64,000 nucleotides of DNA from Aurantiochytrium sp. KH105 (taxonomy: Eukaryota; Sar; Bigyra; Thraustochytrida; Thraustochytriidae). The stretch is taken from the NCBI GenBank assembly GCA_003116975.1, contig BGKB01000274.1:124001-188000 (forward strand), written 5' to 3'. The translations under genes and the position numbers were made by a program. Under the pieces are notes generated by a model. That model searched no databases. It worked only from the letters and a program-made list of their open reading frames with translations, and was not told the origin of the DNA. This document shows positions 1 through 64,000 of the stretch, one piece after another (within the stretch, counting starts at the first letter, position 1; each line of letters begins with the position of its first letter).

Positions 1-132
1 GTGATTGTCTTCGGAGCCGTCGGATACCGTATCTACCGCCAAAACAGCGATCGTCAGCAAAAGGCGGCGGCTGAGAAGGCAGCAAAACTGGCCCGCGAGT
101 CCCAACCCGTTGGCGATGTGGAGTTGAAGTAA
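1..132 (+). CDS. 3' end of an unidentified gene, probably a membrane protein
   Basis: An open frame runs from the first base of the window to a TAA at 130-132, giving a 43-residue C-terminus. It begins with a short hydrophobic stretch (VIVFGAVGYRIY) followed by a basic and Gln/Ala/Lys-rich tail. That is the pattern expected where a last transmembrane helix exits into a charged cytosolic tail. Too little is present to name a family. The gene converges with the fucosyltransferase-like gene on the opposite strand, about 230 bp away. Confidence 0.4.
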   Translation: MIVFGAVGYRIYRQNSDRQQKAAAEKAAKLARESQPVGDVELK

Positions 133-364
133 CATCTTCGAGAAACTCTTTACTATAGAGAAAAGCTTTTCCCAAGACTGTGCGTTACACACTCATGTGT
201 GTGATAGATTACAGTTCAAGCCGATGCGCTCTTCCAAGTTGCCGGTGTGCCACTAGAAACAGTTTTCACCTTCACTTTACTTTTTTTCCCCTTCTTCTTT
301 TCTGAATACACTTTGTTGTCCCGAAAAGTGAGAAAAAAAAAACCAATTTACAAAAAGAAAGCTC

Positions 365-2188
365 TCACGCTAAACGACGCGGATCTCGCGGTAAAAAGTT
401 CTCCTCGCCACCACGCTGTTTCAATTTTGTAAAATACTTGCCTCGACGCAGACGTTTGTTTCGCATTGCAGAAATGACGTAGGAAAAGGTTGAGAGCGCG
501 GACCCGGACCAACGCTCAGCATAGAGGCAAATGATCTGATCAATAAAGCCTCGCACATCACCGCGCATTGCCGCAGGTACTTTAGCGAGAAAGGGTTCGA
601 TGATGTCTTGATGAAGATCTTCCGGAAACACAAGACGAGAAAACCCGTAAGTCGTGACGAATGGCCTGAAGAGCGCCCTATCGCGCTCATCCGTTGCAAT
701 GTAAAGCGGGAGACTTTTATTCATGTGGCGCATGGTTGCGCCATGGTACTTGATGTACTTGTGAACGCTACGACGCTCCATAATCTGACTGTCGCCCCGA
801 CGAAAGTGGATGGCGTTGTAACGCGGGGCCATCGGGGCCGCCGCTCGAAGGGCCAAAGCTTGCAGCGTCTTGGAAAATTCCATGCCGTACTGAATGAAAG
901 CATAGTATTGGGCGTCCATGGTCGCGCAGCACTTCCACATGCCAGTCTTGTGCCAATACACGACGTCAGCCTTTTCGTTTGACCATCGTCGGTTGATCGT
1001 TTTTTCCTGCATAAAGGAAATCGCCGCGGGTTTCTCGTACATGCGCCAGGTACGGTTGCGAAAGATGAGATTCTCATACTCGTTCATGTCTCCTTCGTGA
1101 ACACGAATGCCGGCGTAAACGCGAGATGCGAGCAAATCGAGGTCCAAGACTTGGCCCATGTGTAAAATTTGCGACTTTTCGAATTTGTTGAAGCCAAGGT
1201 AAAAGTTGGCGTGTGGCGCGACAGGTGGTAGTACGAGTGTACGATTAAGCGCATTGGCTGCCAGAACAGCCCAGCGCAGGATGAGACGCTGGTTACCCCA
1301 GCCCCCGGAAGGCTGATAGAGAAAGAAGCGCCCGACTTCGTCATGGCGAAGCTTATAACGTTCTGGAACTCTAGACCAGCGAGCCGAGTCCCGATAGAGC
1401 GTGCTATCGAGGTCGATGCCGGCAAGGGCGGCGAGCTCGTGATAGGTTCTGAAAGTTTCAACCGATGCATCGTCGCCATCATTGTCTTCCACTTCGTCTG
1501 ATCCTTCCTCGTCACCGGCTTGCTGCACCCCCGAGGGAGATCGCTGATCAGGACTGCGTTCGTACGCATCAATATCAAGAGCATTGTTCTCTTTCGACCC
1601 GGCATTCGAGCTTTCCGCAAAGCTTCGGAGGCCCGTGGAGACCTCGGGTTCGTTGGGTGCTTTGACGGTTTGACTCTCGCGTGAGGGGCCATCAGCGGTC
1701 ATGATGCGCACAAGTTCGTCTGCTCCAACAACGACGGCTCCATCACGCTCAGCTCGCTTCGCGAGCTCTCGAAATCCAGCTGCGAGGTTTCCTTCGGGGC
1801 ATGGTGGTTGATCAGCGTTTTGCTTTGTCGAAGAAGAGGAGGAGGAAGAAGAAGTTGTTGTTGTTTCTTCTGGAGTGTCTTCAAGTAGTTTCGAGGGCGC
1901 GGTGTTCCATGCCCACGCGGCAGCTTCTCGTTCAAGGCTTGCTATAGCATCCGCGAGAGCGTGTTGCTCGGCATCTTTGCCAATGCCGGAAGACGTGGCA
2001 TCGAGCGACAGCTCTCCTCGCCCGATGGCCGAGATTCTACCAATGTACAAGCCGAAAAAGAACAAGCCAGAAAGCGCTAACCAGGTGAAGAATCGTGACG
2101 CACGTCGCGGTGGATGTGCCACTTGTGTAAAATTTGTGAAAGGGAGCGCAGGGGTCCGTGCCGTCGAGCCTTCTGGCGTCGACGGCAC
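365..2188 (-). CDS. O-fucosyltransferase-like type II membrane protein
   Basis: About 607 residues. A short basic N-terminus is followed by one hydrophobic segment (about residues 34-53), the layout of a Golgi/ER type II glycosyltransferase. A long acidic and Ser/Thr-rich stem (about 60-260) includes a poly-Ser run. The catalytic part (about 270-600) has a glycine-rich start (GGWGNQR, about 293-300) and an IHFRRGDS block (about 458-466), the Arg-containing GDP-fucose-binding motif of the GDP-fucose protein O-fucosyltransferase superfamily. A C-terminal block (GSALSTFSYVI) resembles the family's last conserved segment. The predicted role is fucose transfer from GDP-fucose to protein or glycan in the secretory pathway; the acceptor cannot be told. 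The 5' end is uncertain: the frame opens after two stops near 2230 with no ATG before the membrane segment, so a short upstream exon is likely. The coordinate given starts at a GTG. Confidence 0.8.
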   Translation of the reverse strand: MPSTPEGSTARTPALPFTNFTQVAHPPRRASRFFTWLALSGLFFFGLYIGRISAIGRGELSLDATSSGIGKDAEQHALADAIASLEREAAAWAWNTAPSKLLEDTPEETTTTSSSSSSSSTKQNADQPPCPEGNLAAGFRELAKRAERDGAVVVGADELVRIMTADGPSRESQTVKAPNEPEVSTGLRSFAESSNAGSKENNALDIDAYERSPDQRSPSGVQQAGDEEGSDEVEDNDGDDASVETFRTYHELAALAGIDLDSTLYRDSARWSRVPERYKLRHDEVGRFFLYQPSGGWGNQRLILRWAVLAANALNRTLVLPPVAPHANFYLGFNKFEKSQILHMGQVLDLDLLASRVYAGIRVHEGDMNEYENLIFRNRTWRMYEKPAAISFMQEKTINRRWSNEKADVVYWHKTGMWKCCATMDAQYYAFIQYGMEFSKTLQALALRAAAPMAPRYNAIHFRRGDSQIMERRSVHKYIKYHGATMRHMNKSLPLYIATDERDRALFRPFVTTYGFSRLVFPEDLHQDIIEPFLAKVPAAMRGDVRGFIDQIICLYAERWSGSALSTFSYVISAMRNKRLRRGKYFTKLKQRGGEENFLPRDPRRLA

Positions 2189-2874
2189 GGAGCGCGAGCC
2201 CTTGCGTCTGAACGCCAGTTTCTCTGCTTCCTACTATTCCTCAATGTCTTTCCTTTGGAGAGCTCGCTCGTGATTTCCGCTACAAAGGCAGCACTTTTGT
2301 CCAACCAGCCAGCCACTCGTGTTATCGCTTGCGCGCGTTGGCGCCCGCCTGTTGAGCGAGTCCCTCCGCGTCAGACTTCAAGTTGTTTCTAACGTCTTGC
2401 TTCAGACGATCGTCGCTCCGTGCGCCGCCGCGAAAGCGCGCGCGCGCGAAAAGGGCAAGAGCTGCGTCGTTACTGGCAACGTCGCTTGACGCGGGCTCGG
2501 CGTCTCCGCGCGCGCTCTGCGCGCCCAAGCTCTGGGTTTCTCACTCTGACCGCCTCGACCTAATTTTCGCAATCATGGATGAAAATCACGACAAATTTTG
2601 TCATGTTGCTGTTCTTGCGCAAGCAAGTTGAAGATGTGATTTTTGTACTGTCACTGTCGCTGCCATTGTCACTCGCATGGGTCATGTATCGCGTACGACG
2701 AGAGAGACGGGAAAACAAAGAAGAAAAGATAAGCAAGCAAGATCAAACTGGATGGTATACTTGGTTTGTTTAGAAAGTGGGAAAGGCGAAGGAGCGGGGT
2801 GAAAGGAGAAAGTTAAATGCGTGCGAGAAAATGGGAGCACACAGGCAGTGAGTCCTGTGATTCCGCACTTACAA
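2189..2874. other. Two intergenic pieces around the fucosyltransferase start and the PSMA3 end
   Basis: This is GC-rich DNA (about 2300-2540) followed by an AT-richer segment before the PSMA3 stop. It should hold the 5' leader, and probably a missed first exon, of the fucosyltransferase-like gene, plus the PSMA3 3' UTR. No convincing gene is visible. Confidence 0.4.
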
Positions 2875-3932
2875 TTAGTCCTCATCGTCATCATCGTCGT
2901 CGTCCATCTTATCGAACTCAGCCTTGCCCCACTCAAAGGCCTCGTCACGGAGGTTCTTGGGGACAAGCTGGAACTTCCAGTCGGTATCAGCGGTGATCCA
3001 GCCGGCTTCCAAGACAAAAGGCTTGTCCTTTTCCTCCTCGCGGATGGTGTGGATGATGAGAGAGATGCGCTTGAGTGCCTCGGCGCACGTGAGCGCCTTG
3101 AGGTTGAGCTTTTCGATCTCTGTCTTGGCGGCCTGCTTGGATTTGCCCGCGGCGGCACCATGGAAACGAAACTGCGTGCCAGAGGGGTCGATCATGTGGA
3201 GAAAGGGCTCTTGAGTAACCTCGTCGAAGGAGGTCACCATGATGGTGAGGCCAAAGGGCCGGTACCCGCCGTACGTAGTGTAAGCGTGGAAATAGTGTCC
3301 GAGACGCTCTGCGAGGGTGTGCGGTGGCATGTCCACACCGTAGTAATCGTGGTAGTTTTCTACTTCCTGGCGCGCAGCGTTGACTACGGGCCGTCCGTCC
3401 GCGGCGTAACCGGTAAAGGCAATGCCGGCGTGCATGCCCACGGGGTGAACCCTTCGGCCGCTGGATTCCATGAGCAGTCGCGAAGGCATGAGCTTCTCGG
3501 CGCCAATAATGACACCATCCTTGCACTTGAGCCCGATCAAGGCACTGTGGATTGAATGAAGAGCGTTGATGGTCAGTGTCTGAGGTCACATGGGGTAAGG
3601 ATAGGTTGTATGATGATGCGTGACGTGGGGAGTGAAGAGGAAAGAAAGTTGCCCAGCAGGCCCCTATTTGCGGACGGAGCCCCCGAGCGAGATTCAAGCA
3701 CCGGGTCCCATCGAAACGACTTACCCGCTATTCTCTACCGCCTTGGCGGCGTACTCGATCTGGAACACACGGCCATCTGGCGAGTAAATGTTGCAGCCAA
3801 GATCGTACTGTCGTTCGCAAAGGTTCACATCCGTCCCGTCAAAATTTAAAAGCGTTAGCACTCATGACACCGGCGACGCCCCGTCCTCGCCCTCTCGCCT
3901 CATCAACGTACGCCCGCTCCCGTTGAGCTCAT
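2875..3932 (-). CDS. PSMA3: 20S proteasome subunit alpha type-3 (three exons)
   Basis: Core 20S proteasome alpha-ring subunit, acting in ubiquitin-dependent proteolysis in cytosol and nucleus. Exons on the minus strand are 3932-3912, 3807-3725 and 3544-2875. Joined, they give 257 residues, close to the 255 of human PSMA3. Exon 1 encodes MSSTGAG. Exon 2 opens with [16 protein letters not shown], the alpha-subunit N-terminal signature (YDxxxxxFSPDGRxxQ) that gates the channel. Exon 3 carries the conserved [14 protein letters not shown] and MIDPSG blocks and an acidic Asp-rich tail (DDDDDDDED), typical of alpha-3, whose tail is a known CK2 target. Junctions keep frame: exon 2 ends in GG, completed by T of exon 3. 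The start ATG is followed by MSS, as in orthologues. An annotation using only the uninterrupted frame would miss the first 36 residues. Confidence 0.96.
3545..3724 (-). other. Intron 2 of PSMA3
   Basis: 180-nt intron read on the minus strand. The donor is GTAAGT at 3724-3719 and the acceptor CAG ends at 3545. A CTGAC branch-like sequence lies at 3576-3572, about 30 nt before the acceptor. Phase and protein homology fix both borders. Confidence 0.93.
3808..3911 (-). other. Intron 1 of PSMA3
   Basis: 104-nt intron on the minus strand. The donor is GTACGT at 3911-3906 and the acceptor CAG ends at 3808. CTAAC at 3858-3854 is a candidate branch point about 46 nt before the acceptor. The splice joins MSSTGAG to YDLG, as in other alpha-3 subunits. 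Confidence 0.92.
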
Positions 3933-5595
3933 GGTCTCTGAAGGGGCCGAAGCCGCGCTTCGGACTCGCTGATCTTAGGCGGTTGGCGCCTCCGTCTGCT
4001 CCTCTCGCAACGCTTTGCGCGGGGGTATGAACGCGCGGCGCGAGGTCCTTCGCGGGCGCAACAAGGCTTCGCCGGGCGGCTTTCCTCCACGACGATGCCG
4101 GGCTGCGCGTGTGATCCTCCGCGCGCAGGGCCTCGGGCAAGCGGAACTGTCGCGCTCGCAGCGCGCGAGCGTCTTCGATGGGATTCGCTGTGAAGTGGTC
4201 TATATCCGCCTCGTTTGGGCCTCTTTGTTATTCCATTTCTTCCTCCATCTTTCATCATCCCATAATCCAGGATAGCTCCGGCTAAAATTGCGACCAAAGT
4301 GGGTGCAAAAATAGGCCTATTGCCGTGGTCTGTCGTGGCGGGTTCCAGGTCCCGTCGATTCCCCAGCCAGGTCGCGCGAACGGTACAGGTTCGCAGGCCC
4401 GGCCGGCAGACGGTTCACCGCGCCATCCAAACCAGTCCACTCCTCTCCACTCCACTCCACTGGCAGCATTCATCTGCGTGCGTGCAGCCGGTGCGGCCAG
4501 CAGCAGCAGGCTTTTAGCCCTCGGCCGCGTAAAAGAGCGGCCTTGGCCAACCATGGCAACTTGGGCGCCACACAGTGTCAACTCCCTGCCCCAGCCAGCC
4601 GGCCGGTCGACTCCTGCTATCAGGCCTCGTATTCTTGGAGTTCTTCCTTCAAGTTCGTGTTTTCGAGTTCGTCCATCTTCTGCCTCGCGGGCGGCCGAGG
4701 TCGTATGGCCCCGACGAGGCGTCTCGTCTCGGTCCCGCCGCGCGCGGCCCCGCCAGCCTCGCCACCTTGCAGTGGACTTGCGAGGCCTGTCAACTTCAAT
4801 ATCATATCTCGCCTCGCACGTGTCCACTTCGCCTTTGTGGTTTAGCAACCTCCAGAGTCCCTCGTCCAGGCCGAGTCCGGGGCCGCGGCCGAGCGCAGCC
4901 CGCGTCTCCTGCCGCGCGCCTGCCTCGGTCGCCTCGCGCTCCTGCGGCTTCGGCCTCGCCCTCGGCGTCCGAGGTCGCCGCCGCAGCCGCAGCAAATGCA
5001 GCTCGCTCTCGCTCTCCATCTCTAATCTAAAAGGGCGCCACGCTCGCTCCCGATCTCCTCACTGTGGCCTCCAGGTCTCTCCCGTTTGCTCCACTTGCGC
5101 CGCTCTTCGCGCCTGTGTCCCCGCGGGTTTCCGCTGTGTACGCCCCGCTTTCTTCGGTTCTGCGCCGGCCAGGCGATCGACCGCGGAGAAGGGCACGGGC
5201 CCGTCACGCACGCAGCCCAAGCAGACGGACTCGGCCGCGCAGACCGCCAACCCCGCCGCGCGCACGCGCTCGCTTGCGCAGGAGCGAGGAGGCGCGGGCA
5301 CAGGCGTCGCGCGCGTCGCGCTGCAGCGCGGAGCGCCGCGCCAGGGCGTCGCAGGGCGGCGCGGGGCAGCGCGAGGCAGCGCGAGACGGCAGCGATCGCA
5401 GGCATCGAGCGCGCGGCGGCTCCATCGTGCGACGGAGCTCCAAGACCGTGACTGACGGCGGCCTCGCGGCGGCGCGAGCAGACCCCGGGCGCGCGGGAAA
5501 GGGAGCGGAGCGTCGGGGCTTGAGCCGGCGTAGGCGGCGCTCGGGAAGGGCTTCCTCGCCCCACCGCGCAAAGGCGTAGGGGATCCTGCGAGCCG
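3933..5595. other. Divergent, very GC-rich promoter region (PSMA3 / LicD-like gene)
   Basis: About 1.66 kb between the divergent PSMA3 and LicD-like genes. From about 4300 onward the DNA is extremely GC-rich with CpG-dense, Arg/Ala/Pro/Ser-coding open frames on both strands. None has recognisable domains, and their composition is what GC-rich DNA yields by chance. A short tandem CTCCA run (about 4440-4461) is visible. Presumably promoters and 5' leaders for both genes. Confidence 0.5.
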
Positions 5596-8532
5596 ATGCC
5601 GAGCATGCCGCCGACCAGCCCCAGGGGCCAGGGCGTCCAGACCTCGGCGTGGCACAAGGCCAAATTAGGCGCCGCGCTCCTCGTGGTCCTTGGCGTGTAC
5701 CACCTGATGATGAAGTCGATGCTTGGGTCCTTTGGTCTCCCGGCAGAGGGCCAGGATGGCGTGCGCTACGTGCTCGTCTCCCTGGGAGACGCCGTCGCCA
5801 CAGACCTGCCGAAACATGCCGCCTCAGCAGCCCACTCTGCGATAAGCCAAAAAGGTCACAGCAGCGACAATCGACGCCAAGACGCCTACGACGCCGTCGA
5901 CCAGGAGCGCAAGGCCGAGACGCCTGCGCCAGTCAAGGAAAACGACGAATACGAGGCCCTAGAACTGGATCTCAGCTTTGACGAGGAAGCCGAAGCAAGC
6001 GAGACAAAGTCACCCGTGGTTGCCCCAAAGAAGGCTGATGTCCAAGACATGGATCAGGACCAAGGTGAAGGTGAGACGGCAAACGACGGGGTTGTCTCTG
6101 CAGACAGCAATGAAAATGTCGAGGAGAAGGAAGAAAGCAGCGACAACGTCGACGACAACAACATTGACGACGACGACAGCAGCGCGGATGACGTAGAGCA
6201 AGAAAAGGAAGAGGACCAAGCCGAGGAAACAGAGAGTGAAGACGTCTTCTCGCTTACGGGCCACGTGCTGCCAAACGATATCCTCGACGAGAGATCCGAG
6301 CTACTTGACGAGAGCGACAATGACAACGATGCTTGGTCCGGGTTCGCCGTCAACGACGAGGCCCTCGCCGAAGCTCCTGCCAAGAACGAAAACGGCGTGG
6401 AGCTGGGCAGTGCGCGCGACGTCATTCCCGTGGACCTCACCTTGCTAAAACCAGCAGACATACTCTGCAAGGATGTGAGCTCCAAGGCGCGGTGCGGCGA
6501 GATTCCACATTGCTACTGGGGCACCGATACGCGCAGCTGTCGCACCGAACTCTGGGCCATGGAGTGCTCCATGACCAAGGTCAAGTCGACGTGCGCAAAG
6601 CTCCCCAAGTGCACGTGGGCATCGCACTCGAGGTCGCGCGGACGGTACTGTGTCGAAAACATGAAAAAGGAGGAGGAAGAGGAAGTCGCAGACGCCATTG
6701 TTGACTTGATCGACCCCAACACCACCCCTTGCTACAAAGTGCCCACGCAGGATGGCTGTGATCAGATTGACCGCTGTTTCTGGAACACCGAGGTGAAGGC
6801 TTGCCGCACCGAACCTTGGGCGATGACGTGCAACATGACCAAGGTTCGTTCGACTTGCGGCAAAATTCCCAACTGTAGATGGGCATCTTCCCGCAAGACC
6901 AAGGGTCGCTACTGTGTGTCAATTTCTGGTGATGGCAGCTCGGCTGTGGATGCGCTCGACAGTAGCTCTGATGGCGACGCCGCTTCTGCCGTTGCGTCCA
7001 GCTACGCTGACGCCTCGGATGACGCTGAAGAGTCCGTTGCCCCTCACTTGACGCGCGTGCGCATTGGCAACACAACGCATTTGCTCACGCAATGCAAAAC
7101 GTACGCGGAAGAGGGAGCCTGTGCAGGCAACACTCACTGCTACTGGAAAGAAGGCCAATGCTTGACCGAGATGGAGTTCTTGCCGTGTTCCTCGACAAAG
7201 GTGCGCCCGACGTGCGACGCGCTCAAGCATTGCATTTGGACAGCCAAAACGCTGACCAAGGGCAAGTATTGCGTCGACCGCTACTATCTCGACAATCCAG
7301 AGGAGCTGGGCACGAAATGCTCAATCTTGCGTTCCAAGACCAAGTGCGAGACGCAACTCGCCTGCGAATGGCGCTCGGCCAAAACTACGGGACGCTACTG
7401 CGATCGCGTTGTGAATCTCAAGGAAACCGCGCGAGAGCTCCACGAAATTTTCCCGCGTTACGAGGATGGTCTCGTGCTCTCGCCGCCCGCCGTGGTCCCT
7501 ATCACGCTCACAGACGCGCCGTCGCGCCCCAACCGCTACGAGTGCCCGAAGAATCTCGAGTGCCAAGACCCAGGAGTGCTTGCGCCACAACTGAGCGTTG
7601 CGCCAAGCTTCCTCACTTCCACCACTGGCTTCAAGGTATCTCGATGCTGCGATGCGCATGACGAAATCCTCAAGATGATGCGCGCGGTGACGACGCACTT
7701 TATGGCGCTCTCCTTTTCGGATTGGTGGCTCGACGAGGGTCTCGCACTGGGCATGTACCGTTTCAACGGCGTCATGCCTCCATGGCTGACCTCGCCGTCG
7801 GTGAGCGTGGCGCATAAGAGTGCGCGCTCGATCCGTTCACTGCTTGACAAGTTCAACAAGGGTTTCTTCTATCGACCGTATTTTATTCGAGGGTGCGAGA
7901 TTCGCACTTCCAAGTCAAAGCGCAAATCGTCCTCGAGCGTGGCGAGTGGCGATGATGCAGGCAGGGCTGTCGAAGGTGTCCCCGAAGCTGACCTTGCTGC
8001 TTTGGCCTCTCAGAATGAGGGGCTGGCGGCACCGGGTGCAAGTTCACTTTTGGCTTCCGCATCTTCCTCGACTTCGCTTCCGGCCAGCCGCTACTCGTGC
8101 AAATCACTGTCCAAGATCTCGTCAAAGCACACTATCGTGTACTACGAGGTCGTCAATATGAACGAGCCCGAAGCGGCCAAGCTGCGCATCTACCCTCGCG
8201 TCACTTCGCGTGCAGCACGCAAATGCGTTTCTGGCCCAAAGAACAAGCCCGTGCCACTCGACTTTGTCTTGCCCACAAAGCCTTGTCCGCACTCGCTCTA
8301 TGGCAACGACAAAGTTCTTTGTCCGCATTTGCCAGAGGCTTACCTGGATCTTTTGTACACGCCGCAATGGCGCACAGATCCCCTTCCTGAGGCGTCGGCA
8401 TTGCGCATGCCTAATGTGGCCATGGACGACGACGTCGATATTGACTTTAGTCGCACCACGTCCGAGTCAACGCTGTCCAGCAAATTCGTCTGGCTCAGTC
8501 TGCGGCACTGTGCGGCATCGGAACTCCAGTAA
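5596..8532 (+). CDS. Cys-rich-repeat membrane protein with LicD/fukutin-like C-terminal domain
   Basis: 978 residues from an ATG at 5596. A hydrophobic signal anchor (about residues 20-42) is followed by a long acidic linker (about 95-265) rich in Asp/Glu/Ser. Three to four copies of a Cys-rich repeat follow at about 288-355, 378-441, 497-560 and 573-605. The unit reads roughly C-x8-C-x5-C-W/Y-W, then C, C, STC, C-x-W and RYC. The C-terminal part (about 680-935) contains FSDWWLDEGLALGMYRFNG, which matches the LicD/fukutin/FKRP pattern (WLDxGTLLGxYR), a fold that transfers phospho-sugars or phosphocholine. In that family an Asp-rich PWDxDxD motif normally follows directly; here the corresponding place reads MPPWLTSPSV, without acids. 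An acidic MDDDVDIDF string occurs near the C-terminus instead. It may therefore be catalytically altered. Predicted luminal secretory-pathway protein. Confidence 0.72.
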   Translation: MPSMPPTSPRGQGVQTSAWHKAKLGAALLVVLGVYHLMMKSMLGSFGLPAEGQDGVRYVLVSLGDAVATDLPKHAASAAHSAISQKGHSSDNRRQDAYDAVDQERKAETPAPVKENDEYEALELDLSFDEEAEASETKSPVVAPKKADVQDMDQDQGEGETANDGVVSADSNENVEEKEESSDNVDDNNIDDDDSSADDVEQEKEEDQAEETESEDVFSLTGHVLPNDILDERSELLDESDNDNDAWSGFAVNDEALAEAPAKNENGVELGSARDVIPVDLTLLKPADILCKDVSSKARCGEIPHCYWGTDTRSCRTELWAMECSMTKVKSTCAKLPKCTWASHSRSRGRYCVENMKKEEEEEVADAIVDLIDPNTTPCYKVPTQDGCDQIDRCFWNTEVKACRTEPWAMTCNMTKVRSTCGKIPNCRWASSRKTKGRYCVSISGDGSSAVDALDSSSDGDAASAVASSYADASDDAEESVAPHLTRVRIGNTTHLLTQCKTYAEEGACAGNTHCYWKEGQCLTEMEFLPCSSTKVRPTCDALKHCIWTAKTLTKGKYCVDRYYLDNPEELGTKCSILRSKTKCETQLACEWRSAKTTGRYCDRVVNLKETARELHEIFPRYEDGLVLSPPAVVPITLTDAPSRPNRYECPKNLECQDPGVLAPQLSVAPSFLTSTTGFKVSRCCDAHDEILKMMRAVTTHFMALSFSDWWLDEGLALGMYRFNGVMPPWLTSPSVSVAHKSARSIRSLLDKFNKGFFYRPYFIRGCEIRTSKSKRKSSSSVASGDDAGRAVEGVPEADLAALASQNEGLAAPGASSLLASASSSTSLPASRYSCKSLSKISSKHTIVYYEVVNMNEPEAAKLRIYPRVTSRAARKCVSGPKNKPVPLDFVLPTKPCPHSLYGNDKVLCPHLPEAYLDLLYTPQWRTDPLPEASALRMPNVAMDDDVDIDFSRTTSESTLSSKFVWLSLRHCAASELQ

Positions 8533-8693
8533 ATGAATGACTTTTTTTGCTTGTTTGTGTTTTTATTTCTGTCTAGCCTAGAATGGAAGTTTGAATCAAA
8601 ATTCTTGATTGGGGCGTGCCTGCGTTGCGTTTGCCTTGTTCAGTTTGAGGTATAGTATCTTATCTGGTGTGTTTCCGTTTGTCAATTGCAGCG

Positions 8694-8695
<2 letters not shown>

Positions 8696-8731
<36 letters not shown>
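8696..8731. repeat. (GA)n microsatellite
   Basis: An uninterrupted AG/GA dinucleotide run between the convergent 3' ends of the LicD-like and PHAX-domain genes, likely in a 3' UTR. Confidence 0.9.
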
Positions 8732-8734
<3 letters not shown>

Positions 8735-8752
8735 CAGGAAGTTTTCATTCAT

Positions 8753-9334
8753 TCATCTGCGGTACTGCCTGTTGTTTCGCCGTCCGCGTTCTTGCTGTTT
8801 CCTACGTTTGCTGTCAAGCGTACGCATACGTGCGAAGCGCTTCGGGCCGATCGCCTCTCGAGCAAAGAAAAAATAGGTTCCCCCAGGACTCCGCTTCCTC
8901 TTACCGTCTGCAGTCGGCACGCCGCCAGCGGCGACCACGCGCTCGGTCTTATCAAGAAGCTGCTGCGCAATTTTAGCGCCAACTTCCCGCACAATGTCTG
9001 CAACAAAGAGATCGTTGACCTCGTGCAGCGCTTGGCAAAGCTTGGCGGTGAGCACATTAATCTCTTCACAACTCATTGTTTGGCTAGCGCGAGCATCGGC
9101 GACTTCGCCCTGGTGGGCGGGCTCGTCGTTGGTCGCGACGAGTGCCTGCGGAGGTTTCGAGCCCGCTTGAGTCTGCGTCTTCTTTGCATCGTCGCCCCGC
9201 GTGCCACCGCCAGGACCACCTTCGCCATCGCTCGCGTTGTTTTCTTCGTTTCTTTCGAGCTCACGGAGCTCGGCCTCGAGTCTTCGGAGCTCGGCCTCCA
9301 GCTCAGCCTCCGAGACCTCGACCGACGTCGCCAT
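8753..9334 (-). CDS. PHAX RNA-binding-domain protein
   Basis: 193 residues from an ATG at 9334. Residues 1-30 form a charged Glu/Leu/Arg-rich helix, probably coiled coil, followed by a Gly/Asp/Gln-rich linker. The core (about 105-160) reads VREVGAKIAQQLL, then GGVPTADGKRKRSPGGTYFF. This matches the PHAX RNA-binding domain pattern (IGxxxAxxLLxxT, GG, R-R-T/S-PGGxFF). PHAX is the adaptor linking capped snRNA to CRM1 for nuclear export. The protein is much shorter than metazoan PHAX (nearly 400 residues), and no clear leucine-rich export signal was recognised. It ends in an Arg/Lys/Gln-rich tail. Predicted nuclear RNA-binding protein, possibly an snRNA export adaptor or another PHAX-domain protein. 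It shares a short divergent promoter with the glycosyltransferase gene at 9498. Confidence 0.75.
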   Translation of the reverse strand: MATSVEVSEAELEAELRRLEAELRELERNEENNASDGEGGPGGGTRGDDAKKTQTQAGSKPPQALVATNDEPAHQGEVADARASQTMSCEEINVLTAKLCQALHEVNDLFVADIVREVGAKIAQQLLDKTERVVAAGGVPTADGKRKRSPGGTYFFFAREAIGPKRFARMRTLDSKRRKQQERGRRNNRQYRR

Positions 9335-9497
9335 CGTGCTGCTCAGGAGCAGCAGCAGATTGTCTTTCTGCTCGGGCTTTGGAGGGAGTCATGTCGGTCT
9401 AACCACCGTGCAAGAGAGTCCCAGTCCCCGCGCACACCCCCTGGCGGCTTGCGAGGACCCCTCTAGCCAACCAAGAGTTGATTGACTGTGAACACGA

Positions 9498-10916
9498 ATG
9501 ACGGAAGGCAACTTGGCCTTGCAGCAAGCTCGTCTCGTCCATCGCCCCAAACAACCCGGACACCGGAGACGAAACCCGTGTAGAATACCGCCCACGATGG
9601 ACGCGTCTGCGCCGTCGGACCTCCTCAGCGCAACAGAGGCAGACGAGCCCTCACGAAAGCGCGCTCGTCCGGCGCCACAGACGGTCGAGCATCTGGACGA
9701 GGAGGGCCAGCAGCAGCAGCAGCAGCAACAGCAGCAGGAGAAGAAGCAGGAGGAGCAGCAGGAGGAGCAGCAAGAGCAAAGCGCGATGGAGACGAAGCGC
9801 GACAAGGTCAATGAGAGCTCGAACCGCGATAAAAAAGCAAAATCAAACGAATTGCAACTTCGGCCCAAGGTGACGGTGGCTATGCCCGTTCACAATGCAG
9901 AGGCCTACCTCGACGAGGCTTTCGAGGGGATCCTCGCCCAGACATACGAGGGCGAAATTGAGGTCTCTGTCCGTCTCGACGGCTGCTCAGACGGGTCCGC
10001 AGCGGTATGCGCAAGGTGGAGCAAACGTTTTGAGGAGGCGAAAAACAAAGGGTTTTCATTTGTTCTTTCTGCTGCAGAAATCGCGCAGGGTGCAGGTGCT
10101 GCGCGTAACCATGCCGTCCGCCAGAGTTCAGGCACTGTACTTTGCATGCACGACGCCGATGACGTGAGCTTACCCTCGCGCGTGGCAGAGCAGGTCGCAG
10201 CCCTTGCAAATCTCCCTGAAGCCATTGTAGGATCGCGATTCACACGCATACCTGAAGATGCAACGGCGAGGTACACCCGATGGTGTAACGAGCTGGACAC
10301 AGATGGTCTTTATTTGCAGCGATTCCGCGAAGTGACTCTTATTCAGCCGACGTGGGCAATGACGCGAAAGACATTCGAACGCGCAGGTGGGTACATTGAA
10401 ACGGAGGAAGATGGTCGCCGAGCTCTTGCCGAGGATTTACGTTTTTATTACCAACATCTCGAAGCCGGCGATGCAGCTGGATTTTCCTCGCGCGAGCTCT
10501 TGTACAAAATTGAAGAACCCCTTCTCAAGTACCGGCACTTGAGCGGTTCCGTGAGCAGCAAGACACCACGCAAATTGCTTTTTCGCATCAAGGCAAAGGC
10601 AATGGAGCGAAGCGTGCTCAGAGATTGGAAAGAGTTCACAATTTGGAATGCAGGTCGGGATGGAAGAGACTTTCTCAAGAATCTCAGTCCTGAATTTCAA
10701 AAGCGTGTGCGTGGTTTTTGCGACATTGATGAGGAGAAGATCAAACGTGGATACTTTAATCCTGGCTTGCCCACGAAACATCTTCCTGTCGTTCATTTCA
10801 GCCAAGCCAAGGTCCCCATTGTTTGTTGTGTTGCCATGGATCGTGGCGGCGAGTTCGAGGCTAATTTAGCCTCACTTTGTCTCACAGAAGGCCGTGACTA
10901 CTATCACTTCACCTAA
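9498..10916 (+). CDS. B3GNTL1/QTGAL-like family 2 glycosyltransferase (putative queuosine-tRNA galactosyltransferase)
   Basis: 472 residues from ATG 9498; a second ATG at 9597 (MDASAPSD) is an equally plausible start and gives 439. The N-terminal 120 residues are low complexity, with a poly-Gln run followed by Lys/Glu/Gln. The GT-A domain begins at VTVAMPVHNAEAYLDEA, with the DGCSDGS nucleotide-binding stretch and the metal-binding HDADD (about 217-221). The C-terminal block (WNAGRDGRDF, then FCDIDEEKIKRGYF, PVVHF, and a final FEANLASLCLTEGRDYYHF) is characteristic of B3GNTL1, which in vertebrates is the cytosolic enzyme adding galactose to queuosine in tRNA-Tyr (QTGAL). There is no signal peptide or membrane helix, consistent with a cytosolic tRNA modifier rather than a Golgi enzyme. 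Family assignment is strong; the queuosine role is inferred from orthology. Confidence 0.83.
   Translation: MTEGNLALQQARLVHRPKQPGHRRRNPCRIPPTMDASAPSDLLSATEADEPSRKRARPAPQTVEHLDEEGQQQQQQQQQQEKKQEEQQEEQQEQSAMETKRDKVNESSNRDKKAKSNELQLRPKVTVAMPVHNAEAYLDEAFEGILAQTYEGEIEVSVRLDGCSDGSAAVCARWSKRFEEAKNKGFSFVLSAAEIAQGAGAARNHAVRQSSGTVLCMHDADDVSLPSRVAEQVAALANLPEAIVGSRFTRIPEDATARYTRWCNELDTDGLYLQRFREVTLIQPTWAMTRKTFERAGGYIETEEDGRRALAEDLRFYYQHLEAGDAAGFSSRELLYKIEEPLLKYRHLSGSVSSKTPRKLLFRIKAKAMERSVLRDWKEFTIWNAGRDGRDFLKNLSPEFQKRVRGFCDIDEEKIKRGYFNPGLPTKHLPVVHFSQAKVPIVCCVAMDRGGEFEANLASLCLTEGRDYYHFT
9707..9745 (+). repeat. CAG/CAA run encoding poly-Gln
   Basis: An in-frame CAG/CAA trinucleotide run encodes about eleven Gln within the low-complexity N-terminus of the B3GNTL1-like protein. 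It continues as Lys/Glu/Gln-rich sequence. Confidence 0.9.
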
Positions 10917-11521
10917 CAACGTTTGATTTTTTCTTCACCAGGACTCCTTTTCTCTTCAAGAGTTGCTCTTGCTTGTCGCCACTGCTGGGCCACCGGCGTG
11001 GTTTTTAGCAGCGTTTCCTTACGCTAATGCATCCGATCATGTTCAGTTACCTATACCTTGCTCTCAGCAGCATTTCGACATCGTTCGATATGTGAAAGCC
11101 AGAGCAAATTTGTAGATGCACGGCGGAAGTACACGGCTTTATACTGCAGATCTTGTCCAGGTTAGAGTGGCACTGCGCCAACGTCAGAATTCGAGAAGAA
11201 TGCGCACCATGGCTAACCAAGCTCGGAGGGGCTCACTGAGGATGTCGAAGATGACTCAGACCCACTCCTCAACCCGTGTCGTGCTTCACCCAATCTTCGA
11301 CCACACTTGGCCTCAAGCGACAATGTGACAAAAAGTGACAATGTGCCAGTACCTATGAGTCCGCAAGTGAGAGAAGAAGAAGCCCAGTCCAAGTTTGAGC
11401 CTGTGAGAGTGAAATAGAGGCACCGTGACAGTGAGTCCGAGTCACCGACGGTCCGAGTCGTCCAGAAACGTAACGGGTTTCTGCGAGCAGCAAGTCGAGC
11501 GGAGAGCGAGCGCGACGGACG
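10917..11521. other. Intergenic region
   Basis: 3' flank of the glycosyltransferase and 5' flank of the secreted-protein gene, both on the plus strand. Composition is intermediate, with a few scattered short frames lacking features. No RNA gene or repeat was recognised. Confidence 0.4.
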
Positions 11522-11935
11522 ATGGTGTCAGGCGGCGCGGCGAGAGCGTTGGTCGTCATCGTGGCGGTCATGGCCTTGTGGACGACGCATAGCGCCGAAG
11601 CCATTGTGGCACGGCCAACGGTGACGCGAGCTTTATCAGAGACTCCGTGCGCGCGAAAAACTTGCGATCAAGGTCGATGCAAGTTTGAGGACTGCAAGGA
11701 GCCCGTCTCGTGCGCGGGAGGGGCGTGCGAGATGACGCGATGTTTCAGGCCCACGTGCAAGGGCGGGAACTGTGTCTTTGATGCTTCAGAGTTTCCGAGC
11801 TGTTCGGGCGGTCGCTGTAAATTCGAGAATTTGGTCACCTCGCTAGACGCAACCTCGTGCACGGGCGGCGCTTGCACACTTGGCGAGAACGGCCAGGCTA
11901 TCAAGTCGGCGCCGAACGAGGACCTTGCCTTTTGA
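11522..11935 (+). CDS. Small secreted Cys-rich protein with CxxGxC repeats
   Basis: 137 residues from ATG 11522. An N-terminal signal peptide is clear: after MVSGGAARA comes the hydrophobic core LVVIVAVMALW, then a small-residue cleavage region near THSAEA (about 22-27). The mature part contains five copies of a C-x-x-G-x-C element (CDQGRC, CAGGAC, CKGGNC, CSGGRC, CTGGAC), each followed by a short spacer often with F, E or D. An even number of cysteines would allow full pairing into a disulfide-stabilised repeat. I do not recognise the family. The repeats resemble short Cys-Gly motifs in extracellular proteins of protists. Likely exported to the cell surface or medium; no enzymatic motif is present. 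Confidence 0.72.
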   Translation: MVSGGAARALVVIVAVMALWTTHSAEAIVARPTVTRALSETPCARKTCDQGRCKFEDCKEPVSCAGGACEMTRCFRPTCKGGNCVFDASEFPSCSGGRCKFENLVTSLDATSCTGGACTLGENGQAIKSAPNEDLAF

Positions 11936-12002
11936 TGTATCAGAGCTAGAGTCGATCTGTGCAGGGAAAAGGAGATGGAAAAGAAAAATCATGTTTTTGT
12001 AT

Positions 12003-12090
12003 GTATGAATGAATGTATGAATGAATGAATGAATGAGTAAATTTCTGTATGCCTATGTAGGCCTACGTAGGTATATATGTATGTATGTAA
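12003..12090. repeat. ATGA / GTAT tetranucleotide tracts
   Basis: A run of GAATGAAT-type tetranucleotides (about 12004-12037) is followed by TATGTATG-type units (about 12073-12089). They lie between the convergent ends of the secreted-protein and LRR genes. Confidence 0.8.
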
Positions 12091-12104
12091 GAGTAGCTGA
12101 AGGC

Positions 12105-15100
12105 CTACTGGATCACAAACCAAAGATTTGCAAGGTTTTGACGCAAACTAAGGACCGCCATACTTGGCAGCTTGCAGCCACGAACCACGAGCTCCTCGAG
12201 ATATACAAATGAATACATGAGAGTGATGGAGCGCTTCGTGATTCGTGTGCCAGAGAGCGAGAGGGAACGCATGCTCATGCCAAAGGCTTGCGCGAGACAT
12301 TTGACAGCCTCATCGCCAATACCTGCGTTTTGCGAGAGGTTCAGGCGCTTGAGCTTGGCGCGCATCGAACACAAGTGGGAAACCCCGGTATTGGTGATGA
12401 GACCCCCACAAATCTCCAGTGACTCAAGATGGGCGAGGCCAGCAGCCATGAGGTCGCGACAGCCTCGGTCCGTCACATGGGCCCCAAAAAGATCGAGGTG
12501 CTTGAGATTGCGAAGCGAGCGCAAACGCAAGAGACAGGGACCGGAAATATCGCCCGTGTCAATGTTAAGCCGCTCCAGACTGTAAAGACGCTGCGCAAGA
12601 ATGCTCACGCCCGCGTCCGAAACGCCAGACTGAAAAAGATTCAAGTCTACAAGCGCAGGAAGAACCGCGACATGGCGCATCGAGTCGTCGTCTAGATCGG
12701 TCTCGCTCAGATCGAGCGTGTGCAAGTGGACGAGAGCGACGAGATGCGCGAGTCCGCTCGCGGTGATGCGACACGATTCGAGCTTGAGGCTCCGCAGCGA
12801 ACGTGCACGCTTGGCCAAAATGGCGAGCGAGCGGTCGTCCACGGAGGTGTTGGACAGATTGAGTTCCTGGAGCTGCCCAAATTTCTCGTCATCAGCGAGA
12901 CGAACCACGGGGACGTATTCGAGGCTGAGACTCTTCAAGCTGGGCAAAGACAACAGCTGCGCTGCGCCATTGCCCAACGAAGAGCACTGTGTCACGTCGA
13001 GGTGCTCGAGCGCAACCAGTTGCGTGAGACATGGAACGGCCGCAGCTGTGATCGGGTTTTGCGCAAGCACAAGCGAGCGGAGATTTCGCAGGCAAGAAAG
13101 ATGCTGCGCACCAAGATCGTCGACGCTGCAGAACCCTGCGTCCAGGTGCTCGAGGTTATAGAGACCGCAGCGGTCTGCATTCTCAAATTGAGACGAGATG
13201 GTTGCAAGATCGTATGGCGCACGAGTCAACGTGGAAACGATGGATGGGCACGATCCGCGCGACGAGGAAAAGGTTTTCACGGAAGCACCGGTATCCAGAT
13301 TCGGGCTCGTGCTCGACGAGGCCAAAGAGCTGTATGAATCCTGGCGAGCGCGCGACTTGCGCAGCTTCCATGCTGATCGGCGACGACTCATTGATCCAGA
13401 GGACTTGAGTGGGCGCAAGACACGGCGCAAGAACGGATCAGGCGAACTTCCCTGAGACGATTGCGATGGCAGCTGGTGCTGGGGCTGAGGACTACCTCCA
13501 CGAAGTTCATGGCCAAGCGACTCCATTGTCGGCTCTTCCTCGCTTTCGAGGCTTGATGTCGCGCGAGCGCCGCTTCCTTGATCTCCTCGTGGCTCTTGTC
13601 TTTGGAGTCGCAAGGAGGACGTTTCCTCAGCGTCGTGGTCATCGTGCGAGAACGCCGTGCTTTGCGGGGACAACGAAAGAGTGCGAGTGGATCCACTGAG
13701 CGGCGAGGAGAGCATGGAGTTGAGCGAGACGCGTCGCGACGACATTGCTGATAGCGCAGTGGCCGAGGACGTGCTGCTCCTGCTGCTACTGCTACGCGGG
13801 TCGCTATTGTCATCGCTAATGTCGAACTCATCACTCTCCATGACAAAGCCTGCATCTGCGTACCCGCGCGCATCTTCAAGATCACTTGCCGATGAATGAA
13901 TCGGATCGCGGAGCCTCGAGTTTGTGCGCGGGTCTTCGACAAGACCATGTACATGGCCAACCTCTTCCACCAAAGTTGCATCTTCGTCCGAGTCATTTTC
14001 TTCTTCAATGTCGTCATCATCGCTTTCGAAGAACGAGGCCATGGAGCGATACGAGACATTGTCTTGGAAGACGGCTTCGATGGAAAGAGCCTGGCGCTGC
14101 TGTCTCGGAAAGAAGGAATGGTCGGTGGCGTCATAGCAACGCACGATGGCGTCGAGCAGGAGCGGAGCCCCACGCTGAAGGCTAGGCCGGAAGGCGGAAA
14201 GAACGTTGTGGTCCACGTTCGGGATGAGGCCAACGTTAAGACTGCGCAGATTGCAAAGTAGCGCGAGCTGGCAAAGGTAGACTGGCGTAAAGAGTTGGCA
14301 GCGATTCAAATTCAGGGTGCGCAGTTCTTTAGCCATGATGATCCGTGCAAGCGTGGCGTCGGTGAGGCGCGGGCAGCCTGAAAGGTTAAGCTCTCGAAGC
14401 GTGTTCGACAAGGCAGACACGACAAAAGCGACGCTGGCATCTGTGAGCGCTACACAAGACTCGAGACGAAGGACCTCGAGCACCCCTTTACCAAAGCCGA
14501 GGGCGCCGATGCTGCGCAAACCTTCGTCGGTGATGCTTGTGCAATGCGAGAGATCAAGGATGCGCAGGCCAACGAGCCGCGTCATGTCCGGGAGCCAATT
14601 GTCGGTGATGCCGGGGTACTGAGCAAGACGTACCTCCGTAATCTCGCAGCGGTGAAAGGCGGCGAGAATGTCTTCGCGCAAGAGCTTGTGCTTGCGCGCC
14701 ATTTCAAAGAGTTGCAAAGCGATTTCCTTGGGCAAAGCGCGCAAGTTCATGCGTGGAGTGCCGTCGCGCGCGACCCAGTCTTCCGTGTGCTGGCAAAGGG
14801 TACGCATGCAGAGATCGACGAGGCTGAGTGGGCTATAGACGAGGTCGTGATCCTGGACCGCCAGGAGCGTCTCAGCGGCAGTCCGTGCATAATCGCTTTC
14901 TGCCTCGAGGAGCGACGATGGCGGCGGGCGGCTGGGAACGGAGATGGACCGCGTCGCGCGATCCGCGAATGAGGCAAGCGCCGGTTGCGTCGCATCATTG
15001 CATGCGCCCGTGACGGGCGCTGTGAATGCAATTTGGGAGGGCATGGCGCTCACGCTCGGGCGTCTCGGCATGCCAAGGGGTAGGACGTTTCGCTGTGCGA

Positions 15101-15572
15101 CGGACTTGATCACTTCGGAAGAGTTGGTCTGCACGCGATACGTTCGTGTGCGAGGTTTCTTCCGCTGCTCTTGATTCTGATTCTGATTCTGACTCTGATT
15201 CTGTTGCTGAACTGGTTGGTCTTGTTGTTCTTGTTGTCGTCTGTGGTTGACGTGCTGCGCTGTCTGCCAACGCAACTGCGGACGTCGCTCCTGGCCGTGC
15301 GCAGCGCGAGTGGCGCGACGCGCGGCTTGCATCGGTTGGTCATGCGTCCGTCGTTGCTGCTGCTGCTGCTGCTGCGGCGGCGGCGGCAGCTGCTGATGCT
15401 GCTGGGGCAAAGTCTGGGTCTGCATCCGCTGCTGCGCGCGGAGCTGGCGCACGATATTATGCACGTCGGCGCCGCCCACGTCAAGCTCGCCCCCGAAGAC
15501 CACGCCTCCGTGCGTCGGCCGCGCTCTGCGCCGGACCGTTCCCGCGTCTGCCCCGCTCATCGACGCGCCCAT
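12105..15572 (-). CDS. LRR protein with VHL-box (elongin-C/cullin-2 box), putative E3 substrate receptor
   Basis: 1,155 residues from ATG 15572. The N-terminus (1-245) is low complexity, with poly-Gln and QNQSQNQ runs. Residues 250-259 read SLVDLCMRTL, an exact BC-box (S/T-L-xxx-C-xxx-L/V), and 280-288 read LPKEIALQL, matching the cullin-2 box (hydrophobic-P-xx-hydrophobic). Together they form a VHL-box like that of ZYG11/ZER1 LRR receptors. Cys-containing (AMN1-type) LRRs follow at about 311-450, with LDLSHC, LNLSGCPRLTD and LNLNRC units. A long acidic/Ser-rich insert (about 500-770) separates a second LRR block (about 820-1155) with LDLSETDLDD, LNLFQSGVSD and LDLFGAHVTD units. The predicted role is recognising substrates for a cullin-RING ubiquitin ligase; the boxes are seen, the partner is inferred. 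The LRR units also fit an F-box-like or simple scaffold role. Confidence 0.82.
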   Translation of the reverse strand: MGASMSGADAGTVRRRARPTHGGVVFGGELDVGGADVHNIVRQLRAQQRMQTQTLPQQHQQLPPPPQQQQQQQRRTHDQPMQAARRATRAAHGQERRPQLRWQTAQHVNHRRQQEQQDQPVQQQNQSQNQNQNQEQRKKPRTRTYRVQTNSSEVIKSVAQRNVLPLGMPRRPSVSAMPSQIAFTAPVTGACNDATQPALASFADRATRSISVPSRPPPSSLLEAESDYARTAAETLLAVQDHDLVYSPLSLVDLCMRTLCQHTEDWVARDGTPRMNLRALPKEIALQLFEMARKHKLLREDILAAFHRCEITEVRLAQYPGITDNWLPDMTRLVGLRILDLSHCTSITDEGLRSIGALGFGKGVLEVLRLESCVALTDASVAFVVSALSNTLRELNLSGCPRLTDATLARIIMAKELRTLNLNRCQLFTPVYLCQLALLCNLRSLNVGLIPNVDHNVLSAFRPSLQRGAPLLLDAIVRCYDATDHSFFPRQQRQALSIEAVFQDNVSYRSMASFFESDDDDIEEENDSDEDATLVEEVGHVHGLVEDPRTNSRLRDPIHSSASDLEDARGYADAGFVMESDEFDISDDNSDPRSSSSRSSTSSATALSAMSSRRVSLNSMLSSPLSGSTRTLSLSPQSTAFSHDDHDAEETSSLRLQRQEPRGDQGSGARATSSLESEEEPTMESLGHELRGGSPQPQHQLPSQSSQGSSPDPFLRRVLRPLKSSGSMSRRRSAWKLRKSRARQDSYSSLASSSTSPNLDTGASVKTFSSSRGSCPSIVSTLTRAPYDLATISSQFENADRCGLYNLEHLDAGFCSVDDLGAQHLSCLRNLRSLVLAQNPITAAAVPCLTQLVALEHLDVTQCSSLGNGAAQLLSLPSLKSLSLEYVPVVRLADDEKFGQLQELNLSNTSVDDRSLAILAKRARSLRSLKLESCRITASGLAHLVALVHLHTLDLSETDLDDDSMRHVAVLPALVDLNLFQSGVSDAGVSILAQRLYSLERLNIDTGDISGPCLLRLRSLRNLKHLDLFGAHVTDRGCRDLMAAGLAHLESLEICGGLITNTGVSHLCSMRAKLKRLNLSQNAGIGDEAVKCLAQAFGMSMRSLSLSGTRITKRSITLMYSFVYLEELVVRGCKLPSMAVLSLRQNLANLWFVIQ
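15171..15206. repeat. GATTCT-type hexamer run (QN-rich coding repeat)
   Basis: Tandem GATTCT units within the LRR gene encode the QNQSQNQNQNQ stretch on the minus strand. Confidence 0.8.
15352..15385. repeat. CTG/CGG trinucleotide run (poly-Gln/Pro coding)
   Basis: CTG repeats followed by CGG repeats on the plus strand encode PPPPQQQQQQQ on the minus strand, near the N-terminus of the LRR protein. Confidence 0.85.
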
Positions 15573-15630
15573 CCTCTCCTCGCCCCCAGACCTCGCGGCG
15601 CTCGTCTCCGCCTCCGCCTCCTCGCCCTAC

Positions 15631-15690
15631 CTCGTCGCCCTCGTCGCCCTCGTCGCCCTCGTCGCCCTCGTCGCCCTCGTCGCCCTCGCG
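15631..15690. repeat. CTCGTCGCC 9-bp tandem repeat
   Basis: At least six perfect copies of a 9-bp unit lie just upstream of the LRR gene's ATG. Because the unit is a multiple of three, every frame stays open through it. This explains several spurious frames in the region. Confidence 0.9.
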
Positions 15691-17349
15691 CTTGTCGCCC
15701 TTGTTCGAGTTCGAGTTCTGCGCGGGCTCGTGGATCCCTGATGCGCGACCTTTCTTTCCCGCGTCTGGACCTCCCTGTCTCCCTCCGCTCCCTCGGCCGG
15801 CGGCAGAGCCGAGCCTCGGGGCCGCGCGCTCGGGCCGCGCTGCCGCCGCGCGTCTGCGCTGCGCTCGCGCGCCGGGGTCCTGCGCGGGCGGGGCGGCGTC
15901 GCGCGGGCGCGGCGCGGCGAGGCGAGGGATTTCTCGCTTCTTTCCGGGTCTGCTGCGGCTGCTCCTGCTGCTTCGGGCTGGCTGGGAGGGATAGGGATCG
16001 AAGGGAAGGAGGATCAGTTGGTTGAAGCACGAGGAGAGGAATGGCGCATGGTCGAGCAAGGCCTCCCGAACGACCCGAGGACGGCCGATGAAGACCGCGC
16101 AGCGAGCTCCGGCCAGCCTGCGTCTCCGCTCGGCTTTGCTCGCGCGCTGCTGCCGAAGACGATGGACACGTAGTACGTACAAGGAGAGTCGAGGATGGGT
16201 TTTGTTGCTTGCATTGTTGCTGGTAGTGATCGCGTAGACGTGGGCGCACGCGTGCCAGTCCTGCCCACGCCCGCCTCGCGGCGATGCCCTGGGACTCGAG
16301 CTCGAGGACGCAAGAGAAGACTGGCGCAAGAGGAACGGTCGCAAGACCGGGACGGGGAGCGCGAAGACGAGGTGATGGCTTACAGGACGCGGAAGGCGAG
16401 GCCAGGCACGGCAAGGGCACGCAAGTGCAGCAGCGCACGAGGCTTTCTCTCAGGCTGAAAGAGAGGAGAGGGAGGTCTGAGCCGCGCGGAGCGGGCCGCA
16501 GTGGAGGACGGAGGCGCCGCGGACGCGCCCTGTGCTTCCCGCGCCCGTTGGCCTCTGGCCTCCTCTGCAAGTTATGAGAGGCGCTCGTTCTAGTGGCCGC
16601 AGACTTCCTCTTCCTGAGCTGTGGGAGTTTCTGCCGTATTATATGTACGGAAACCAATACAGTTTTGGCAGGAGGGGGTGCGGGAAAAGACTTTTCCGGC
16701 GTGACGTAAGGGCCGGCGGCGAAAGACGCTCTCTTTGCCTGGTAGGTCGACGGTCGATAATGTGCTCTTGCGCGCGCGAGGAAACAGCACTCCAGTTCGG
16801 GCCGCAGACCGGCGACAGGCAGGACGGCCAGAGGTCGGGCGCCACGACTGCCGCTGTTCGCTCGTGCTGCTCTCGCTGCAGCCCTTTCTTCTATGGCTGC
16901 GCGTGCCAGTAGGGCGCGGCGCAGAAGGATTGGCCCTCGCCCGCGGCCGAAGTCCGCACGAGACAAATAGGCCTAATAAATGTTCTTGTTCCTGACCCAA
17001 ACCGTGCGTGCGCATAAATCCGACGACCACCGTGATAGCCGCTAAAGTTTTCAGTGATTCGCTGATGGAGGTCGCGATCATCGTTGCGTCTGCGCGCAGC
17101 AGCAGCACGAGCACGAGCACGAGCACGAGCAACAGGGAACAGACAGCGCGCCAGAGCCTGTGTTGGTTTGCTAAAGGTTCAAGCGCCTGACTGCCTTCGA
17201 TGCAACGAACGCTGGCATAGCGATCGTGCGACAAGCCTGGATGGCAGCGAGCGAGCGACGGGTAACCTCCGTAGCAACGAAAGATCTAGTCTGCGGTGCG
17301 GTCGGGCTCGCAAGGAGGGCCAATCAAACGCTAACTGGCTGATCAGCTG

Positions 17350-17351
17350 AT

Positions 17352-17383
<32 letters not shown>

Positions 17384-17395
17384 CTGCTGGCTGGC
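17350..17395. repeat. (GGCT)n tetranucleotide tract
   Basis: Nearly perfect GGCT tandem units with one interruption (GGCCTGCT), in intergenic DNA. Confidence 0.9.
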
Positions 17396-17897
17396 TAGCT
17401 GACGTAAACGCAGACAAACGCTACAGCAAAAAGACGCCTAGGCTAGTTTTTTTTTAAAAGACCGTCTTTTTATAAGAGCAGGAGCAAAAATATACGGAGA
17501 TTTGACAGACCCGAAAATCCGCACTTGCGTTTCGCAGACCGCGGCGAGGACGCCTGGCTTCGGCTTGGCCTGGAGAGCGCGAATCTGGTCTTTTCGAGCC
17601 ACGAAATTTCGTAGACGGAAAGTTATCGCGTTTGCGGGCCGCGTGGGGTGGTGGTAATAGGCGCTAATATGGGCAGAGAGTTCCCAGTCGTAATAGGGCA
17701 AAGGTAGACGCAAAAGCGCCAAATAAGGTACCAATGACTGTTGAAATTCCCAGCATCCTGAACAAGCTCCTGGTGTAGTGAGCGATGACGTCTTGTTCGA
17801 GGGACCGCTTTGGGGAGTACACTTGCTAAATGTGTTTTGTTGTGGCACATTTCTTGGTCCTCGTCGGCCTGGGCGTCATGCTTCAACGAGCGGTGCA

Positions 17898-17902
17898 NNN
17901 NN
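17898..17902. other. Assembly gap (5 N)
   Basis: Five undetermined bases directly abut the left end of the inverted-repeat element. The true gap length may differ. Confidence 0.98.
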
Positions 17903-18735
17903 TAACCCTGGCTAGCCACATAAAACGGGACGAAATTGGGACGAAATCTCTGCTCACGTTATCCGTCTGGGCATGATCAGATCTACACCGCGTGTTATGA
18001 AATTGAGCGCAAAGCTAGGTTTCCATGTCTAGATTACTATACTAAAGTTTGAGATTCTGAAAAGTGTTTTTGATTGAGATTTAGATGAAAGACTGACTTG
18101 GCGGCTGCGAGTATAAAGTGGTCTATTTGGTCAGAATAGGTCTCGTCCCGAAAAACGGGACGAAATTAATTAAGGCTAATATGACTAAGACCCTCTTACT
18201 GGAGTTTCGTGTAGTAAATTTAAGAATTGCGTTGCGCTCGGAGAATTTATTGCTGCGGCGCTCGCACGTCACCATCCTCAAAGGCGTGCGTCATGGCGTG
18301 GACGAACTTGCGCTGCCGACCACAGCGCGAAGAAGGATGATGCGAGAACAGCTGCGGCACGTCTGCTGGGTGATCTCGTCGTTGCGCGTCGCAACGCGAC
18401 GCCAAGGTAAGGCTATGCAGCCGTCGCAGCTATCAACGAAGAGCGGTGGTTAGGCTCCCGCTACAATGCCAACAAGTACCCACTTTGCAGATCATGTTTG
18501 ATCATGTCTACCGGATGAATCTCCCCGAAAACTTGCATGGCGACGGAGGGGTATCGTGGGAATAACCATGCCAACGCGCGAGATTTAAATTTGATCTGGG
18601 GTATTTCTTTCAATGACTTTTCTGATTTTTAGATATTTCGTCCCGTTTTTCGGGCCGAGACTACACCCCGTTTCGGCAAAACTATTTCGCCGATGATTTC
18701 GTCCCGAAAAACGGGACGAAATTTAGCCAGGGTTA
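17903..18735. mobile_element. Non-autonomous DNA transposon (MITE-like) with terminal inverted repeats and internal palindromes
   Basis: The left end TAACCCTGGCTA (17903-17914) is the exact reverse complement of the right end TAGCCAGGGTTA (18724-18735), giving an 833-bp element with 12-bp terminal inverted repeats. Inside, the decamer GGGACGAAAT and its complement recur. Left of centre are two direct copies (about 17928-17947). Hairpin-forming pairs of CGTCCCG, an A/T loop and CGGGACG follow at about 18143-18162, 18638-18655 and 18699-18719. The interior is AT-rich compared with its flanks and lacks a plausible transposase. A target-site duplication cannot be judged because the left flank is the N gap. 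The structure supports a MITE or foldback-like element mobilised in trans; the superfamily is unknown. Confidence 0.75.
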
Positions 18736-18814
18736 GCATAATAGCAAAGCAAAGCAGCAAAAAGAAAAAAAGAGAGGGAAAATACAATGACTAACAATCG
18801 ATAATGGAGACCTA

Positions 18815-19753
18815 TCAGTCCAGGCCCAGCGTGACCAGGCCCTTGGAACGGTTCCAGCCGAGCTCCTCGAGAAAAGAGTCCTCGGCCTGACGCATCAACT
18901 TGGCGTCTTTTTTCGTCTCGTGGTCAAAGAGTGCCAAATGCAATGCGCCATGGACAAGCAAAATACGAATCTCATCGCGCAGACTATGACCGCGCTCATC
19001 CGCCTGAAGAGCGGCCGTGTCAGCGGAAATGATGAGGTCGCCGAGAAAGGCAGTGGCGTCCTCACTTGCAGACAAGTCCACTTCCTTAAGAGCGTCAGCG
19101 CCTTCGTAGTATTCCGTGTCTGCCGCCGCGGCTTCGTACTTGGACAAGTCAATGTTCTCGTCATCCTCCTCACTTCCCCACTTGTCGAGCTCCTTTTGAA
19201 ACTCCTCGTCAAACGCTTGCGTATTGCCATCGGGGCCATTCTTCATCATGAGTGATGGGTCGAACATGCCTTTGAGCAGTTCTTCGGTCGACATCTTTGC
19301 TGCCGCGTGGCCGCTCATGGAGATGCTACCGCCGTTGCTTTCAAAGTCGGCGTGCATTGCGAACATCGGGTACGAAAGCACGTCCGTGGGCATGGGTACA
19401 TCCCGGTCGTTTTCGTTGAGCTCCGCAATGGTCTCGTCGCAGACCAAACTCAAGCTCACGCCCATGGTAGGCCTTTCAGTTTCCATTTGCGCGTGCACAA
19501 GGGCATGCAGACCAACGCAGGCCCTGAGATGCTTGTCGACCGGGGACTTGGGCTTTTCCAGGAGCGACCTTTTGCACAGGAGGCTGACAACACGCTGCGC
19601 ATCGGCGAGGATTTCCGCGCGGGCCTGACGACCGCTGGCGCCTGGAGGCCAGCGCAGCAGCGCGTTATCAAGTCTTGGCAGCTTACTCTCCGAGGCGAGT
19701 GAGACCAGGGTCCCCCAGCCCGCCGCGCCTTTGCGCAATCCCTTCGCGGCCAT
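18815..19753 (-). CDS. YbeY-type endoribonuclease / rRNA maturation factor with large insertion
   Basis: 312 residues from ATG 19753. YbeY (UPF0054) is a metal-dependent RNase for rRNA 3' maturation and ribosome quality control, usually bacterial or organellar. The conserved PTDVLSYP (about 122-129) and FLGDLIIS (about 236-243) segments are present. The zinc motif H-x3-H-x5-H (HGALHLALFDH, about 267-277) is intact and followed by a family-like EDSFLEELGW end. Two things are odd. The protein is about twice the usual bacterial length (roughly 150-170). A segment of about 105 residues, acidic and low complexity, separates PTDVLSYP from FLGDLIIS, which are nearly adjacent in typical YbeY. The N-terminal 95 residues include basic stretches that could be an organelle-targeting sequence, so a mitochondrial role is plausible. 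Confidence 0.85.
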   Translation of the reverse strand: MAAKGLRKGAAGWGTLVSLASESKLPRLDNALLRWPPGASGRQARAEILADAQRVVSLLCKRSLLEKPKSPVDKHLRACVGLHALVHAQMETERPTMGVSLSLVCDETIAELNENDRDVPMPTDVLSYPMFAMHADFESNGGSISMSGHAAAKMSTEELLKGMFDPSLMMKNGPDGNTQAFDEEFQKELDKWGSEEDDENIDLSKYEAAAADTEYYEGADALKEVDLSASEDATAFLGDLIISADTAALQADERGHSLRDEIRILLVHGALHLALFDHETKKDAKLMRQAEDSFLEELGWNRSKGLVTLGLD

Positions 19754-21022
19754 CTTCGACTGCTAGCTGCTTCTTCTTTTTCTATTGAATCCTGGCTTCC
19801 GCTCGACCAAGGTCCTCGTGCGCGCTCCGGCCAGCCGCGACTCGCTCGGGCGTGCTTCTTCGCGCTCTCGCGCCTGCGCTCGCTCGTCTCGCCCTGCTGC
19901 TTGCTCGTATGGCCTCGCGCCACTCAGTCTCGTCGACGAGAAGAACGTTCTCTCGGCTTTTCTTTCTCCAACTTGAACGTTCTTTTCGTTCTCTTTCTGG
20001 CCACCCGTTCCGACCGATGTGCTCTGGAGTATATAGTGGTGTGGCTACGATGGGAAGAAAGCAAGCAATCGATCCCTTCTCAAGTCGTCGAGTCGGAGCA
20101 ATCAAAATTTGCTGTTCCCTCACCGGCTAAGTCGATCTGACTGTGACTGTGAGTGAAGAAGGCGATCGATCATCCATCCATCACCTCCAGGATTATGACC
20201 ATGATCCCATATCTCCGTAGCTGTCAGAGCAAGCTTGTGACGAGACCTTGTTCTCGGCAGCTGCAGCACTATGCACAGGCCTTCTGCAGCTGCTACCACA
20301 AAGTCGATCAATGTCCTCACCAATGTCTTCTTCCGCCTGAAGTTGAAGTCGCCCCGCCTTACTACCGTGGAAGGTGTTTTCTTCTTCGTTTCTTTTTTGT
20401 GGCGCGACGCGGTGGCAACAACGACAGGAAATGAAAACAACCACGGCGACGAGCGAGAACCCCGCGACGCCGGCGCCCGGTGAAGTTCCGCCGCGTTCTA
20501 TGGCTTCCGCCGCGGCTTCTCTCGAAATACGAGCGTCAGGGCGCGCGCCTGCTGCCTTGTATGCGGCGCCCGCTCCGGCCGGGCGCCCGTCTTTTCTTTC
20601 GTTCTTTCTGCCGTTCTCTCCCCGTTCTCCGCCCCGCCCCTCCTTGCGCCTATCACTTTTCTTCTCCTCGCTTGTGCTTGCGCGGCCAGCCGAAGGCCAC
20701 TGGACGCGGCGCATTCTCGTGTTGCGCCGCGGCCCCGCAAGTCGGGTATAGCGCCAGGTGCGACTTGCCGGCGCCTCGCTTGCTAGCTAGCTAGTACTAC
20801 GTGGCCCGCCCAACCAAGGCAGACTCGGGCAGACCAGACGCGCAGACCCGCTTTGAGAGCCGCAGCGCGGAGGGCAGGGCGAGCGGGCGATCGATCGAGG
20901 CTGGCTGGCTGGCTGGCCGGCTGGCTGACTGACTGGCGTAACGCGCTACGTGTCGCGCCGTCCGCGCGTAGCGTAGAAGCTCCAGGAGTACGACTTGCAC
21001 GCAAGCCAAAAAGCAAGCAAGA
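19754..21022. other. Divergent promoter region (YbeY-like / PABA synthase)
   Basis: About 1.27 kb of mixed composition with no supportable gene. A GGCT/GACT tetranucleotide tract lies at about 20901-20936. GC-rich stretches produce chance frames on both strands. Presumed promoters and 5' leaders of the two divergent genes. Confidence 0.45.
20901..20936. repeat. GGCT/GACT tetranucleotide tract
   Basis: Tandem GGCT units grade into GACT units about 90 bp upstream of the PABA synthase start codon. Confidence 0.85.
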
Positions 21023-23862
21023 ATGGCGACGCCGTCGACGACGCTGCTCGTGGACAACTATGACAGCTACACGTTCAACCTGTTCCAGGTAGGTGAATGA
21101 AGGCATGGAGAAAGAGGGACTCGATGATGCCGAGGAGACAAGTAGTAGCAGATTGACTAACTAACAGCGTACGTGCGGTGCTTGGACGGACGTAGCTTAT
21201 CGCCACCGTGAGCGGGCGGGAACCCGTGGTCGTGCAGAACGACGACTTTGGCGCCGACTGGGACACTTTGTGCAAGACGTTGAAGCCCGGGAAAGATTTC
21301 CATCAGGTTGTCATCTCGCCTGGCCCCGGTTCTCCGCACACGCCTTCCGATGTAGGGCTCAGCGCCGGCGCCGCGCGCGACGCATCCGTGCCCGTCTTTG
21401 GTGTGTGCTTGGGTCATCAGCTCCTCGCCGCGACATTTGGCGCCCGCGTTGTACGGGGTCAAGAACCCATGCACGGTCGCGTCACCAAAGTCAATGTGCT
21501 CGATTCGCAAGACAATGGCCTTTTCAAGGGCATCCCTTCGGCCTTTGACGTCGTGCGCTACCATTCACTTGTTGTTCAAGAGGACACGCTCCCGGAAAAC
21601 GTCCGCGTCACGGCGCGCTCGGACGATGGGGCCATCATGGCCCTTGCCGTCTCGGGTGACCGAATTAGCGTGGGTGTGCAATTCCATCCGGAATCCATTT
21701 GCTCCGAGCATGGCGCGGACCTTGTCCGTAATTTCTTGAAGCTCTCTGTCGACTTTTGGGCGCGTCAGAATGGCACCCAAATAGGGCAACAGCCAGTTGT
21801 AGAAACGTCCTATTTTCATCAGAGCCACACAGAGGCCGAGACCACGTCTACACCTGTCGCGCAGCTGGCGCTGGGAGCGCACCGTGTTGTTGTAGAGCCT
21901 GTATCATACTTTACAGCGAACGACAGCGCACCAGCAGCTCGCATCAGCACCGAAAAGGTATTTACCACGCTCTTTCCCGTTGATAACGCTGCAGAGCGGT
22001 CCGAGACGCGCTTCTGGCTGGACTCTGCCACGCGCGACCTCGATGGCGGGATGCCGCGGCCCGGGGACCCCTCCCAGACACGATTCTCTTTCATGGGTAA
22101 TGCAAATGGTCCTCTTGCAGAGCTAGTGGAGTTCTACGTGGACCCTGAGAGCCGCGCGATCGCAGACAGCACCGATCACGGACGCCCGCCTCATGAACTT
22201 CGCGCCTACCGTGCTGCAAGCGACGGAACATGGTCGCAACCTCAGTGCACCGAAACGGAGGACGTCTTCGAATTTCTTGCACACGACATGGAGAGCAAAC
22301 GCCACGACACAGATTTTCTTGTCGTACAGTCTGACCCGTGTGGCCCAGAATCCTCCCGTTCAGACGGCGCGCCGAGGCCTCTTCAGGAATGGGATCTTCC
22401 CTTTGCTCTCGCCTCTGGGTATGTTGGTTTCTTCGGCTATGGTCTGCGTCGATTCTGCGGTGTGAAGAAGACACTGCCGCGACGATCGTCCGTCTCGACA
22501 GACTCTGCCGAAAGTGAAACGCTCGGAGATTCCCTCGAGGAAAAAACCGTCTCTCGCAAGCGCGCGCGAGCTCCTTCTCCAGCCACCGTTGACGCAGACA
22601 GCGGCCAGGCATCTCCAGCACCAGGATCGCCAAAGACGCAGTGCTGCGAAGGCGATACCCATGTCCCAGATGCCAGCTTTCTCTTTGCTGACCGTCTCGT
22701 CGCGTGGGACCATGACACCAACATGTGCTGGCTCGTCACCTTCGAGAATGATGAAGCTTCGACAAAGTCTGCTCAGACGGAGTGGCGAGTCAATGCACAC
22801 AGCACACTCAAGGCGCTTGCTCGAGGCAGCGCCGCGCCGGAAACCGCAGACGGCACCGTGTCGGTGGGACCCGGCGTTGTGTCAGTTCGTCAGACCGCCG
22901 CCTCTTCATCCTTGGGAGCCGGTCCGCTTCGCAGCACGGTGGACGACCCAGGCTATATCGATCTTGTTACGTCTTGCATTGAGGAGATTCGCGCTGGCGA
23001 AACGTACGAGGTTTGCCTTACAAAGCAGCTTAGTCTCGAGGACAAGCGCATTCGTGAGCGAGCTTTCGACACATACAAGATGTTGCGTCAAGCAAATCCG
23101 GCGCCGTATGCCGCTTTTCTTGAAGTAAAGGCTCCTGGCAGCAAGTACGAGGGGGGCGAGCCGACTTCCAACTTTGCTGTTTGCTGTAGCTCTCCGGAGC
23201 GGTTCCTGCGCGCGAGCGCACATGGTGTTGTCGAGTCAAAACCCATCAAGGGAACGATTCATCGAGGCGAGACTCCCGAAGAGGACGCTGCGCTCGCCGA
23301 AGAGCTCCGCACCAGCGTCAAAGACCGCGCAGAGAACCTCATGATTGTCGACTTGGTGCGCAACGACCTTGGCAAAGTTTGCAAGGTCGGCACCGTGAGC
23401 GTTCCCAAGCTCATGCAGATCGAGTCTTTTACCACTGTGCACCAGCTAGTTTCCACGGTGCGTGGGCAACTGAGTCTCGATGAAGATGATTTTGGTCGGC
23501 CGCATGCTCCCCGCGCGCAGCGTTTCCCGCCCACGCTTCGTGCGATTCAGGCCGCATTCCCGGGCGGCTCCATGACGGGGGCGCCCAAGCTTCGCACGAT
23601 GCAGATCATCGATCAACTCGAACCCAAGGAGCGCGGCGTCTATTCTGGTGCCCTTGGTTTTGTGTCGCTTACGGGAGCATCGGACCTCAACATTGTCATT
23701 CGAACCGCGGTGGTGACGCCAGCGGGAATTAGTGTGGGTACGGGTGGGGCAATTGTTGCCCTTTCAGACCCTCAAGGCGAGCTCGACGAGACCAAGCTCA
23801 AGGCGAATCGCCTGCAGACTGTATTTTCATCATTTCTTGGCGCGCTCGACGCTGCGTCCTAA
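21023..23862 (+). CDS. Bifunctional aminodeoxychorismate synthase (fused PabA-PabB), two exons
   Basis: Makes 4-amino-4-deoxychorismate from chorismate and glutamine, the first committed step to p-aminobenzoate and folate. Exon 1 (21023-21088) encodes a 22-residue start with LLVDNYDSYTFNLFQ, the hallmark first strand of class I glutamine amidotransferases. Exon 2 (21196-23862) continues in frame, giving 910 residues. The amidotransferase half (1 to about 195) has nucleophile Cys in GVCLGHQ (about 90-96) and the His/Glu of FHPES (about 186-190). The PabB half (about 225-905) has the PIKGT motif (about 705-709), whose lysine marks aminodeoxychorismate rather than anthranilate synthase. It also has LVRNDLG, PGGSMTGAPK and GTGGAIV blocks of chorismate-binding enzymes. 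A Ser/Lys-rich insertion (about 444-504) interrupts PabB. No targeting peptide is evident, suggesting cytosol. The organism should make its own PABA. Confidence 0.95.
21089..21195 (+). other. Intron of the PABA synthase gene
   Basis: 107-nt intron with donor GTAGGT at 21089 and acceptor TAG at 21193-21195. Overlapping CTAACTAAC at 21157-21165 supplies a branch sequence about 30 nt before the acceptor. It splits the first helix of the amidotransferase domain, and phase is preserved (phase 0). Confidence 0.93.
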
Positions 23863-23908
23863 ATCTCACATATGCTCATGTCTTTGGTGTCCATTGTGTC
23901 GTCTGTAC

Positions 23909-23937
23909 TGACTGACTGACGGACGGACGGACGGACT
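23909..23937. repeat. GACT/GGAC tetranucleotide tract
   Basis: Short tandem GACT then GGAC units in the 3' flank of the PABA synthase gene, between convergent genes. Confidence 0.8.
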
Positions 23938-24063
23938 TATGGACACTGGAACTGGCACTGTCTGTCATCCGTGAATGTAAATGCTAAATGCTAAATGCGA
24001 CATCATACAATACAATACAATATAAATTCGTTTGAGTGCTTGCAAAGCCCGTATCTGGACCTT

Positions 24064-25065
24064 TTAGGTATCATGGAGAAAGGAGTTCGAGATCGAGTCG
24101 AGAATATCACAGTAGCGAAGGACAACATCGCGACGGCAGTCCTCTGAAAGCTGATCGAGCACAGACTCGCCAGATCCAACAAGTTGAAACGATTCGCTCT
24201 CGATGAGATCGTGGAAAAGCTCAGAGTAGTCTCTCGCAGCGTCTTCGGCATCCGCCGGACGAGAAGACTGTTTCAAGTGACCTTCCTCCCGACGACGACG
24301 CGTGGACCTTGCCTTGACCGCTGCGGGAGATGAAAGCGCACGCTGTGCTCGGCGTTGGGCATGAACTCGTGAGGTCATCGCGTCGCGTGCGCTCGTTGGA
24401 GCCTTTCGAGCAGAGGCACGCTTTGTCGACGACTTGGGCGGCAAAGGAGGCTTGCGTGCAGACTCGGAGCGACGCGGCGTCTCTTGCATCGTGACAAACT
24501 CTGCTTCCTTGAGCGCCAAGGAGAGCTTGAGTTTGCTCACCTCATTTTGTAGCTCGCTGTTGCTTGTCTGAAGTTGACCAATCTGCTGCAAGGCAGAATC
24601 GTACTTGAGACGCCAGCCACCCGCGGCAGGCGTCATTGAAGCGCGGCGCTCACTTTTATGGCAGTCGACGACCTTGTCCTCAAAGATGGGCTGCAACCGG
24701 GGCGAGCAAGGTTCGAATTGCTTTTCTTCCACCACCTCGTCCTCTTTGCTTTCATCATCGTTGTCATCGCCGTCGCCTTCGGTTTTAAAGTCGCGACTCG
24801 GAGTTCGAAGGTGTGCCGTGTCTTTGTACTGTTGGGGCGACTGCAGCAGCTCCTTCTCCTCCACGGCGTCCAGCTCTGCTGCAAGGCTCTTGATCTCAGC
24901 GATGAGATTCTCTTCGCTGGCATCACTCGCACTTGCTGTAGACCCGATGTTGATCTCATAGCTGCAGTTCTCCTTTGCGTCCTTGCTAAACGCCTCATTC
25001 TTACTGCTTTGGGCCTCCTTGGCGCGCACAGGGCTCACGTCGAGGTCGTCGAGCAACATGTGCAT
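24064..25065 (-). CDS. Uncharacterised coiled-coil protein
   Basis: 333 residues from ATG 25065 (MHMLLDDLDVSP); the frame stays open further upstream but only with non-ATG codons. The N-terminal half is acidic and Ser-rich, with a Glu/Leu helix (about 55-80) and an Asp/Glu/Lys run. The centre (about 165-215) has a heptad-like coiled coil (IGQLQTSNSELQNEVSKLKL). It is followed by a very basic Pro/Ser/Arg/Lys segment (about 215-285) and a helical C-terminus ending LDSISNSFLHDT. No enzyme or domain motif is recognised. Basic plus coiled-coil regions suggest a cytoskeletal or centrosomal adaptor, but this is only a guess. It lies head-to-tail with the RMDN-like gene. Confidence 0.65.
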   Translation of the reverse strand: MHMLLDDLDVSPVRAKEAQSSKNEAFSKDAKENCSYEINIGSTASASDASEENLIAEIKSLAAELDAVEEKELLQSPQQYKDTAHLRTPSRDFKTEGDGDDNDDESKEDEVVEEKQFEPCSPRLQPIFEDKVVDCHKSERRASMTPAAGGWRLKYDSALQQIGQLQTSNSELQNEVSKLKLSLALKEAEFVTMQETPRRSESARKPPLPPKSSTKRASARKAPTSARDAMTSRVHAQRRAQRALSSPAAVKARSTRRRREEGHLKQSSRPADAEDAARDYSELFHDLIESESFQLVGSGESVLDQLSEDCRRDVVLRYCDILDSISNSFLHDT

Positions 25066-25191
25066 CGTGCGTGCTCCGAGACAGACAGAGAGGGAGAGAC
25101 CGTGCGACCAGAACAGCAAAAATCACAGCAGCCGCGACCCTTTTGGCAAGTGTCGCACTTGCGACGACCGTGCGCGCGAGTTGCTGAGCTA

Positions 25192-25226
<35 letters not shown>

Positions 25227-25535
25227 CCTCCGACGTCCTTCTCGATCGGTTATGGGCTTGCCACGAATCAATCGGCATGTGCGCAACCCCGAAAAACGTA
25301 ACGCCCGACCGGCCCATTTTTTTTTTTTTCCCTGCTTCACACCAGCCAGGCAGCTGGCTAGCATTGAGCGGGCTCTGACGAATGAACGTTCATTCAAGAG
25401 AAAAATCGAGCAAGGCCTTTATATTGATGGTTCGATGGGTCGATGGATCGATGAGTCGTCTCAATCACCAGCAGGTAGACAGACACACAAAACATGCAGT
25501 AGATTACGAGCAACTAACGTGACTCCCTTTGCCCC
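25066..25535. other. Intergenic region with CAAG repeat
   Basis: Promoter/5' leader of the coiled-coil gene and 3' flank of the RMDN-like gene, both on the minus strand. It contains a perfect CAAG tetranucleotide run at 25194-25226 and a T11 homopolymer near 25319-25329. Nothing coding. Confidence 0.5.
25194..25226. repeat. (CAAG)n tetranucleotide run
   Basis: Eight perfect tandem CAAG units upstream of the coiled-coil gene on the minus strand. Confidence 0.9.
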
Positions 25536-27026
25536 CTAAAGACTTGCCTCAAATTCGTCTGCGGCATTCATGACGGCTGTCCATTCTGGATTCGAAGCGT
25601 CTTCGGGGTAGCTACGGAGCTCCTTGAGCGCGGCCCGAGCCTCGGCCTTTTTTCCAAGCTTTTGGTAACAGCGTGCAGTCTCAAAGAGGGCTGCAAGATC
25701 GGGACTGCGCAGCGCATGCGCCTTTTGAAAGTGCTGCAAAGCCTGAGCAAAGGTAGTCTTGGGCGGCTCGCGGCCAAAGACAGCTTTAGCTCCCACGCGC
25801 TCCGCCCACGACAACTTGGCGACCTCAAAGCAGAACATGCCGTACATGTACTGCAAAGTAGGATCATTCGGGTTCAGCTCGATCGCGCGGAGCGTGTGCT
25901 TTTCGAAAGTAAAGCCTCCAATAATCTTTTCTTTGGTGCCTTGGTGATTTGTCCAATCCTGCGCAATGATCGCGTAGTACTTGTGAGTCGCCGAGGCATC
26001 TGGAAACCGCTCGAGGAGATCTTCTACAATATCAAGTGCGCGCTTCAACGTTGCTAGCCGCGCAGGGTCAGTCTCCCCCAACTCCGTCTTCATGATGCTC
26101 GCCGTGTAATAGCCCGCACGAGCAGCACGCCAAAGGACCGCAAGTGTTTGTTCCCTTTGAGGTTTCTCAAGGTATCCCTGCACACGCTCCCATGCTTGCG
26201 TGTGTTCATGCTTGGCGTCCAGAGCATCGAGTTCGACAACGAGAGCCTCCTCGATTGCGCGAGCCGCTTCGAGATCCTCTTCGGTCACTTCTTCTTCGTC
26301 TTGCGGGGCGTACTTGGCTTCGTATTCTGCCTCCATGGCTTTGCGAAGCACTTTCATATCGGCATTCTCGTCTGTGGCCTCGATGGGCTCTTCTCCCTTG
26401 CCGATCGCCGTGGCCGCAACTTGAGCTTCTTGCTGCGCGGCTTTGCCTGCCTGGCGAAGTGAGAGCTCGTACGCAAGAGTAGAAGACATGAGACCGGCAA
26501 GAGCGCCAAAGAGGGCACTTCGAAGTTGCTTGTACTGTGCCCACACTGCCACAAGCGCGGTGAGAGCGAGGATTCCAGCGCTGGAACCGACAGCTTGGCG
26601 CACCTTTTGCAGCGCCGAGAGAGCTTTGACGATGGCGCGGGCGTGCATTCGGGCAACGTAGAACGCGCGGGCCTTGTCAGGCGACACAACAGGGGGCCGC
26701 GCCTTGGCGACGGGGAGATCCCGCACGCCAAGAAATCTCCCTAGAGCGGAGCGCACCTTGTCGTCCTTGGTGGCGATCTGTAGAACCCTCGCGAGCTCCT
26801 TGTCGACGGCGGCGCGGGCGCCCGCGTCGACGAGCATGCGCGTCAGCGGGGGGGCGCGCACGGGCGCGCACCCTGCGGCCGTGAGCTTGGCGTCGAGCGC
26901 GACGAGGTCGTCGTGGACGCGCCAGCAGCCGGAGACCGTGTCTTCGTCCTCGAACTGCACGTACAAGCTCGTGAACTCCGCGGCGCCCCGCGGCCGCACG
27001 CGCTGCACGGACCGGACCCTGATCAT
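25536..27026 (-). CDS. PX-like plus RMDN/FAM82-type TPR membrane protein
   Basis: 496 residues from ATG 27026 (MIRVRSVQRV). An in-frame ATG at 27200 would add 58 residues dominated by an Arg/Ala hexamer repeat, so I prefer the shorter form. The first 110 residues look like a degenerate PX (phosphoinositide-binding) domain: a beta start, WRVHDDLVALDAKL, then RALGRFLGV-like helices. A hydrophobic stretch follows (about 135-175, with GILALTALVAVWA). The C-terminal half (about 245-490) matches the RMDN (regulator of microtubule dynamics) family, with its TPR-like helices: AIELNPNDPTLQYMYGMFCFEVA, here shown only in part, then PPKTTFAQALQHF and YQKLGKKAEA. RMDN proteins are mitochondrial- or ER-anchored (RMDN3 is PTPIP51, a contact-site tether). 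The RMDN call is firm; the PX call is tentative. Confidence 0.78.
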   Translation of the reverse strand: MIRVRSVQRVRPRGAAEFTSLYVQFEDEDTVSGCWRVHDDLVALDAKLTAAGCAPVRAPPLTRMLVDAGARAAVDKELARVLQIATKDDKVRSALGRFLGVRDLPVAKARPPVVSPDKARAFYVARMHARAIVKALSALQKVRQAVGSSAGILALTALVAVWAQYKQLRSALFGALAGLMSSTLAYELSLRQAGKAAQQEAQVAATAIGKGEEPIEATDENADMKVLRKAMEAEYEAKYAPQDEEEVTEEDLEAARAIEEALVVELDALDAKHEHTQAWERVQGYLEKPQREQTLAVLWRAARAGYYTASIMKTELGETDPARLATLKRALDIVEDLLERFPDASATHKYYAIIAQDWTNHQGTKEKIIGGFTFEKHTLRAIELNPNDPTLQYMYGMFCFEVAKLSWAERVGAKAVFGREPPKTTFAQALQHFQKAHALRSPDLAALFETARCYQKLGKKAEARAALKELRSYPEDASNPEWTAVMNAADEFEASL

Positions 27027-27741
27027 CTTCGCCCTCGCCGCAGGCCCGCCTCTCCTCGCCCTCGCCCTCGCCCTCGCCCTCGCCCTCGCCCTCGCCCTCG
27101 CCTCGGCGCGCTCCCTCGCGAGGAAGGTATGCGCGGTCTGTCTGAATACGCGGTCTGCCTGCCAGGTCCGGGTCGACGTCGACTCCGTCTTCGTCGCCAT
27201 CGCAAGCAGCCGCAGCCGCGACCCTCCCACATCGCCGCAAATTTGCAAAGACCCGCCGCTCGCCTCTCCGCGGGCCAGGCCAGGGCCGAGCTCGGCCGGT
27301 CGTCGACGACGGCGCTGCCGCGGGCTCGGGTCGGGCCGCGTCGCGAGGAGCGGCGCGAGCCCTCGGCGGACAGAGCAGAGCTCGCGCACGTGCGTCGCAA
27401 ACAGAGACACGGCCAGGACGAGGAGGCAGGGGAGACTGCCGACGTTCCCGGCCGCGCACACCTTGCTGGTGCAGACGAACGAGAACACGTGTGGAGTTGT
27501 CTCACGTCAGATTGGTAGGGAGCGGAGTCTTGTAGGAGGAAAGAAGAGCGCCGCGGAGGAGATGGGAACGCGGGAGGAGAACGAATGCTGAGAGCGCTCG
27601 CGATGGAGGAGATGATGCACGGGGAGGAATAAACGCGAGCGTAAAGCCAAGGCTACGCGCGCACGGGCACGGCGTGGAAAAGGCTGGTCGAAGCCTTGAC
27701 GCTGGCAGGCACGCCTCCTTCGAGGACACACGCCGCGCAGT
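27027..27741. other. Divergent promoter region (RMDN-like / LRR gene)
   Basis: GC-rich DNA between divergent genes, holding a CCTCGC hexamer run (27057-27108) and chance Arg/Ala/Ser frames on both strands. If translation of the minus-strand gene starts at 27200, part of this is coding. No other gene is supported. Confidence 0.45.
27057..27108. repeat. (CCTCGC)n hexamer run
   Basis: About eight tandem CCTCGC units. On the minus strand they read as alternating Arg/Ala if translated, just upstream of the preferred start of the RMDN-like protein. Confidence 0.9.
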
Positions 27742-30700
27742 ATGTACGAAGCAAGCGATGATCAGCTCACCGGGTTCGCAAGCGAGGCGAGCAACTTGAC
27801 CGGCAACGGGCGAAGGGGCGACAATGAGCTTGCGGAGCTCGAGGCGAAAATTTCTGCGGAATGGGAGACAAATGATAAGATTGAACAAAAGGCGAGACGA
27901 GGACTGAGGCGACGGCCAGACTCGGGACAGTACAAGCGCCCAGGGGTGCGCATCAACGTTGTCAAGAACCCTTGGACGTCACCATCAAGCAGACATTTTC
28001 CACGAAAAGATATTTGGGAGTGGTCGGGAGCAGAAGATGGTGAGAACGAAAGCTTCCGAAAAGACTTTTTCAAAGCCACGCAGCTCCAAGTCTCCTTGAA
28101 CGAGTCCTCGACGCAAGATCTTGCTGCTGCAAACAGTGGCATCGGCGACGCTAGTCAAATCTCTGGTCATGATCTCACCAACATTGGATCGAATCAGTTG
28201 CGCAAAGCCCCAAGCTTACGCACCTCCATACATGAGCAGCTGATGGCTACCGCAGACATTCGGCGCGCTATTCGAGATGGAGCAAAGGGTAAACAGAAAG
28301 CTCTCAAAGGCGACACAGTTCCAGGAGGAGAGAATCAAGGGAAGAAAGCTCGTCGTTTCAGCTTGGTGAAAAATTATCGCAAAAAAGCAGCCATGGAGCG
28401 AGAAAAAGCTGCGCAAGCCGAACGCAAAGTGGCTGCTCTTGCCAGCGAAAAGTCCAACGGGTATGCAAGTCGCCGCGACCTTGATCTCGAACGTGCACCA
28501 ACACCACCCCTCCGGGCACTTGGACTGAGCGAAGAAGCTACTGGAGATCCCGAACAAGACCGAGTCAGACTTGATGCAGCGCCAGAGCTACTCATTGCAA
28601 AACACAACGCGTCTCTTACGGCGTCCACCTCGCAGCAGGTTTTTGTTAGCGCATGTCGCAAGGCAGACATCGTCCCGGAACCCCTCCTCGTTCCGCGGAA
28701 AGAACCCGAGAGCACCATGGAGGCGAGCAAGATGCACCAGAATTTGAATGTGCGCACCAAAAAGGACCTCCTGAAACTCGAGTCGCGCGATGTGATTCTT
28801 TGGGATTGGCGCGCAATCGCCAAAGGCCGCACACCTGACGAGCTCCGACTTGAGCATTTCGGCATGGGAGACAGGTACATGCCTGCGCTGGCCGAAGCGC
28901 TCGAGGCTGATGCCAAGCACGCTCTTCAGGGAAAGCGTGCATTCTGCCGCCTCCAGCTCGCAGGTTGCCGCATCAGCGCGAGAGGTATCAAGAGCCTCGC
29001 GCCCAGTCTCCGCGAGCATCCTCGAGTCATTCGCATCGATCTCTCTCGAAATGCCTTGGGCCCATGGGCAGCTGAACCACTCTGCGCTATATTGGCGCCG
29101 TCAATGCCTGCATCTTGTACGCTGACGGCTCTCGATTTAAGCCATAATGGTCTCGGAGATCTGGCCATTGCGCACCTCTTCCAAGCGCTCGAACATTCTG
29201 TCGTGGAGCATTTGAATCTTACCAAGAATGAAATCTCGTCACGCGGTGCGCTGGAAATTGCCTCCTTTCTCCAGCGCCAGCGCCATCCCCGATATCAGAC
29301 GTCAACGAGGAGGGGCAACGACCCACACGCAGAGCGTACACATCACCCATCTGACCTTGGAGCCACACTTTCGGGAGGGTCCCCCAATGGAACGTCGTTG
29401 CTGCAAAAGGCAGGTTCTCGTTCATTCTTCGACTTGGAGGACGCCCCGAGCTTTGCAAGCGCCATGTCAGGGGATGAAACTCGTCCCGACGGTGAAATTC
29501 TCGACGAGGACTCCGAAGACGAGGACCAAACGCACCACTGTCCGTTATCTACTCTCATTATTGACTGGAACCGAATCCAGGGCTCCGAGGCGGGTCAGCT
29601 TTTGCAAACGATGACAACAAATACCGTCTTACGGGAAATATCCCTCGCATGGAATGGAATTGGCACACATGAGCCAAGCATGGAGGCGGCAAAGGACATG
29701 CTTCGTCAATCGACGATTCTGCGCAAAGTCAACTTGGCTCACAATCGCATTGCTGCATCGCACTGTGTCGCTTTCCTAGAGCAGCTTCCTTTCAATACAA
29801 GTCTTTTGTGTCTCGATCTGAGTGGCAATGAAGATCATGAGGTTCCTTTTGCAGACGAATCGAACGAAGACAAAGTAGCCGAGAGCTGGTCCGCTCAAGC
29901 GGCAAGCATCGATGGACGTTCGTTCATCTACAGCCGCTACGAATGCCTACCGTGCACTCGCCAACAGCAACGCGTCGAGCCCGATGCAGAGAAACATCTT
30001 GCTTCGAAAGAAGATGTGGTGGCGTCGAACAACGAAGAGCAAACGGAAGCCAACGACGTCGAACAAAACCCAGACTCTCCTTCTTCGTCGCCATCCACAT
30101 CTGCCGCGGCGGCAGTGGCAAAGGAGGAGGAGGAGAGCAGCTTTGGAGCAAAAGAAAGCACCTCGCAGGCGGAAGAAGTCCTCGACGCCAATGTGTGGAA
30201 GCGACGCGGGGTGTGCTGGCTTGAGCGTCGATGGACGCCACATACCATTTGGTACTACCCAGGAATAAGTGGGCCACCATCAAGCGAAGTTTTTTTGGAG
30301 ATTCACCTCCCAGGCGGGGGAGCCATGGTGACCAAGATGACGTTTGCCCCAGAAATGCAATCTTGCGCCGGCGCGGCCGATCACGCTCGTACGTCGCGGG
30401 CCTCAATGGCATCTAGCATGCGGGGAACAGAGAGAAACAGCGTTAACAAAGGTCCAGCCCGCAGTCGCCAGTCCACGCGTATGTTTGCTGCGCAGAGAAC
30501 AAGTGGTGCTCATGAAGGTAACAGCGTTCTGAACGGGCAGCGCGGCAGGCTCTTGAGCAAAGCGCAACTTCGTGGACGAGGAAATGGCTCTCAGATCGCC
30601 AACTCGCTTGAATCCAAGGCATTCCAACCCTGCCCGCCTTCCGGGAATGGCCCTGGTCTGAGCGCGCCATCCAGAACTTCTCTCATGGCTCCACGCGCAG

Positions 30701-32454
30701 CGCCATCGATGCTTGCCGTAAGCTCGCAGGACAGGCGGACGAGCATGGCAAAATATGACTATAGAGTGCTCAAGGCGCAAGCCTTGGCTCGACCCTCGAA
30801 TCTCAGCAACGCTTTGCTGCAGTCGATTCAAACAGGCGGCCCACTGGCCGATGTTCAAGAGGCTAACTCAAAGAAGCTGCTCGAGAACGCCTGTGGGCTT
30901 TCGCTCAGCCAAAATGAGCCCGTATGCCCTGCATTCGCCACGCTCATGCTGCCTCCGGGACGAGTGTACTTTAAGTTTATTGTGCGAGGACGTGAAATCT
31001 TTGCGCGCGATGCAGACACGTGCTGGACACTCTGGCCTCTTCACAAACACAGCGAACTGGCGGCGCGCTCGTGGGTAGTTGAGAAACCTGCCTCAGCGCT
31101 TCGTGCGCAAGAGTTTCCCACCGTTGCCAACTTTGTTGACTTAAGTTGGCCCGGGAAACCCGTGGGGGGTCTTGCCGACCCGGATCCCGGCTCGGAGCGA
31201 CCGCAGCCCGCACCAGCCTGGTCGATCAAGCGATCCTTGTTTCGACATCATCACTGTGACAACGCGCGTAAGCTCGCCGAAGCCTTCAACAGTGACTGGG
31301 AGCGGGTTCTGGAAAACCACTACGTTGTCAAGGCAGGAGGCGACGAGCTTCCTTTTATTCGGGAGCTCATGTGGGCCCATTTTGCAGACATCTGCACATT
31401 ATTTGCGCTCCATTCCTGCGAAGGCGAGAATAATTTTGCCCTCGATTTCGCCGAAGTCAAAGTGTGGGCACGCTCTGGAGATCAGCCCATTTTACCCGAG
31501 CATGTGAGTGATGAGGTCTTGTACGAAGTCTACGATAAAAGCGCTCTCATCGAGGCTCGCCACGCCACAAATCAGTTCGGTCGTCATTATAGCTTCATGG
31601 TGAAGCGCTCTGGAGAGAGTGTGGAAACAGATTCCGGCATGCTACGGCATCAGCTATTGCAGTTTCTCATCTTGCTGGCAGGTCGTGTCTTTTCCACCGT
31701 CAGTCTCACATCTTTTGTGGCTTCACATCAGGACCAAGAGATTGCTCGATCACAATTGCGACGCGTGGCACCGCGGCGGCCCAGCTCGCTCCAATCAAGT
31801 TTCAATCAAGGGAGTGGGGCAGCGGGACTCCCGCTGCACGGCTCGCCGCTTTCTCTTGCTGCTCGTTCGCAAAACTCATCGCAGGCTGATCAGGGGCATC
31901 CAGAGTTCGGCACGCCGTGTTTCAAGAGTCCTTTTGCCGCGGTGCATCACTTGCTCCAGCGCGCTTTGCAAAAGCCGGGTGAGCCTTATATCCATCGAGA
32001 TGTCTTCCGGCGTGGGCACATGTTTTTTCAAGATGTGGTGAATGTCTTTGCGTGGCGGATTGATGACCTTCGACGTATCTTTGATGCGCATTCTGTCAAA
32101 GGCCATGTCTTGCATGACTTTATTCCCAGCAACTCTTGGGAGGATATTTTTCATCAAATCCATCCAGGGTACTCGAAAGTCCCTCTTCGTCGCATGTTTG
32201 TTCTGAGCAAGAGCACCTTTGTGGATTTCGATGATGTTGACTTTGCTCCAGGGCTTTGCTTTCTCGAATTCCTCGAGTGTCTAGCACGATTGGCGCATCT
32301 GGACAACCTTGCAGTGGCAGTACTGCAAGCTTTCGAAGAGGCTGGTGCAGGATGTTCGCCTTGTAGTCTGAAAGAGACCAAGGCCGAGGACAGCCTTGCG
32401 ACGCGTCTCGAGCTCGTCATCAATCAGCTTTTGGATTCTTTTGACAGGAGGTAG
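27742..32454 (+). CDS. Large LRR protein, putative ciliary/cytoskeletal scaffold
   Basis: 1,570 residues from ATG 27742. Residues 1 to about 370 are polar and disordered. Ribonuclease-inhibitor-type LRRs occur at about 404-520 and 605-700, with units such as IDLSRNALG, LDLSHNGLGD, LNLTKNEIS, ISLAWNGIG and VNLAHNRIA. A disordered acidic/Ser region follows. Around 1070-1090 PPGRVYFKFIVRGREIFARD resembles a beta-sandwich of the glycogen-binding/AMPK type, a weak match. The C-terminal third (about 1157-1570) has WSIKRSLFRHHHCDNARKLA, a helical segment and a closing FLEFLECLARLAHLD box. Similar LRR proteins with such a C-terminal F-x-EFLE-x4-R-x-A box occur in flagellated protists. That leads me to suggest a flagellar or basal-body scaffold; the family memory is uncertain. 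No membrane segment or enzyme motif. Confidence 0.8.
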   Translation: MYEASDDQLTGFASEASNLTGNGRRGDNELAELEAKISAEWETNDKIEQKARRGLRRRPDSGQYKRPGVRINVVKNPWTSPSSRHFPRKDIWEWSGAEDGENESFRKDFFKATQLQVSLNESSTQDLAAANSGIGDASQISGHDLTNIGSNQLRKAPSLRTSIHEQLMATADIRRAIRDGAKGKQKALKGDTVPGGENQGKKARRFSLVKNYRKKAAMEREKAAQAERKVAALASEKSNGYASRRDLDLERAPTPPLRALGLSEEATGDPEQDRVRLDAAPELLIAKHNASLTASTSQQVFVSACRKADIVPEPLLVPRKEPESTMEASKMHQNLNVRTKKDLLKLESRDVILWDWRAIAKGRTPDELRLEHFGMGDRYMPALAEALEADAKHALQGKRAFCRLQLAGCRISARGIKSLAPSLREHPRVIRIDLSRNALGPWAAEPLCAILAPSMPASCTLTALDLSHNGLGDLAIAHLFQALEHSVVEHLNLTKNEISSRGALEIASFLQRQRHPRYQTSTRRGNDPHAERTHHPSDLGATLSGGSPNGTSLLQKAGSRSFFDLEDAPSFASAMSGDETRPDGEILDEDSEDEDQTHHCPLSTLIIDWNRIQGSEAGQLLQTMTTNTVLREISLAWNGIGTHEPSMEAAKDMLRQSTILRKVNLAHNRIAASHCVAFLEQLPFNTSLLCLDLSGNEDHEVPFADESNEDKVAESWSAQAASIDGRSFIYSRYECLPCTRQQQRVEPDAEKHLASKEDVVASNNEEQTEANDVEQNPDSPSSSPSTSAAAAVAKEEEESSFGAKESTSQAEEVLDANVWKRRGVCWLERRWTPHTIWYYPGISGPPSSEVFLEIHLPGGGAMVTKMTFAPEMQSCAGAADHARTSRASMASSMRGTERNSVNKGPARSRQSTRMFAAQRTSGAHEGNSVLNGQRGRLLSKAQLRGRGNGSQIANSLESKAFQPCPPSGNGPGLSAPSRTSLMAPRAAPSMLAVSSQDRRTSMAKYDYRVLKAQALARPSNLSNALLQSIQTGGPLADVQEANSKKLLENACGLSLSQNEPVCPAFATLMLPPGRVYFKFIVRGREIFARDADTCWTLWPLHKHSELAARSWVVEKPASALRAQEFPTVANFVDLSWPGKPVGGLADPDPGSERPQPAPAWSIKRSLFRHHHCDNARKLAEAFNSDWERVLENHYVVKAGGDELPFIRELMWAHFADICTLFALHSCEGENNFALDFAEVKVWARSGDQPILPEHVSDEVLYEVYDKSALIEARHATNQFGRHYSFMVKRSGESVETDSGMLRHQLLQFLILLAGRVFSTVSLTSFVASHQDQEIARSQLRRVAPRRPSSLQSSFNQGSGAAGLPLHGSPLSLAARSQNSSQADQGHPEFGTPCFKSPFAAVHHLLQRALQKPGEPYIHRDVFRRGHMFFQDVVNVFAWRIDDLRRIFDAHSVKGHVLHDFIPSNSWEDIFHQIHPGYSKVPLRRMFVLSKSTFVDFDDVDFAPGLCFLEFLECLARLAHLDNLAVAVLQAFEEAGAGCSPCSLKETKAEDSLATRLELVINQLLDSFDRR

Positions 32455-32630
32455 TATCGTCAACTAACGCATGCTCAAGTATAGTTTCATATCAAAGATT
32501 GAAACGAAGCAATTGTACTGCACCAGTTGTTTCATTTTTCTTTTGCGTTATCTGGCGTCGATTTCCGCTCTCCCCACGGAGGAAAAAAAAATTCTAGAAT
32601 TCAAAGACGTTGTTCAAGTTATTTCAATGA

Positions 32631-33719
32631 TCAGCGTTGCACCACTTTAAGACGATGAATCTCCTCGTTCTTTTGCTTGAGTTCCTGCAGCGCCTTGTTG
32701 AGGTCCGCCGCGAGCTGGGCAAGTCGGATTTGGTGAATCTCGATCTTTTGTTGAGATTCTAGTTCCGCCTCTTCCTTGGCCCGAACAACGACCTGTAACT
32801 CTCGCGCAATGTCCTCATGATCTTGTCGCATCCGATTGTAGTTGTCCCGTGACGCTTCGGTGGAATGCACGAGACGCGCCAACGCTTCACGTGTATCCTG
32901 CAAAGCGCGGTCCCGTTCGCTCAGTTGCGAGCTAAGACGCTGAAGGACGAGCTCAGTGTCTCTGCGGCGAGCAATCTCTTGCTGGATTTGTTCGCGCTGT
33001 CGCGCTGTTTCCTCTAGCAGGTCTTCGACTTGCGCCTTGTGACTGTCGACAATCTCAAAGTAAGGTTGTTGACAGAGCGTCGTTCGACCTGGTGCCGGCT
33101 TGGCAAAATCGGCATAAATATGTCGTGCGAATTCTTCGCGCAGCTCGGTGACAAGTCTGCGCGAGGTCCCACAAGTCGGTGCTAATTCCCCAAGCACGCG
33201 GCAACATATCGAGATGAAATCTGCGTTGGGCTTTCTCTCGCTCGAGTCGTCCTGTTGCAGCTCTAGGGCATTCTTTGCCTCGCGAAAAACCATTTCGCAC
33301 GCGAGCGAAGCAGATCTGAACGCGTCTCTTTCAGATCCTTCACCGGCGGGCTCGGCAATGTCAGACACCTGCAAAAGTCGTCCGTGGGGGTGGCTGTCGT
33401 TGTTGCTGTTGCTGCTGTTACTTTGGGGACGTGACGAGACCGGAGCTCGTGAATGCGCCACCGAGGAGATCTCGCGATGCCCTTTGAAGGGTGCGCGCCG
33501 CCACGGGTCCTGTGGAAAGACTGAGCCCGAAAATCGTAGCTCCCTTCTCGGACGTTTGGCGCCGATTGGTCTTCTTGGCCCTGAGCGAGCAGCTTGCTGG
33601 AGACGGTGGGCGTGCGTGAGCTCTTGGACACGAAGCTTTTGCATCTTGGCCTCGAGTGCACCCGGATTGGGGTGCACCGTGCTTGCACTCAGTGCGCTCG
33701 TCTTGGTGTCGTCGGCCAT
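32631..33719 (-). CDS. Coiled-coil protein, possibly TSNAXIP1-like
   Basis: 362 residues from ATG 33719 (MADDTKTS); the frame extends upstream only through non-ATG codons. Residues 1-140 are basic, polar and disordered with an SNSSNSNND run. A helical globular part (about 140-235) contains SRRLVTELREEFARHIYADF. Residues 240-362 are a nearly continuous coiled coil (RQREQIQQEIARRRDTELVL through LQELKQKNEEIHRLK). The order, a helical domain with a LRxEF-type helix and then long coiled coil, is reminiscent of TSNAXIP1-type ciliary proteins, but similarity is weak and I would not name it. It converges with the LRR gene at 27742-32454 (176 bp between stops). Confidence 0.68.
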   Translation of the reverse strand: MADDTKTSALSASTVHPNPGALEAKMQKLRVQELTHAHRLQQAARSGPRRPIGAKRPRRELRFSGSVFPQDPWRRAPFKGHREISSVAHSRAPVSSRPQSNSSNSNNDSHPHGRLLQVSDIAEPAGEGSERDAFRSASLACEMVFREAKNALELQQDDSSERKPNADFISICCRVLGELAPTCGTSRRLVTELREEFARHIYADFAKPAPGRTTLCQQPYFEIVDSHKAQVEDLLEETARQREQIQQEIARRRDTELVLQRLSSQLSERDRALQDTREALARLVHSTEASRDNYNRMRQDHEDIARELQVVVRAKEEAELESQQKIEIHQIRLAQLAADLNKALQELKQKNEEIHRLKVVQR

Positions 33720-34007
33720 GATGAGCGAGCTGTCGTGGTGCGTCTTGGCCCTTTGTTGGTGTCTGCAGTGCTTGCTCAATCTAAGCAAACGTTAGTCAAA
33801 GTTCCCACTGAATGTCAAGGCAACCTGCCAGTGCCTTTTTCACTCAACGGATATTTTTCCTTTACAAGGGAAAAAGGAGATCTGGGCTTGCAACAAGTAC
33901 GACAGCAAAGACAGCAATGGGGCCTCGGGGCTTGCAGCAACTCAACTATCCGTAGCAGATAAGTTATCAATTTAACGGTGGGGATTTCCGATGTGGAATT
34001 TTTTAGG

Positions 34008-35432
34008 TTATTTCTTGGACTTCTTTCCTTTGCGTCGTCGGCGACGCGAAGAAGAAGAAGAAGAAGTAGTAGTAGAAGTTTTCGACTCAGTGCCGGGAGC
34101 GGCTTCAGTCGACGATGTTGTCTCCACCTTTGACGTTGAAGCAGAGGCATCAGCAGAACGGTCACTGGATGGAGACACAGCGGGCTTTCCTCCGTCCTCG
34201 GCAGGGCCAGGAGAGGAGGAAGCCGACTCCAGCGCCGGGTTCGAGGCTCCTTCGTCCGCGTCGGCATTGGCGTCGGCAGGCGTAGCAGGTCTTGATGCCT
34301 CTGTCTTGGCGTCCTCGCTCTGTAGATTCAACAATGTGCCGCGAGCGACGTCGACAAAGGCGGCGCCATCGGGGTGCACCTCGTCGGGATCGACAAGGTA
34401 CCGAAGGACTTCTTGTGCGGATGCATCCAAGGTGTCTTTTGCTTTGATAGCGGATGCGATCACGTCTTGGAATTCCTGTGCGCACGCGTGAAGACCCGTG
34501 TGATACTCGATGCGCGCGTCTAGGTTCATTTCTTTCCGCGAGATGACCTCTTCCAGCTCGGCGGCATCGGACGCCTTGATCATGGACGCAAAGGTTTCCA
34601 GATCCTTTGCAATAAGCTTTTTGGCGTCAGCATCCACCTCGCTCGGGGTGGACTTGCGCGATTCCTTGGCCTTCTTGAGCTCGACGAACTTGGGCAGGAG
34701 CCGCTTCGCCAGCTCTTCCTGCACGACATCCGCCTCCACCCGGGGCTCTCCCTGCGGCTCCGCCGCCTCGGTCTCGGTCTCGACCTCGGCCCCGGCCCCG
34801 GCCCCGGCCCCGGCCTCGGTCTCGGGCTTGGTCTCCTGCGACTTGACCTCCTCCGTCCCCTTGGCCTTGGCCTCCTGCTCCTGCGCCTGCGCCGCTGACG
34901 TCACCTCGGGCTCCTTCTCGAGCTCCTCCTGCTGGTCCTGCTGCTGCTGGTCCTGGTCCTCGCCGGAGGTCGCGGGGACGGTGGTATCCTGGACCGTTTC
35001 CTGCTCCTGGGCCCCCGCGCGGTCCTCGTGCACGGCGTCGTCCGGCGCCGCGTCCTGCACGGGGGGCGCGGACTGAGCGTCTCGCGCGGCGTCTTGCGCG
35101 CCTCCTCGGGCGGCTTCTCCTCGCGCGGCTTCTGCTCGCGCGGCTCCCTGGGCGTCTCCGGCCTGCGCGTCCGCGGCGGCCGCGGCGGCCTCGGCAGGCG
35201 CGGCGGCCTCGGCAGGCGCGGCGGCGGCGTCCGCGGGCGTGGAAACCTGGCGCTTCCCAGCGTCGGCGTCGCGCAGCGAGACGCTCTTGGGCTTGCGCGG
35301 GGCCTTGACGAACTCCTTCTCCAGCTCCACCGGCAGCTGGCCGCCCAGGTACACCGAGGCGGCCGCCACCAGCGCGCACGCGAAGCCCACGGTCGCCGCG
35401 AACCTCTGCAGCTGCTCGCGCTCCTTGGCCAT
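34008..35432 (-). CDS. Signal-anchored Ala/Glu-rich protein with helical domain
   Basis: 474 residues from ATG 35432 (MAKEREQLQR). One hydrophobic segment (about 11-30, AATVGFACALVAAASVYLGG) follows a short charged N-terminus, consistent with a signal anchor in the ER or an organelle membrane. Residues 45-235 are low complexity (Ala/Glu/Gln/Asp), including an alternating Ala-Gly run from a GGCCCC-type repeat at 34791-34818. A helical, charged segment of better complexity (about 245-380, with LLPKFVELKKAKESR and LRYLVDPDEVHPDG) is the only candidate globular domain. The C-terminus is Ser/Thr-rich, then strongly basic (RRRRRKGKKSKK). No family recognised. It is divergently paired with the saposin/canopy-like ER gene. 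Confidence 0.65.
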   Translation of the reverse strand: MAKEREQLQRFAATVGFACALVAAASVYLGGQLPVELEKEFVKAPRKPKSVSLRDADAGKRQVSTPADAAAAPAEAAAPAEAAAAAADAQAGDAQGAARAEAARGEAARGGAQDAARDAQSAPPVQDAAPDDAVHEDRAGAQEQETVQDTTVPATSGEDQDQQQQDQQEELEKEPEVTSAAQAQEQEAKAKGTEEVKSQETKPETEAGAGAGAGAEVETETEAAEPQGEPRVEADVVQEELAKRLLPKFVELKKAKESRKSTPSEVDADAKKLIAKDLETFASMIKASDAAELEEVISRKEMNLDARIEYHTGLHACAQEFQDVIASAIKAKDTLDASAQEVLRYLVDPDEVHPDGAAFVDVARGTLLNLQSEDAKTEASRPATPADANADADEGASNPALESASSSPGPAEDGGKPAVSPSSDRSADASASTSKVETTSSTEAAPGTESKTSTTTSSSSSSRRRRRKGKKSKK

Positions 35433-35668
35433 CCTGCGCGGCGAGAGAGCGGCGCTCGCGCCGCGATGGATGGAGGGAGGGAGGGGTCGCGCCGCCGCGA
35501 CTCCGCCCGACGCGGCAGGCACGCTCTGCTGCGCGGCGCTCGGCTCTCTGCGGCTGCGCTGCTCCGCGCTGCGCCGCGACTCGCCGCTGGCCTCGCCGGC
35601 GCGCGCGTTGGGGTTCTGCGAGGCGGCTCGGGTCGGCCGCGCGATCGAGGCAAAACGCGAGAAAGAGT

Positions 35669-35709
35669 CTCTGCTCTGCTCTGCTCTGCTCTGCTCTGCT
35701 CTGCTCGCT
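35669..35709. repeat. (CTCTG)n pentamer run
   Basis: About eight tandem CTCTG units in the divergent promoter region. Confidence 0.92.
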
Positions 35710-35770
35710 CTGCTTGCGTCCCCGGAAACAATGTGCCGCGATAGGAATAAGTAGAACGACGACGCCAGCA

Positions 35771-35835
35771 CGAGCAAGAGCAAGAGCAAGAGCAAGAGCA
35801 AGAGCAAGGGCAAGAGCAAGAGCAAGAGCAAGGGC
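35771..35835. repeat. (AAGAGC)n hexamer run
   Basis: Around ten tandem GAGCAA/AAGAGC units with two AAGGGC variants, in the divergent promoter region. Confidence 0.92.
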
Positions 35836-36203
35836 AGGACCTTGCGCGACGCGGCGGACTCTGGCTGATGTAGACCGAGGCGGACCTGGACCCGGACGGC
35901 CTCGACAGCGACGGCGATTGTGAGTCGAGTTGCGTCGATAGTGGGACGAGTCGGGTCGAGGCGAGCCGAGGAGGCGTAAACTGCGAGCGAAGTCTGGGCT
36001 TAGCAAGCAAGCAAAGCAAGCAAGCAAGGGCACGCAGAAAGGAAGAAAGAAACTGAAGGAGGAACGATCGATTTCTTGGTTGCGATCCCAAGCAAGCCGT
36101 TTGGCAGCATCGTCGTCATCATCGGCAGCGGCCTCAGCGGCGGCAGACGTCGACCCTGCGAAGAGCCCTGCCACTTCGAGCGAACGTGCAACGCAGGCAC
36201 GAC

Positions 36204-36232
36204 GCTCGCTCGCTCGCTCGCTCGCTCGCATC
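36204..36232. repeat. (GCTC)n tetramer run
   Basis: Perfect CGCT/GCTC tandem tetranucleotides, reading as Ala-Arg-Ser-Leu in every frame. Confidence 0.9.
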
Positions 36233-36737
36233 GTGTCGCTGCTCCGAGAATGCCGCGGCGGAATGCGCAACGTTGCGCTCTTCCCCATGGAAATGGCCTT
36301 CGTTCGATCTCGGTCAGCACCCCCCCCCTCTCACACCTAATCCACCACCCCGCGCCGTTGCGAAGCAGCAGCTCGAGCTCGGGCGAATCCGCATCGATCC
36401 AGTCTGACCTCGATGCGCGGAGGGCGTCCAAGAGGCGTCGCAGAAGAGAAGCGCGGTTATGATGATAGTACCACGGGTATAGGATGACGATAATTTAGGC
36501 ACGCACAAGCACTGGTACTAGACCAGTACTACTACGTATCCTTCATGGGAGCATCGTCAACGTGTACGAGGATGAAGATCGTGGCCGCGCAGAGCGGCTT
36601 CGAGGCGAGAGCAGAACCGCGGCAGCCGAGGCAGGAAAGGCCTCTCCGCGCGCGAGCAGCTGCAGACGGAGACGGGCGCGGCGGGTCTGCGCGCCGGGCA
36701 CAAGCAGGCGCAGGAGCAGGCGCAAAAGAAGCGGGAG

Positions 36738-37721
36738 ATGGAGCAGATGATGGAGGAGAAGGGCACGGCGCGCGAGGCCACGCTGGCGACGCGCGGCGCC
36801 GGGGCGAAAAAGACCCTGCGCGGGGCCGTCGCGGGCGTGCTCGTGGCGGTCGCGCTCGCTACGCTGGTCGGCCCGAGCCAAGCTGCCTTCGGGGCCCAAA
36901 ATCCGCAGGGCGAGGCCAGCGAGGATGACGGCAATGATGGGCCGCCCGAGTCCCTCACCGAGGAGCAGATGGCGGAGATCCTCAAGCAAGCCGGGGGCGG
37001 CGAAGGCGGCTTCGGTGACCTCGGCGCCGGCGGTTTTGGGGACTTTGGTGGTATGGGCGGCGACGGTGAAATGGACCTCTCGCAGATGCTGGGCAGCATG
37101 GGCGGGGATGTGATGGGGATGCAAGACTTTGGCGGCATGGGCGACATGGCAATGGTGCGCGACACCGAGCCCGTCGCCAGCGATTTCAAGTTCATTATTT
37201 GCGAGACCTGCGAGAACCTTGTCGAAAATGCCTGGAAACAAACTGCGGCGCTGCGGGCCAAGTTCCCCAACACCAAGATCAGCGAGGACCGCATCGACGA
37301 TGCTCTTGAGAAGATCTGTACGAGCAAGGAAGAGGCTGGCGAGTGGATCGCCCGTCTGGACATGGTCGAGGCGGATGACCGCATTCGTCTTGTCGACCAG
37401 GGCAAGGTCGGCCGGTGCATGCTCGAGTGCAAGACCATTGAGGGTGCCTGCGCCAAGGTCTTTGAGGAGATCAACACAGATCTTGTCGAGGCCCTGTATC
37501 TCATGCGCTCCGACCTCGACGCGCTCAAAACACGATTTTGTCAAAAAGGTATTCGAAGAATGAAGGGCGCCTGCGGCAAGCCATATCCATCAGTCCCGGA
37601 GTCGCGCGAGCCTGGCGGAGACAACTTCATTGCCAAGACCCAGCAAGAGTTGGATATGGATGAGATCAATCGCAAGATCCGAGCGTCGCAGCTAGGAAGC
37701 TTCAACGCCAAGGAGCTCTAG
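36738..37721 (+). CDS. Saposin/canopy-like Cys-rich ER protein
   Basis: 327 residues from ATG 36738. A hydrophobic stretch (about 29-49, GAVAGVLVAVALATLVGPSQA) ending in small residues looks like an internal signal peptide or anchor. A Gly/Met/Asp-rich low-complexity part follows (about 88-140). The C-terminal domain (about 150-290) starts with FIICETCENLVENAW and has eight cysteines in a helical context (CxxC, KICTS, GRCMLEC, GAC, RFC, GAC). This resembles saposin-B-like folds, especially the canopy (CNPY) family of ER luminal chaperone-associated proteins; there is no classical KDEL tail (ends FNAKEL). The match is pattern-based and moderate. An upstream exon is possible because the frame is open 5' of the ATG. 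Confidence 0.68.
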   Translation: MEQMMEEKGTAREATLATRGAGAKKTLRGAVAGVLVAVALATLVGPSQAAFGAQNPQGEASEDDGNDGPPESLTEEQMAEILKQAGGGEGGFGDLGAGGFGDFGGMGGDGEMDLSQMLGSMGGDVMGMQDFGGMGDMAMVRDTEPVASDFKFIICETCENLVENAWKQTAALRAKFPNTKISEDRIDDALEKICTSKEEAGEWIARLDMVEADDRIRLVDQGKVGRCMLECKTIEGACAKVFEEINTDLVEALYLMRSDLDALKTRFCQKGIRRMKGACGKPYPSVPESREPGGDNFIAKTQQELDMDEINRKIRASQLGSFNAKEL

Positions 37722-38411
37722 GACTTCCCAGACCAAAAGGCTAGGTAGGTGGTATACATACGCCAAGGCTTGGAGATAAATCAGCACATCGCGAGCCTGA
37801 AATTATGCGCGAAGGGTGGGCCAGAAGATTATGGTCAGCTGCCTGCAACGGTGTGCCGGAGGCGATTGAAAGTAACGTAAACATAATATAGTTCGTTTGC
37901 AGAATTTTTGAGGTTTCTCCGCTCTGAGCATGAGTTTGTTCCCCGCCACCAGAATTTTATCAAGAAACGCGGTATCATTTGATGGAGGAGGTTCTCAGAT
38001 GAAGCTCCAGGTCGGCTTGGGTTCATTCGACGTCTCGTTGATTGACAAAGTCATACAGAACGCTGCGCGCAACCCTTTTATTCCTGTCGAAGCAAAAGGG
38101 ACGTTCTTTGGCTCCTTTATCTTTCATGGCTTCAATTGCTCCGAAGTAGGTTTTACTTACTGGGTGACCAACACGAAAGTGACGAATGACATCACCATCA
38201 CTTTCGTCTTTGGGATGAAGCAGAAGCCTCCAAAGCGTGGGGGATTTCAAGGTTTCTGAATCCAGTTCATCGCGGGATTCCGGCAAACTATCATAAAATG
38301 ACATTTTCGATATTCTCTAACTCTGCTCCACCTCAATCCTTGTTGCCACCCTCATCCTCCTGTGCCCCTGCTGAAAAAACAAATTGTTGCAACACATCTA
38401 CTTTTATAAGT
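37722..38411. other. AT-richer intergenic region with a doubtful 109-codon frame
   Basis: Convergent 3' flanks of the canopy-like and ORC3 genes. A 109-codon ATG frame (37930-38259, plus; starts MSLFPATRILSRNAV) and a 93-codon frame on the opposite strand overlap. The plus frame ends in PPKRGGFQGF and has no known domain. Base composition is lower in GC than in neighbouring coding sequence, which argues against a real gene. Confidence 0.35.
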
Positions 38412-40829
38412 TTAGTCGAAAACGAGCTTGACCACATTGGCAGCATTCCGAGCCGAAGGCTTACACACACCCAAGAGGCGTAACTCCGTGCTGGCCTGCA
38501 TGAAGCGCGCGCGCTGGATCGCCTCGTCGCTCGCGTCCTGGGCAGCACAAAATTCCTCATACCATTCAAGCATGCTGAGCTGTTTCCTCCGACCATGACC
38601 TCGAAGAATCTGAAAAGCAACGCTCGTGTCATGCGTCGCGCGCGGATCCGACAGGCCTGAAAGAACCACGTCGCGGTGTGAGGGTGCAAGAAGCTTGTTG
38701 AGCGCCTTTGCACTTTGCAAGGAAAAGATCTCGTCCAGAGGCCGCAGGCCATTGCAGACGACACGCTCGACCGTCTTTTCCCAGCGCTGCAACAGAAATT
38801 TTCGAGCCTCGCTACGTTGACCCACGCGATCTTCAGAACTCATGCCAGCCTGCAAAAGCTCCATGCGCTTGTTCTTCTTCATTGCCGCTGCACGAAGTGC
38901 GTCTCCACGCAAACCGCCCACGCTTGGGGATGAAGCAGCCTTGGACGAAGATGAAATCGCCCCTACTGCCGCGGATGCAATCGCAGTCCCGGCACGTCCA
39001 CTGGATTCCGCTGCCTCGGCGACTTCTTGATCTGCCTTGCGCAACCTTGTGAATTCGGCGACGTCGTCTGCGTCCCCCCATGAAGAAAAGAGATTCTGCA
39101 GCGTGTCCAACGAACACTTTTCCATCCGCGTACGCAAGTCACGACATGTTCCTTTCGGATCACTAAGAAGCTCGATATATGCAGCACGCATACTGCCGTG
39201 GAAACCCGCACACAAATTTGGCTGAAGGATGCGATTTGCTTCGAAGAGTCGTTTAAAGGCGTCGGGCTGATCCTTGCGATTGGTCTCTTGGTTCGCGACA
39301 AGATCCATGACGAGCTTAAATTTCTGATCCTCGCCCTTTCCTTTTACCTTTTGCGCCTCCTGCGCCATGCTCGGCAAAGAAAGGAGGTATTCGCAATCAT
39401 CGGGTGTCAGCATCGACACAGTTTCGCCCTCTCGCCGGCAGCTTAGGTACGCACAGCGGGTTTTCAGAAAGTGCACAATGGTGAGCACCTTGAGCGAGCG
39501 CAAGAATGAGCGAAAAGAATATTCCTCCTGCAAAAAGACCTGGGATAGGCGGTCGAGCACCCGAGGTCCGAGGCGAAGAGGCACCCGGGAGCTCATCAGA
39601 ATGTCGTCTGTGATCTTATCGAGAAGCGCGCGCCCTTGTTCAATCTTAAACCGCATGATTTGCATGCGCGCTGTCTCGGCGCGGGAAAGCAGCCCGTGAA
39701 CACCTTGGAAACTGGAGCTTCGGAGTCCAAGAACCACGCCAAAGCGAAAAGGCCGGCGCATGGGGTCTTCGTGATAAGTCAAGAGAATGCGAATGATGCT
39801 GCGCAACACGGCTACATCAATGTTTTCAGCATCATCAAGGACCACCAAAGTGACTGGCGATTGTCCTGCACCCTGTACTTCAAGCGCGGATTCGAGCTCG
39901 AGAAAAGTCTTGAGTCGGCGTTTGCGTTTGGCGGTAGCCCCGCGACGGAGCTGCTGGTGACGCGCGCTTTTCTCGAGACGCTGCACCAAGGTAGAATTTC
40001 GCACACGTTTGCCCGAACCGGTTCGCGAGACGCCAGCTGGCGCAAGTCTTGTAGCTTCGCTGTCTAGGGTTTCGTCCAATGCACCGGAGGTCCTTTCTTC
40101 GACGCCCTCGGCGAGTTTGCGTACAATGGCCTCGATTCCGGTCTGCACGGTCGCGCAATCATCAGGGCCCACGAGAGCAAGGCGAGGTGACACGTTTTCG
40201 CGAAGGCTTGCGCACAATTTGGCGCAGGTAATTTGATGATCGCCCACGTCTAAGCCCGTTGAAAGAGCAGCCATGCGCATGTAGTCTGCTTGCGCCGCAT
40301 CTTGAAGAAACTCGCTAATACCAGCAAAGGCTTCGCGCATCGTGGATTCGATCACCTCGTTGATCGCCTTTTCGGTGCGAGCCCAGCAGCGTTCGTAGGC
40401 CTCGAGATTCATGTTTGTGACGCGCTGTCTGAACCAAGTCGCTGCTGCCTTGCCTGCGTCTTCTCCCGTTTGCACAGCTGCACGCAGCGCCTCGCCGTTA
40501 AGGTCCTGAAGAGCGTCTTCGCGCGGGGACCCCTTGAGCTTCTTTTTGGATCTTGCGCGGGACTCAGGCGAGACGCTTTCTGCCCTGCGTCTCCGGCCGC
40601 GTTTCTGTCGTCCGTTGTTTTCTGCCTCAGTGATTGCAGCCTCGTCCTCGCTGTCGTCCTTGTCCTTGTCCTTGTCATCGTCCTGGTCCTCGGCGCCCTC
40701 GCCCCCCAGGAGTCTTTCTGCGGCGCGGTCTGCGTCGACGTCAAAGATGGCCTGTGCGTCTGCGTCAAAACCCTGCGGCATGAAGAGACAGCCGTCCGCA
40801 GCGGCCGTGGTCGTCATGCTCTCCGTCAT
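38412..40829 (-). CDS. ORC3: Origin recognition complex subunit 3
   Basis: 805 residues from ATG 40829 (MTESMTTT); the frame continues upstream only with non-ATG codons. ORC3 is part of the six-subunit complex that marks replication origins in the nucleus. Matching features are the early CLFMPQGF segment, the ASLRENVSPRLALVGPDDC block (inactive AAA+-like core), and VTLVVLDDAENIDVAVL. Then comes FRFGVVLGL, followed by LGPRVLDRLSQVFLQEEYSF and SLKVLTIVHFLKTRCAYLSC, the typical ORC3 region in which a conserved helix ends in an HFxxxPLSxL-like motif. The C-terminus (about 690-805) fits the winged-helix end (AFQILRGHGRRKQLSMLEWY, then RFMQASTELRLLG). The first 120 residues carry an Asp/Lys/Glu-rich stretch and a basic KKKLK patch, a likely nuclear localisation signal. 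No Walker A motif, as expected for ORC3. Confidence 0.87.
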   Translation of the reverse strand: MTESMTTTAAADGCLFMPQGFDADAQAIFDVDADRAAERLLGGEGAEDQDDDKDKDKDDSEDEAAITEAENNGRQKRGRRRRAESVSPESRARSKKKLKGSPREDALQDLNGEALRAAVQTGEDAGKAAATWFRQRVTNMNLEAYERCWARTEKAINEVIESTMREAFAGISEFLQDAAQADYMRMAALSTGLDVGDHQITCAKLCASLRENVSPRLALVGPDDCATVQTGIEAIVRKLAEGVEERTSGALDETLDSEATRLAPAGVSRTGSGKRVRNSTLVQRLEKSARHQQLRRGATAKRKRRLKTFLELESALEVQGAGQSPVTLVVLDDAENIDVAVLRSIIRILLTYHEDPMRRPFRFGVVLGLRSSSFQGVHGLLSRAETARMQIMRFKIEQGRALLDKITDDILMSSRVPLRLGPRVLDRLSQVFLQEEYSFRSFLRSLKVLTIVHFLKTRCAYLSCRREGETVSMLTPDDCEYLLSLPSMAQEAQKVKGKGEDQKFKLVMDLVANQETNRKDQPDAFKRLFEANRILQPNLCAGFHGSMRAAYIELLSDPKGTCRDLRTRMEKCSLDTLQNLFSSWGDADDVAEFTRLRKADQEVAEAAESSGRAGTAIASAAVGAISSSSKAASSPSVGGLRGDALRAAAMKKNKRMELLQAGMSSEDRVGQRSEARKFLLQRWEKTVERVVCNGLRPLDEIFSLQSAKALNKLLAPSHRDVVLSGLSDPRATHDTSVAFQILRGHGRRKQLSMLEWYEEFCAAQDASDEAIQRARFMQASTELRLLGVCKPSARNAANVVKLVFD

Positions 40830-41120
40830 CGTCCTTGCTGGCCGGCTGGGTGGCTTCTCGCGCACGTGTTGTTTTCTTCTGGGTTTGCCACCTCGGCATC
40901 TAACGACCACTAGGCACTCAAAATTACGAATCTTGGGCACTCAAATTTTCAGACTCCTGCGCGGGGTTTGCGGCTATGGAAGAGGAGGACTTTGAAGCAA
41001 TCACAGCTAGCGCAGGGCCAAGTTCACTCTTGAAAATTACTTTCAACTTCAAAGGACGCAACGAGAGCATTTGGTTGATCATTTTCGTAAGATAAAGTAA
41101 AGGAAAGGAAAGGACAAAGC

Positions 41121-43013
41121 TTACATAGCGGAGTCTGTGGACACTTCCGCGGTGGAGGCACAGACGAGATCCGCAAGCTGCGGTAGAGTCACCTCCGAGC
41201 GGCCCGGAATAAAATGGCAGTTGACACGGAGACGAAAGTGCTCTGGTACATTATCGACCATGTTGAAATTGAAGATGGGAGCCAAGCTTGTGGCAGCAGC
41301 AATGAAAGCAAGATTGGTGATCTGCACGGCAAAGGAAGTCCCGACAAATACAAAGGCGTCAGCGCTACTAAACCACTGTTTTGCTTTGTCAAACTGATAC
41401 GATTCGTGATCCGTATAGTCCTCGTCAAAGAGAAGACAATTGGGGCACAAAATCTCGGAGCATTCAGGACACCTCGGCAAATCCGCCAGTGCACGAATGC
41501 GGGGCCGCCCGCCATCGTCGGGACGATGAACCTTGTCGCCAAGCTTGGCATGCCATACCCTTTCCAGCGAGTACGGGCACCGGTCCGAGTAGCACTTGAA
41601 CCCGCCAGAATAGCCATGAATTTCGATGAGCTGATCATCCGCGATACTTCCATTCGAGTGTCTGTGAAGGCGGTCAATGTTCTGCGTAATGAGATGTGCA
41701 GAGTCCGGATAATTGGCACAAATGCGCGCCAGTGCAACATGTCCCAAATTCGGAAAGTACGACGCAGCTTTTCCCTCATCAAAATGTCGCAGCCAAAAGG
41801 TGTTGTACCACGCAAGCGGGTCTTCCTCAAACTTTTCACGCGTGCCCCATGTATACACGCTTTCCTCCCATACAGCGTCGTGTTGGCCGCGAAAAGGAGG
41901 AATGCCACTGGCAACGGAAAGTCCGGCGCCTGTCACGAAAACGACACGTTTGCCTTCGAGAATCATGCTCGCCAATTTGGAAATGGGCGGCTCAGCAGGA
42001 TCCACCGCAGCACCGTGAGATCCGCGCTTCGGTCGCGCACGGGAAAACTCTGATACCTCTTTGGGTTTCTTCCATTTCGCGCGCAGCCTGCGGGTCGCTT
42101 CACGCTTCTTGGCTTTGATGCTTTCGCGTCTCGCTTCCTCTGCTGTCGTCTCGTCATCTGTCATGTTCGACTCGTCCGCCTTTGCTGATTCTTTCGCGTG
42201 CTCCTCGTTTACATCTTCGTTTTCTTGCTTGCCTACACCCGAATCGTCGAGGGGCATGTTTGTAGTTTGGGCATTTGTCGTGGTTGCTGCTGCAATAATG
42301 CTTTCAGGAGCACCTGCAGATGAATTGCCCATGAAACCTTCTGGCGCGGCAATTGGAGCGACCGGATTGAGAGGATTTGCTAGGTTTGCTTCAATGTTTG
42401 CCCTCAGCGCAAGATTGGTCAGGAAAGCGTCTTTTGCTAATCCGTTGTCGGAAGTCGGCTCAGAGTGAGCAGAAGCAAAAGGCTTTTCACCATGTTGCAG
42501 ACCATTTGTACCAGAGATCCCGAGCAATGCTTTATGCGACTCTTGGTCAGCAGCAGGCTCGGCAATGTGAGAGGTTTCGAGGACACTATTTTTCGCGACG
42601 TCCGACCCGGCTTGCGACTTCGCCGACGATGACGGAAGCTGCTGCATCGGAGCTGGAGGTGGTGACGGCGTCGCCGCGTCTTGCACGCCTGACATCGGTA
42701 CAGGCGCGGCGTCACGCATTGCTGCCTCGCCCGCTGCTTCGGAGGTCCCTCCTTCAGCGACAGGCTGGGGTTTAGCGATATCACTCTTGCTTTTGTCGTC
42801 GTCCTGATCGACACCGCCACCGCTGCCGTTGCCGCTGCGCATCCCAGCAAAGTCGCGGGGCTTGATAAGCGCAGGTGTACTGTGCGGACGCTCTGCCGCG
42901 CTCTCGTCTGCTGCTCGCCCCGCGAGGCTCCCGTCGACGTCCTGCTGGCGTGGCGCGCTCTCGGCGCTGCTCTTGACCGCGGTGGTCTCGCGGTGCGGCG
43001 GCTTCATCTCCAT
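41121..43013 (-). CDS. Sirtuin (NAD-dependent deacylase) with long N-terminal extension
   Basis: 630 residues from ATG 43013. Residues 1 to about 325 are disordered (Ala/Ser/Asn/Glu-rich), then basic (SIKAKKREATRRLRAKWKK), perhaps a nuclear signal. The Sir2 domain (about 340-612) has GAGLSVASGIPPFRG (NAD binding), TQNIDRLH, the catalytic His in EIHG, a zinc-binding pair of Cys clusters (CYSDRC and CPECSEILCPNC) and GTSFAV. The usual P-x-V-V-x-FGE motif after the zinc ribbon is replaced by CPNCLLFDEDY, and extra cysteines are present, so this is a divergent sirtuin, close to bacterial/protist lineages rather than a clear SIRT1-7 orthologue. It lies 291 bp upstream of, and on the same strand as, ORC3. 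Substrate unknown. Confidence 0.88.
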   Translation of the reverse strand: MEMKPPHRETTAVKSSAESAPRQQDVDGSLAGRAADESAAERPHSTPALIKPRDFAGMRSGNGSGGGVDQDDDKSKSDIAKPQPVAEGGTSEAAGEAAMRDAAPVPMSGVQDAATPSPPPAPMQQLPSSSAKSQAGSDVAKNSVLETSHIAEPAADQESHKALLGISGTNGLQHGEKPFASAHSEPTSDNGLAKDAFLTNLALRANIEANLANPLNPVAPIAAPEGFMGNSSAGAPESIIAAATTTNAQTTNMPLDDSGVGKQENEDVNEEHAKESAKADESNMTDDETTAEEARRESIKAKKREATRRLRAKWKKPKEVSEFSRARPKRGSHGAAVDPAEPPISKLASMILEGKRVVFVTGAGLSVASGIPPFRGQHDAVWEESVYTWGTREKFEEDPLAWYNTFWLRHFDEGKAASYFPNLGHVALARICANYPDSAHLITQNIDRLHRHSNGSIADDQLIEIHGYSGGFKCYSDRCPYSLERVWHAKLGDKVHRPDDGGRPRIRALADLPRCPECSEILCPNCLLFDEDYTDHESYQFDKAKQWFSSADAFVFVGTSFAVQITNLAFIAAATSLAPIFNFNMVDNVPEHFRLRVNCHFIPGRSEVTLPQLADLVCASTAEVSTDSAM

Positions 43014-43378
43014 CGATCCTACGCCGCTCTCTCGCTTCTCCTTCGAGCGTCCGCAGACAGACGAGGGCGCGCCGGTCGGCCGCGAGGCGGCGCGCTGGGA
43101 CGGAGCCGCACTGCGCGCGCACTCGCACTCGCACTCGCGCTCGCGCCCGCGAGATTCAGGTCGCGGTGATGGAGTAGGATGCGGGTCTGACGTTGATGCC
43201 GCGAACCGCGAAATGACGTTGATCGTCGGTTGAGCGAAAACGGCGCGAAACGCAATTTTCGATGGTGTAGTACTTTTGTCGAGCCTAGGCCTGTATACTA
43301 CCTACGCTCTCTGCTTCGCTTCTTGTCCCGTTCTCGTCGTTGTCGAGCTTTTGAAAGAGTAAAGTCAGCTTTGATCTT
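43014..43378. other. Intergenic region between sirtuin start and giant-gene stop
   Basis: Upstream region of the sirtuin gene with a short CGCACT/CGCGCT run near 43113-43145, then AT-richer 3' flank of the giant gene. No gene. Confidence 0.45.
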
Positions 43379-46300
43379 TTACAAAGAAGAAGAAGAAGAA
43401 GAAGAAGAAGAATATGAGGCGACAAAATCGCGGAAACGAACAGTGCCAGTCCCCGATGCGTCGTGCTTGCGGATCCACTGGTAAAGATCTCCGTCGGGAA
43501 CCGAGGCTCGACCCATGTCGTTAAATGCTGCGCGAAGAGTCACGAAGCGTACGCTTCCATCTCGCCCGCCGCCATAGCGACAGAAAGCGCGCCACAAAGC
43601 AGCAAGTTTGATTTCGCCAACCTTGCGGGCAAGCTTACCAGGAATGCGTGCGATCGCTTCCTCGAGAGTGATCACAGTCGGTCCTGCTTGAGAAGAATCG
43701 TCAAGCTGGCCGGGCGGCATCCGAGACGAAGCGGCAAGTTGTCCAACTTGAACTGACTGTAAGTCAGATTTTGTGTTGTCGTCGCCTTCGCCGCCTTTTG
43801 CATCACCACCACCACTAAGACGAGGAGACGTCGTCCTTGAGGCCTCTGAGCTTTGCAGAATGGGAGGCGCGCCCGATTTCGCCCAGGCGATTAGCTTTTG
43901 TGCCTGCCACCAATCAATTGAGGCACTCCTTTGGCCTGTTTGTACAAGAAGCCATGTGGCGACATCCTCCTTTGATGGGAGGCTCTTGCTCTCGCCCACA
44001 AGCGCAAGACACTCCACGAGAAAAGCATAGATGCGCTTGCCACCACTCAGGAGATTCAGGGCATCACTGTACCCAGCAAAGACATCCCGTGTCGAGGAAG
44101 ACACTGACGAGTCATCTTCCTCTCCGATGTGTAAGTCAGCGTGCAAGTTTACTGTGTTCGCGAGTTTGCAGAATTCTGCAAACGAGATCGATGTGGAGGA
44201 CCCAAAACTGAGAGAACGCGCCAGCGTCTCAACTTCGCCATCTAGAAGCGCGCGAACGCCAGACATGGAACTGAGCGCGGCTTGCGTCTGTCGCATCGAC
44301 AGCACCCCTTGCTGATTCGAATCAAATCGCTTGAAGAGTGTGTCCAGCGTCTTGACATCCACCCCGGACGAAGATGCGGCTGGACGCTTCCCCAAGGCGT
44401 GATCGTTTTCACCATTGCATCCAAGCAGGTACGTGGCATAAAACTCGTAAAACCCATGCAAGTCCATGTGAGGCTCGGCTCGCATTGCATTTGCCGCTGC
44501 GCGACGGGTCGCAGCGCTCGCAGAGATGGACTGCAACAGCTTTTGTAGCTCCTGCTTCCCCAGAACAGATTTCGTAAGTTGTTTCCCGGCACGATGGTTC
44601 TTTACTTGTCGCGCGTATTCGCGAAATAACTGTTCGGCGTCGACAATTGCATCTCCCAGCTTGTCGAGACAGTTGGCGGTCTGTGCCGCTGAAGGAAGAC
44701 CACGTTGAGGCGCATCGTTCAGGTGATCGGTAGCCTTACTTGCCTTGGTTTTCCTTCGATCATCTGCCACTAGATCCGATTCCTGTGAGGTCTTTGTTTC
44801 ATTTTCCGCAGGAACCTCTTTAAAGTATGGAGCATGTTCTCCGGGTCTTCGCGCTTCTGGGTGGGGCAGGTTGCCAAAGATTGATACAATGGCATCGTCA
44901 TTCAGGTTTTCTCGCTCGCGAACGAGGAGTTCCTGCAATTGATTTTCGTTCATGGAAGAAATAGCCGTGAGGACTGACCGCGCTTCCTGTGCCTCGCGAA
45001 TCTGCCTTTGCGCGCCCTGCTGCAGCCGCCGCGCCTCGCGGGAGATGACGCCTGCAGCTTTGATGTTGGCCACCAATTCTGCTCGCAGTGAGCTCAGGAT
45101 CGACGCCTTTTGGCAAAGAGCGCAAACGAGGTTCACTGCGTCCATGCGAAGTGGGCAGCTCTCGTTCCACGTGGGGCCGAGAATGTCACGAAGTCGAAGT
45201 TGATGTGCACCAGCAACGAGTCGCGTGCGGTCATTCAAGAGATTTGTCAAAAGCTGTTGCACGAAACCAGATCGTACAAGCTCATCCTGAAGAGACATGC
45301 ATGCCGCGCTTGCCCGCAAAAGAACAGACCAAGCACGACGGGTTACTGCACTTCGTTGTGGCCACTGAAAGAGGAGATCACGATGCTCGTCACCCTTTGC
45401 ATCGTCGGTGCTCTCGCGCAAAAGAACCACATTCGTTTCCACGTATGTGCGATATAATGTAGCAAGGTCTCCACACGAAGCCTCCTTAATTCCCCCCATC
45501 AGCGCTTCCAGTGCCTCGTCTTGTCCGGCGCACTCGCAGAGAAGAAAACTTGCCGCGCTCGTTTGCAGACTGAGAATGTCAGCGGTGAGGCTAGCAAAGT
45601 CGGTAAAGTCTTCCTGCATGATGCGCGCAAACACTGCAAAACAGCCAGATTCGCGCAGGAGAAAGGACGCTTGCCGAATGTTCAATTGCGGATTTTCTGA
45701 CAAGATAACCTGCTGCGCCATGGCCAGTACAACCTTGATGACGGGTATACGCTCTTGCGCGAGCTGGGCGCTGTCAAGAGACGCAGCCCAAAAATCCGAT
45801 ACCCACTGCTGAAAAACTGTCTTAAGAAGGGCCACATAGATTTCGTGGAGACTGCGGTCCGCCACAAAGTCGACCGTGACAGCAACACGGATGCGTCCCA
45901 GTAGTTGGCGCACCTCGTCTACGAGACTCGCCTCTTTGGTATCGTCCAAAAGACGCTCCAGGGCAGCCTCGGCATCATCTGCACCCTCGCCGACGATAGC
46001 ACGTGGCACTTCGATGTTGTAGTCATCACGGGCAAGCTCGACAAGCTCAGTGTGCGCATGGAACTGAGTGAGAAGGGCCCGATTTCCGTACACGGCAATA
46101 GTTGAACAAATCTCCGCAGCACTCTTACTGCGCGATTTTCGAAGCACGTGAAAGAGGGCAGGGAAAACGTCGCAAGCTTGCCATGCCGCGGTCATTGCCT
46201 CTCCCCCGCGAACTTGCAACTGCAAAATGTCCAGCGCAGACTCACGAAGGCTTGCTGTATCGCTCAAAACACGCTGTACAAGCATAGAGACGCACGATGC

Positions 46301-49300
46301 AGATGAAAAGACGAGGCCCATCTTGTCTTGCGCTCGGCGAAGCAAGAGCTCTTCTCGTGGACTCTGGGAAAATGTGTCAGAGTGCGCCAGGTCCGAGAGT
46401 CCATCCATGATTGCCTTGGCGCTATCGAGAGCCAGCTGGGTGAGTTCGAGATCCGCATCGCCGATAAGGACAACCGCGCGTGAAGCTAAGTCCATGTCGA
46501 GACACAGGCGCGCATGTTCCGCGATCGGCGACCGTAGAAGCGAGAGCACCTGCCTTCCCGCAACAAAACGAGACCTGGACTTGCGCCGCACAGACGCAAG
46601 CTGTGAAAGGCTGTGCCCAAGACTTAGAACTTCGCGGAGGTAGACGATACTGCGTTTGGACTCGGGAACTTCAGAGTGATCAGCGAGTTCGCTGTCAGCA
46701 TTGACCTTGGCATTCTTTGTCCCAATATATTCCCTTACTGCTGGAAGCCTTGGATTACCGCCTCCCTCGTCTGTGATAATCTGACGGAGCAGAGGAGCGA
46801 CGAACATTTCAAGCTCTGGCGTCCAGTGAACGGTTCCCTGACAATGGGCTGCCGCAGGGTACTGTTCCGCCATTTTAGAGTCATCTTCGAGACCATCCTC
46901 CCGACCAAAGTACAAGCATAGGATCGCTCGAAGATAAGGACCCACATGCTTGGCCATCGGCACATGAGCCGTTGCTGGTCGAGCAAACTCGGATCCGATT
47001 GTCTGAAAACCAAAGATGACCCGCTTCAGCACACGAAGTCGAAGCGGTTCGCTTGGATCGCCTTCCAAAAAACCAAGGTCCGAAATCCCTCGACCGGGAA
47101 CGTCCGCACCTCCCCCACTCGAGAAAAAACGCAGCGTTAACTTGACAACCGATTGCAAGGCCCCCATAGCCACAACCTCATCGCACAGAGATGGAGATGA
47201 TTCCAGCACGCTGTCACCATCGACATTGCCGCTCACGGAACAGCAGCAGCAGTCAACGACGGCTTCCACAGCATCCAAGAGCATGCGTGGATCCATAGCG
47301 CCATCGTGCCACTTTGCGCCGGCATCCTGAGAATGTGTCTGAGCAATAAGGATCTCGAGCGGAACGGCAACGCCCTGCCGCACATTTCTGCAAATACGAT
47401 CGCGTGCTAGCCATCGACGAGCAATCTTTCCCGCCTCTATGAAATCGGACTCGCTGATCAACAGACGCTCTGCTTCCATCAAGTCTTGGGGGAGCGGACG
47501 AGACCCCGGATCTGCTTTGAGGCATTGCATGGCAATGTCGATGACAAACGGCCCCGAGGCCACGAGATCATCGCCTACGTAGCTTCCAGCTTGAATTGCA
47601 CATGCCATCGCCTTGAATTCTGCGAGCTGCTTCATGCTCGCGTCAACCGCACATGCTTCGTTTGCTTGGGCCCCGCCCGTGCGTCGAAGCTGCAATTCTC
47701 CTCGTGGGCCGAGTGTCAATGTACTTGTGGCACTTAGCGATGACTTTGCATTCGGTACACTCAGTTGAAAGAGGCCATAGGGGAACGAGTTTGACTCGCG
47801 CGGAATGACGGAACCAGTAATAAGCTCCATGAGAAGGCACCCAAAACAGTACATGTCATATGCTTTGGAAGGTCGCGCGCCGTCGCGAGTGTCATTCACG
47901 GGATCATAGCCACGCTCTTCCGGAGAGACGACTTCTCCCAGATCCGGTCCGGCCACCATGTCGCCCTCCGTAGCTCCATCGAGGGCAAGCAGACCCGCAG
48001 TTGCTAGACTCGACAGACGGAGAAAACGCCCGCAAGGCGATACCAGAATCTGCCGAGGACGCGGGCCGCGCAGCACAATACCCTTTGCATGAATGATTTT
48101 CAGAATGCGAAGCAGCTGATAGGACCATGAGAGAAGGAGCGGCGCCAATGAAGGATGACCGAGGTATCCATGAGCATCCATACACTCACGGAGTGTTCGC
48201 CAGCCTGGCAAAGCCCCAAATACCATGGTGTAAGAACCGTCGGCTACAGTCTTTCTGCCTTCGTCTTCTACCGGTCGCGCATTGTCGAGAATCGTAGGAG
48301 CCACACCATCTTTCTCGAGTAGCCGGTACATTGCTGCCTCGCGCTCGAGATGTGCTTCATAAGGCTGGCCATCGTATGACTGAATTCTGGCCAGCTTTTG
48401 TTCATCGACAACATGGACCCAAAGATCAAGAGGATTGCCATGACCTTGTTGCCGGGTCCATCCCTTCGCACGATGGACCGTTCGCTGAGGCATGCTCTGT
48501 GCACAAGATGTGTCCTCGCCGTCGAGAGCAAGCCTATACCTCGGAGGCGCTGCACTGTCAAGAGCTGCGAGTGCACGTTCCGATGACCGCAAGAGAAATT
48601 CTGTCGATTCAGTTCCAAGGTTCCACAAAGTCGTGGATGAATTTTCCGGCATGACAGCATCCTCCTGTGCATCATTCCCGTCGCTTTTGGGGGCCTCCAG
48701 CAGATTGCCATGCACACTTGCATTAACGTGACCTACAGCACGCTGCTTGAGATTGGCCATGAGCGCTTTGAGATTCTCGTTGCAGGCGGCAAGTTCCATC
48801 GTGCAGTCTCTTGCAACGACAAGACTTGCAAGGCGTACTAATTTGTGCTGCGGCACGCGCTTTCGCAAATTCTCGCGGCTACCAAGCGCTCGAGTCCGCT
48901 GAACAGCATCTCGCACAGACCAAAATGGATCAATACGACTTGCAAAGAGCACAAAGTTCGCCTCCGAGAAACCAAAATTGGGCTCCCCTGGTGCATCGGA
49001 AGGAAGACCCCGACAAACCTCGAGAACTTGATCAGGGGAGCATGTATCACGGTCTAAAAAGTGCACCTGCTGCAAAACGTCAAAGGCCTCTTCCGGCGCC
49101 AGGACTTCGCTGTGTAGCCGAACCACGCACTCCAGCAATGTGACGAGCTCGATCGTCTGTCGCTTCCCATCGCGAGTTATTGCCGCTCGGAAGCGCGCGA
49201 AACTGCCGCCGAGGCCCAAGTCTAGGCCGAGATTGTTGGCCTCGTCGCCCGAGGCAAAAGAGTACTCAACAGCGTCGATCAGGCTTGACGTTGAGCAAGA

Positions 49301-52300
49301 CTGCCCTTGCGCAACTCGATCGAAAATTTCGCGAAATGTCCGAAGCATATTTCGGAAACGCGCCCCCCATCGCTGCGGAAGCAGTCGCGTAAGCTGGAAG
49401 GCTTCTTCTGCGCTTGTTTGAGGGTCACCGTGACCTGATCGAAGCGAAACATTGCGAAGGACCTCTCCGATTTTCTCCAAGAGACCGACTTCCGCTGCCT
49501 GGAAAGATCGAACCTGAAGATGGGACAATGATGCCGCAGCGCGAACACTTTGGTGCGCCATGGCACGCCATCTGGCCCCCGAGCGGACCGCAGCGAGACG
49601 TTGCACTCGCGATAGAGGGTAAGCAAGGTCCCGTGCGGGTGTGAGCACGTTGATTCGATCGACAGACCACGTCCCGACGCCCAAGCTACCATCTCGTTCG
49701 ATGAAGAGCGCAGAGAGCAGTTCGACAGAAGATCCATCATCTGGGGGTCCAAATTGAGACCCCGTGGAATCATCTCGCGCGACCGCGCCATCAGAAGCAA
49801 TCCGGTTGTCAGAGTACAGCATGCCCTGCTGCACACGAACCCGTTCACCGGTCTGTAAATCTCGCGAGCTGTGCGCGTCGGTCAGGGGCTCAAGCATGTG
49901 TCGAGGAAGCTTGAGAACACTCCGAGAGGCGTCGTAAGCAACTTCGTACATGCTCTTGCCGATCCTTCGAGTGACCATGCCCACATGATTCGCCACACTT
50001 TCGAGTGAAGACGAGCTGCGAGGATTGGCGAGAACTGAGTTGGGCCCATCGCCCTGCTGGTAAAAAGGAAAGACATGTACATGTGGATTTTCGAGAGCGC
50101 GCTCGATGCTCATCAAGTCAAGAAGCGCCAAGCCTCCACGTTCCAGAGAAGCCCGTACTTCCGCAAGACCGCGAGCCTCCTTGGACACGAGGTAAAACAC
50201 GCGTCGAACGCTGGTGCGTAGACGATATGCTTGGCGAAGGTCGTCAGTGCCAGAAGACCAGCCCCCCGGCCGTGTCATTGCCCCTGTCATGCCAAAGAGA
50301 CTCTGGTCTTGCAGCAACACCATGTTCTCGTCAAATCCCGACGCTGCAACAACAAGTACACTACCGTTCGCAGAAACATAGGCAAAGCCCTGCACCAGAG
50401 CGTCATTTGGCCCGAGGCTGTCCTGAAGCGTTTGATCAGCACGTTTTGCAGCTTCCGCTTGCGCATGATTCAATGTGACGGGCACATGCGTGTCCTTGCC
50501 TGCAGACTGAAAATAAACGGGACTCAACTGTGAGACAACGCCCCCACGGGGGACATCGAACGAATGCACGCAGGCATAATTTTCCGACGCCTGGGTAAGC
50601 TCGGGCTCTGTCTCTGCGTGAAGGTCGGCAAAGGCACGATGCGTGAGTCGAAAACGACGCACTAGCGGGTCGACAAGGTGAATTTTACCTCCCGAGGTCG
50701 CAGCACATACCAAGCCGGCCATGCGCAAAAAGGCAAGAGCCGTGACTTGTGTGCTCTTCCCTTTCCCCGGCAGCACTGTGGTGTGACGGCACACAAGTTC
50801 TTTGGGCGGACGTTTCGCGGCGCGAGTTCTTGCAAAACCCTCGTCGCGATCCTTGAGAGCGGCCGAAAGCTCTCGCAGTGACACCTGACCGTCCTTATTG
50901 ACATCAATGTAGTCAAAGACACGTGCTAGGTCTTCGCGATGCAGATCAAGTCGGGCGTGCTCTCTGACCAATGTGCTGAGCTCCTCAAGCGAAACCACGC
51001 CGTCGCCATTCTCGTCAAGTCTCGCAAACAGAGCCTCCACGTCGCCGTGTTCGGCTGGCAGAGGAATGCGCACGCGATCTCCCACGTCCACGTGACCGAG
51101 CTCTTCAGGAAGCATCACGGAGGTCCAACCTTCGCCAGTGCCCACAACGAGAACGTCTGCATGGCCAGGCCGCGAGGGGTAGAGCCGAGATATGGCAACG
51201 TCGACGAGCTTTTGGCCAACAACAATAACCTCCATGCCTTTGCGAAATTGCGAAACCCCAGAGATCTCTTCGCTGCCCACGTCTTCGTTGCAAAGATGTC
51301 GAAGTCTGCATGCATCAATCTTCGTCTCTGTGCCTCCGAGATCGTCCGCGTAGCGCACAGTCCACGAAAGATGTGCGCGATCTTGCGCGAGGAGCACGGC
51401 GCGTCGGGAGGAGTCCTCATTATCGTCCAACGAAGCGCGAAGTGCTAACGCCTTGCGCAGCTTCGAGAGAAGACCCTGCAAGCTTTGCGAGGATGCATCG
51501 CTCGCAGCACGTCGCCAGCGAAGCTGCTCTGCGAGATCCCAGAAACGGAGCGTTTCGCCTGCATCACCTGCAACAAGGAATTCCGCATCGGGCACATACA
51601 GAAGACGCGGGATGCCCGAATATTCCTTGGCAGTGGGCACGAGCGCTATGGGGTGACCAAATCGGGCACAGAGAATCTGAATGTTTGCCGCCCCGCCTGA
51701 AACGGCGCAAATGACAGCATCCCACCGCGACGAGAACTCTGCGACCTCGATGATGGGAGCAAGTTCCGCGCCAACGGCTGGCTTTGCATGAAGAGTGATA
51801 TCACGTAAATTGCGTAAACTTACGGATTCGAGCACCTGGAAGCGGTTGTCGACCGGCGCAGTGCACACGATCAGAAGCGATGTTTTGCTGTCGAATTGAA
51901 GTACCCTCATGGCTCGCGACCCCGTTGCCATAGCATGTCGGGCGGGTGAGGCGTGCGACATTACTTGTGTACGACAGAGTTCTCGCTGGCCGTCTGCTGA
52001 CCAAACTACAAGTGCTCCACTGAGATACAGCACGAACACTCGCTGCAATTCTTGGTCGCACGCGACCTCGTACACTTTTGCGTCATCCTGACCAAAGCAT
52101 ACCGTGCGCTGCGCACGCCCTGAAAATAGCGCTGGCGCGCGAAGAGGCATCATCGTAGTCGGCGAAGACGAGGCGTTAACACAGCGTGCTATGTCAGCCC
52201 AGCTTACTGCACGCGTTGAGGTTGCCCGAGGATGGGCCCCGAATTGCCGTAAGCGCGTTTCCAAGGTTTCAATGGACTGACCAGCATCTTCGCTCTGGGC

Positions 52301-55300
52301 CAAAGGAAAGTGCATAAGCTCTAAAAGCGCGGTGTCGTCAAAGCACCCTTGAAGGAAGATTGCCTTCGTGATCTTTCCGTTGTACTGGCGGAGAAGCTCC
52401 GCATGAAGCCTGCGAAGGTTTCTTCGAATGAGAGTGAGAATGCCGAGGCCACCGAGAGCGGAAGACGCCGACATTCCTTGGCCGGCATGAACATCTCCAT
52501 GACGACGTGCTTGCGCAGCACGAAGTTTGCCAAACTCGGCAAAGTTGATTCTTCGTGCTCTGGACCAAAGTTCTGCCGCTTCAGCGTCTGATGCAAGCTG
52601 ACTCCGCGGGGCATCTGGCCATCCTGTGCTCGTTGGGAAAACGCCATCCATACTTTGGCAGGCTGCGCGCCACTCCTGAAAGGACAGCTTCCCGTCGGCA
52701 TCGGCGTCGAACAGCGAAAAGGTGACATGCATTTCGCGCAGGTCATCTTCAGAGAGACCGCTTGCCCACGCTTCTTCACACCATCTACGAAGTGTTGTCC
52801 ACCATCCTGGCGTTGCGCGCTCTTGAGCCGCGCGTCTGGCCCCAGCGCTAAAAAAGCTCGCAAACTCCTCCCATGTCAACTCTGCTTGACGACCGTCAAA
52901 GATCGTAGCAAAGGCCTGCGAAGAGTCATGGTCTCCACCGTCCACGTTGCGAAAACATCCTGCCGAAAGTAAAGCCGCGACGCGCGGCTCGCTGCTTGCT
53001 GCCGCAACAACCTCATCGCGGCAGATTCTGCCGTCTCCGTCCGCATCAATGAGCTCAAAGAGGTCTCGCAGCTCCAAGGGAGACATTGCCTCCGTCCAAA
53101 CGTGAGCTTCGTTCGCGTGGCGCAGAACATAGAGAGTGGCCATCTTTTCAGAATACCAGAGACGATTTGGCAACGAAGCCGCAGTGAAACTTGGATTGTC
53201 TCGTGCGAGAGTTGAAGCGCCCACCAGAAGTGCATCTTCTCCTAGTGTGCTTTCATGTTCGAGACGGCTAACGAAAACAGGCTTCATCAGCGGCCTTTCC
53301 TCAAAGCGCCGCTGCAAGTCCCGAGCGCGAACGACCGCCTCGCCTGCGTCCACGCAGTTCTCTACGAGCGGCAAGAGGATGTCGGATACGACATAGTCGG
53401 CAATCTCGCGCCGCCGAAAGTCTCTCATTTCCGATTTGTTGGCCCGTCCTGTAATAACAGGTGAACCTTCCTCGTGATCAAATTCCAGAACACGGTCGAG
53501 AATGAGGCAGCCATCAGAGAACCCAACGACAAATCGTGCCTCTTGCGTCTCGCTCACTTTGCCCACAAGAATCATGTCACCGTTCCTAAATCCCTGATCT
53601 GATGTGACAAAGAGCTTGCCCTGGCCTCGACTTGCGCCCCGAGAGACCCTTGCGCGTACCAATGGAGCACCGGAGCGAGAAAGTGGCCCGATTCGCCCAC
53701 CGGTTGCCCGTGACGCAGAGGCTCCGAGAAGAGCTCCGCCCCCGAGACCGGATCCACGCTTCAACATTTTGCTTCCTGGGCCGCTGTTGCGGGAGCGTTC
53801 ATGAGCGAGAAGCTCGTAAGTCACGAGCTCGGACGGAATGTCGGCTGTTTCATCGCCGCGGTGTGAGGACGCAAAGGATTCCTGCAATTCAGAGGCCTTT
53901 TTCACCTTGCGTGTCTCCACAAGTTTTTCCTTGAGTACATGCACTTGGGCCTCAAGCTCCTTGATACGAAGCGACTCGATGCGACGATTCGCGAACCCAC
54001 GAGGCTTTTCGTTCGATTTTTGAGGAGGCTCTTCCTTGCCATTCGTGTCCTTTTGCTGTTGTGGAAAATCACTTCCTCGTACAACCTTCGTTCGACGTTG
54101 GCCCGCCTTATCGAGCGGGTTGTCGGTTACGCGATTGCGCTCAAGTTTCGCCTGCTCCCGCAAAGGCTCGATCCCGGCTTTGATCTCAACAAGACGCGCC
54201 TTGATTTCTGGTAGACTTGCTTTCTCGGGTAACAGAAGCATGGATTCTTCTGTTTCGCGAAAGCCGGCCGCGATGAGAACCTCGATACCACCCTGTAAGC
54301 GACCAATGCGACGCCTGAACGTCTCATTTTGGATGTTGATGCGACGAAAGCGCGGTGCCTGCGGGTCGTGCAAGACATTCTCAAGATACCTCACAACCGT
54401 TTCCATTGCGGCAAGCCATGAGGACGGCCGATTCTCCTGCGTCGAAGGTGTCCCACCAAGTGACGCAACAGCGCCACCGACAGCCTTGGCGTTGGCAACC
54501 TCGGGGAACTCGAGACCTCGGCGATGCATGTCGAGTTCCCGAAGCCGTGCGCGAATCTGCTCCATTTCCTCGGCGTTGACATGGGAAACATAGGATCGAC
54601 GTCTGCCATCGTAGGTCCAGTGCAGCGCGCTCAAAATCTCTGCAGCGCCCTTTGTCTTGGCCACATGTCGCACATAGTCGTCAGGAGCAAGAACGAAGGG
54701 CTTACCTCGATCTTGTTGTTGTTGTGGCTTGCTGCTATTCGTCGCGTCCAAGGTCCGTGCGCGATGATCAAGAGCCTTCTCAGTGAAAGCGCAAAGATTT
54801 GCCAGAATCGAGCTGCATTGACGCTTTGTATGAAAGAGACGAACAAGGCCAAACGCCACCTCCGTCGGCGAGATCGCGTCCTCTGGCCGCCAGCCTTTTG
54901 CGCGAGCAGAGTTCGTTCCATTCTCGTTTAGCTTTGCAGGTTGCAACGGGACATTCTCCAGGCCTCGACCGTCCATCACACGCGGTGGGACAGTATGTGC
55001 AAACGAAGCGGTGAACTCGGCCAACGACACAGAGCCGTCGTGGTCAATATCTCGGGAGCGGATCCACGCTGCAACCGCGGCGTCGCTGTTGTCGTGGCCA
55101 CGCCTGAGTAAAGCTTCTTTGAGATCTCGCGCAGTAATGTAGCCATCACCATCAACATCAAAGTCCTGAAAGACTTTTTGGATCATCTTCAGCTGAAGAT
55201 CCTCGGTTGCGGACCGCGCGTGCACGGTTGCAAAGAACTTAGAGGCATCGGTTTCGCGACTGCGAGGGCTTCGTGAGTTCGGCGAAACGATGCGGGCAGT

Positions 55301-58300
55301 CTTTCTCGTTTGTGCGGCCTTGTGCGGCGAGCGAGCCATAATATTGCTGTTGCTGACTACATTTGACTTCCCTGTGACAATGGTGACTTCCAGAGCGCGA
55401 AGGGCACCCTCAATGTCGACCTTGCGACGCCATAACATGTCCTCCACATCCTTTTCCAGTTGCGGAAACCGGAAATCTTTTGACGTGGCCCCTTTTGGAA
55501 TTGCGGCTGTGCCGCGCAAAACGTAGACGTCGGCGCCGTCCACTCTTTCAAATCCTACGGCTTCCATGAGCTGACGGCCATGAGCCCACTGCCCAATGCA
55601 CTTGAGGAAACGCGGGTTAGCGCAGCGCACTCGCCACTTACGCGAGTCCTTGGGATTCTGCAGCACATCCGTGACGATGACGAGACTCGTCTCAAGCGCA
55701 AGACGAAGCTGCGCTAGCGTACATTCCTGCTGAAGACTACGAACGGCCTCCCCGATTGTTTTCGAGCCGCCCTCCATAGCCCGAAGCTCCTTTTCGATTT
55801 CTTCGCGTCGTATCGTAAGGGTTGCAAGCGTGTCTTGAGGCACTCCCTCCACCATTGTGCGGCCGTACTTGTCCGCAACGCCACGGAGCGCCAACAGGTG
55901 AACGTGATCCGTCCCAGCAGCACTGTCCGTGGCAGACGCCTTTCGCTTAGGGGCGAATCCCACTGCGTGCATAAGTTCAATGCCTCCGCGAAGACGTCCA
56001 ATACGCGCCTGAAATGCCTTGTCGCGGACCCTGATTTGCCATAGGTTCGCGTCATCAGGCCTCGCCAAGACGTCGTTCAAGTACTGCAGCGCAGTCTCGG
56101 CAGCAACGCGGGTATCGCGAGGTGTAGAGTGTAGACGAAGCATTGCAAAGGCAGCAGGCACAGTGGGCTCGCCTGAAACACTTTCAAAGACGAAGCCGAA
56201 AGCGGCCAGCAGCTCTGGTAGCGACGTGCGTGCTCGTGCTTTACAAAAAGCGTCAAGAGTTGCTCGGAGCGGCGCCGGATCTCGACCCGCTTTGCGCAAA
56301 AGTTCCTCGGTGTCCGAGGCGCTGACTTCGCCCGTCTCGTCCGTATCAAGCTCCTCGAACGCGCGAACGAGCTTCTTCAAAATGTCAATGACCTCGTTCG
56401 AGCGTCCAAGAGAAAGTTTGCGCAAAAGTGCTTCGTGCTGTTCTCGTGAACCTTTCCACTCTCCGGAACGAAATGTCTGCGCAGCAAGCGCAGCAATCGT
56501 TTCCGTGTCACCAAGGGAGCTGCGTTGGCTTAGTGTAGCGCCGCCAGCGCGCCCCGAGGTTCCTGATCCCCAAAGTTTTTCATAGTACGAGCCGACGCGC
56601 CCAAACTCGTCGCGCTCCGGATCGCAAAACATGTACACGTACGCATGCGCAAATTCAGGCAATGATAGAGCATCGTGCTTTTGAAGTCCCATGATACGCA
56701 TGTACTCGCTGACCTGTGACACCGAGGCCTCCTTGCCTGTGTCAACGAGCGCAACACGAACATACTTTGCAGGCAGAATACGCCGTCCACGCCGGGTTTT
56801 AGAACAATACTCCTCAAAGGCGTCCTCGATGGCGCCGATCGCATCTTCGTTGAGCCGCTTGGCCCAAGCCTCTCTCTTCCATAACTTGCGCTCCGCTACT
56901 TCGCTCCCACTAGACAACGAAGATTCAGAACTCGTCGAGCTGCGCGAGTGATGTCTTTTTCGCCGCCGTGAGCGACTCCGACCTCTGCCTCTGGCGCTTC
57001 CACCTCGACCACGACCGCGACCTCGACCCTCGGAGGAAGTTGATGACTCGCTTTCGGAATCGGAGTCCTCCGAACTACTGTCCATGGTTATGCCAGTGTA
57101 AGCCTGGATGAACTCGACCAGGTCCACGGTGCCAGATCCATCAGCGTCAACTTCTGTAATCCAACGCTGCACATCTGCGCGCGAGAAGTCTTTGCCCATA
57201 TCACGAAAGGTTTGAGCGACTTCCTTTTCAGTGAGCTCCCCGTTGCCGTCTCGATCGTACTTGTCAAAGGCTCGCTGAAGTTCTTTAAAGCGACGCGCAC
57301 CGAGAATGGCTCTGCAACGTGCGCGATAGTCTTTTTCGCGCTCAATCTCGCTTAATCGAGGTGGTCGATGATTACGATCCGCCTCTCGCGAGGCCACGCG
57401 GCGCATTTTGGCCCAAATGGAAGACTTCTTCCCGCGAGACCGGCCGCGAGGGCTCTTGCTTCTGCTTCGCGATGAGTTCGTATTCAGCGAGCGAACTAAA
57501 GATGGTGATTTGTTCTGTTCCTTGTCACCGTCGTCGTAGTCGATGTCCACGCTGCCGTTTCGATGCACGCGCACGATCCGTCCCGGGTACCACGCAGTGC
57601 CGGTCCCGAATTGCGCTTTTACGGGATCGCCCACGACAAATTTGGACGACTTGCTATGCTCTTTTCCTCGAGGGCTCCGACTTCGACGCGGGCTCCTGCC
57701 ACCCCGAGGGCTTCGACTCCGCCTCCTGGTTCCGTGTCGCTCAGCCGAGCTCTCCTCGCTCTCCTCGCTGCTACTCTCGTCAAGTACCCCAAGATCGATG
57801 CAGATACTCTTGAATTCACCAAAGCTGAGAGCTTTAGCGGACGAGAACCCTTTACGCTTGCAGAACATATATGCTTGTTTGCGCTGCTCAGAGCTAAGAG
57901 CTGTTCCAGTCACTTTGCGAATCACTTCTGCTGCCGTTCCCGGTGTGACTTTGGCTTCGCGATCAAACACGTACTTGAAGCGCTTCAGCTGGCCATCATC
58001 CGCCGTTTTCCGGCTGGCCGCCGGGGCTTCGTCCAGCAGCTCAATGTTCGCTCGAATCACTTGGTCATCAAAATCGCCGTCGTCAAAGGCCACTGCAAAG
58101 GTTCCATCTCGGTTTACTGCCGTGATTTTGCCCGTATAGTATTCTGCAGAGCCCTTGAACCGCGCCTTGACTCTGGCGTTCTTTATTAGAGAAGACTTGC
58201 TGCTTGCTCTCCGAGATGATTTTACCGCGCGAATAAGGCGAGCCTGAACCTTATTCTCTTTATCGCCATCGTCATAAGCGATGGCAAACGTTCCATCGCG

Positions 58301-61300
58301 GTTCACAGCGGTGATTCGTCCTTGATACCACACTGAACCGCCTCCGTACTTGGCCTCGACGGTCTGGCCCTTTTCGAATGAGTCACTCTGCTCCGAGGAA
58401 GACTCCTCACTTCCTTCCCTTCGAGGTGATCGTGACCTTCGCGGAGACCGGGACCGGGACCGAGATCTGGAACGGGAGCTTGCGCGTGAATGCCGAGGAG
58501 AAGACCCGGCTTTCGAAGCAAGAGAGCGTATGAGAGAAGGGTCTACATGCCGCTCCGAGTCGCCATCATCATAGTCGATGTTGTACGTTCCATCGCGGTT
58601 GACGCGTACGACCCGACCGGTATAAAACTTTGCCCCACCTCCAAATTTTGCTTCGACCCGGTCTCCTTCCCTCAAGTCGACGCTTTGTGGATGGTCCTCC
58701 TCTGCACTACTCTCTTCTAAAAGGCCGAGCTCCCGACATATGTCCACCAAGTGCGCAAATTCAATTGGGTCTCGTGGTCGCAAACCCTGCTGTCGGACCA
58801 TGTTCATCATTTGTCTTCGTTCTGCTGAAGACAGGGCACGGCCGGAGAATTTACGCAAAAGCTCGCCTGCAGTGCCAAGAGTCACATCTTGCGATTCACG
58901 ATCGAAGAGATATCGGAGTCGGTCTTCGGCACTTGCGTTGCCTTGCTTCGATCGGCTTCGAGAATTTGGCACCGATCGAATGAGACTTGGTGCGACGCGA
59001 CGCTCGGCATCGCCATCATCATAGTTGATGTCACAGGCGCCGCTTGCATGAACACGCACGATTGTACCCTTGTACCATTTCGACTTGCCGCCAAAGCGAG
59101 CTTCAACCTTGTCGCCGCGCTTGAAAGAAGGACCCGCATCTGTCTCCGAATCGCTCGGCTCGCGACGCGGCGACCTCGATCGAGAGCGAGAGCGAGAACG
59201 AGATATGCTTGACGCGCGAATAAGATGCGGAGCAACGCGACGCTCCGCATCGCCATCATCGTAGTCGATGTCACAGGCGCCACTTGCATGGACACGCACA
59301 ATTGTGCCCTTGTACCATTTCGACTTGCCGCCAAAGCGAGCTTCAACCTTATCCCCGCGCTTGAAAGAAGGACCCGCATCTGTCTCCGAATCGCTCGGCT
59401 CCCGACGCGGCGACCGCGATCGAGAACGTGAACGAGATGCAACTGATGTACGAATGAGATGCGGAGCGACACGACGTTCCGCATCGCCATCATCGTAGTC
59501 GATATCGCAGGCGCCGCTTGCATGGACGCGCACGATCGTGCCCTTGTACCATTTCGACTTGCCGCCAAAGCGAGCTTCGACCTTGTCCCCGCGACTAAAG
59601 CCAGGCTCGGCGTCCGTTTCCGAGTCAAGAGCATCTCGTCGTGGCGATCGGCTTCGTGACGGCATCGCCCCCAAAGAGCGAATGAGATGCGGCACAACGC
59701 GACGTTCCGCATCGCCATCATCGTAGTCAATATCACAGGCGCCGCTTGCATGGACGCGCACGATCGTGCCCTTGTACCATTTCGACTTGCCGCCAAAACG
59801 AGCTTCGACCTTGTCCCCACGCTTAAAGCCAGGCTCAGCATCAGTCTCGGAGTCCAGAGCATCTCGTCGTGACGATCGGCTTCGTGACGGCATCGCCCCC
59901 AAAGAGCGAATAAGATGCGGCGCAACGCGGCGTTCCGCATCGCCATCATCGTAGTCAATATCGCAGGCGCCGCTTGCATGGACGCGTACAATCGTGCCCT
60001 TGTACCATTTCGACTTGCCGCCAAAACGAGCTTCGACCTTGTCCCCACGACTAAAGCCAGGCTCGGCGTCCGTTTCCGAGTCAAGAGCATCTCGTCGTGG
60101 CGATCGGCTTCGTGACGGCATCGCCCCCAAAGAGCGAATGAGATGCGGCGCAACGCGACGTTCCGCATCGCCATCATCGTAGTCGATATCGCAGGCGCCG
60201 CTTGCATGGACGCGCACGATCGTGCCCTTGTACCATTTCGACTTGCCGCCAAAACGAGCTTCGACCTTATCGCCACGCTTGAAGCTTGTCTCGTCTTGAG
60301 AATATATGGCTTCATCATCTGCATTCGGTCCTAGGGCGCCCATCTCTTCGCAAAGCTCGAGAAAGAGTTCTTCCGAAAACTGGTCCCGCGGACCAAGACC
60401 CTGCTTGCGAACGAAACTTGCAACTTGTTGACGCTGCGAGGCGAGAATCGGTTTGTTGGTAAGCTTTCGAAGTAAAGAAGAGACATTGCTCGCAGTAACC
60501 CGGGGGGTTGCATTATAGAGTTGGATCGCCTCAGATTTCGCTTGAGAATCCTGCATATTCTCGTCTTGAAATCGCGTTGTGCGTCTACGCGAAGAGTTAC
60601 GTTCCCGCGCAGGATCGTCTTTGATCACATAGTTGTCGTGATCTTGTACGCTGCGTACCAGTCGTGGAGGGACCCCCCGCTCCTTGTCACCATCGTCATA
60701 GTTGATGTCGAGGGTCCCATTCGGATGCACGCGCATGATGGTTCCATTGTACCATTTGGATTTGCCGCCAAACTTTGCTTGCACCTTTTGGCCACGAGCA
60801 AAGGAGGAAATTGCCCTATCTGAAATCTCATCATCTTCGAAACGGTTTTGTGCCTTGCCTCTTGAGGCGCCCCCGCGTGCGTCTGAAGAGGCAGGGCGAA
60901 TGCCGAGCTCTGCGCAAAGTTCTTCAAAGAGTACGAAGTCAAAGACATCGCGGGGCCCAATCCCATTGGATCGCGCAAATGCTTGAATCGCCCTTCGCTG
61001 TGAACTCAACACTGGTTTGCCCGTAATTTTGCGGAGAACATTTGATACGTTGCTGACCGTGACGCGTTTTTCCTTCTCAAAAATATCCTGTATGAGCGAT
61101 CCGGAGTCGTTCATACCAGAGTCCAGAGAGGAGACTCCCGGAGAGCCAGGGCCTCTTCGACTTCCTGTCCGTGATTCATCGATGGGGCGTATTTTATCAA
61201 CAGAAGCCTTTCGAATAATCTCTCCATCGTCGAACTCAACATCAAAAGTCCCATCACGATACGCTCGTCGGATGCTGCCTTCGAACCATTGTAAGCTGAA

Positions 61301-63238
61301 TGATTCCTGGGCCTCGACCCTGTCGCCGACATGAAAGTCAACTGTGACACTATCGACGCCGTCGGCTCTACCTCTACCTCTACCTCCACCTCTTCCTTGA
61401 CCCACGTTCCTTGGCTGTGCTCTTGACTCAAGCGCCTGAATCATGCTCGCCTCGACATTTTTCTCAAAGTCGCCATCGTCGTAATCAATGTCAAAGGTTC
61501 CGTCGCGGTTTGCCTGACGAATTTGACCATCATACCAGCGAGACCTGCCGCCGAAACGCGCCTTGACGCGATCGCCGGTCTCGTATGAGGCAGTCTCGTT
61601 GTGCGCGCCTTTAGTATTCCTTTTGCGCGGCGGGAGAGCGCTTGACTCGCGCGAGACGTTTTCGTGAACTTGTAATCTCGCGCAAAGCTCCTCAAATTGG
61701 GCCAACGTAAGTTCGTCGCGAGGCCCGAGACCAAGCGTGCCAACAATAAAGTCCCGAATTTCCGCTCTTTGTGAAGGCGAAACTGGACGGCCCGTTAACT
61801 TTCGCAGTAATGCAGGAACTACACTGAGTGTGACTCTGCGCTCCTTCTCGAAAAGATATCGAACACGTTCGAGTTCGCCAGACGCTGTGGAGGCAACGGA
61901 GCCAGCACTTGCGGAGCGCTGCATCGATTGTACTGGCGAGCTGCCGCTATTCGCAGATCGCCTCGAGACAGAAGTGTCTGCTGCGATCCCAAGACGCTCG
62001 CAGAGATCTCCAAACTGTTCAAAAGTTAGTTCGGCTCGACTTGGAACGCCAAGTTCGCGTTGGAAAGTCGCTATTTTTTGACGTTGAGAAGACAAAACAG
62101 GTTTTCCCGAGACTTTGCGAAGTACCGAAGGGAGTTTGTTGAAGGTGACTGGAGCTTCTGAGGCAAATATTGCAGCAAGTGGGTCGTCGTGTGCGTCCTC
62201 GTGCGTTGAAGTGCGCTCACGTCGCCGGGATGATGTTGCTATGGTTGTTGTTTCGGAAGCCTTGGCCTCAATGCCAAGCGATTCTCGCCCAGAGCCGTGA
62301 GCCTGTCGCCGTCTCTCGTTGCTCTGTCCTGCAGCGTGATGCTGGGGCTGAATAGTGATGCGGAGCTGACCCGTGGAGTCGGAAAGGGCACAAAGTGACC
62401 GATCAAAGCCTTGCTCGAGCAGCTTTGCAAGCTTGTACTGCCTGGAGCCAAGCTTGTTGGGACCAGTTAGTTCGTCTGCCCATAGTTCCACGGCAAGAGT
62501 CGAGTCAGGGTCATCGGCCAGGTCTGCTTCGAGAGTGAGGTCTGTGCTCTCGTTCCAACGCGGTTGGTCGCCAATTTTCACAGATGTCTGCCATTCCACG
62601 GGTCTTCCACGCGAGAACTCTGACGCAACGACTACCTTGACAAAGGGGTAAAGCTCGTCGCTGGCCTCGATGACTCTCCGCAGTCGTCTTCCTTCGTGAA
62701 CTTCGACATGGAGGGTGGGAGCGCCGCCTTGGGCCGAAAACTCGTCGTGAGGGCTGCGTCGATGACTTCGGCCTCGAGGCGAAGGATCATGCTCGAATCG
62801 GTTCGGGCTCGCCCTCGACTGCGCGGACCTCTCGCGCGTCCGCGCATATCTCCGAGGTTCCGTGCTGTCCTCGGCCTCGCCGCGTCTCCTGTGGAGATAG
62901 TCGTCGTCGTCGTCGTCGTCGTCCCAACCGCGCGCTTCCGGGCTCGACAGCTCTCCTTCTGACCTGCCACCGCGCACGGCCCGAGGCCGTCGCGCATGCA
63001 TGTTGCCAAGCGCGGCGGCGCCTGCGTATCGACCCGCGCCAGGGTCGTGCGCCGCGGCTTTTGCTCTGCGTATCTGCCTCGGCGCGCTTCTTGTTTGGCG
63101 CGCTCGAGTCCGCGCGTTAGGCTCTGTGCCCAAGTTTTGGGCTTGAAGGAAACCGGCCCAACGGGCAAGCTTTTCCGAATAGACCTTTTGTTCTTTCTTT
63201 TTTTTCCCCGCTCGCGACGCGAGGTGGCCATCACCCAT
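43379..63238 (-). CDS. Giant multidomain protein: C2, Tudor-like array, EF-hands, PUB-like, beta-propeller, pseudokinase
   Basis: One uninterrupted frame of 19,860 nt gives 6,619 residues from ATG 63238 (MGDGHLAS); eleven further codons open upstream without ATG. Domain order, N to C, by genomic position: C2 (62722-62342); six LRK modules and thirteen Tudor-like repeats interleaved (62172-57485); canonical EF-hand pair (57290-57080); RS-rich linker; degenerate EF-hands; PUB-like domains (56110-54230) with an EF pair between them; coiled coil (54000-53890); EF-hands (about 53030, 52690); beta-propeller-like strands (52150-50330) interrupted by an EF pair; pseudokinase (48480-47400); helical-repeat region (about 47000-45000); degenerate EF-hands and poly-Ser end (44700-43379). 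No signal peptide or membrane helix is evident, so it is probably cytosolic. Calcium-responsive scaffolding of the cytoskeleton, cortex or flagellum is my inference. No orthologue comes to mind. Confidence 0.9.
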   Translation of the reverse strand: MGDGHLASRAGKKKKEQKVYSEKLARWAGFLQAQNLGTEPNARTRARQTRSAPRQIRRAKAAAHDPGAGRYAGAAALGNMHARRPRAVRGGRSEGELSSPEARGWDDDDDDDDYLHRRRGEAEDSTEPRRYARTRERSAQSRASPNRFEHDPSPRGRSHRRSPHDEFSAQGGAPTLHVEVHEGRRLRRVIEASDELYPFVKVVVASEFSRGRPVEWQTSVKIGDQPRWNESTDLTLEADLADDPDSTLAVELWADELTGPNKLGSRQYKLAKLLEQGFDRSLCALSDSTGQLRITIQPQHHAAGQSNERRRQAHGSGRESLGIEAKASETTTIATSSRRRERTSTHEDAHDDPLAAIFASEAPVTFNKLPSVLRKVSGKPVLSSQRQKIATFQRELGVPSRAELTFEQFGDLCERLGIAADTSVSRRSANSGSSPVQSMQRSASAGSVASTASGELERVRYLFEKERRVTLSVVPALLRKLTGRPVSPSQRAEIRDFIVGTLGLGPRDELTLAQFEELCARLQVHENVSRESSALPPRKRNTKGAHNETASYETGDRVKARFGGRSRWYDGQIRQANRDGTFDIDYDDGDFEKNVEASMIQALESRAQPRNVGQGRGGGRGRGRADGVDSVTVDFHVGDRVEAQESFSLQWFEGSIRRAYRDGTFDVEFDDGEIIRKASVDKIRPIDESRTGSRRGPGSPGVSSLDSGMNDSGSLIQDIFEKEKRVTVSNVSNVLRKITGKPVLSSQRRAIQAFARSNGIGPRDVFDFVLFEELCAELGIRPASSDARGGASRGKAQNRFEDDEISDRAISSFARGQKVQAKFGGKSKWYNGTIMRVHPNGTLDINYDDGDKERGVPPRLVRSVQDHDNYVIKDDPARERNSSRRRTTRFQDENMQDSQAKSEAIQLYNATPRVTASNVSSLLRKLTNKPILASQRQQVASFVRKQGLGPRDQFSEELFLELCEEMGALGPNADDEAIYSQDETSFKRGDKVEARFGGKSKWYKGTIVRVHASGACDIDYDDGDAERRVAPHLIRSLGAMPSRSRSPRRDALDSETDAEPGFSRGDKVEARFGGKSKWYKGTIVRVHASGACDIDYDDGDAERRVAPHLIRSLGAMPSRSRSSRRDALDSETDAEPGFKRGDKVEARFGGKSKWYKGTIVRVHASGACDIDYDDGDAERRVVPHLIRSLGAMPSRSRSPRRDALDSETDAEPGFSRGDKVEARFGGKSKWYKGTIVRVHASGACDIDYDDGDAERRVAPHLIRTSVASRSRSRSRSPRREPSDSETDAGPSFKRGDKVEARFGGKSKWYKGTIVRVHASGACDIDYDDGDAERRVAPHLIRASSISRSRSRSRSRSPRREPSDSETDAGPSFKRGDKVEARFGGKSKWYKGTIVRVHASGACDINYDDGDAERRVAPSLIRSVPNSRSRSKQGNASAEDRLRYLFDRESQDVTLGTAGELLRKFSGRALSSAERRQMMNMVRQQGLRPRDPIEFAHLVDICRELGLLEESSAEEDHPQSVDLREGDRVEAKFGGGAKFYTGRVVRVNRDGTYNIDYDDGDSERHVDPSLIRSLASKAGSSPRHSRASSRSRSRSRSRSPRRSRSPRREGSEESSSEQSDSFEKGQTVEAKYGGGSVWYQGRITAVNRDGTFAIAYDDGDKENKVQARLIRAVKSSRRASSKSSLIKNARVKARFKGSAEYYTGKITAVNRDGTFAVAFDDGDFDDQVIRANIELLDEAPAASRKTADDGQLKRFKYVFDREAKVTPGTAAEVIRKVTGTALSSEQRKQAYMFCKRKGFSSAKALSFGEFKSICIDLGVLDESSSEESEESSAERHGTRRRSRSPRGGRSPRRSRSPRGKEHSKSSKFVVGDPVKAQFGTGTAWYPGRIVRVHRNGSVDIDYDDGDKEQNKSPSLVRSLNTNSSRSRSKSPRGRSRGKKSSIWAKMRRVASREADRNHRPPRLSEIEREKDYRARCRAILGARRFKELQRAFDKYDRDGNGELTEKEVAQTFRDMGKDFSRADVQRWITEVDADGSGTVDLVEFIQAYTGITMDSSSEDSDSESESSTSSEGRGRGRGRGGSARGRGRSRSRRRKRHHSRSSTSSESSLSSGSEVAERKLWKREAWAKRLNEDAIGAIEDAFEEYCSKTRRGRRILPAKYVRVALVDTGKEASVSQVSEYMRIMGLQKHDALSLPEFAHAYVYMFCDPERDEFGRVGSYYEKLWGSGTSGRAGGATLSQRSSLGDTETIAALAAQTFRSGEWKGSREQHEALLRKLSLGRSNEVIDILKKLVRAFEELDTDETGEVSASDTEELLRKAGRDPAPLRATLDAFCKARARTSLPELLAAFGFVFESVSGEPTVPAAFAMLRLHSTPRDTRVAAETALQYLNDVLARPDDANLWQIRVRDKAFQARIGRLRGGIELMHAVGFAPKRKASATDSAAGTDHVHLLALRGVADKYGRTMVEGVPQDTLATLTIRREEIEKELRAMEGGSKTIGEAVRSLQQECTLAQLRLALETSLVIVTDVLQNPKDSRKWRVRCANPRFLKCIGQWAHGRQLMEAVGFERVDGADVYVLRGTAAIPKGATSKDFRFPQLEKDVEDMLWRRKVDIEGALRALEVTIVTGKSNVVSNSNIMARSPHKAAQTRKTARIVSPNSRSPRSRETDASKFFATVHARSATEDLQLKMIQKVFQDFDVDGDGYITARDLKEALLRRGHDNSDAAVAAWIRSRDIDHDGSVSLAEFTASFAHTVPPRVMDGRGLENVPLQPAKLNENGTNSARAKGWRPEDAISPTEVAFGLVRLFHTKRQCSSILANLCAFTEKALDHRARTLDATNSSKPQQQQDRGKPFVLAPDDYVRHVAKTKGAAEILSALHWTYDGRRRSYVSHVNAEEMEQIRARLRELDMHRRGLEFPEVANAKAVGGAVASLGGTPSTQENRPSSWLAAMETVVRYLENVLHDPQAPRFRRINIQNETFRRRIGRLQGGIEVLIAAGFRETEESMLLLPEKASLPEIKARLVEIKAGIEPLREQAKLERNRVTDNPLDKAGQRRTKVVRGSDFPQQQKDTNGKEEPPQKSNEKPRGFANRRIESLRIKELEAQVHVLKEKLVETRKVKKASELQESFASSHRGDETADIPSELVTYELLAHERSRNSGPGSKMLKRGSGLGGGALLGASASRATGGRIGPLSRSGAPLVRARVSRGASRGQGKLFVTSDQGFRNGDMILVGKVSETQEARFVVGFSDGCLILDRVLEFDHEEGSPVITGRANKSEMRDFRRREIADYVVSDILLPLVENCVDAGEAVVRARDLQRRFEERPLMKPVFVSRLEHESTLGEDALLVGASTLARDNPSFTAASLPNRLWYSEKMATLYVLRHANEAHVWTEAMSPLELRDLFELIDADGDGRICRDEVVAAASSEPRVAALLSAGCFRNVDGGDHDSSQAFATIFDGRQAELTWEEFASFFSAGARRAAQERATPGWWTTLRRWCEEAWASGLSEDDLREMHVTFSLFDADADGKLSFQEWRAACQSMDGVFPTSTGWPDAPRSQLASDAEAAELWSRARRINFAEFGKLRAAQARRHGDVHAGQGMSASSALGGLGILTLIRRNLRRLHAELLRQYNGKITKAIFLQGCFDDTALLELMHFPLAQSEDAGQSIETLETRLRQFGAHPRATSTRAVSWADIARCVNASSSPTTMMPLRAPALFSGRAQRTVCFGQDDAKVYEVACDQELQRVFVLYLSGALVVWSADGQRELCRTQVMSHASPARHAMATGSRAMRVLQFDSKTSLLIVCTAPVDNRFQVLESVSLRNLRDITLHAKPAVGAELAPIIEVAEFSSRWDAVICAVSGGAANIQILCARFGHPIALVPTAKEYSGIPRLLYVPDAEFLVAGDAGETLRFWDLAEQLRWRRAASDASSQSLQGLLSKLRKALALRASLDDNEDSSRRAVLLAQDRAHLSWTVRYADDLGGTETKIDACRLRHLCNEDVGSEEISGVSQFRKGMEVIVVGQKLVDVAISRLYPSRPGHADVLVVGTGEGWTSVMLPEELGHVDVGDRVRIPLPAEHGDVEALFARLDENGDGVVSLEELSTLVREHARLDLHREDLARVFDYIDVNKDGQVSLRELSAALKDRDEGFARTRAAKRPPKELVCRHTTVLPGKGKSTQVTALAFLRMAGLVCAATSGGKIHLVDPLVRRFRLTHRAFADLHAETEPELTQASENYACVHSFDVPRGGVVSQLSPVYFQSAGKDTHVPVTLNHAQAEAAKRADQTLQDSLGPNDALVQGFAYVSANGSVLVVAASGFDENMVLLQDQSLFGMTGAMTRPGGWSSGTDDLRQAYRLRTSVRRVFYLVSKEARGLAEVRASLERGGLALLDLMSIERALENPHVHVFPFYQQGDGPNSVLANPRSSSSLESVANHVGMVTRRIGKSMYEVAYDASRSVLKLPRHMLEPLTDAHSSRDLQTGERVRVQQGMLYSDNRIASDGAVARDDSTGSQFGPPDDGSSVELLSALFIERDGSLGVGTWSVDRINVLTPARDLAYPLSRVQRLAAVRSGARWRAMAHQSVRAAASLSHLQVRSFQAAEVGLLEKIGEVLRNVSLRSGHGDPQTSAEEAFQLTRLLPQRWGARFRNMLRTFREIFDRVAQGQSCSTSSLIDAVEYSFASGDEANNLGLDLGLGGSFARFRAAITRDGKRQTIELVTLLECVVRLHSEVLAPEEAFDVLQQVHFLDRDTCSPDQVLEVCRGLPSDAPGEPNFGFSEANFVLFASRIDPFWSVRDAVQRTRALGSRENLRKRVPQHKLVRLASLVVARDCTMELAACNENLKALMANLKQRAVGHVNASVHGNLLEAPKSDGNDAQEDAVMPENSSTTLWNLGTESTEFLLRSSERALAALDSAAPPRYRLALDGEDTSCAQSMPQRTVHRAKGWTRQQGHGNPLDLWVHVVDEQKLARIQSYDGQPYEAHLEREAAMYRLLEKDGVAPTILDNARPVEDEGRKTVADGSYTMVFGALPGWRTLRECMDAHGYLGHPSLAPLLLSWSYQLLRILKIIHAKGIVLRGPRPRQILVSPCGRFLRLSSLATAGLLALDGATEGDMVAGPDLGEVVSPEERGYDPVNDTRDGARPSKAYDMYCFGCLLMELITGSVIPRESNSFPYGLFQLSVPNAKSSLSATSTLTLGPRGELQLRRTGGAQANEACAVDASMKQLAEFKAMACAIQAGSYVGDDLVASGPFVIDIAMQCLKADPGSRPLPQDLMEAERLLISESDFIEAGKIARRWLARDRICRNVRQGVAVPLEILIAQTHSQDAGAKWHDGAMDPRMLLDAVEAVVDCCCCSVSGNVDGDSVLESSPSLCDEVVAMGALQSVVKLTLRFFSSGGGADVPGRGISDLGFLEGDPSEPLRLRVLKRVIFGFQTIGSEFARPATAHVPMAKHVGPYLRAILCLYFGREDGLEDDSKMAEQYPAAAHCQGTVHWTPELEMFVAPLLRQIITDEGGGNPRLPAVREYIGTKNAKVNADSELADHSEVPESKRSIVYLREVLSLGHSLSQLASVRRKSRSRFVAGRQVLSLLRSPIAEHARLCLDMDLASRAVVLIGDADLELTQLALDSAKAIMDGLSDLAHSDTFSQSPREELLLRRAQDKMGLVFSSASCVSMLVQRVLSDTASLRESALDILQLQVRGGEAMTAAWQACDVFPALFHVLRKSRSKSAAEICSTIAVYGNRALLTQFHAHTELVELARDDYNIEVPRAIVGEGADDAEAALERLLDDTKEASLVDEVRQLLGRIRVAVTVDFVADRSLHEIYVALLKTVFQQWVSDFWAASLDSAQLAQERIPVIKVVLAMAQQVILSENPQLNIRQASFLLRESGCFAVFARIMQEDFTDFASLTADILSLQTSAASFLLCECAGQDEALEALMGGIKEASCGDLATLYRTYVETNVVLLRESTDDAKGDEHRDLLFQWPQRSAVTRRAWSVLLRASAACMSLQDELVRSGFVQQLLTNLLNDRTRLVAGAHQLRLRDILGPTWNESCPLRMDAVNLVCALCQKASILSSLRAELVANIKAAGVISREARRLQQGAQRQIREAQEARSVLTAISSMNENQLQELLVRERENLNDDAIVSIFGNLPHPEARRPGEHAPYFKEVPAENETKTSQESDLVADDRRKTKASKATDHLNDAPQRGLPSAAQTANCLDKLGDAIVDAEQLFREYARQVKNHRAGKQLTKSVLGKQELQKLLQSISASAATRRAAANAMRAEPHMDLHGFYEFYATYLLGCNGENDHALGKRPAASSSGVDVKTLDTLFKRFDSNQQGVLSMRQTQAALSSMSGVRALLDGEVETLARSLSFGSSTSISFAEFCKLANTVNLHADLHIGEEDDSSVSSSTRDVFAGYSDALNLLSGGKRIYAFLVECLALVGESKSLPSKEDVATWLLVQTGQRSASIDWWQAQKLIAWAKSGAPPILQSSEASRTTSPRLSGGGDAKGGEGDDNTKSDLQSVQVGQLAASSRMPPGQLDDSSQAGPTVITLEEAIARIPGKLARKVGEIKLAALWRAFCRYGGGRDGSVRFVTLRAAFNDMGRASVPDGDLYQWIRKHDASGTGTVRFRDFVASYSSSSSSSSSL
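47400..48480 (-). other. Pseudokinase domain of the giant protein
   Basis: The kinase C-lobe is recognisable: LLSWSYQLLRILKIIHAKGI, then an ILV block, an SPEERGYDP segment at the APE position (about 47905-47935) and DMYCFGCLLMELITG, the F-helix with its conserved Asp (about 47815-47860). The catalytic loop reads LRGPRPRQILV instead of HRDLKPxNILL. The DFG position reads SSLA. Both catalytic aspartates are thus lost. Predicted inactive scaffold. Confidence 0.8.
50330..52150 (-). other. Beta-propeller-like (WD40-type) region with an embedded EF-hand pair
   Basis: Repeated strand patterns with WD-like endings occur, for example GALVVWSADG and GETLRFWDLAEQ (51511-51552). After an EF-hand pair (DENGDGVVSLEE at about 50980-51015 and DVNKDGQVSLRE at about 50870-50905), more strands follow (VTALAFLRMAGLVCAATSGGKIHLVDP). 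The blade count is not certain. The EF pair appears to be inserted within the propeller. Confidence 0.65.
54230..56110 (-). other. PUB-like domains and an EF-hand pair of the giant protein
   Basis: Three segments share the PUB/PUG pattern (hydrophobic helix, R-h-R-x-x-N/D-x-x-F-x-x-R-I-G-x-h-x-G-G-h-E-h-h-x-A-h-GF). They are about 55890-56110 (ARIGRLRGGIELMHAVGF), 55510-55720 (CIGQWAHGRQLMEAVGF) and 54230-54420 (RIGRLQGGIEVLIAAGF). A fourth, weaker one is at 54590-54850. PUB domains in other proteins bind p97/VCP. An EF pair (DVDGDGYITARD and DIDHDGSVSLAE) lies at 55010-55190. Confidence 0.72.
57080..57290 (-). other. Canonical EF-hand pair of the giant protein
   Basis: Two complete 12-residue loops are present: DRDGNGELTEKE and DADGSGTVDLVE, each with acidic positions 1, 3 and 12 and glycine 6, flanked by amphipathic helices ending in FIQAYTG. 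This is a calmodulin-like pair expected to bind calcium. Confidence 0.9.
57485..61591 (-). other. Thirteen Tudor-like repeats in the giant protein
   Basis: Each unit is about 50 residues: G-D-x-V-x-A-x-F-G-G-x-S-x-W-Y-x-G-x-I, then R-x-G-x-x-D-I-D-Y-D-D-G-D. That is the Tudor/SH3-like barrel pattern. Units lie at about 61438-61591, 61180-61335, 60648-60802, 60134-60282, 59906-60054, 59678-59826, 59450-59598, 59216-59364, 58976-59126, 58525-58675, 58225-58376, 58036-58187 and 57485-57640. They are joined by SR/RS-rich linkers. Aromatic residues are retained, so ligand binding (methylated Lys/Arg) is conceivable but unproven. Confidence 0.8.
58976..60282 (-). repeat. Six near-identical tandem repeats (about 228-bp period) inside the giant gene
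   Basis: Six of the Tudor-like units, each KVEARFGGKSKWYKGTIV plus its RVHASGACDI continuation, are almost identical at DNA and protein level. The four at the N-terminal side repeat every 228 bp (the YDDGDAERR codons recur near 59475, 59703, 59931 and 60159). The last two have longer or shorter SR linkers. Linkers alternate SETDAEPGF and SETDAGPSF. Confidence 0.92.
60330..62172 (-). other. LRK modules 1-4 of the giant protein (unrecognised 62-residue repeat)
   Basis: Four copies at 61982-62172, 61670-61862, 60895-61092 and 60330-60520; two more lie at about 58720-58917 and 57785-57970. Shared pattern: hydrophobic-F-x-x-E, V-T, LRK-h-(T/S)-G-(K/R)-P, S-x-QR, then G-h-x-P-R-D-x-h-x-F-x-x-F-x-x-L-C-x-x-L-G. 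The spacing of helices with an LRK-G turn suggests a degenerate EF-hand pair, but no calcium loop is intact. I know no named domain for it. Confidence 0.7.
62342..62722 (-). other. C2 domain of the giant protein
   Basis: Residues about 173-299. The beta pattern TLHVEVHEGRRL, YPFVKVVVASEF, then QTSVKIGDQPRWNESTDLTL and LAVELWADE follows the C2 fold (LxVxVxxAxxL, DPYVxV, T, xNPxWNExFxF, L-x-V-x-V-W-D). Several calcium-binding aspartates of classical C2 domains seem absent or replaced, so calcium binding is unsure. Confidence 0.72.
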
Positions 63239-63748
63239 CGCGCTTTTTAGGCCTCGAACAAAAGCAGGCACGTGTGCACGCTGCGCTGCGCTGGGCTCGG
63301 CTGGGCCGCAGTTCTCGCTGCGAGCGAATTCGAGGTGAACGACTTGTTTTCAGCCTTTGCCGCAGTTCGATTTGTCTTCGCTCCACCACGTCAAGTCGGA
63401 CGTTGTCTTCCTTGTGCTCTTAAGAGTTCTCTGTGCGGCAGTGCGTGCACATACTAGAGAGTTGAACCAAGGCTTAGCTTGCTTGGCTCGCCGGCGCCTG
63501 CCAAACCCGTTGCGCATGCTCGAGTCGAGACGAACGCGGAGGCTCTGCGAGCTCTGGCGTGCGTCGCAAAGCGAGTTTGCGGCGGCCCCGCTGCCGGTGT
63601 CGCGGCTGCTGCGGCCGCATCTGCCGCGCGGAGCTAGCTGCCTGCATCGGTGGCCAAGCAGCCTGAAGGGAGCGAGGGTTGGCGCTCTCGTTTCGGTCGT
63701 TACACACGGCTTCGGAGACGCTCGCGCTTGGGCCGCTCGCGCGTCGCG
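63239..63748. other. Divergent promoter region of the giant gene and the right-edge gene
   Basis: About 510 bp, GC-rich in its right half, separating two divergently transcribed start codons. Only short chance frames are seen. A CTTGCTTGGCT stretch near 63476-63488 is the only repeat-like bit. Confidence 0.4.
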
Positions 63749-64000
63749 ATGGCGACGGAGATGCAGGCCAAGGTGCCAGGGGGCGTAGCCATGTTCTCAG
63801 CGAAGATGCGGCAGCGCCCACGAAGAGGCAAGCGAGGTATTTGCTTTTCCGCGGAGCCCCAAGGTAAGCGAACTGAGAGGCTGTCGAGAGCAGCCAGGTC
63901 GCACGCAACCTGCAGCAGTGCGCGGCGAAGATGATGCATAGTATGTAAATGTGGCTAACGGGCTCACAATGAGACGCAGTGCACGAGTACGAAATCGACA
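63749..64000 (+). CDS. 5' part of an unidentified gene (exon 1, intron, start of exon 2)
   Basis: ATG 63749 opens a 38-codon exon (MATEMQAKVPGG, then RPRRGKRGICFSAEPQ) that ends at G63863 before a strong GTAAGC donor. Splicing to an acceptor CAG ending at 63979 restores frame and continues VHEYEID up to the window edge. The short basic, charged N-terminus contains RGICF, which fits the [RK]-x-[VI]-x-[FW] PP1-docking pattern, with the following acidic VHEYE typical of such contexts. That reading is speculative. The gene diverges from the giant gene. Most of it lies outside the window. Confidence 0.55.
63864..63979 (+). other. Intron of the right-edge gene
   Basis: 116 nt, donor GTAAGC, acceptor CAG, CTAAC at 63955-63959 about 20 nt before the acceptor. 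Phase 1 is consistent with continuation of the open frame on both sides. Confidence 0.7.

Follow-up and report, generated by a model that had tools for sequence, protein, structure and literature searches.

The giant gene and its second copy

The window, a stretch of 64,000 nucleotides from Aurantiochytrium sp. KH105, carries on its minus strand a stop-free frame of 6,619 codons that begins with an ATG at position 63238, the upstream limit of the open frame lying before this at 63349 (Table 1). Fifty sequences of 64 kb, simulated from the dinucleotide composition of the window, had a longest stop-free frame of 311 codons on average and of 404 at most, and in each of 22 blocks the codon usage score of the giant frame exceeded those of the two alternative forward frames and of the best frame on the antisense strand. 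Contig C70 carries a second copy, which is open over 5,673 codons, and comparison of the two copies gave an amino acid identity of 96.2%, a dN of 0.019, a dS of 0.120 and a dN/dS below 0.5 in all 19 blocks; this comparison omits the first ~930 codons, which are without second-copy cover because C70:1-9809 reads N, and an apparent frame of 8945 codons (8945 amino acids) in the C70 copy is an artefact that runs through these 9,809 Ns. It is because the second copy is open over such a length and under purifying selection that the frame is regarded as a real gene, and, as predicted from the DNA, it is one protein-coding gene. A preliminary description had reported an intron-free giant of 6,619 residues and the single frame is borne out by the simulations and the second copy, "intron-free" meaning that no intron is needed to hold the frame open and nothing more. 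An Rfam scan of the window returned no matches.

Table 1. Predicted features of the giant gene, with positions given in the window
Feature	Residues	Position	Strand	Evidence
Giant gene, one frame, 6,619 codons plus stop		43379..63238	(-)	Frame, second copy, codon usage, simulation
C2-like domain	174-300	62339..62719	(-)	PKC-beta C2, E 7e-4 (phmmer)
LRK1, degenerate EF-hand pair	354-419	61982..62179	(-)	Alignment, profile comparison, local profile, structure model
LRK2	459-525	61664..61864	(-)	Alignment, profile comparison, local profile
Tudor-like repeats 1-2	553-685	61184..61582	(-)	Pfam scores of block under cut-offs; local profile
LRK3	716-781	60896..61093	(-)	Profile comparison, local profile
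Tudor-like repeat 3	814-863	60650..60799	(-)	Pfam block search; local profile
LRK4	904-969	60332..60529	(-)	Profile comparison, local profile
Tandem array, six Tudor-like repeats	987-1422	58973..60280	(-)	Local profile
LRK5	1441-1507	58718..58918	(-)	Local profile
Tudor-like repeats 10-12	1523-1734	58037..58672	(-)	Pfam; local profile
LRK6	1754-1819	57782..57979	(-)	Local profile
Tudor-like repeat 13	1868-1917	57488..57637	(-)	Local profile
EF-hand pair, both loops canonical	1984-2050	57089..57289	(-)	Pfam EF-hand_7; loop scoring
EF-hand-like pair, degenerate	2134-2203	56630..56839	(-)	Local profile that includes this pair
EF-hand pair, loop not fully canonical	2287-2350	56189..56380	(-)	Local profile; loop scoring
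PUB1, p97 pocket lost (YDLD)	2359-2450	55889..56164	(-)	Pfam 41.3 bits, cut-off 34.3
PUB2, pocket lost (IDKN)	2500-2576	55511..55741	(-)	34.0 bits, barely below Pfam's 34.3
EF-hand pair, one loop canonical, other with Asp at position 12	2683-2749	54992..55192	(-)	Pfam
PUB3-like, degenerate, pocket INAN	2790-2887	54578..54871	(-)	Local profile including PUB3; absent from Pfam list
PUB4, p97-tail pocket mostly kept (YNFN)	2919-3005	54224..54484	(-)	Pfam 62.0 bits; PNGase PUB 6e-11
EF-hand pair, one loop canonical	3388-3466	52841..53077	(-)	Pfam block search; local profile; loop scoring
EF-hand partial pair, one canonical loop	3500-3575	52514..52741	(-)	Pfam block search; local profile; loop scoring
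WD40-like region	3690-4058	51065..52171	(-)	14 PDB matches, best E 0.0028
EF-hand pair, both loops canonical	4065-4131	50846..51046	(-)	Pfam; PDB E 1.6e-6
Pseudokinase	4938-5260	47459..48427	(-)	PDB CDKL3 E 4.4e-4; Pfam Pkinase 0.017, below cut-off
Region without any match	5261-6190	44669..47458	(-)	0 PDB matches at E<=10
EF-hand-like pair, degenerate loop	6295-6363	44150..44356	(-)	Pfam EF-hand_7 39.5 bits (C-terminal block), best stretch
C-terminal EF-hand pair, loop not fully canonical	6545-6612	43403..43606	(-)	Pfam block search; local profile; loop scoring

Domain order and degenerate EF-hand pairs

From the N-terminus a C2-like domain is followed by 13 Tudor-like barrels interleaved with six LRK modules, then by apparently calcium-competent EF-hands and by EF-hands alternating with four PUB-like domains, the EF-hand pairs numbering nine (one of them partial); C-terminal to the EF-hand and PUB part come a WD40-like part that adjoins more EF-hands, then a pseudokinase and a long stretch that matched nothing. 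The EF-hand, Tudor and PUB families all passed Pfam cut-offs, which upholds the Tudor-like repeats of the preliminary description. Because the locally built profiles for EF-hand, PUB and Tudor drew in part on copies from the giant protein itself, the E-values that they give for these copies lack independence, whereas the Pfam results are independent. No enzyme was named above cut-off in family searches with Pfam and NCBIfam. Below cut-off, NCBIfam gave XopAW (61 and 81 bits against 120), a deiodinase-related family and transaldolase, matches which are read as EF-hand similarity only. A membrane protein was ruled out, there being no 19-residue stretch with a mean hydropathy above 1.5.

The LRK module, at first listed as unrecognised, is on profile comparison and structure prediction a degenerate EF-hand pair, and it is predicted to be calcium-blind because none of its six copies, aligned by eye, has an acidic ligand loop (D-x-D-x-D-G). 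Comparison with the EF-hand pair profile gave a probability of 92% and an E-value of 6.4e-7, a score reached by none of 300 LRK-column shuffles and none of 600 EF-column shuffles, and with EF-hands from two other genes only (L049 and L050, discussed below) the E-value was 2.7e-6. A structure model (six copies; pLDDT 92) has the order helix-strand-helix-helix-strand-helix with its loops bridged by short strands, an order common to calmodulin-type EF-hand pairs, from which the LRK module differs in being without acidic ligands. The structural match taken alone is weak, because the best Foldseek matches of the model are EF-hand proteins yet all have E-values of 1.0 or worse, and because TM-scores (by query length) of up to 0.64 against chains which we take to be calmodulin compare with ~0.36-0.50 for other EF-hand proteins among the matches listed. 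Searched against the PDB, the LRK sequence profile ranked three non-EF matches above myosin light chains, whose E-values were no better than 0.86. A wholly new fold was ruled out by the profile comparison and the model together.

A canonical EF-hand loop was defined as 12 residues with D at position 1, acidic or polar residues at 3 and 5, G at 6, a hydrophobic residue at 8 and E at 12. Seven of the 11 loops scored fit at all six tested positions, in agreement with the multiple canonical EF-hands noticed earlier; the remaining four fail, one of them having been scored one residue early and failing in register too, and 10 of the 11 loop sequences are unchanged in the C70 copy. Judging from the loops, it is likely that the competent EF-hands bind calcium. 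The tandem Tudor array, whose first three repeats share 96-97% DNA identity, comprises six repeats in the giant gene and at least seven in the C70 copy, so that repeat number differs between the two copies.

The C2-like domain has no Pfam match at E<=3. Its third loop, which alone was compared, reads WADELTGPNK where PKC has WDWDLTSRND, placing Ala, Glu and Lys at the positions of the Asp residues that we take to be the calcium ligands of PKC C2. The domain is thus probably without PKC-type calcium ligands; the C2 domain originally proposed for membrane contact is only tentatively matched by PKC-beta C2 (7e-4), and contact driven by calcium is unsupported because these ligands appear to be missing; a calcium-driven C2 was set aside since the third-loop ligands are absent in the PKC-beta alignment. 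The WD40-like region drew 14 PDB matches at E<=10, all presumably WD40 proteins, which rest mainly on one blade, and the NCBIfam YncE propeller matched at E 0.018, far under cut-off; a single-sequence structure model of residues 3690-4300 had a pLDDT of 34, hence no support is drawn from it, and a viral-contig scan with residues 3640-4306 found no relative. Aligned by eye, the kinase-like region has LRG at the HRD position and SSL at DFG, and because both motifs are absent it is, as had been suggested, a predicted pseudokinase and not an active kinase (best PDB match 4e-4). The helical-repeat region of the preliminary description found no confirmation, residues 5261-6190 having no PDB match at E<=10 and the block of residues 5201-5950 no Pfam family at E<=3. 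The E-values behind the WD40-like, kinase and C2 assignments are all weak.

PUB-like domains and the Cdc48 tail

For the PUB family (Pfam PF09409, cut-off 34.3 bits) PUB4 scored 62.0 and 66.2 bits. The published p97-binding pocket consists of YxxN(x)9Y together with an Asn close to the carboxylate of the tail, and in PMC6995525 mutation of any of the three pocket motif residues is described as strongly impairing binding. PUB4 has Phe at the second Tyr of this motif, and its pocket residues, Y-N-F-N, are the same in both gene copies. It aligns at 6e-11 to the PUB domain of PNGase, which with UBXD1 and HOIP is one of the PUB-domain p97 cofactors, and has retained the larger part of the tail pocket. 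The Cdc48 frame of the same genome ends in DDDDEEDLYS, which includes the Leu-Tyr recognised by PUB domains; the last residue is Ser and not Gly. PUB4, the sole PUB-like domain to keep most of the pocket, may therefore be regarded as a candidate binder of the p97 tail; judged by the same residues PUB1-3 have lost the pocket, and four working p97 sites were ruled out, most of the pocket being found only in PUB4. The possible p97/VCP binding first attributed to the PUB-like domains is thereby narrowed to PUB4, with its plausible pocket and matching Cdc48 tail, and falls for the other three.

Among the distinct PUB domains that could be paired up in the genome only three of 15 keep Y/N/aromatic/N, so that either binding to p97 has often been lost in this genome or the motif is less strict than its animal counterpart. 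No EF-hand was found beside PUB at any of the 20 non-giant PUB loci of the genome (11 distinct genes, 1.5-kb flanks), in contrast to the giant protein, where PUB domains stand beside EF-hands; several of these loci carry what we take, by eye, to be ubiquitin-pathway domains.

Relatives and possible role

On sequence comparison the N-terminal part of the giant protein has cousins in the same genome. EF-hands also occur in two more large frames with Tudor arrays, L049 (C8:576001-584500; open over 2,561 codons, 2,372 of them read) and L050 (C29:281001-288500; 2,325 codons, 1,980 read). Both join EF-hand pairs to arrays that consist of the giant protein's Tudor-like repeat, with linkers rich in Ser/Arg and in acidic residues; L050 has two of its EF-hand pairs interspersed among its first three Tudor repeats, much as the LRK modules are placed in the giant protein. 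Unlike the latter, the parts read contain no PUB and no LRK above noise, and L049 carries a SAM domain. No full-length paralogue of the middle and C-terminal parts was found in this genome, and the 7,319-codon frames of C59 and C88 were rejected as relatives, the 8 kb read having two Tudor repeats and appearing by eye to belong to a quite different protein.

The whole domain combination found no match in Pfam, NCBIfam, PDB sequences, this genome or word searches across an open literature of 5.39 million papers. The literature searches found no paper that joins PUB domain, EF-hand and Tudor, or PUB domain, EF-hand and p97, and nothing relevant by title on thraustochytrid calcium and Tudor. On giant EF-hand proteins of thraustochytrids they led to a paper about oomycete inositol signalling, on EF-hand with Tudor in stramenopiles to one about ARF GTPases, and on ploidy to nothing relevant among the matches listed. 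'PUB domain' and 'EF-hand' co-occurred only in a paper on protist calpains with added modules (PMC3563603), in the accessible text of which both occur, such modules being mixed in protist proteins as they are in the giant protein; there, however, each has been added separately to a family of proteases, whereas the giant protein has no detected protease domain, and the word Tudor is absent from that text. The unmatched combination claimed at the outset may stand for the whole, no described match having emerged from the searches run, but not for the joining of Tudor and EF-hand, which recurs in L049 and L050: the building blocks are known and the combination is one for which no description was found in the open literature, its novelty being judged within this genome.

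The favoured, though tentative, explanation of these features is a single giant calcium-responsive scaffold that may recruit Cdc48/p97. A rise in calcium would change the shape of the competent EF-hands, among which seven loops are fully canonical, whilst the Tudor array, the WD40-like part and the pseudokinase would be docking surfaces offered to partners; PUB4 would hold the AAA+ unfoldase Cdc48/p97 by its C-terminal tail, calcium could expose or position the bound p97 where assemblies need dismantling, and PUB1-3, their pocket lost, would have a structural part or bind something else. It is reasonably probable that the protein acts as a scaffold, and recruitment of p97 falls somewhat short of probable; calcium control of that recruitment is unlikely, and a labyrinthulid-specific calcium-gated Cdc48/p97 platform, in which EF-hand switches next to p97-tail binding would let a calcium rise target unfolding to one site, perhaps at the bothrosome or the ectoplasmic net, is very unlikely. 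Open-literature searches turned up no p97 recruiter under calcium control with such an architecture, and an Aurantiochytrium proteome paper (PMC12221091) argues neither for nor against a bothrosome role because 'calcium', 'C2 domain' and 'Tudor' do not occur in its main text. If the p97 step is true, calcium signalling would be physically linked to the p97 unfoldase within one polypeptide; even without it, one way of building a protist giant is illustrated, in which ligand-less EF-hand pairs are predicted to form beads between Tudor-like barrels, and the protein is a candidate in the search for labyrinthulid-specific cell structures.

It is somewhat unlikely that the protein is instead a structural or cytoskeletal giant of the cell cortex, basal body, flagellum or bothrosome, with Tudor-like barrels and EF-hand pairs mainly as spacers and PUB domains that are relics or bind a non-p97 partner. 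L049 and L050, which have long Tudor arrays and EF-hands with no PUB in the stretch read, are consistent with such a role, as are the differing length of the tandem array, expected of a tolerant spacer, the lost pockets of PUB1-3 and the LRK pairs without calcium ligands, but against it speak the PUB4 pocket, mostly kept in either gene copy, and a dN/dS below 0.5 throughout. A nuclear scaffold, whose Tudor array would read methylated proteins and whose Ser/Arg-rich linkers would be phosphorylation sites, is suggested by Pfam's best families for the repeats, which are chromatin-type Tudor (Tudor_5, SGF29, Agenet, MORC2), and by RSRSRSPRR stretches in the linkers; the Pfam names derive, however, from remote members, the sole PDB match of a single repeat is Tudor-SN at E 0.014, and neither the C2-like domain nor the PUB pocket needs a nucleus, which leaves this role distinctly unlikely. 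That the frame yields several shorter proteins, via internal starts or spliced forms, would suit the absence of a second copy for the first ~930 codons but is highly improbable given the length of the frame against the simulated maximum, a coding signal that is continuous across every block, a C70 copy open across the junctions it covers and the presence in the genome of other frames of more than 4,000 codons.

The giant frame and its second copy

The preliminary description had the giant protein encoded in a single frame, and this is borne out: its 6,619 codons compare with 404 for the longest chance frame in 50 simulations of 64 kb with the same dinucleotide make-up, and its codon usage, under a model trained on seven other long frames within the window, outscored both remaining forward frames and the best of the antisense frames in all 22 blocks. 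Over the first ~930 codons, the evidence for coding consists of this codon usage together with the modules themselves.

Many near-identical pairs occur among the 150 C2 matches listed for the genome (76.0 Mb in 367 contigs, the window being C274:124001-188000). Duplicated genes are reported for the first KH105 scaffold assembly (76.7 Mb, or 86.0 Mb in Table 1; PMC5924542). The second copy of the giant gene, on contig C70, is readable for 5,673 codons, then gives way to 9,809 Ns. Over 5,671 aligned codons the two proteins are 96.2% identical, dN is 0.0187 and dS 0.1195, and third positions take 480 of the 700 base changes. The ratio dN/dS was below 0.5 in all 19 blocks of the comparison, the first being inflated by badly aligning repeats, so purifying selection acts on the giant frame, as on a real gene. 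The tandem Tudor array comprises six repeats in the window copy, the first three 96-97% identical in DNA, as against at least seven in the C70 copy (six complete repeats, plus the tail end of one more of that type adjoining the Ns).

Positions of the giant gene, its parts and other loci (C and a number denote a contig of the same genome)
Feature	Position	Strand	Remark
Giant gene frame	window 43379-63238	minus	ATG at 63238, 6,619 codons, then stop
Tandem Tudor array	window 58973-60280	minus	counterpart C70:9819-11300
Short stretch, aa 3203-3245	window 53504-53632		KLFVTSDQGFRNGDMILVG...
PUB1 coding part matched on C243	window 55869-55975		
PUB1-like piece	C243:about 18888-19002		L011:1473-1587
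Sir2-family protein	window 41124-43013	minus	
ORC3-like protein	window 38415-40940	minus	
L049	C8:576001-584500		partial Tudor frame
L051	C59:206001-214000		part of 7,319-codon open frame

Module order and relatives in the genome

The giant protein begins with a C2-like domain, LRK1 and LRK2, Tudor 1-2, LRK3, Tudor 3, LRK4, Tudor 4-9, LRK5, Tudor 10-12, LRK6, Tudor 13 and three EF-hand pairs; the middle holds PUB1, PUB2, an EF-hand pair, a PUB3-like domain, PUB4 and EF-hands, and the C-terminal order is a WD40-like part, an EF-hand pair, a pseudokinase, an unmatched part and two EF-hand pairs. The local profile gave 13 Tudor repeats and Pfam 12 Tudor_5 stretches in aa 1-3300; Pfam is preferred where it has a result because the local profiles contain the giant protein's own copies. 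A short stretch at aa 3203-3245 had no Pfam match and may resemble a beta repeat seen in large proteins that bacteria secrete.

A genome search with Tudor_5 gave 78 matches at E<=0.001, some of them in other long frames. Five of these frames were profiled, each partial and cut by the stretch fetched. L049 joins a SAM domain, 20 Tudor-like repeats and an EF-hand in a single frame, and L050 has 16 Tudor repeats, two of its EF-hand pairs falling between the first three. EF-hands are absent from the parts read of L053, L054 and L055 (1, 14 and 1 Tudor repeats, respectively), and no LRK or PUB module was found in the part read of any of the five. A sixth frame read, L051, left out of the profile scan, has two Tudor repeats in an otherwise different-looking protein. 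No full-length paralogue of the middle and C-terminal parts was found in the genome (aa 2021-6619 searched): the two copies aside, the matches of aa 2021-3620 were confined to PUB domains at other loci and a single short fragment, with none for aa 3084-3620 at 0.001 and none for aa 3621-6619 at E<=1e-5. The giant protein is described as a Tudor/EF-hand array protein with PUB, WD40-like and pseudokinase parts added to it; these building parts are known, and their combination was not found in the searches made, which covered Pfam, NCBIfam, PDB sequences, the genome itself, viral contigs (with one piece of the protein) and open papers.

Calcium sites and the LRK module

Calcium competence of the giant protein is well supported by its sequence. 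The canonical EF-hands reported earlier hold: of the 11 loops scored, 7 fit the canonical pattern at each of the six positions examined, and the second copy repeats 10 of the 11 loop sequences exactly. For the loop listed at 6305 the scoring began one residue too early; read in register, it is still without the last acidic residue. The C2-like domain matches PKC-beta (7e-4), but its calcium site is probably lost, A, E and K occupying the third-loop aspartate positions in the PKC-beta alignment.

The LRK module had been called unrecognised, which no longer holds: profile comparison and structure prediction identify it as an EF-hand pair that is blind to calcium. The profile built from the six copies matched one from 14 EF-hand pairs (giant protein and two other genes) with 92% probability and an E-value of 6.4e-7, a score reached by 0/300 LRK and 0/600 EF column shuffles; the reversed alignment gave 3.6% and a PUB profile 0.1%, and against the EF-hands of the two other genes alone E was 2.7e-6. 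The structure model of the six copies (pLDDT 92) runs helix, strand, helix, helix, strand, helix. Against the EF-hand reading count the Foldseek E-values, all 1.0 or worse, and the outcome of searching PDB sequences with the profile, where three unrelated chains came out on top; the first six Foldseek matches are nevertheless taken to be EF-hand proteins, three of them calmodulin judging by entry title and chain length. No calcium ligands were seen by eye in the alignment of the six copies, and one copy searched against the genome gave 8 matches at E<=0.1, all within the giant gene and its second copy.

PUB domains, p97 and other loci

PUB4 is well established as a PUB domain, scoring 62.0 bits with Pfam and matching PNGase PUB at 6e-11. 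According to PMC6995525, the tail tyrosine of p97 is sandwiched by a pair of tyrosines and forms a bond with an asparagine (motif YxxN(x)9Y), and in a model a further Asn is close enough to the tail carboxylate to bond with it. The four pocket positions read Y, N, F, N in PUB4, Y, D, L, D in PUB1, I, D, K, N in PUB2 and I, N, A, N in PUB3, and Cdc48 of the same genome ends DDDDEEDLYS. PUB4 is the candidate for the p97 binding proposed earlier, and the pocket residues of PUB1-3 are changed; going by this one pocket and one Cdc48 tail, the giant protein may recruit p97. The pattern Y, N, aromatic, N is kept in 3 of 15 distinct PUB domains compared (four in the giant protein and 11 elsewhere; 26 loci read), and an EF-hand turned up at none of the 20 PUB loci outside the giant gene (1.5-kb flanks read). 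A piece of ~115 bases on C243, 92% identical to part of PUB1, is an out-of-context stray copy.

Downstream of the giant gene (window 38415-43013) are a Sir2-family and an ORC3-like protein. The genome has two occurrences of a 1,318-codon frame that includes a phytoene synthase domain; the crtIBY fusion of Aurantiochytrium sp. KH105 is given as 1,268 residues in PMC5924542, which describes it as apparently common to thraustochytrids.
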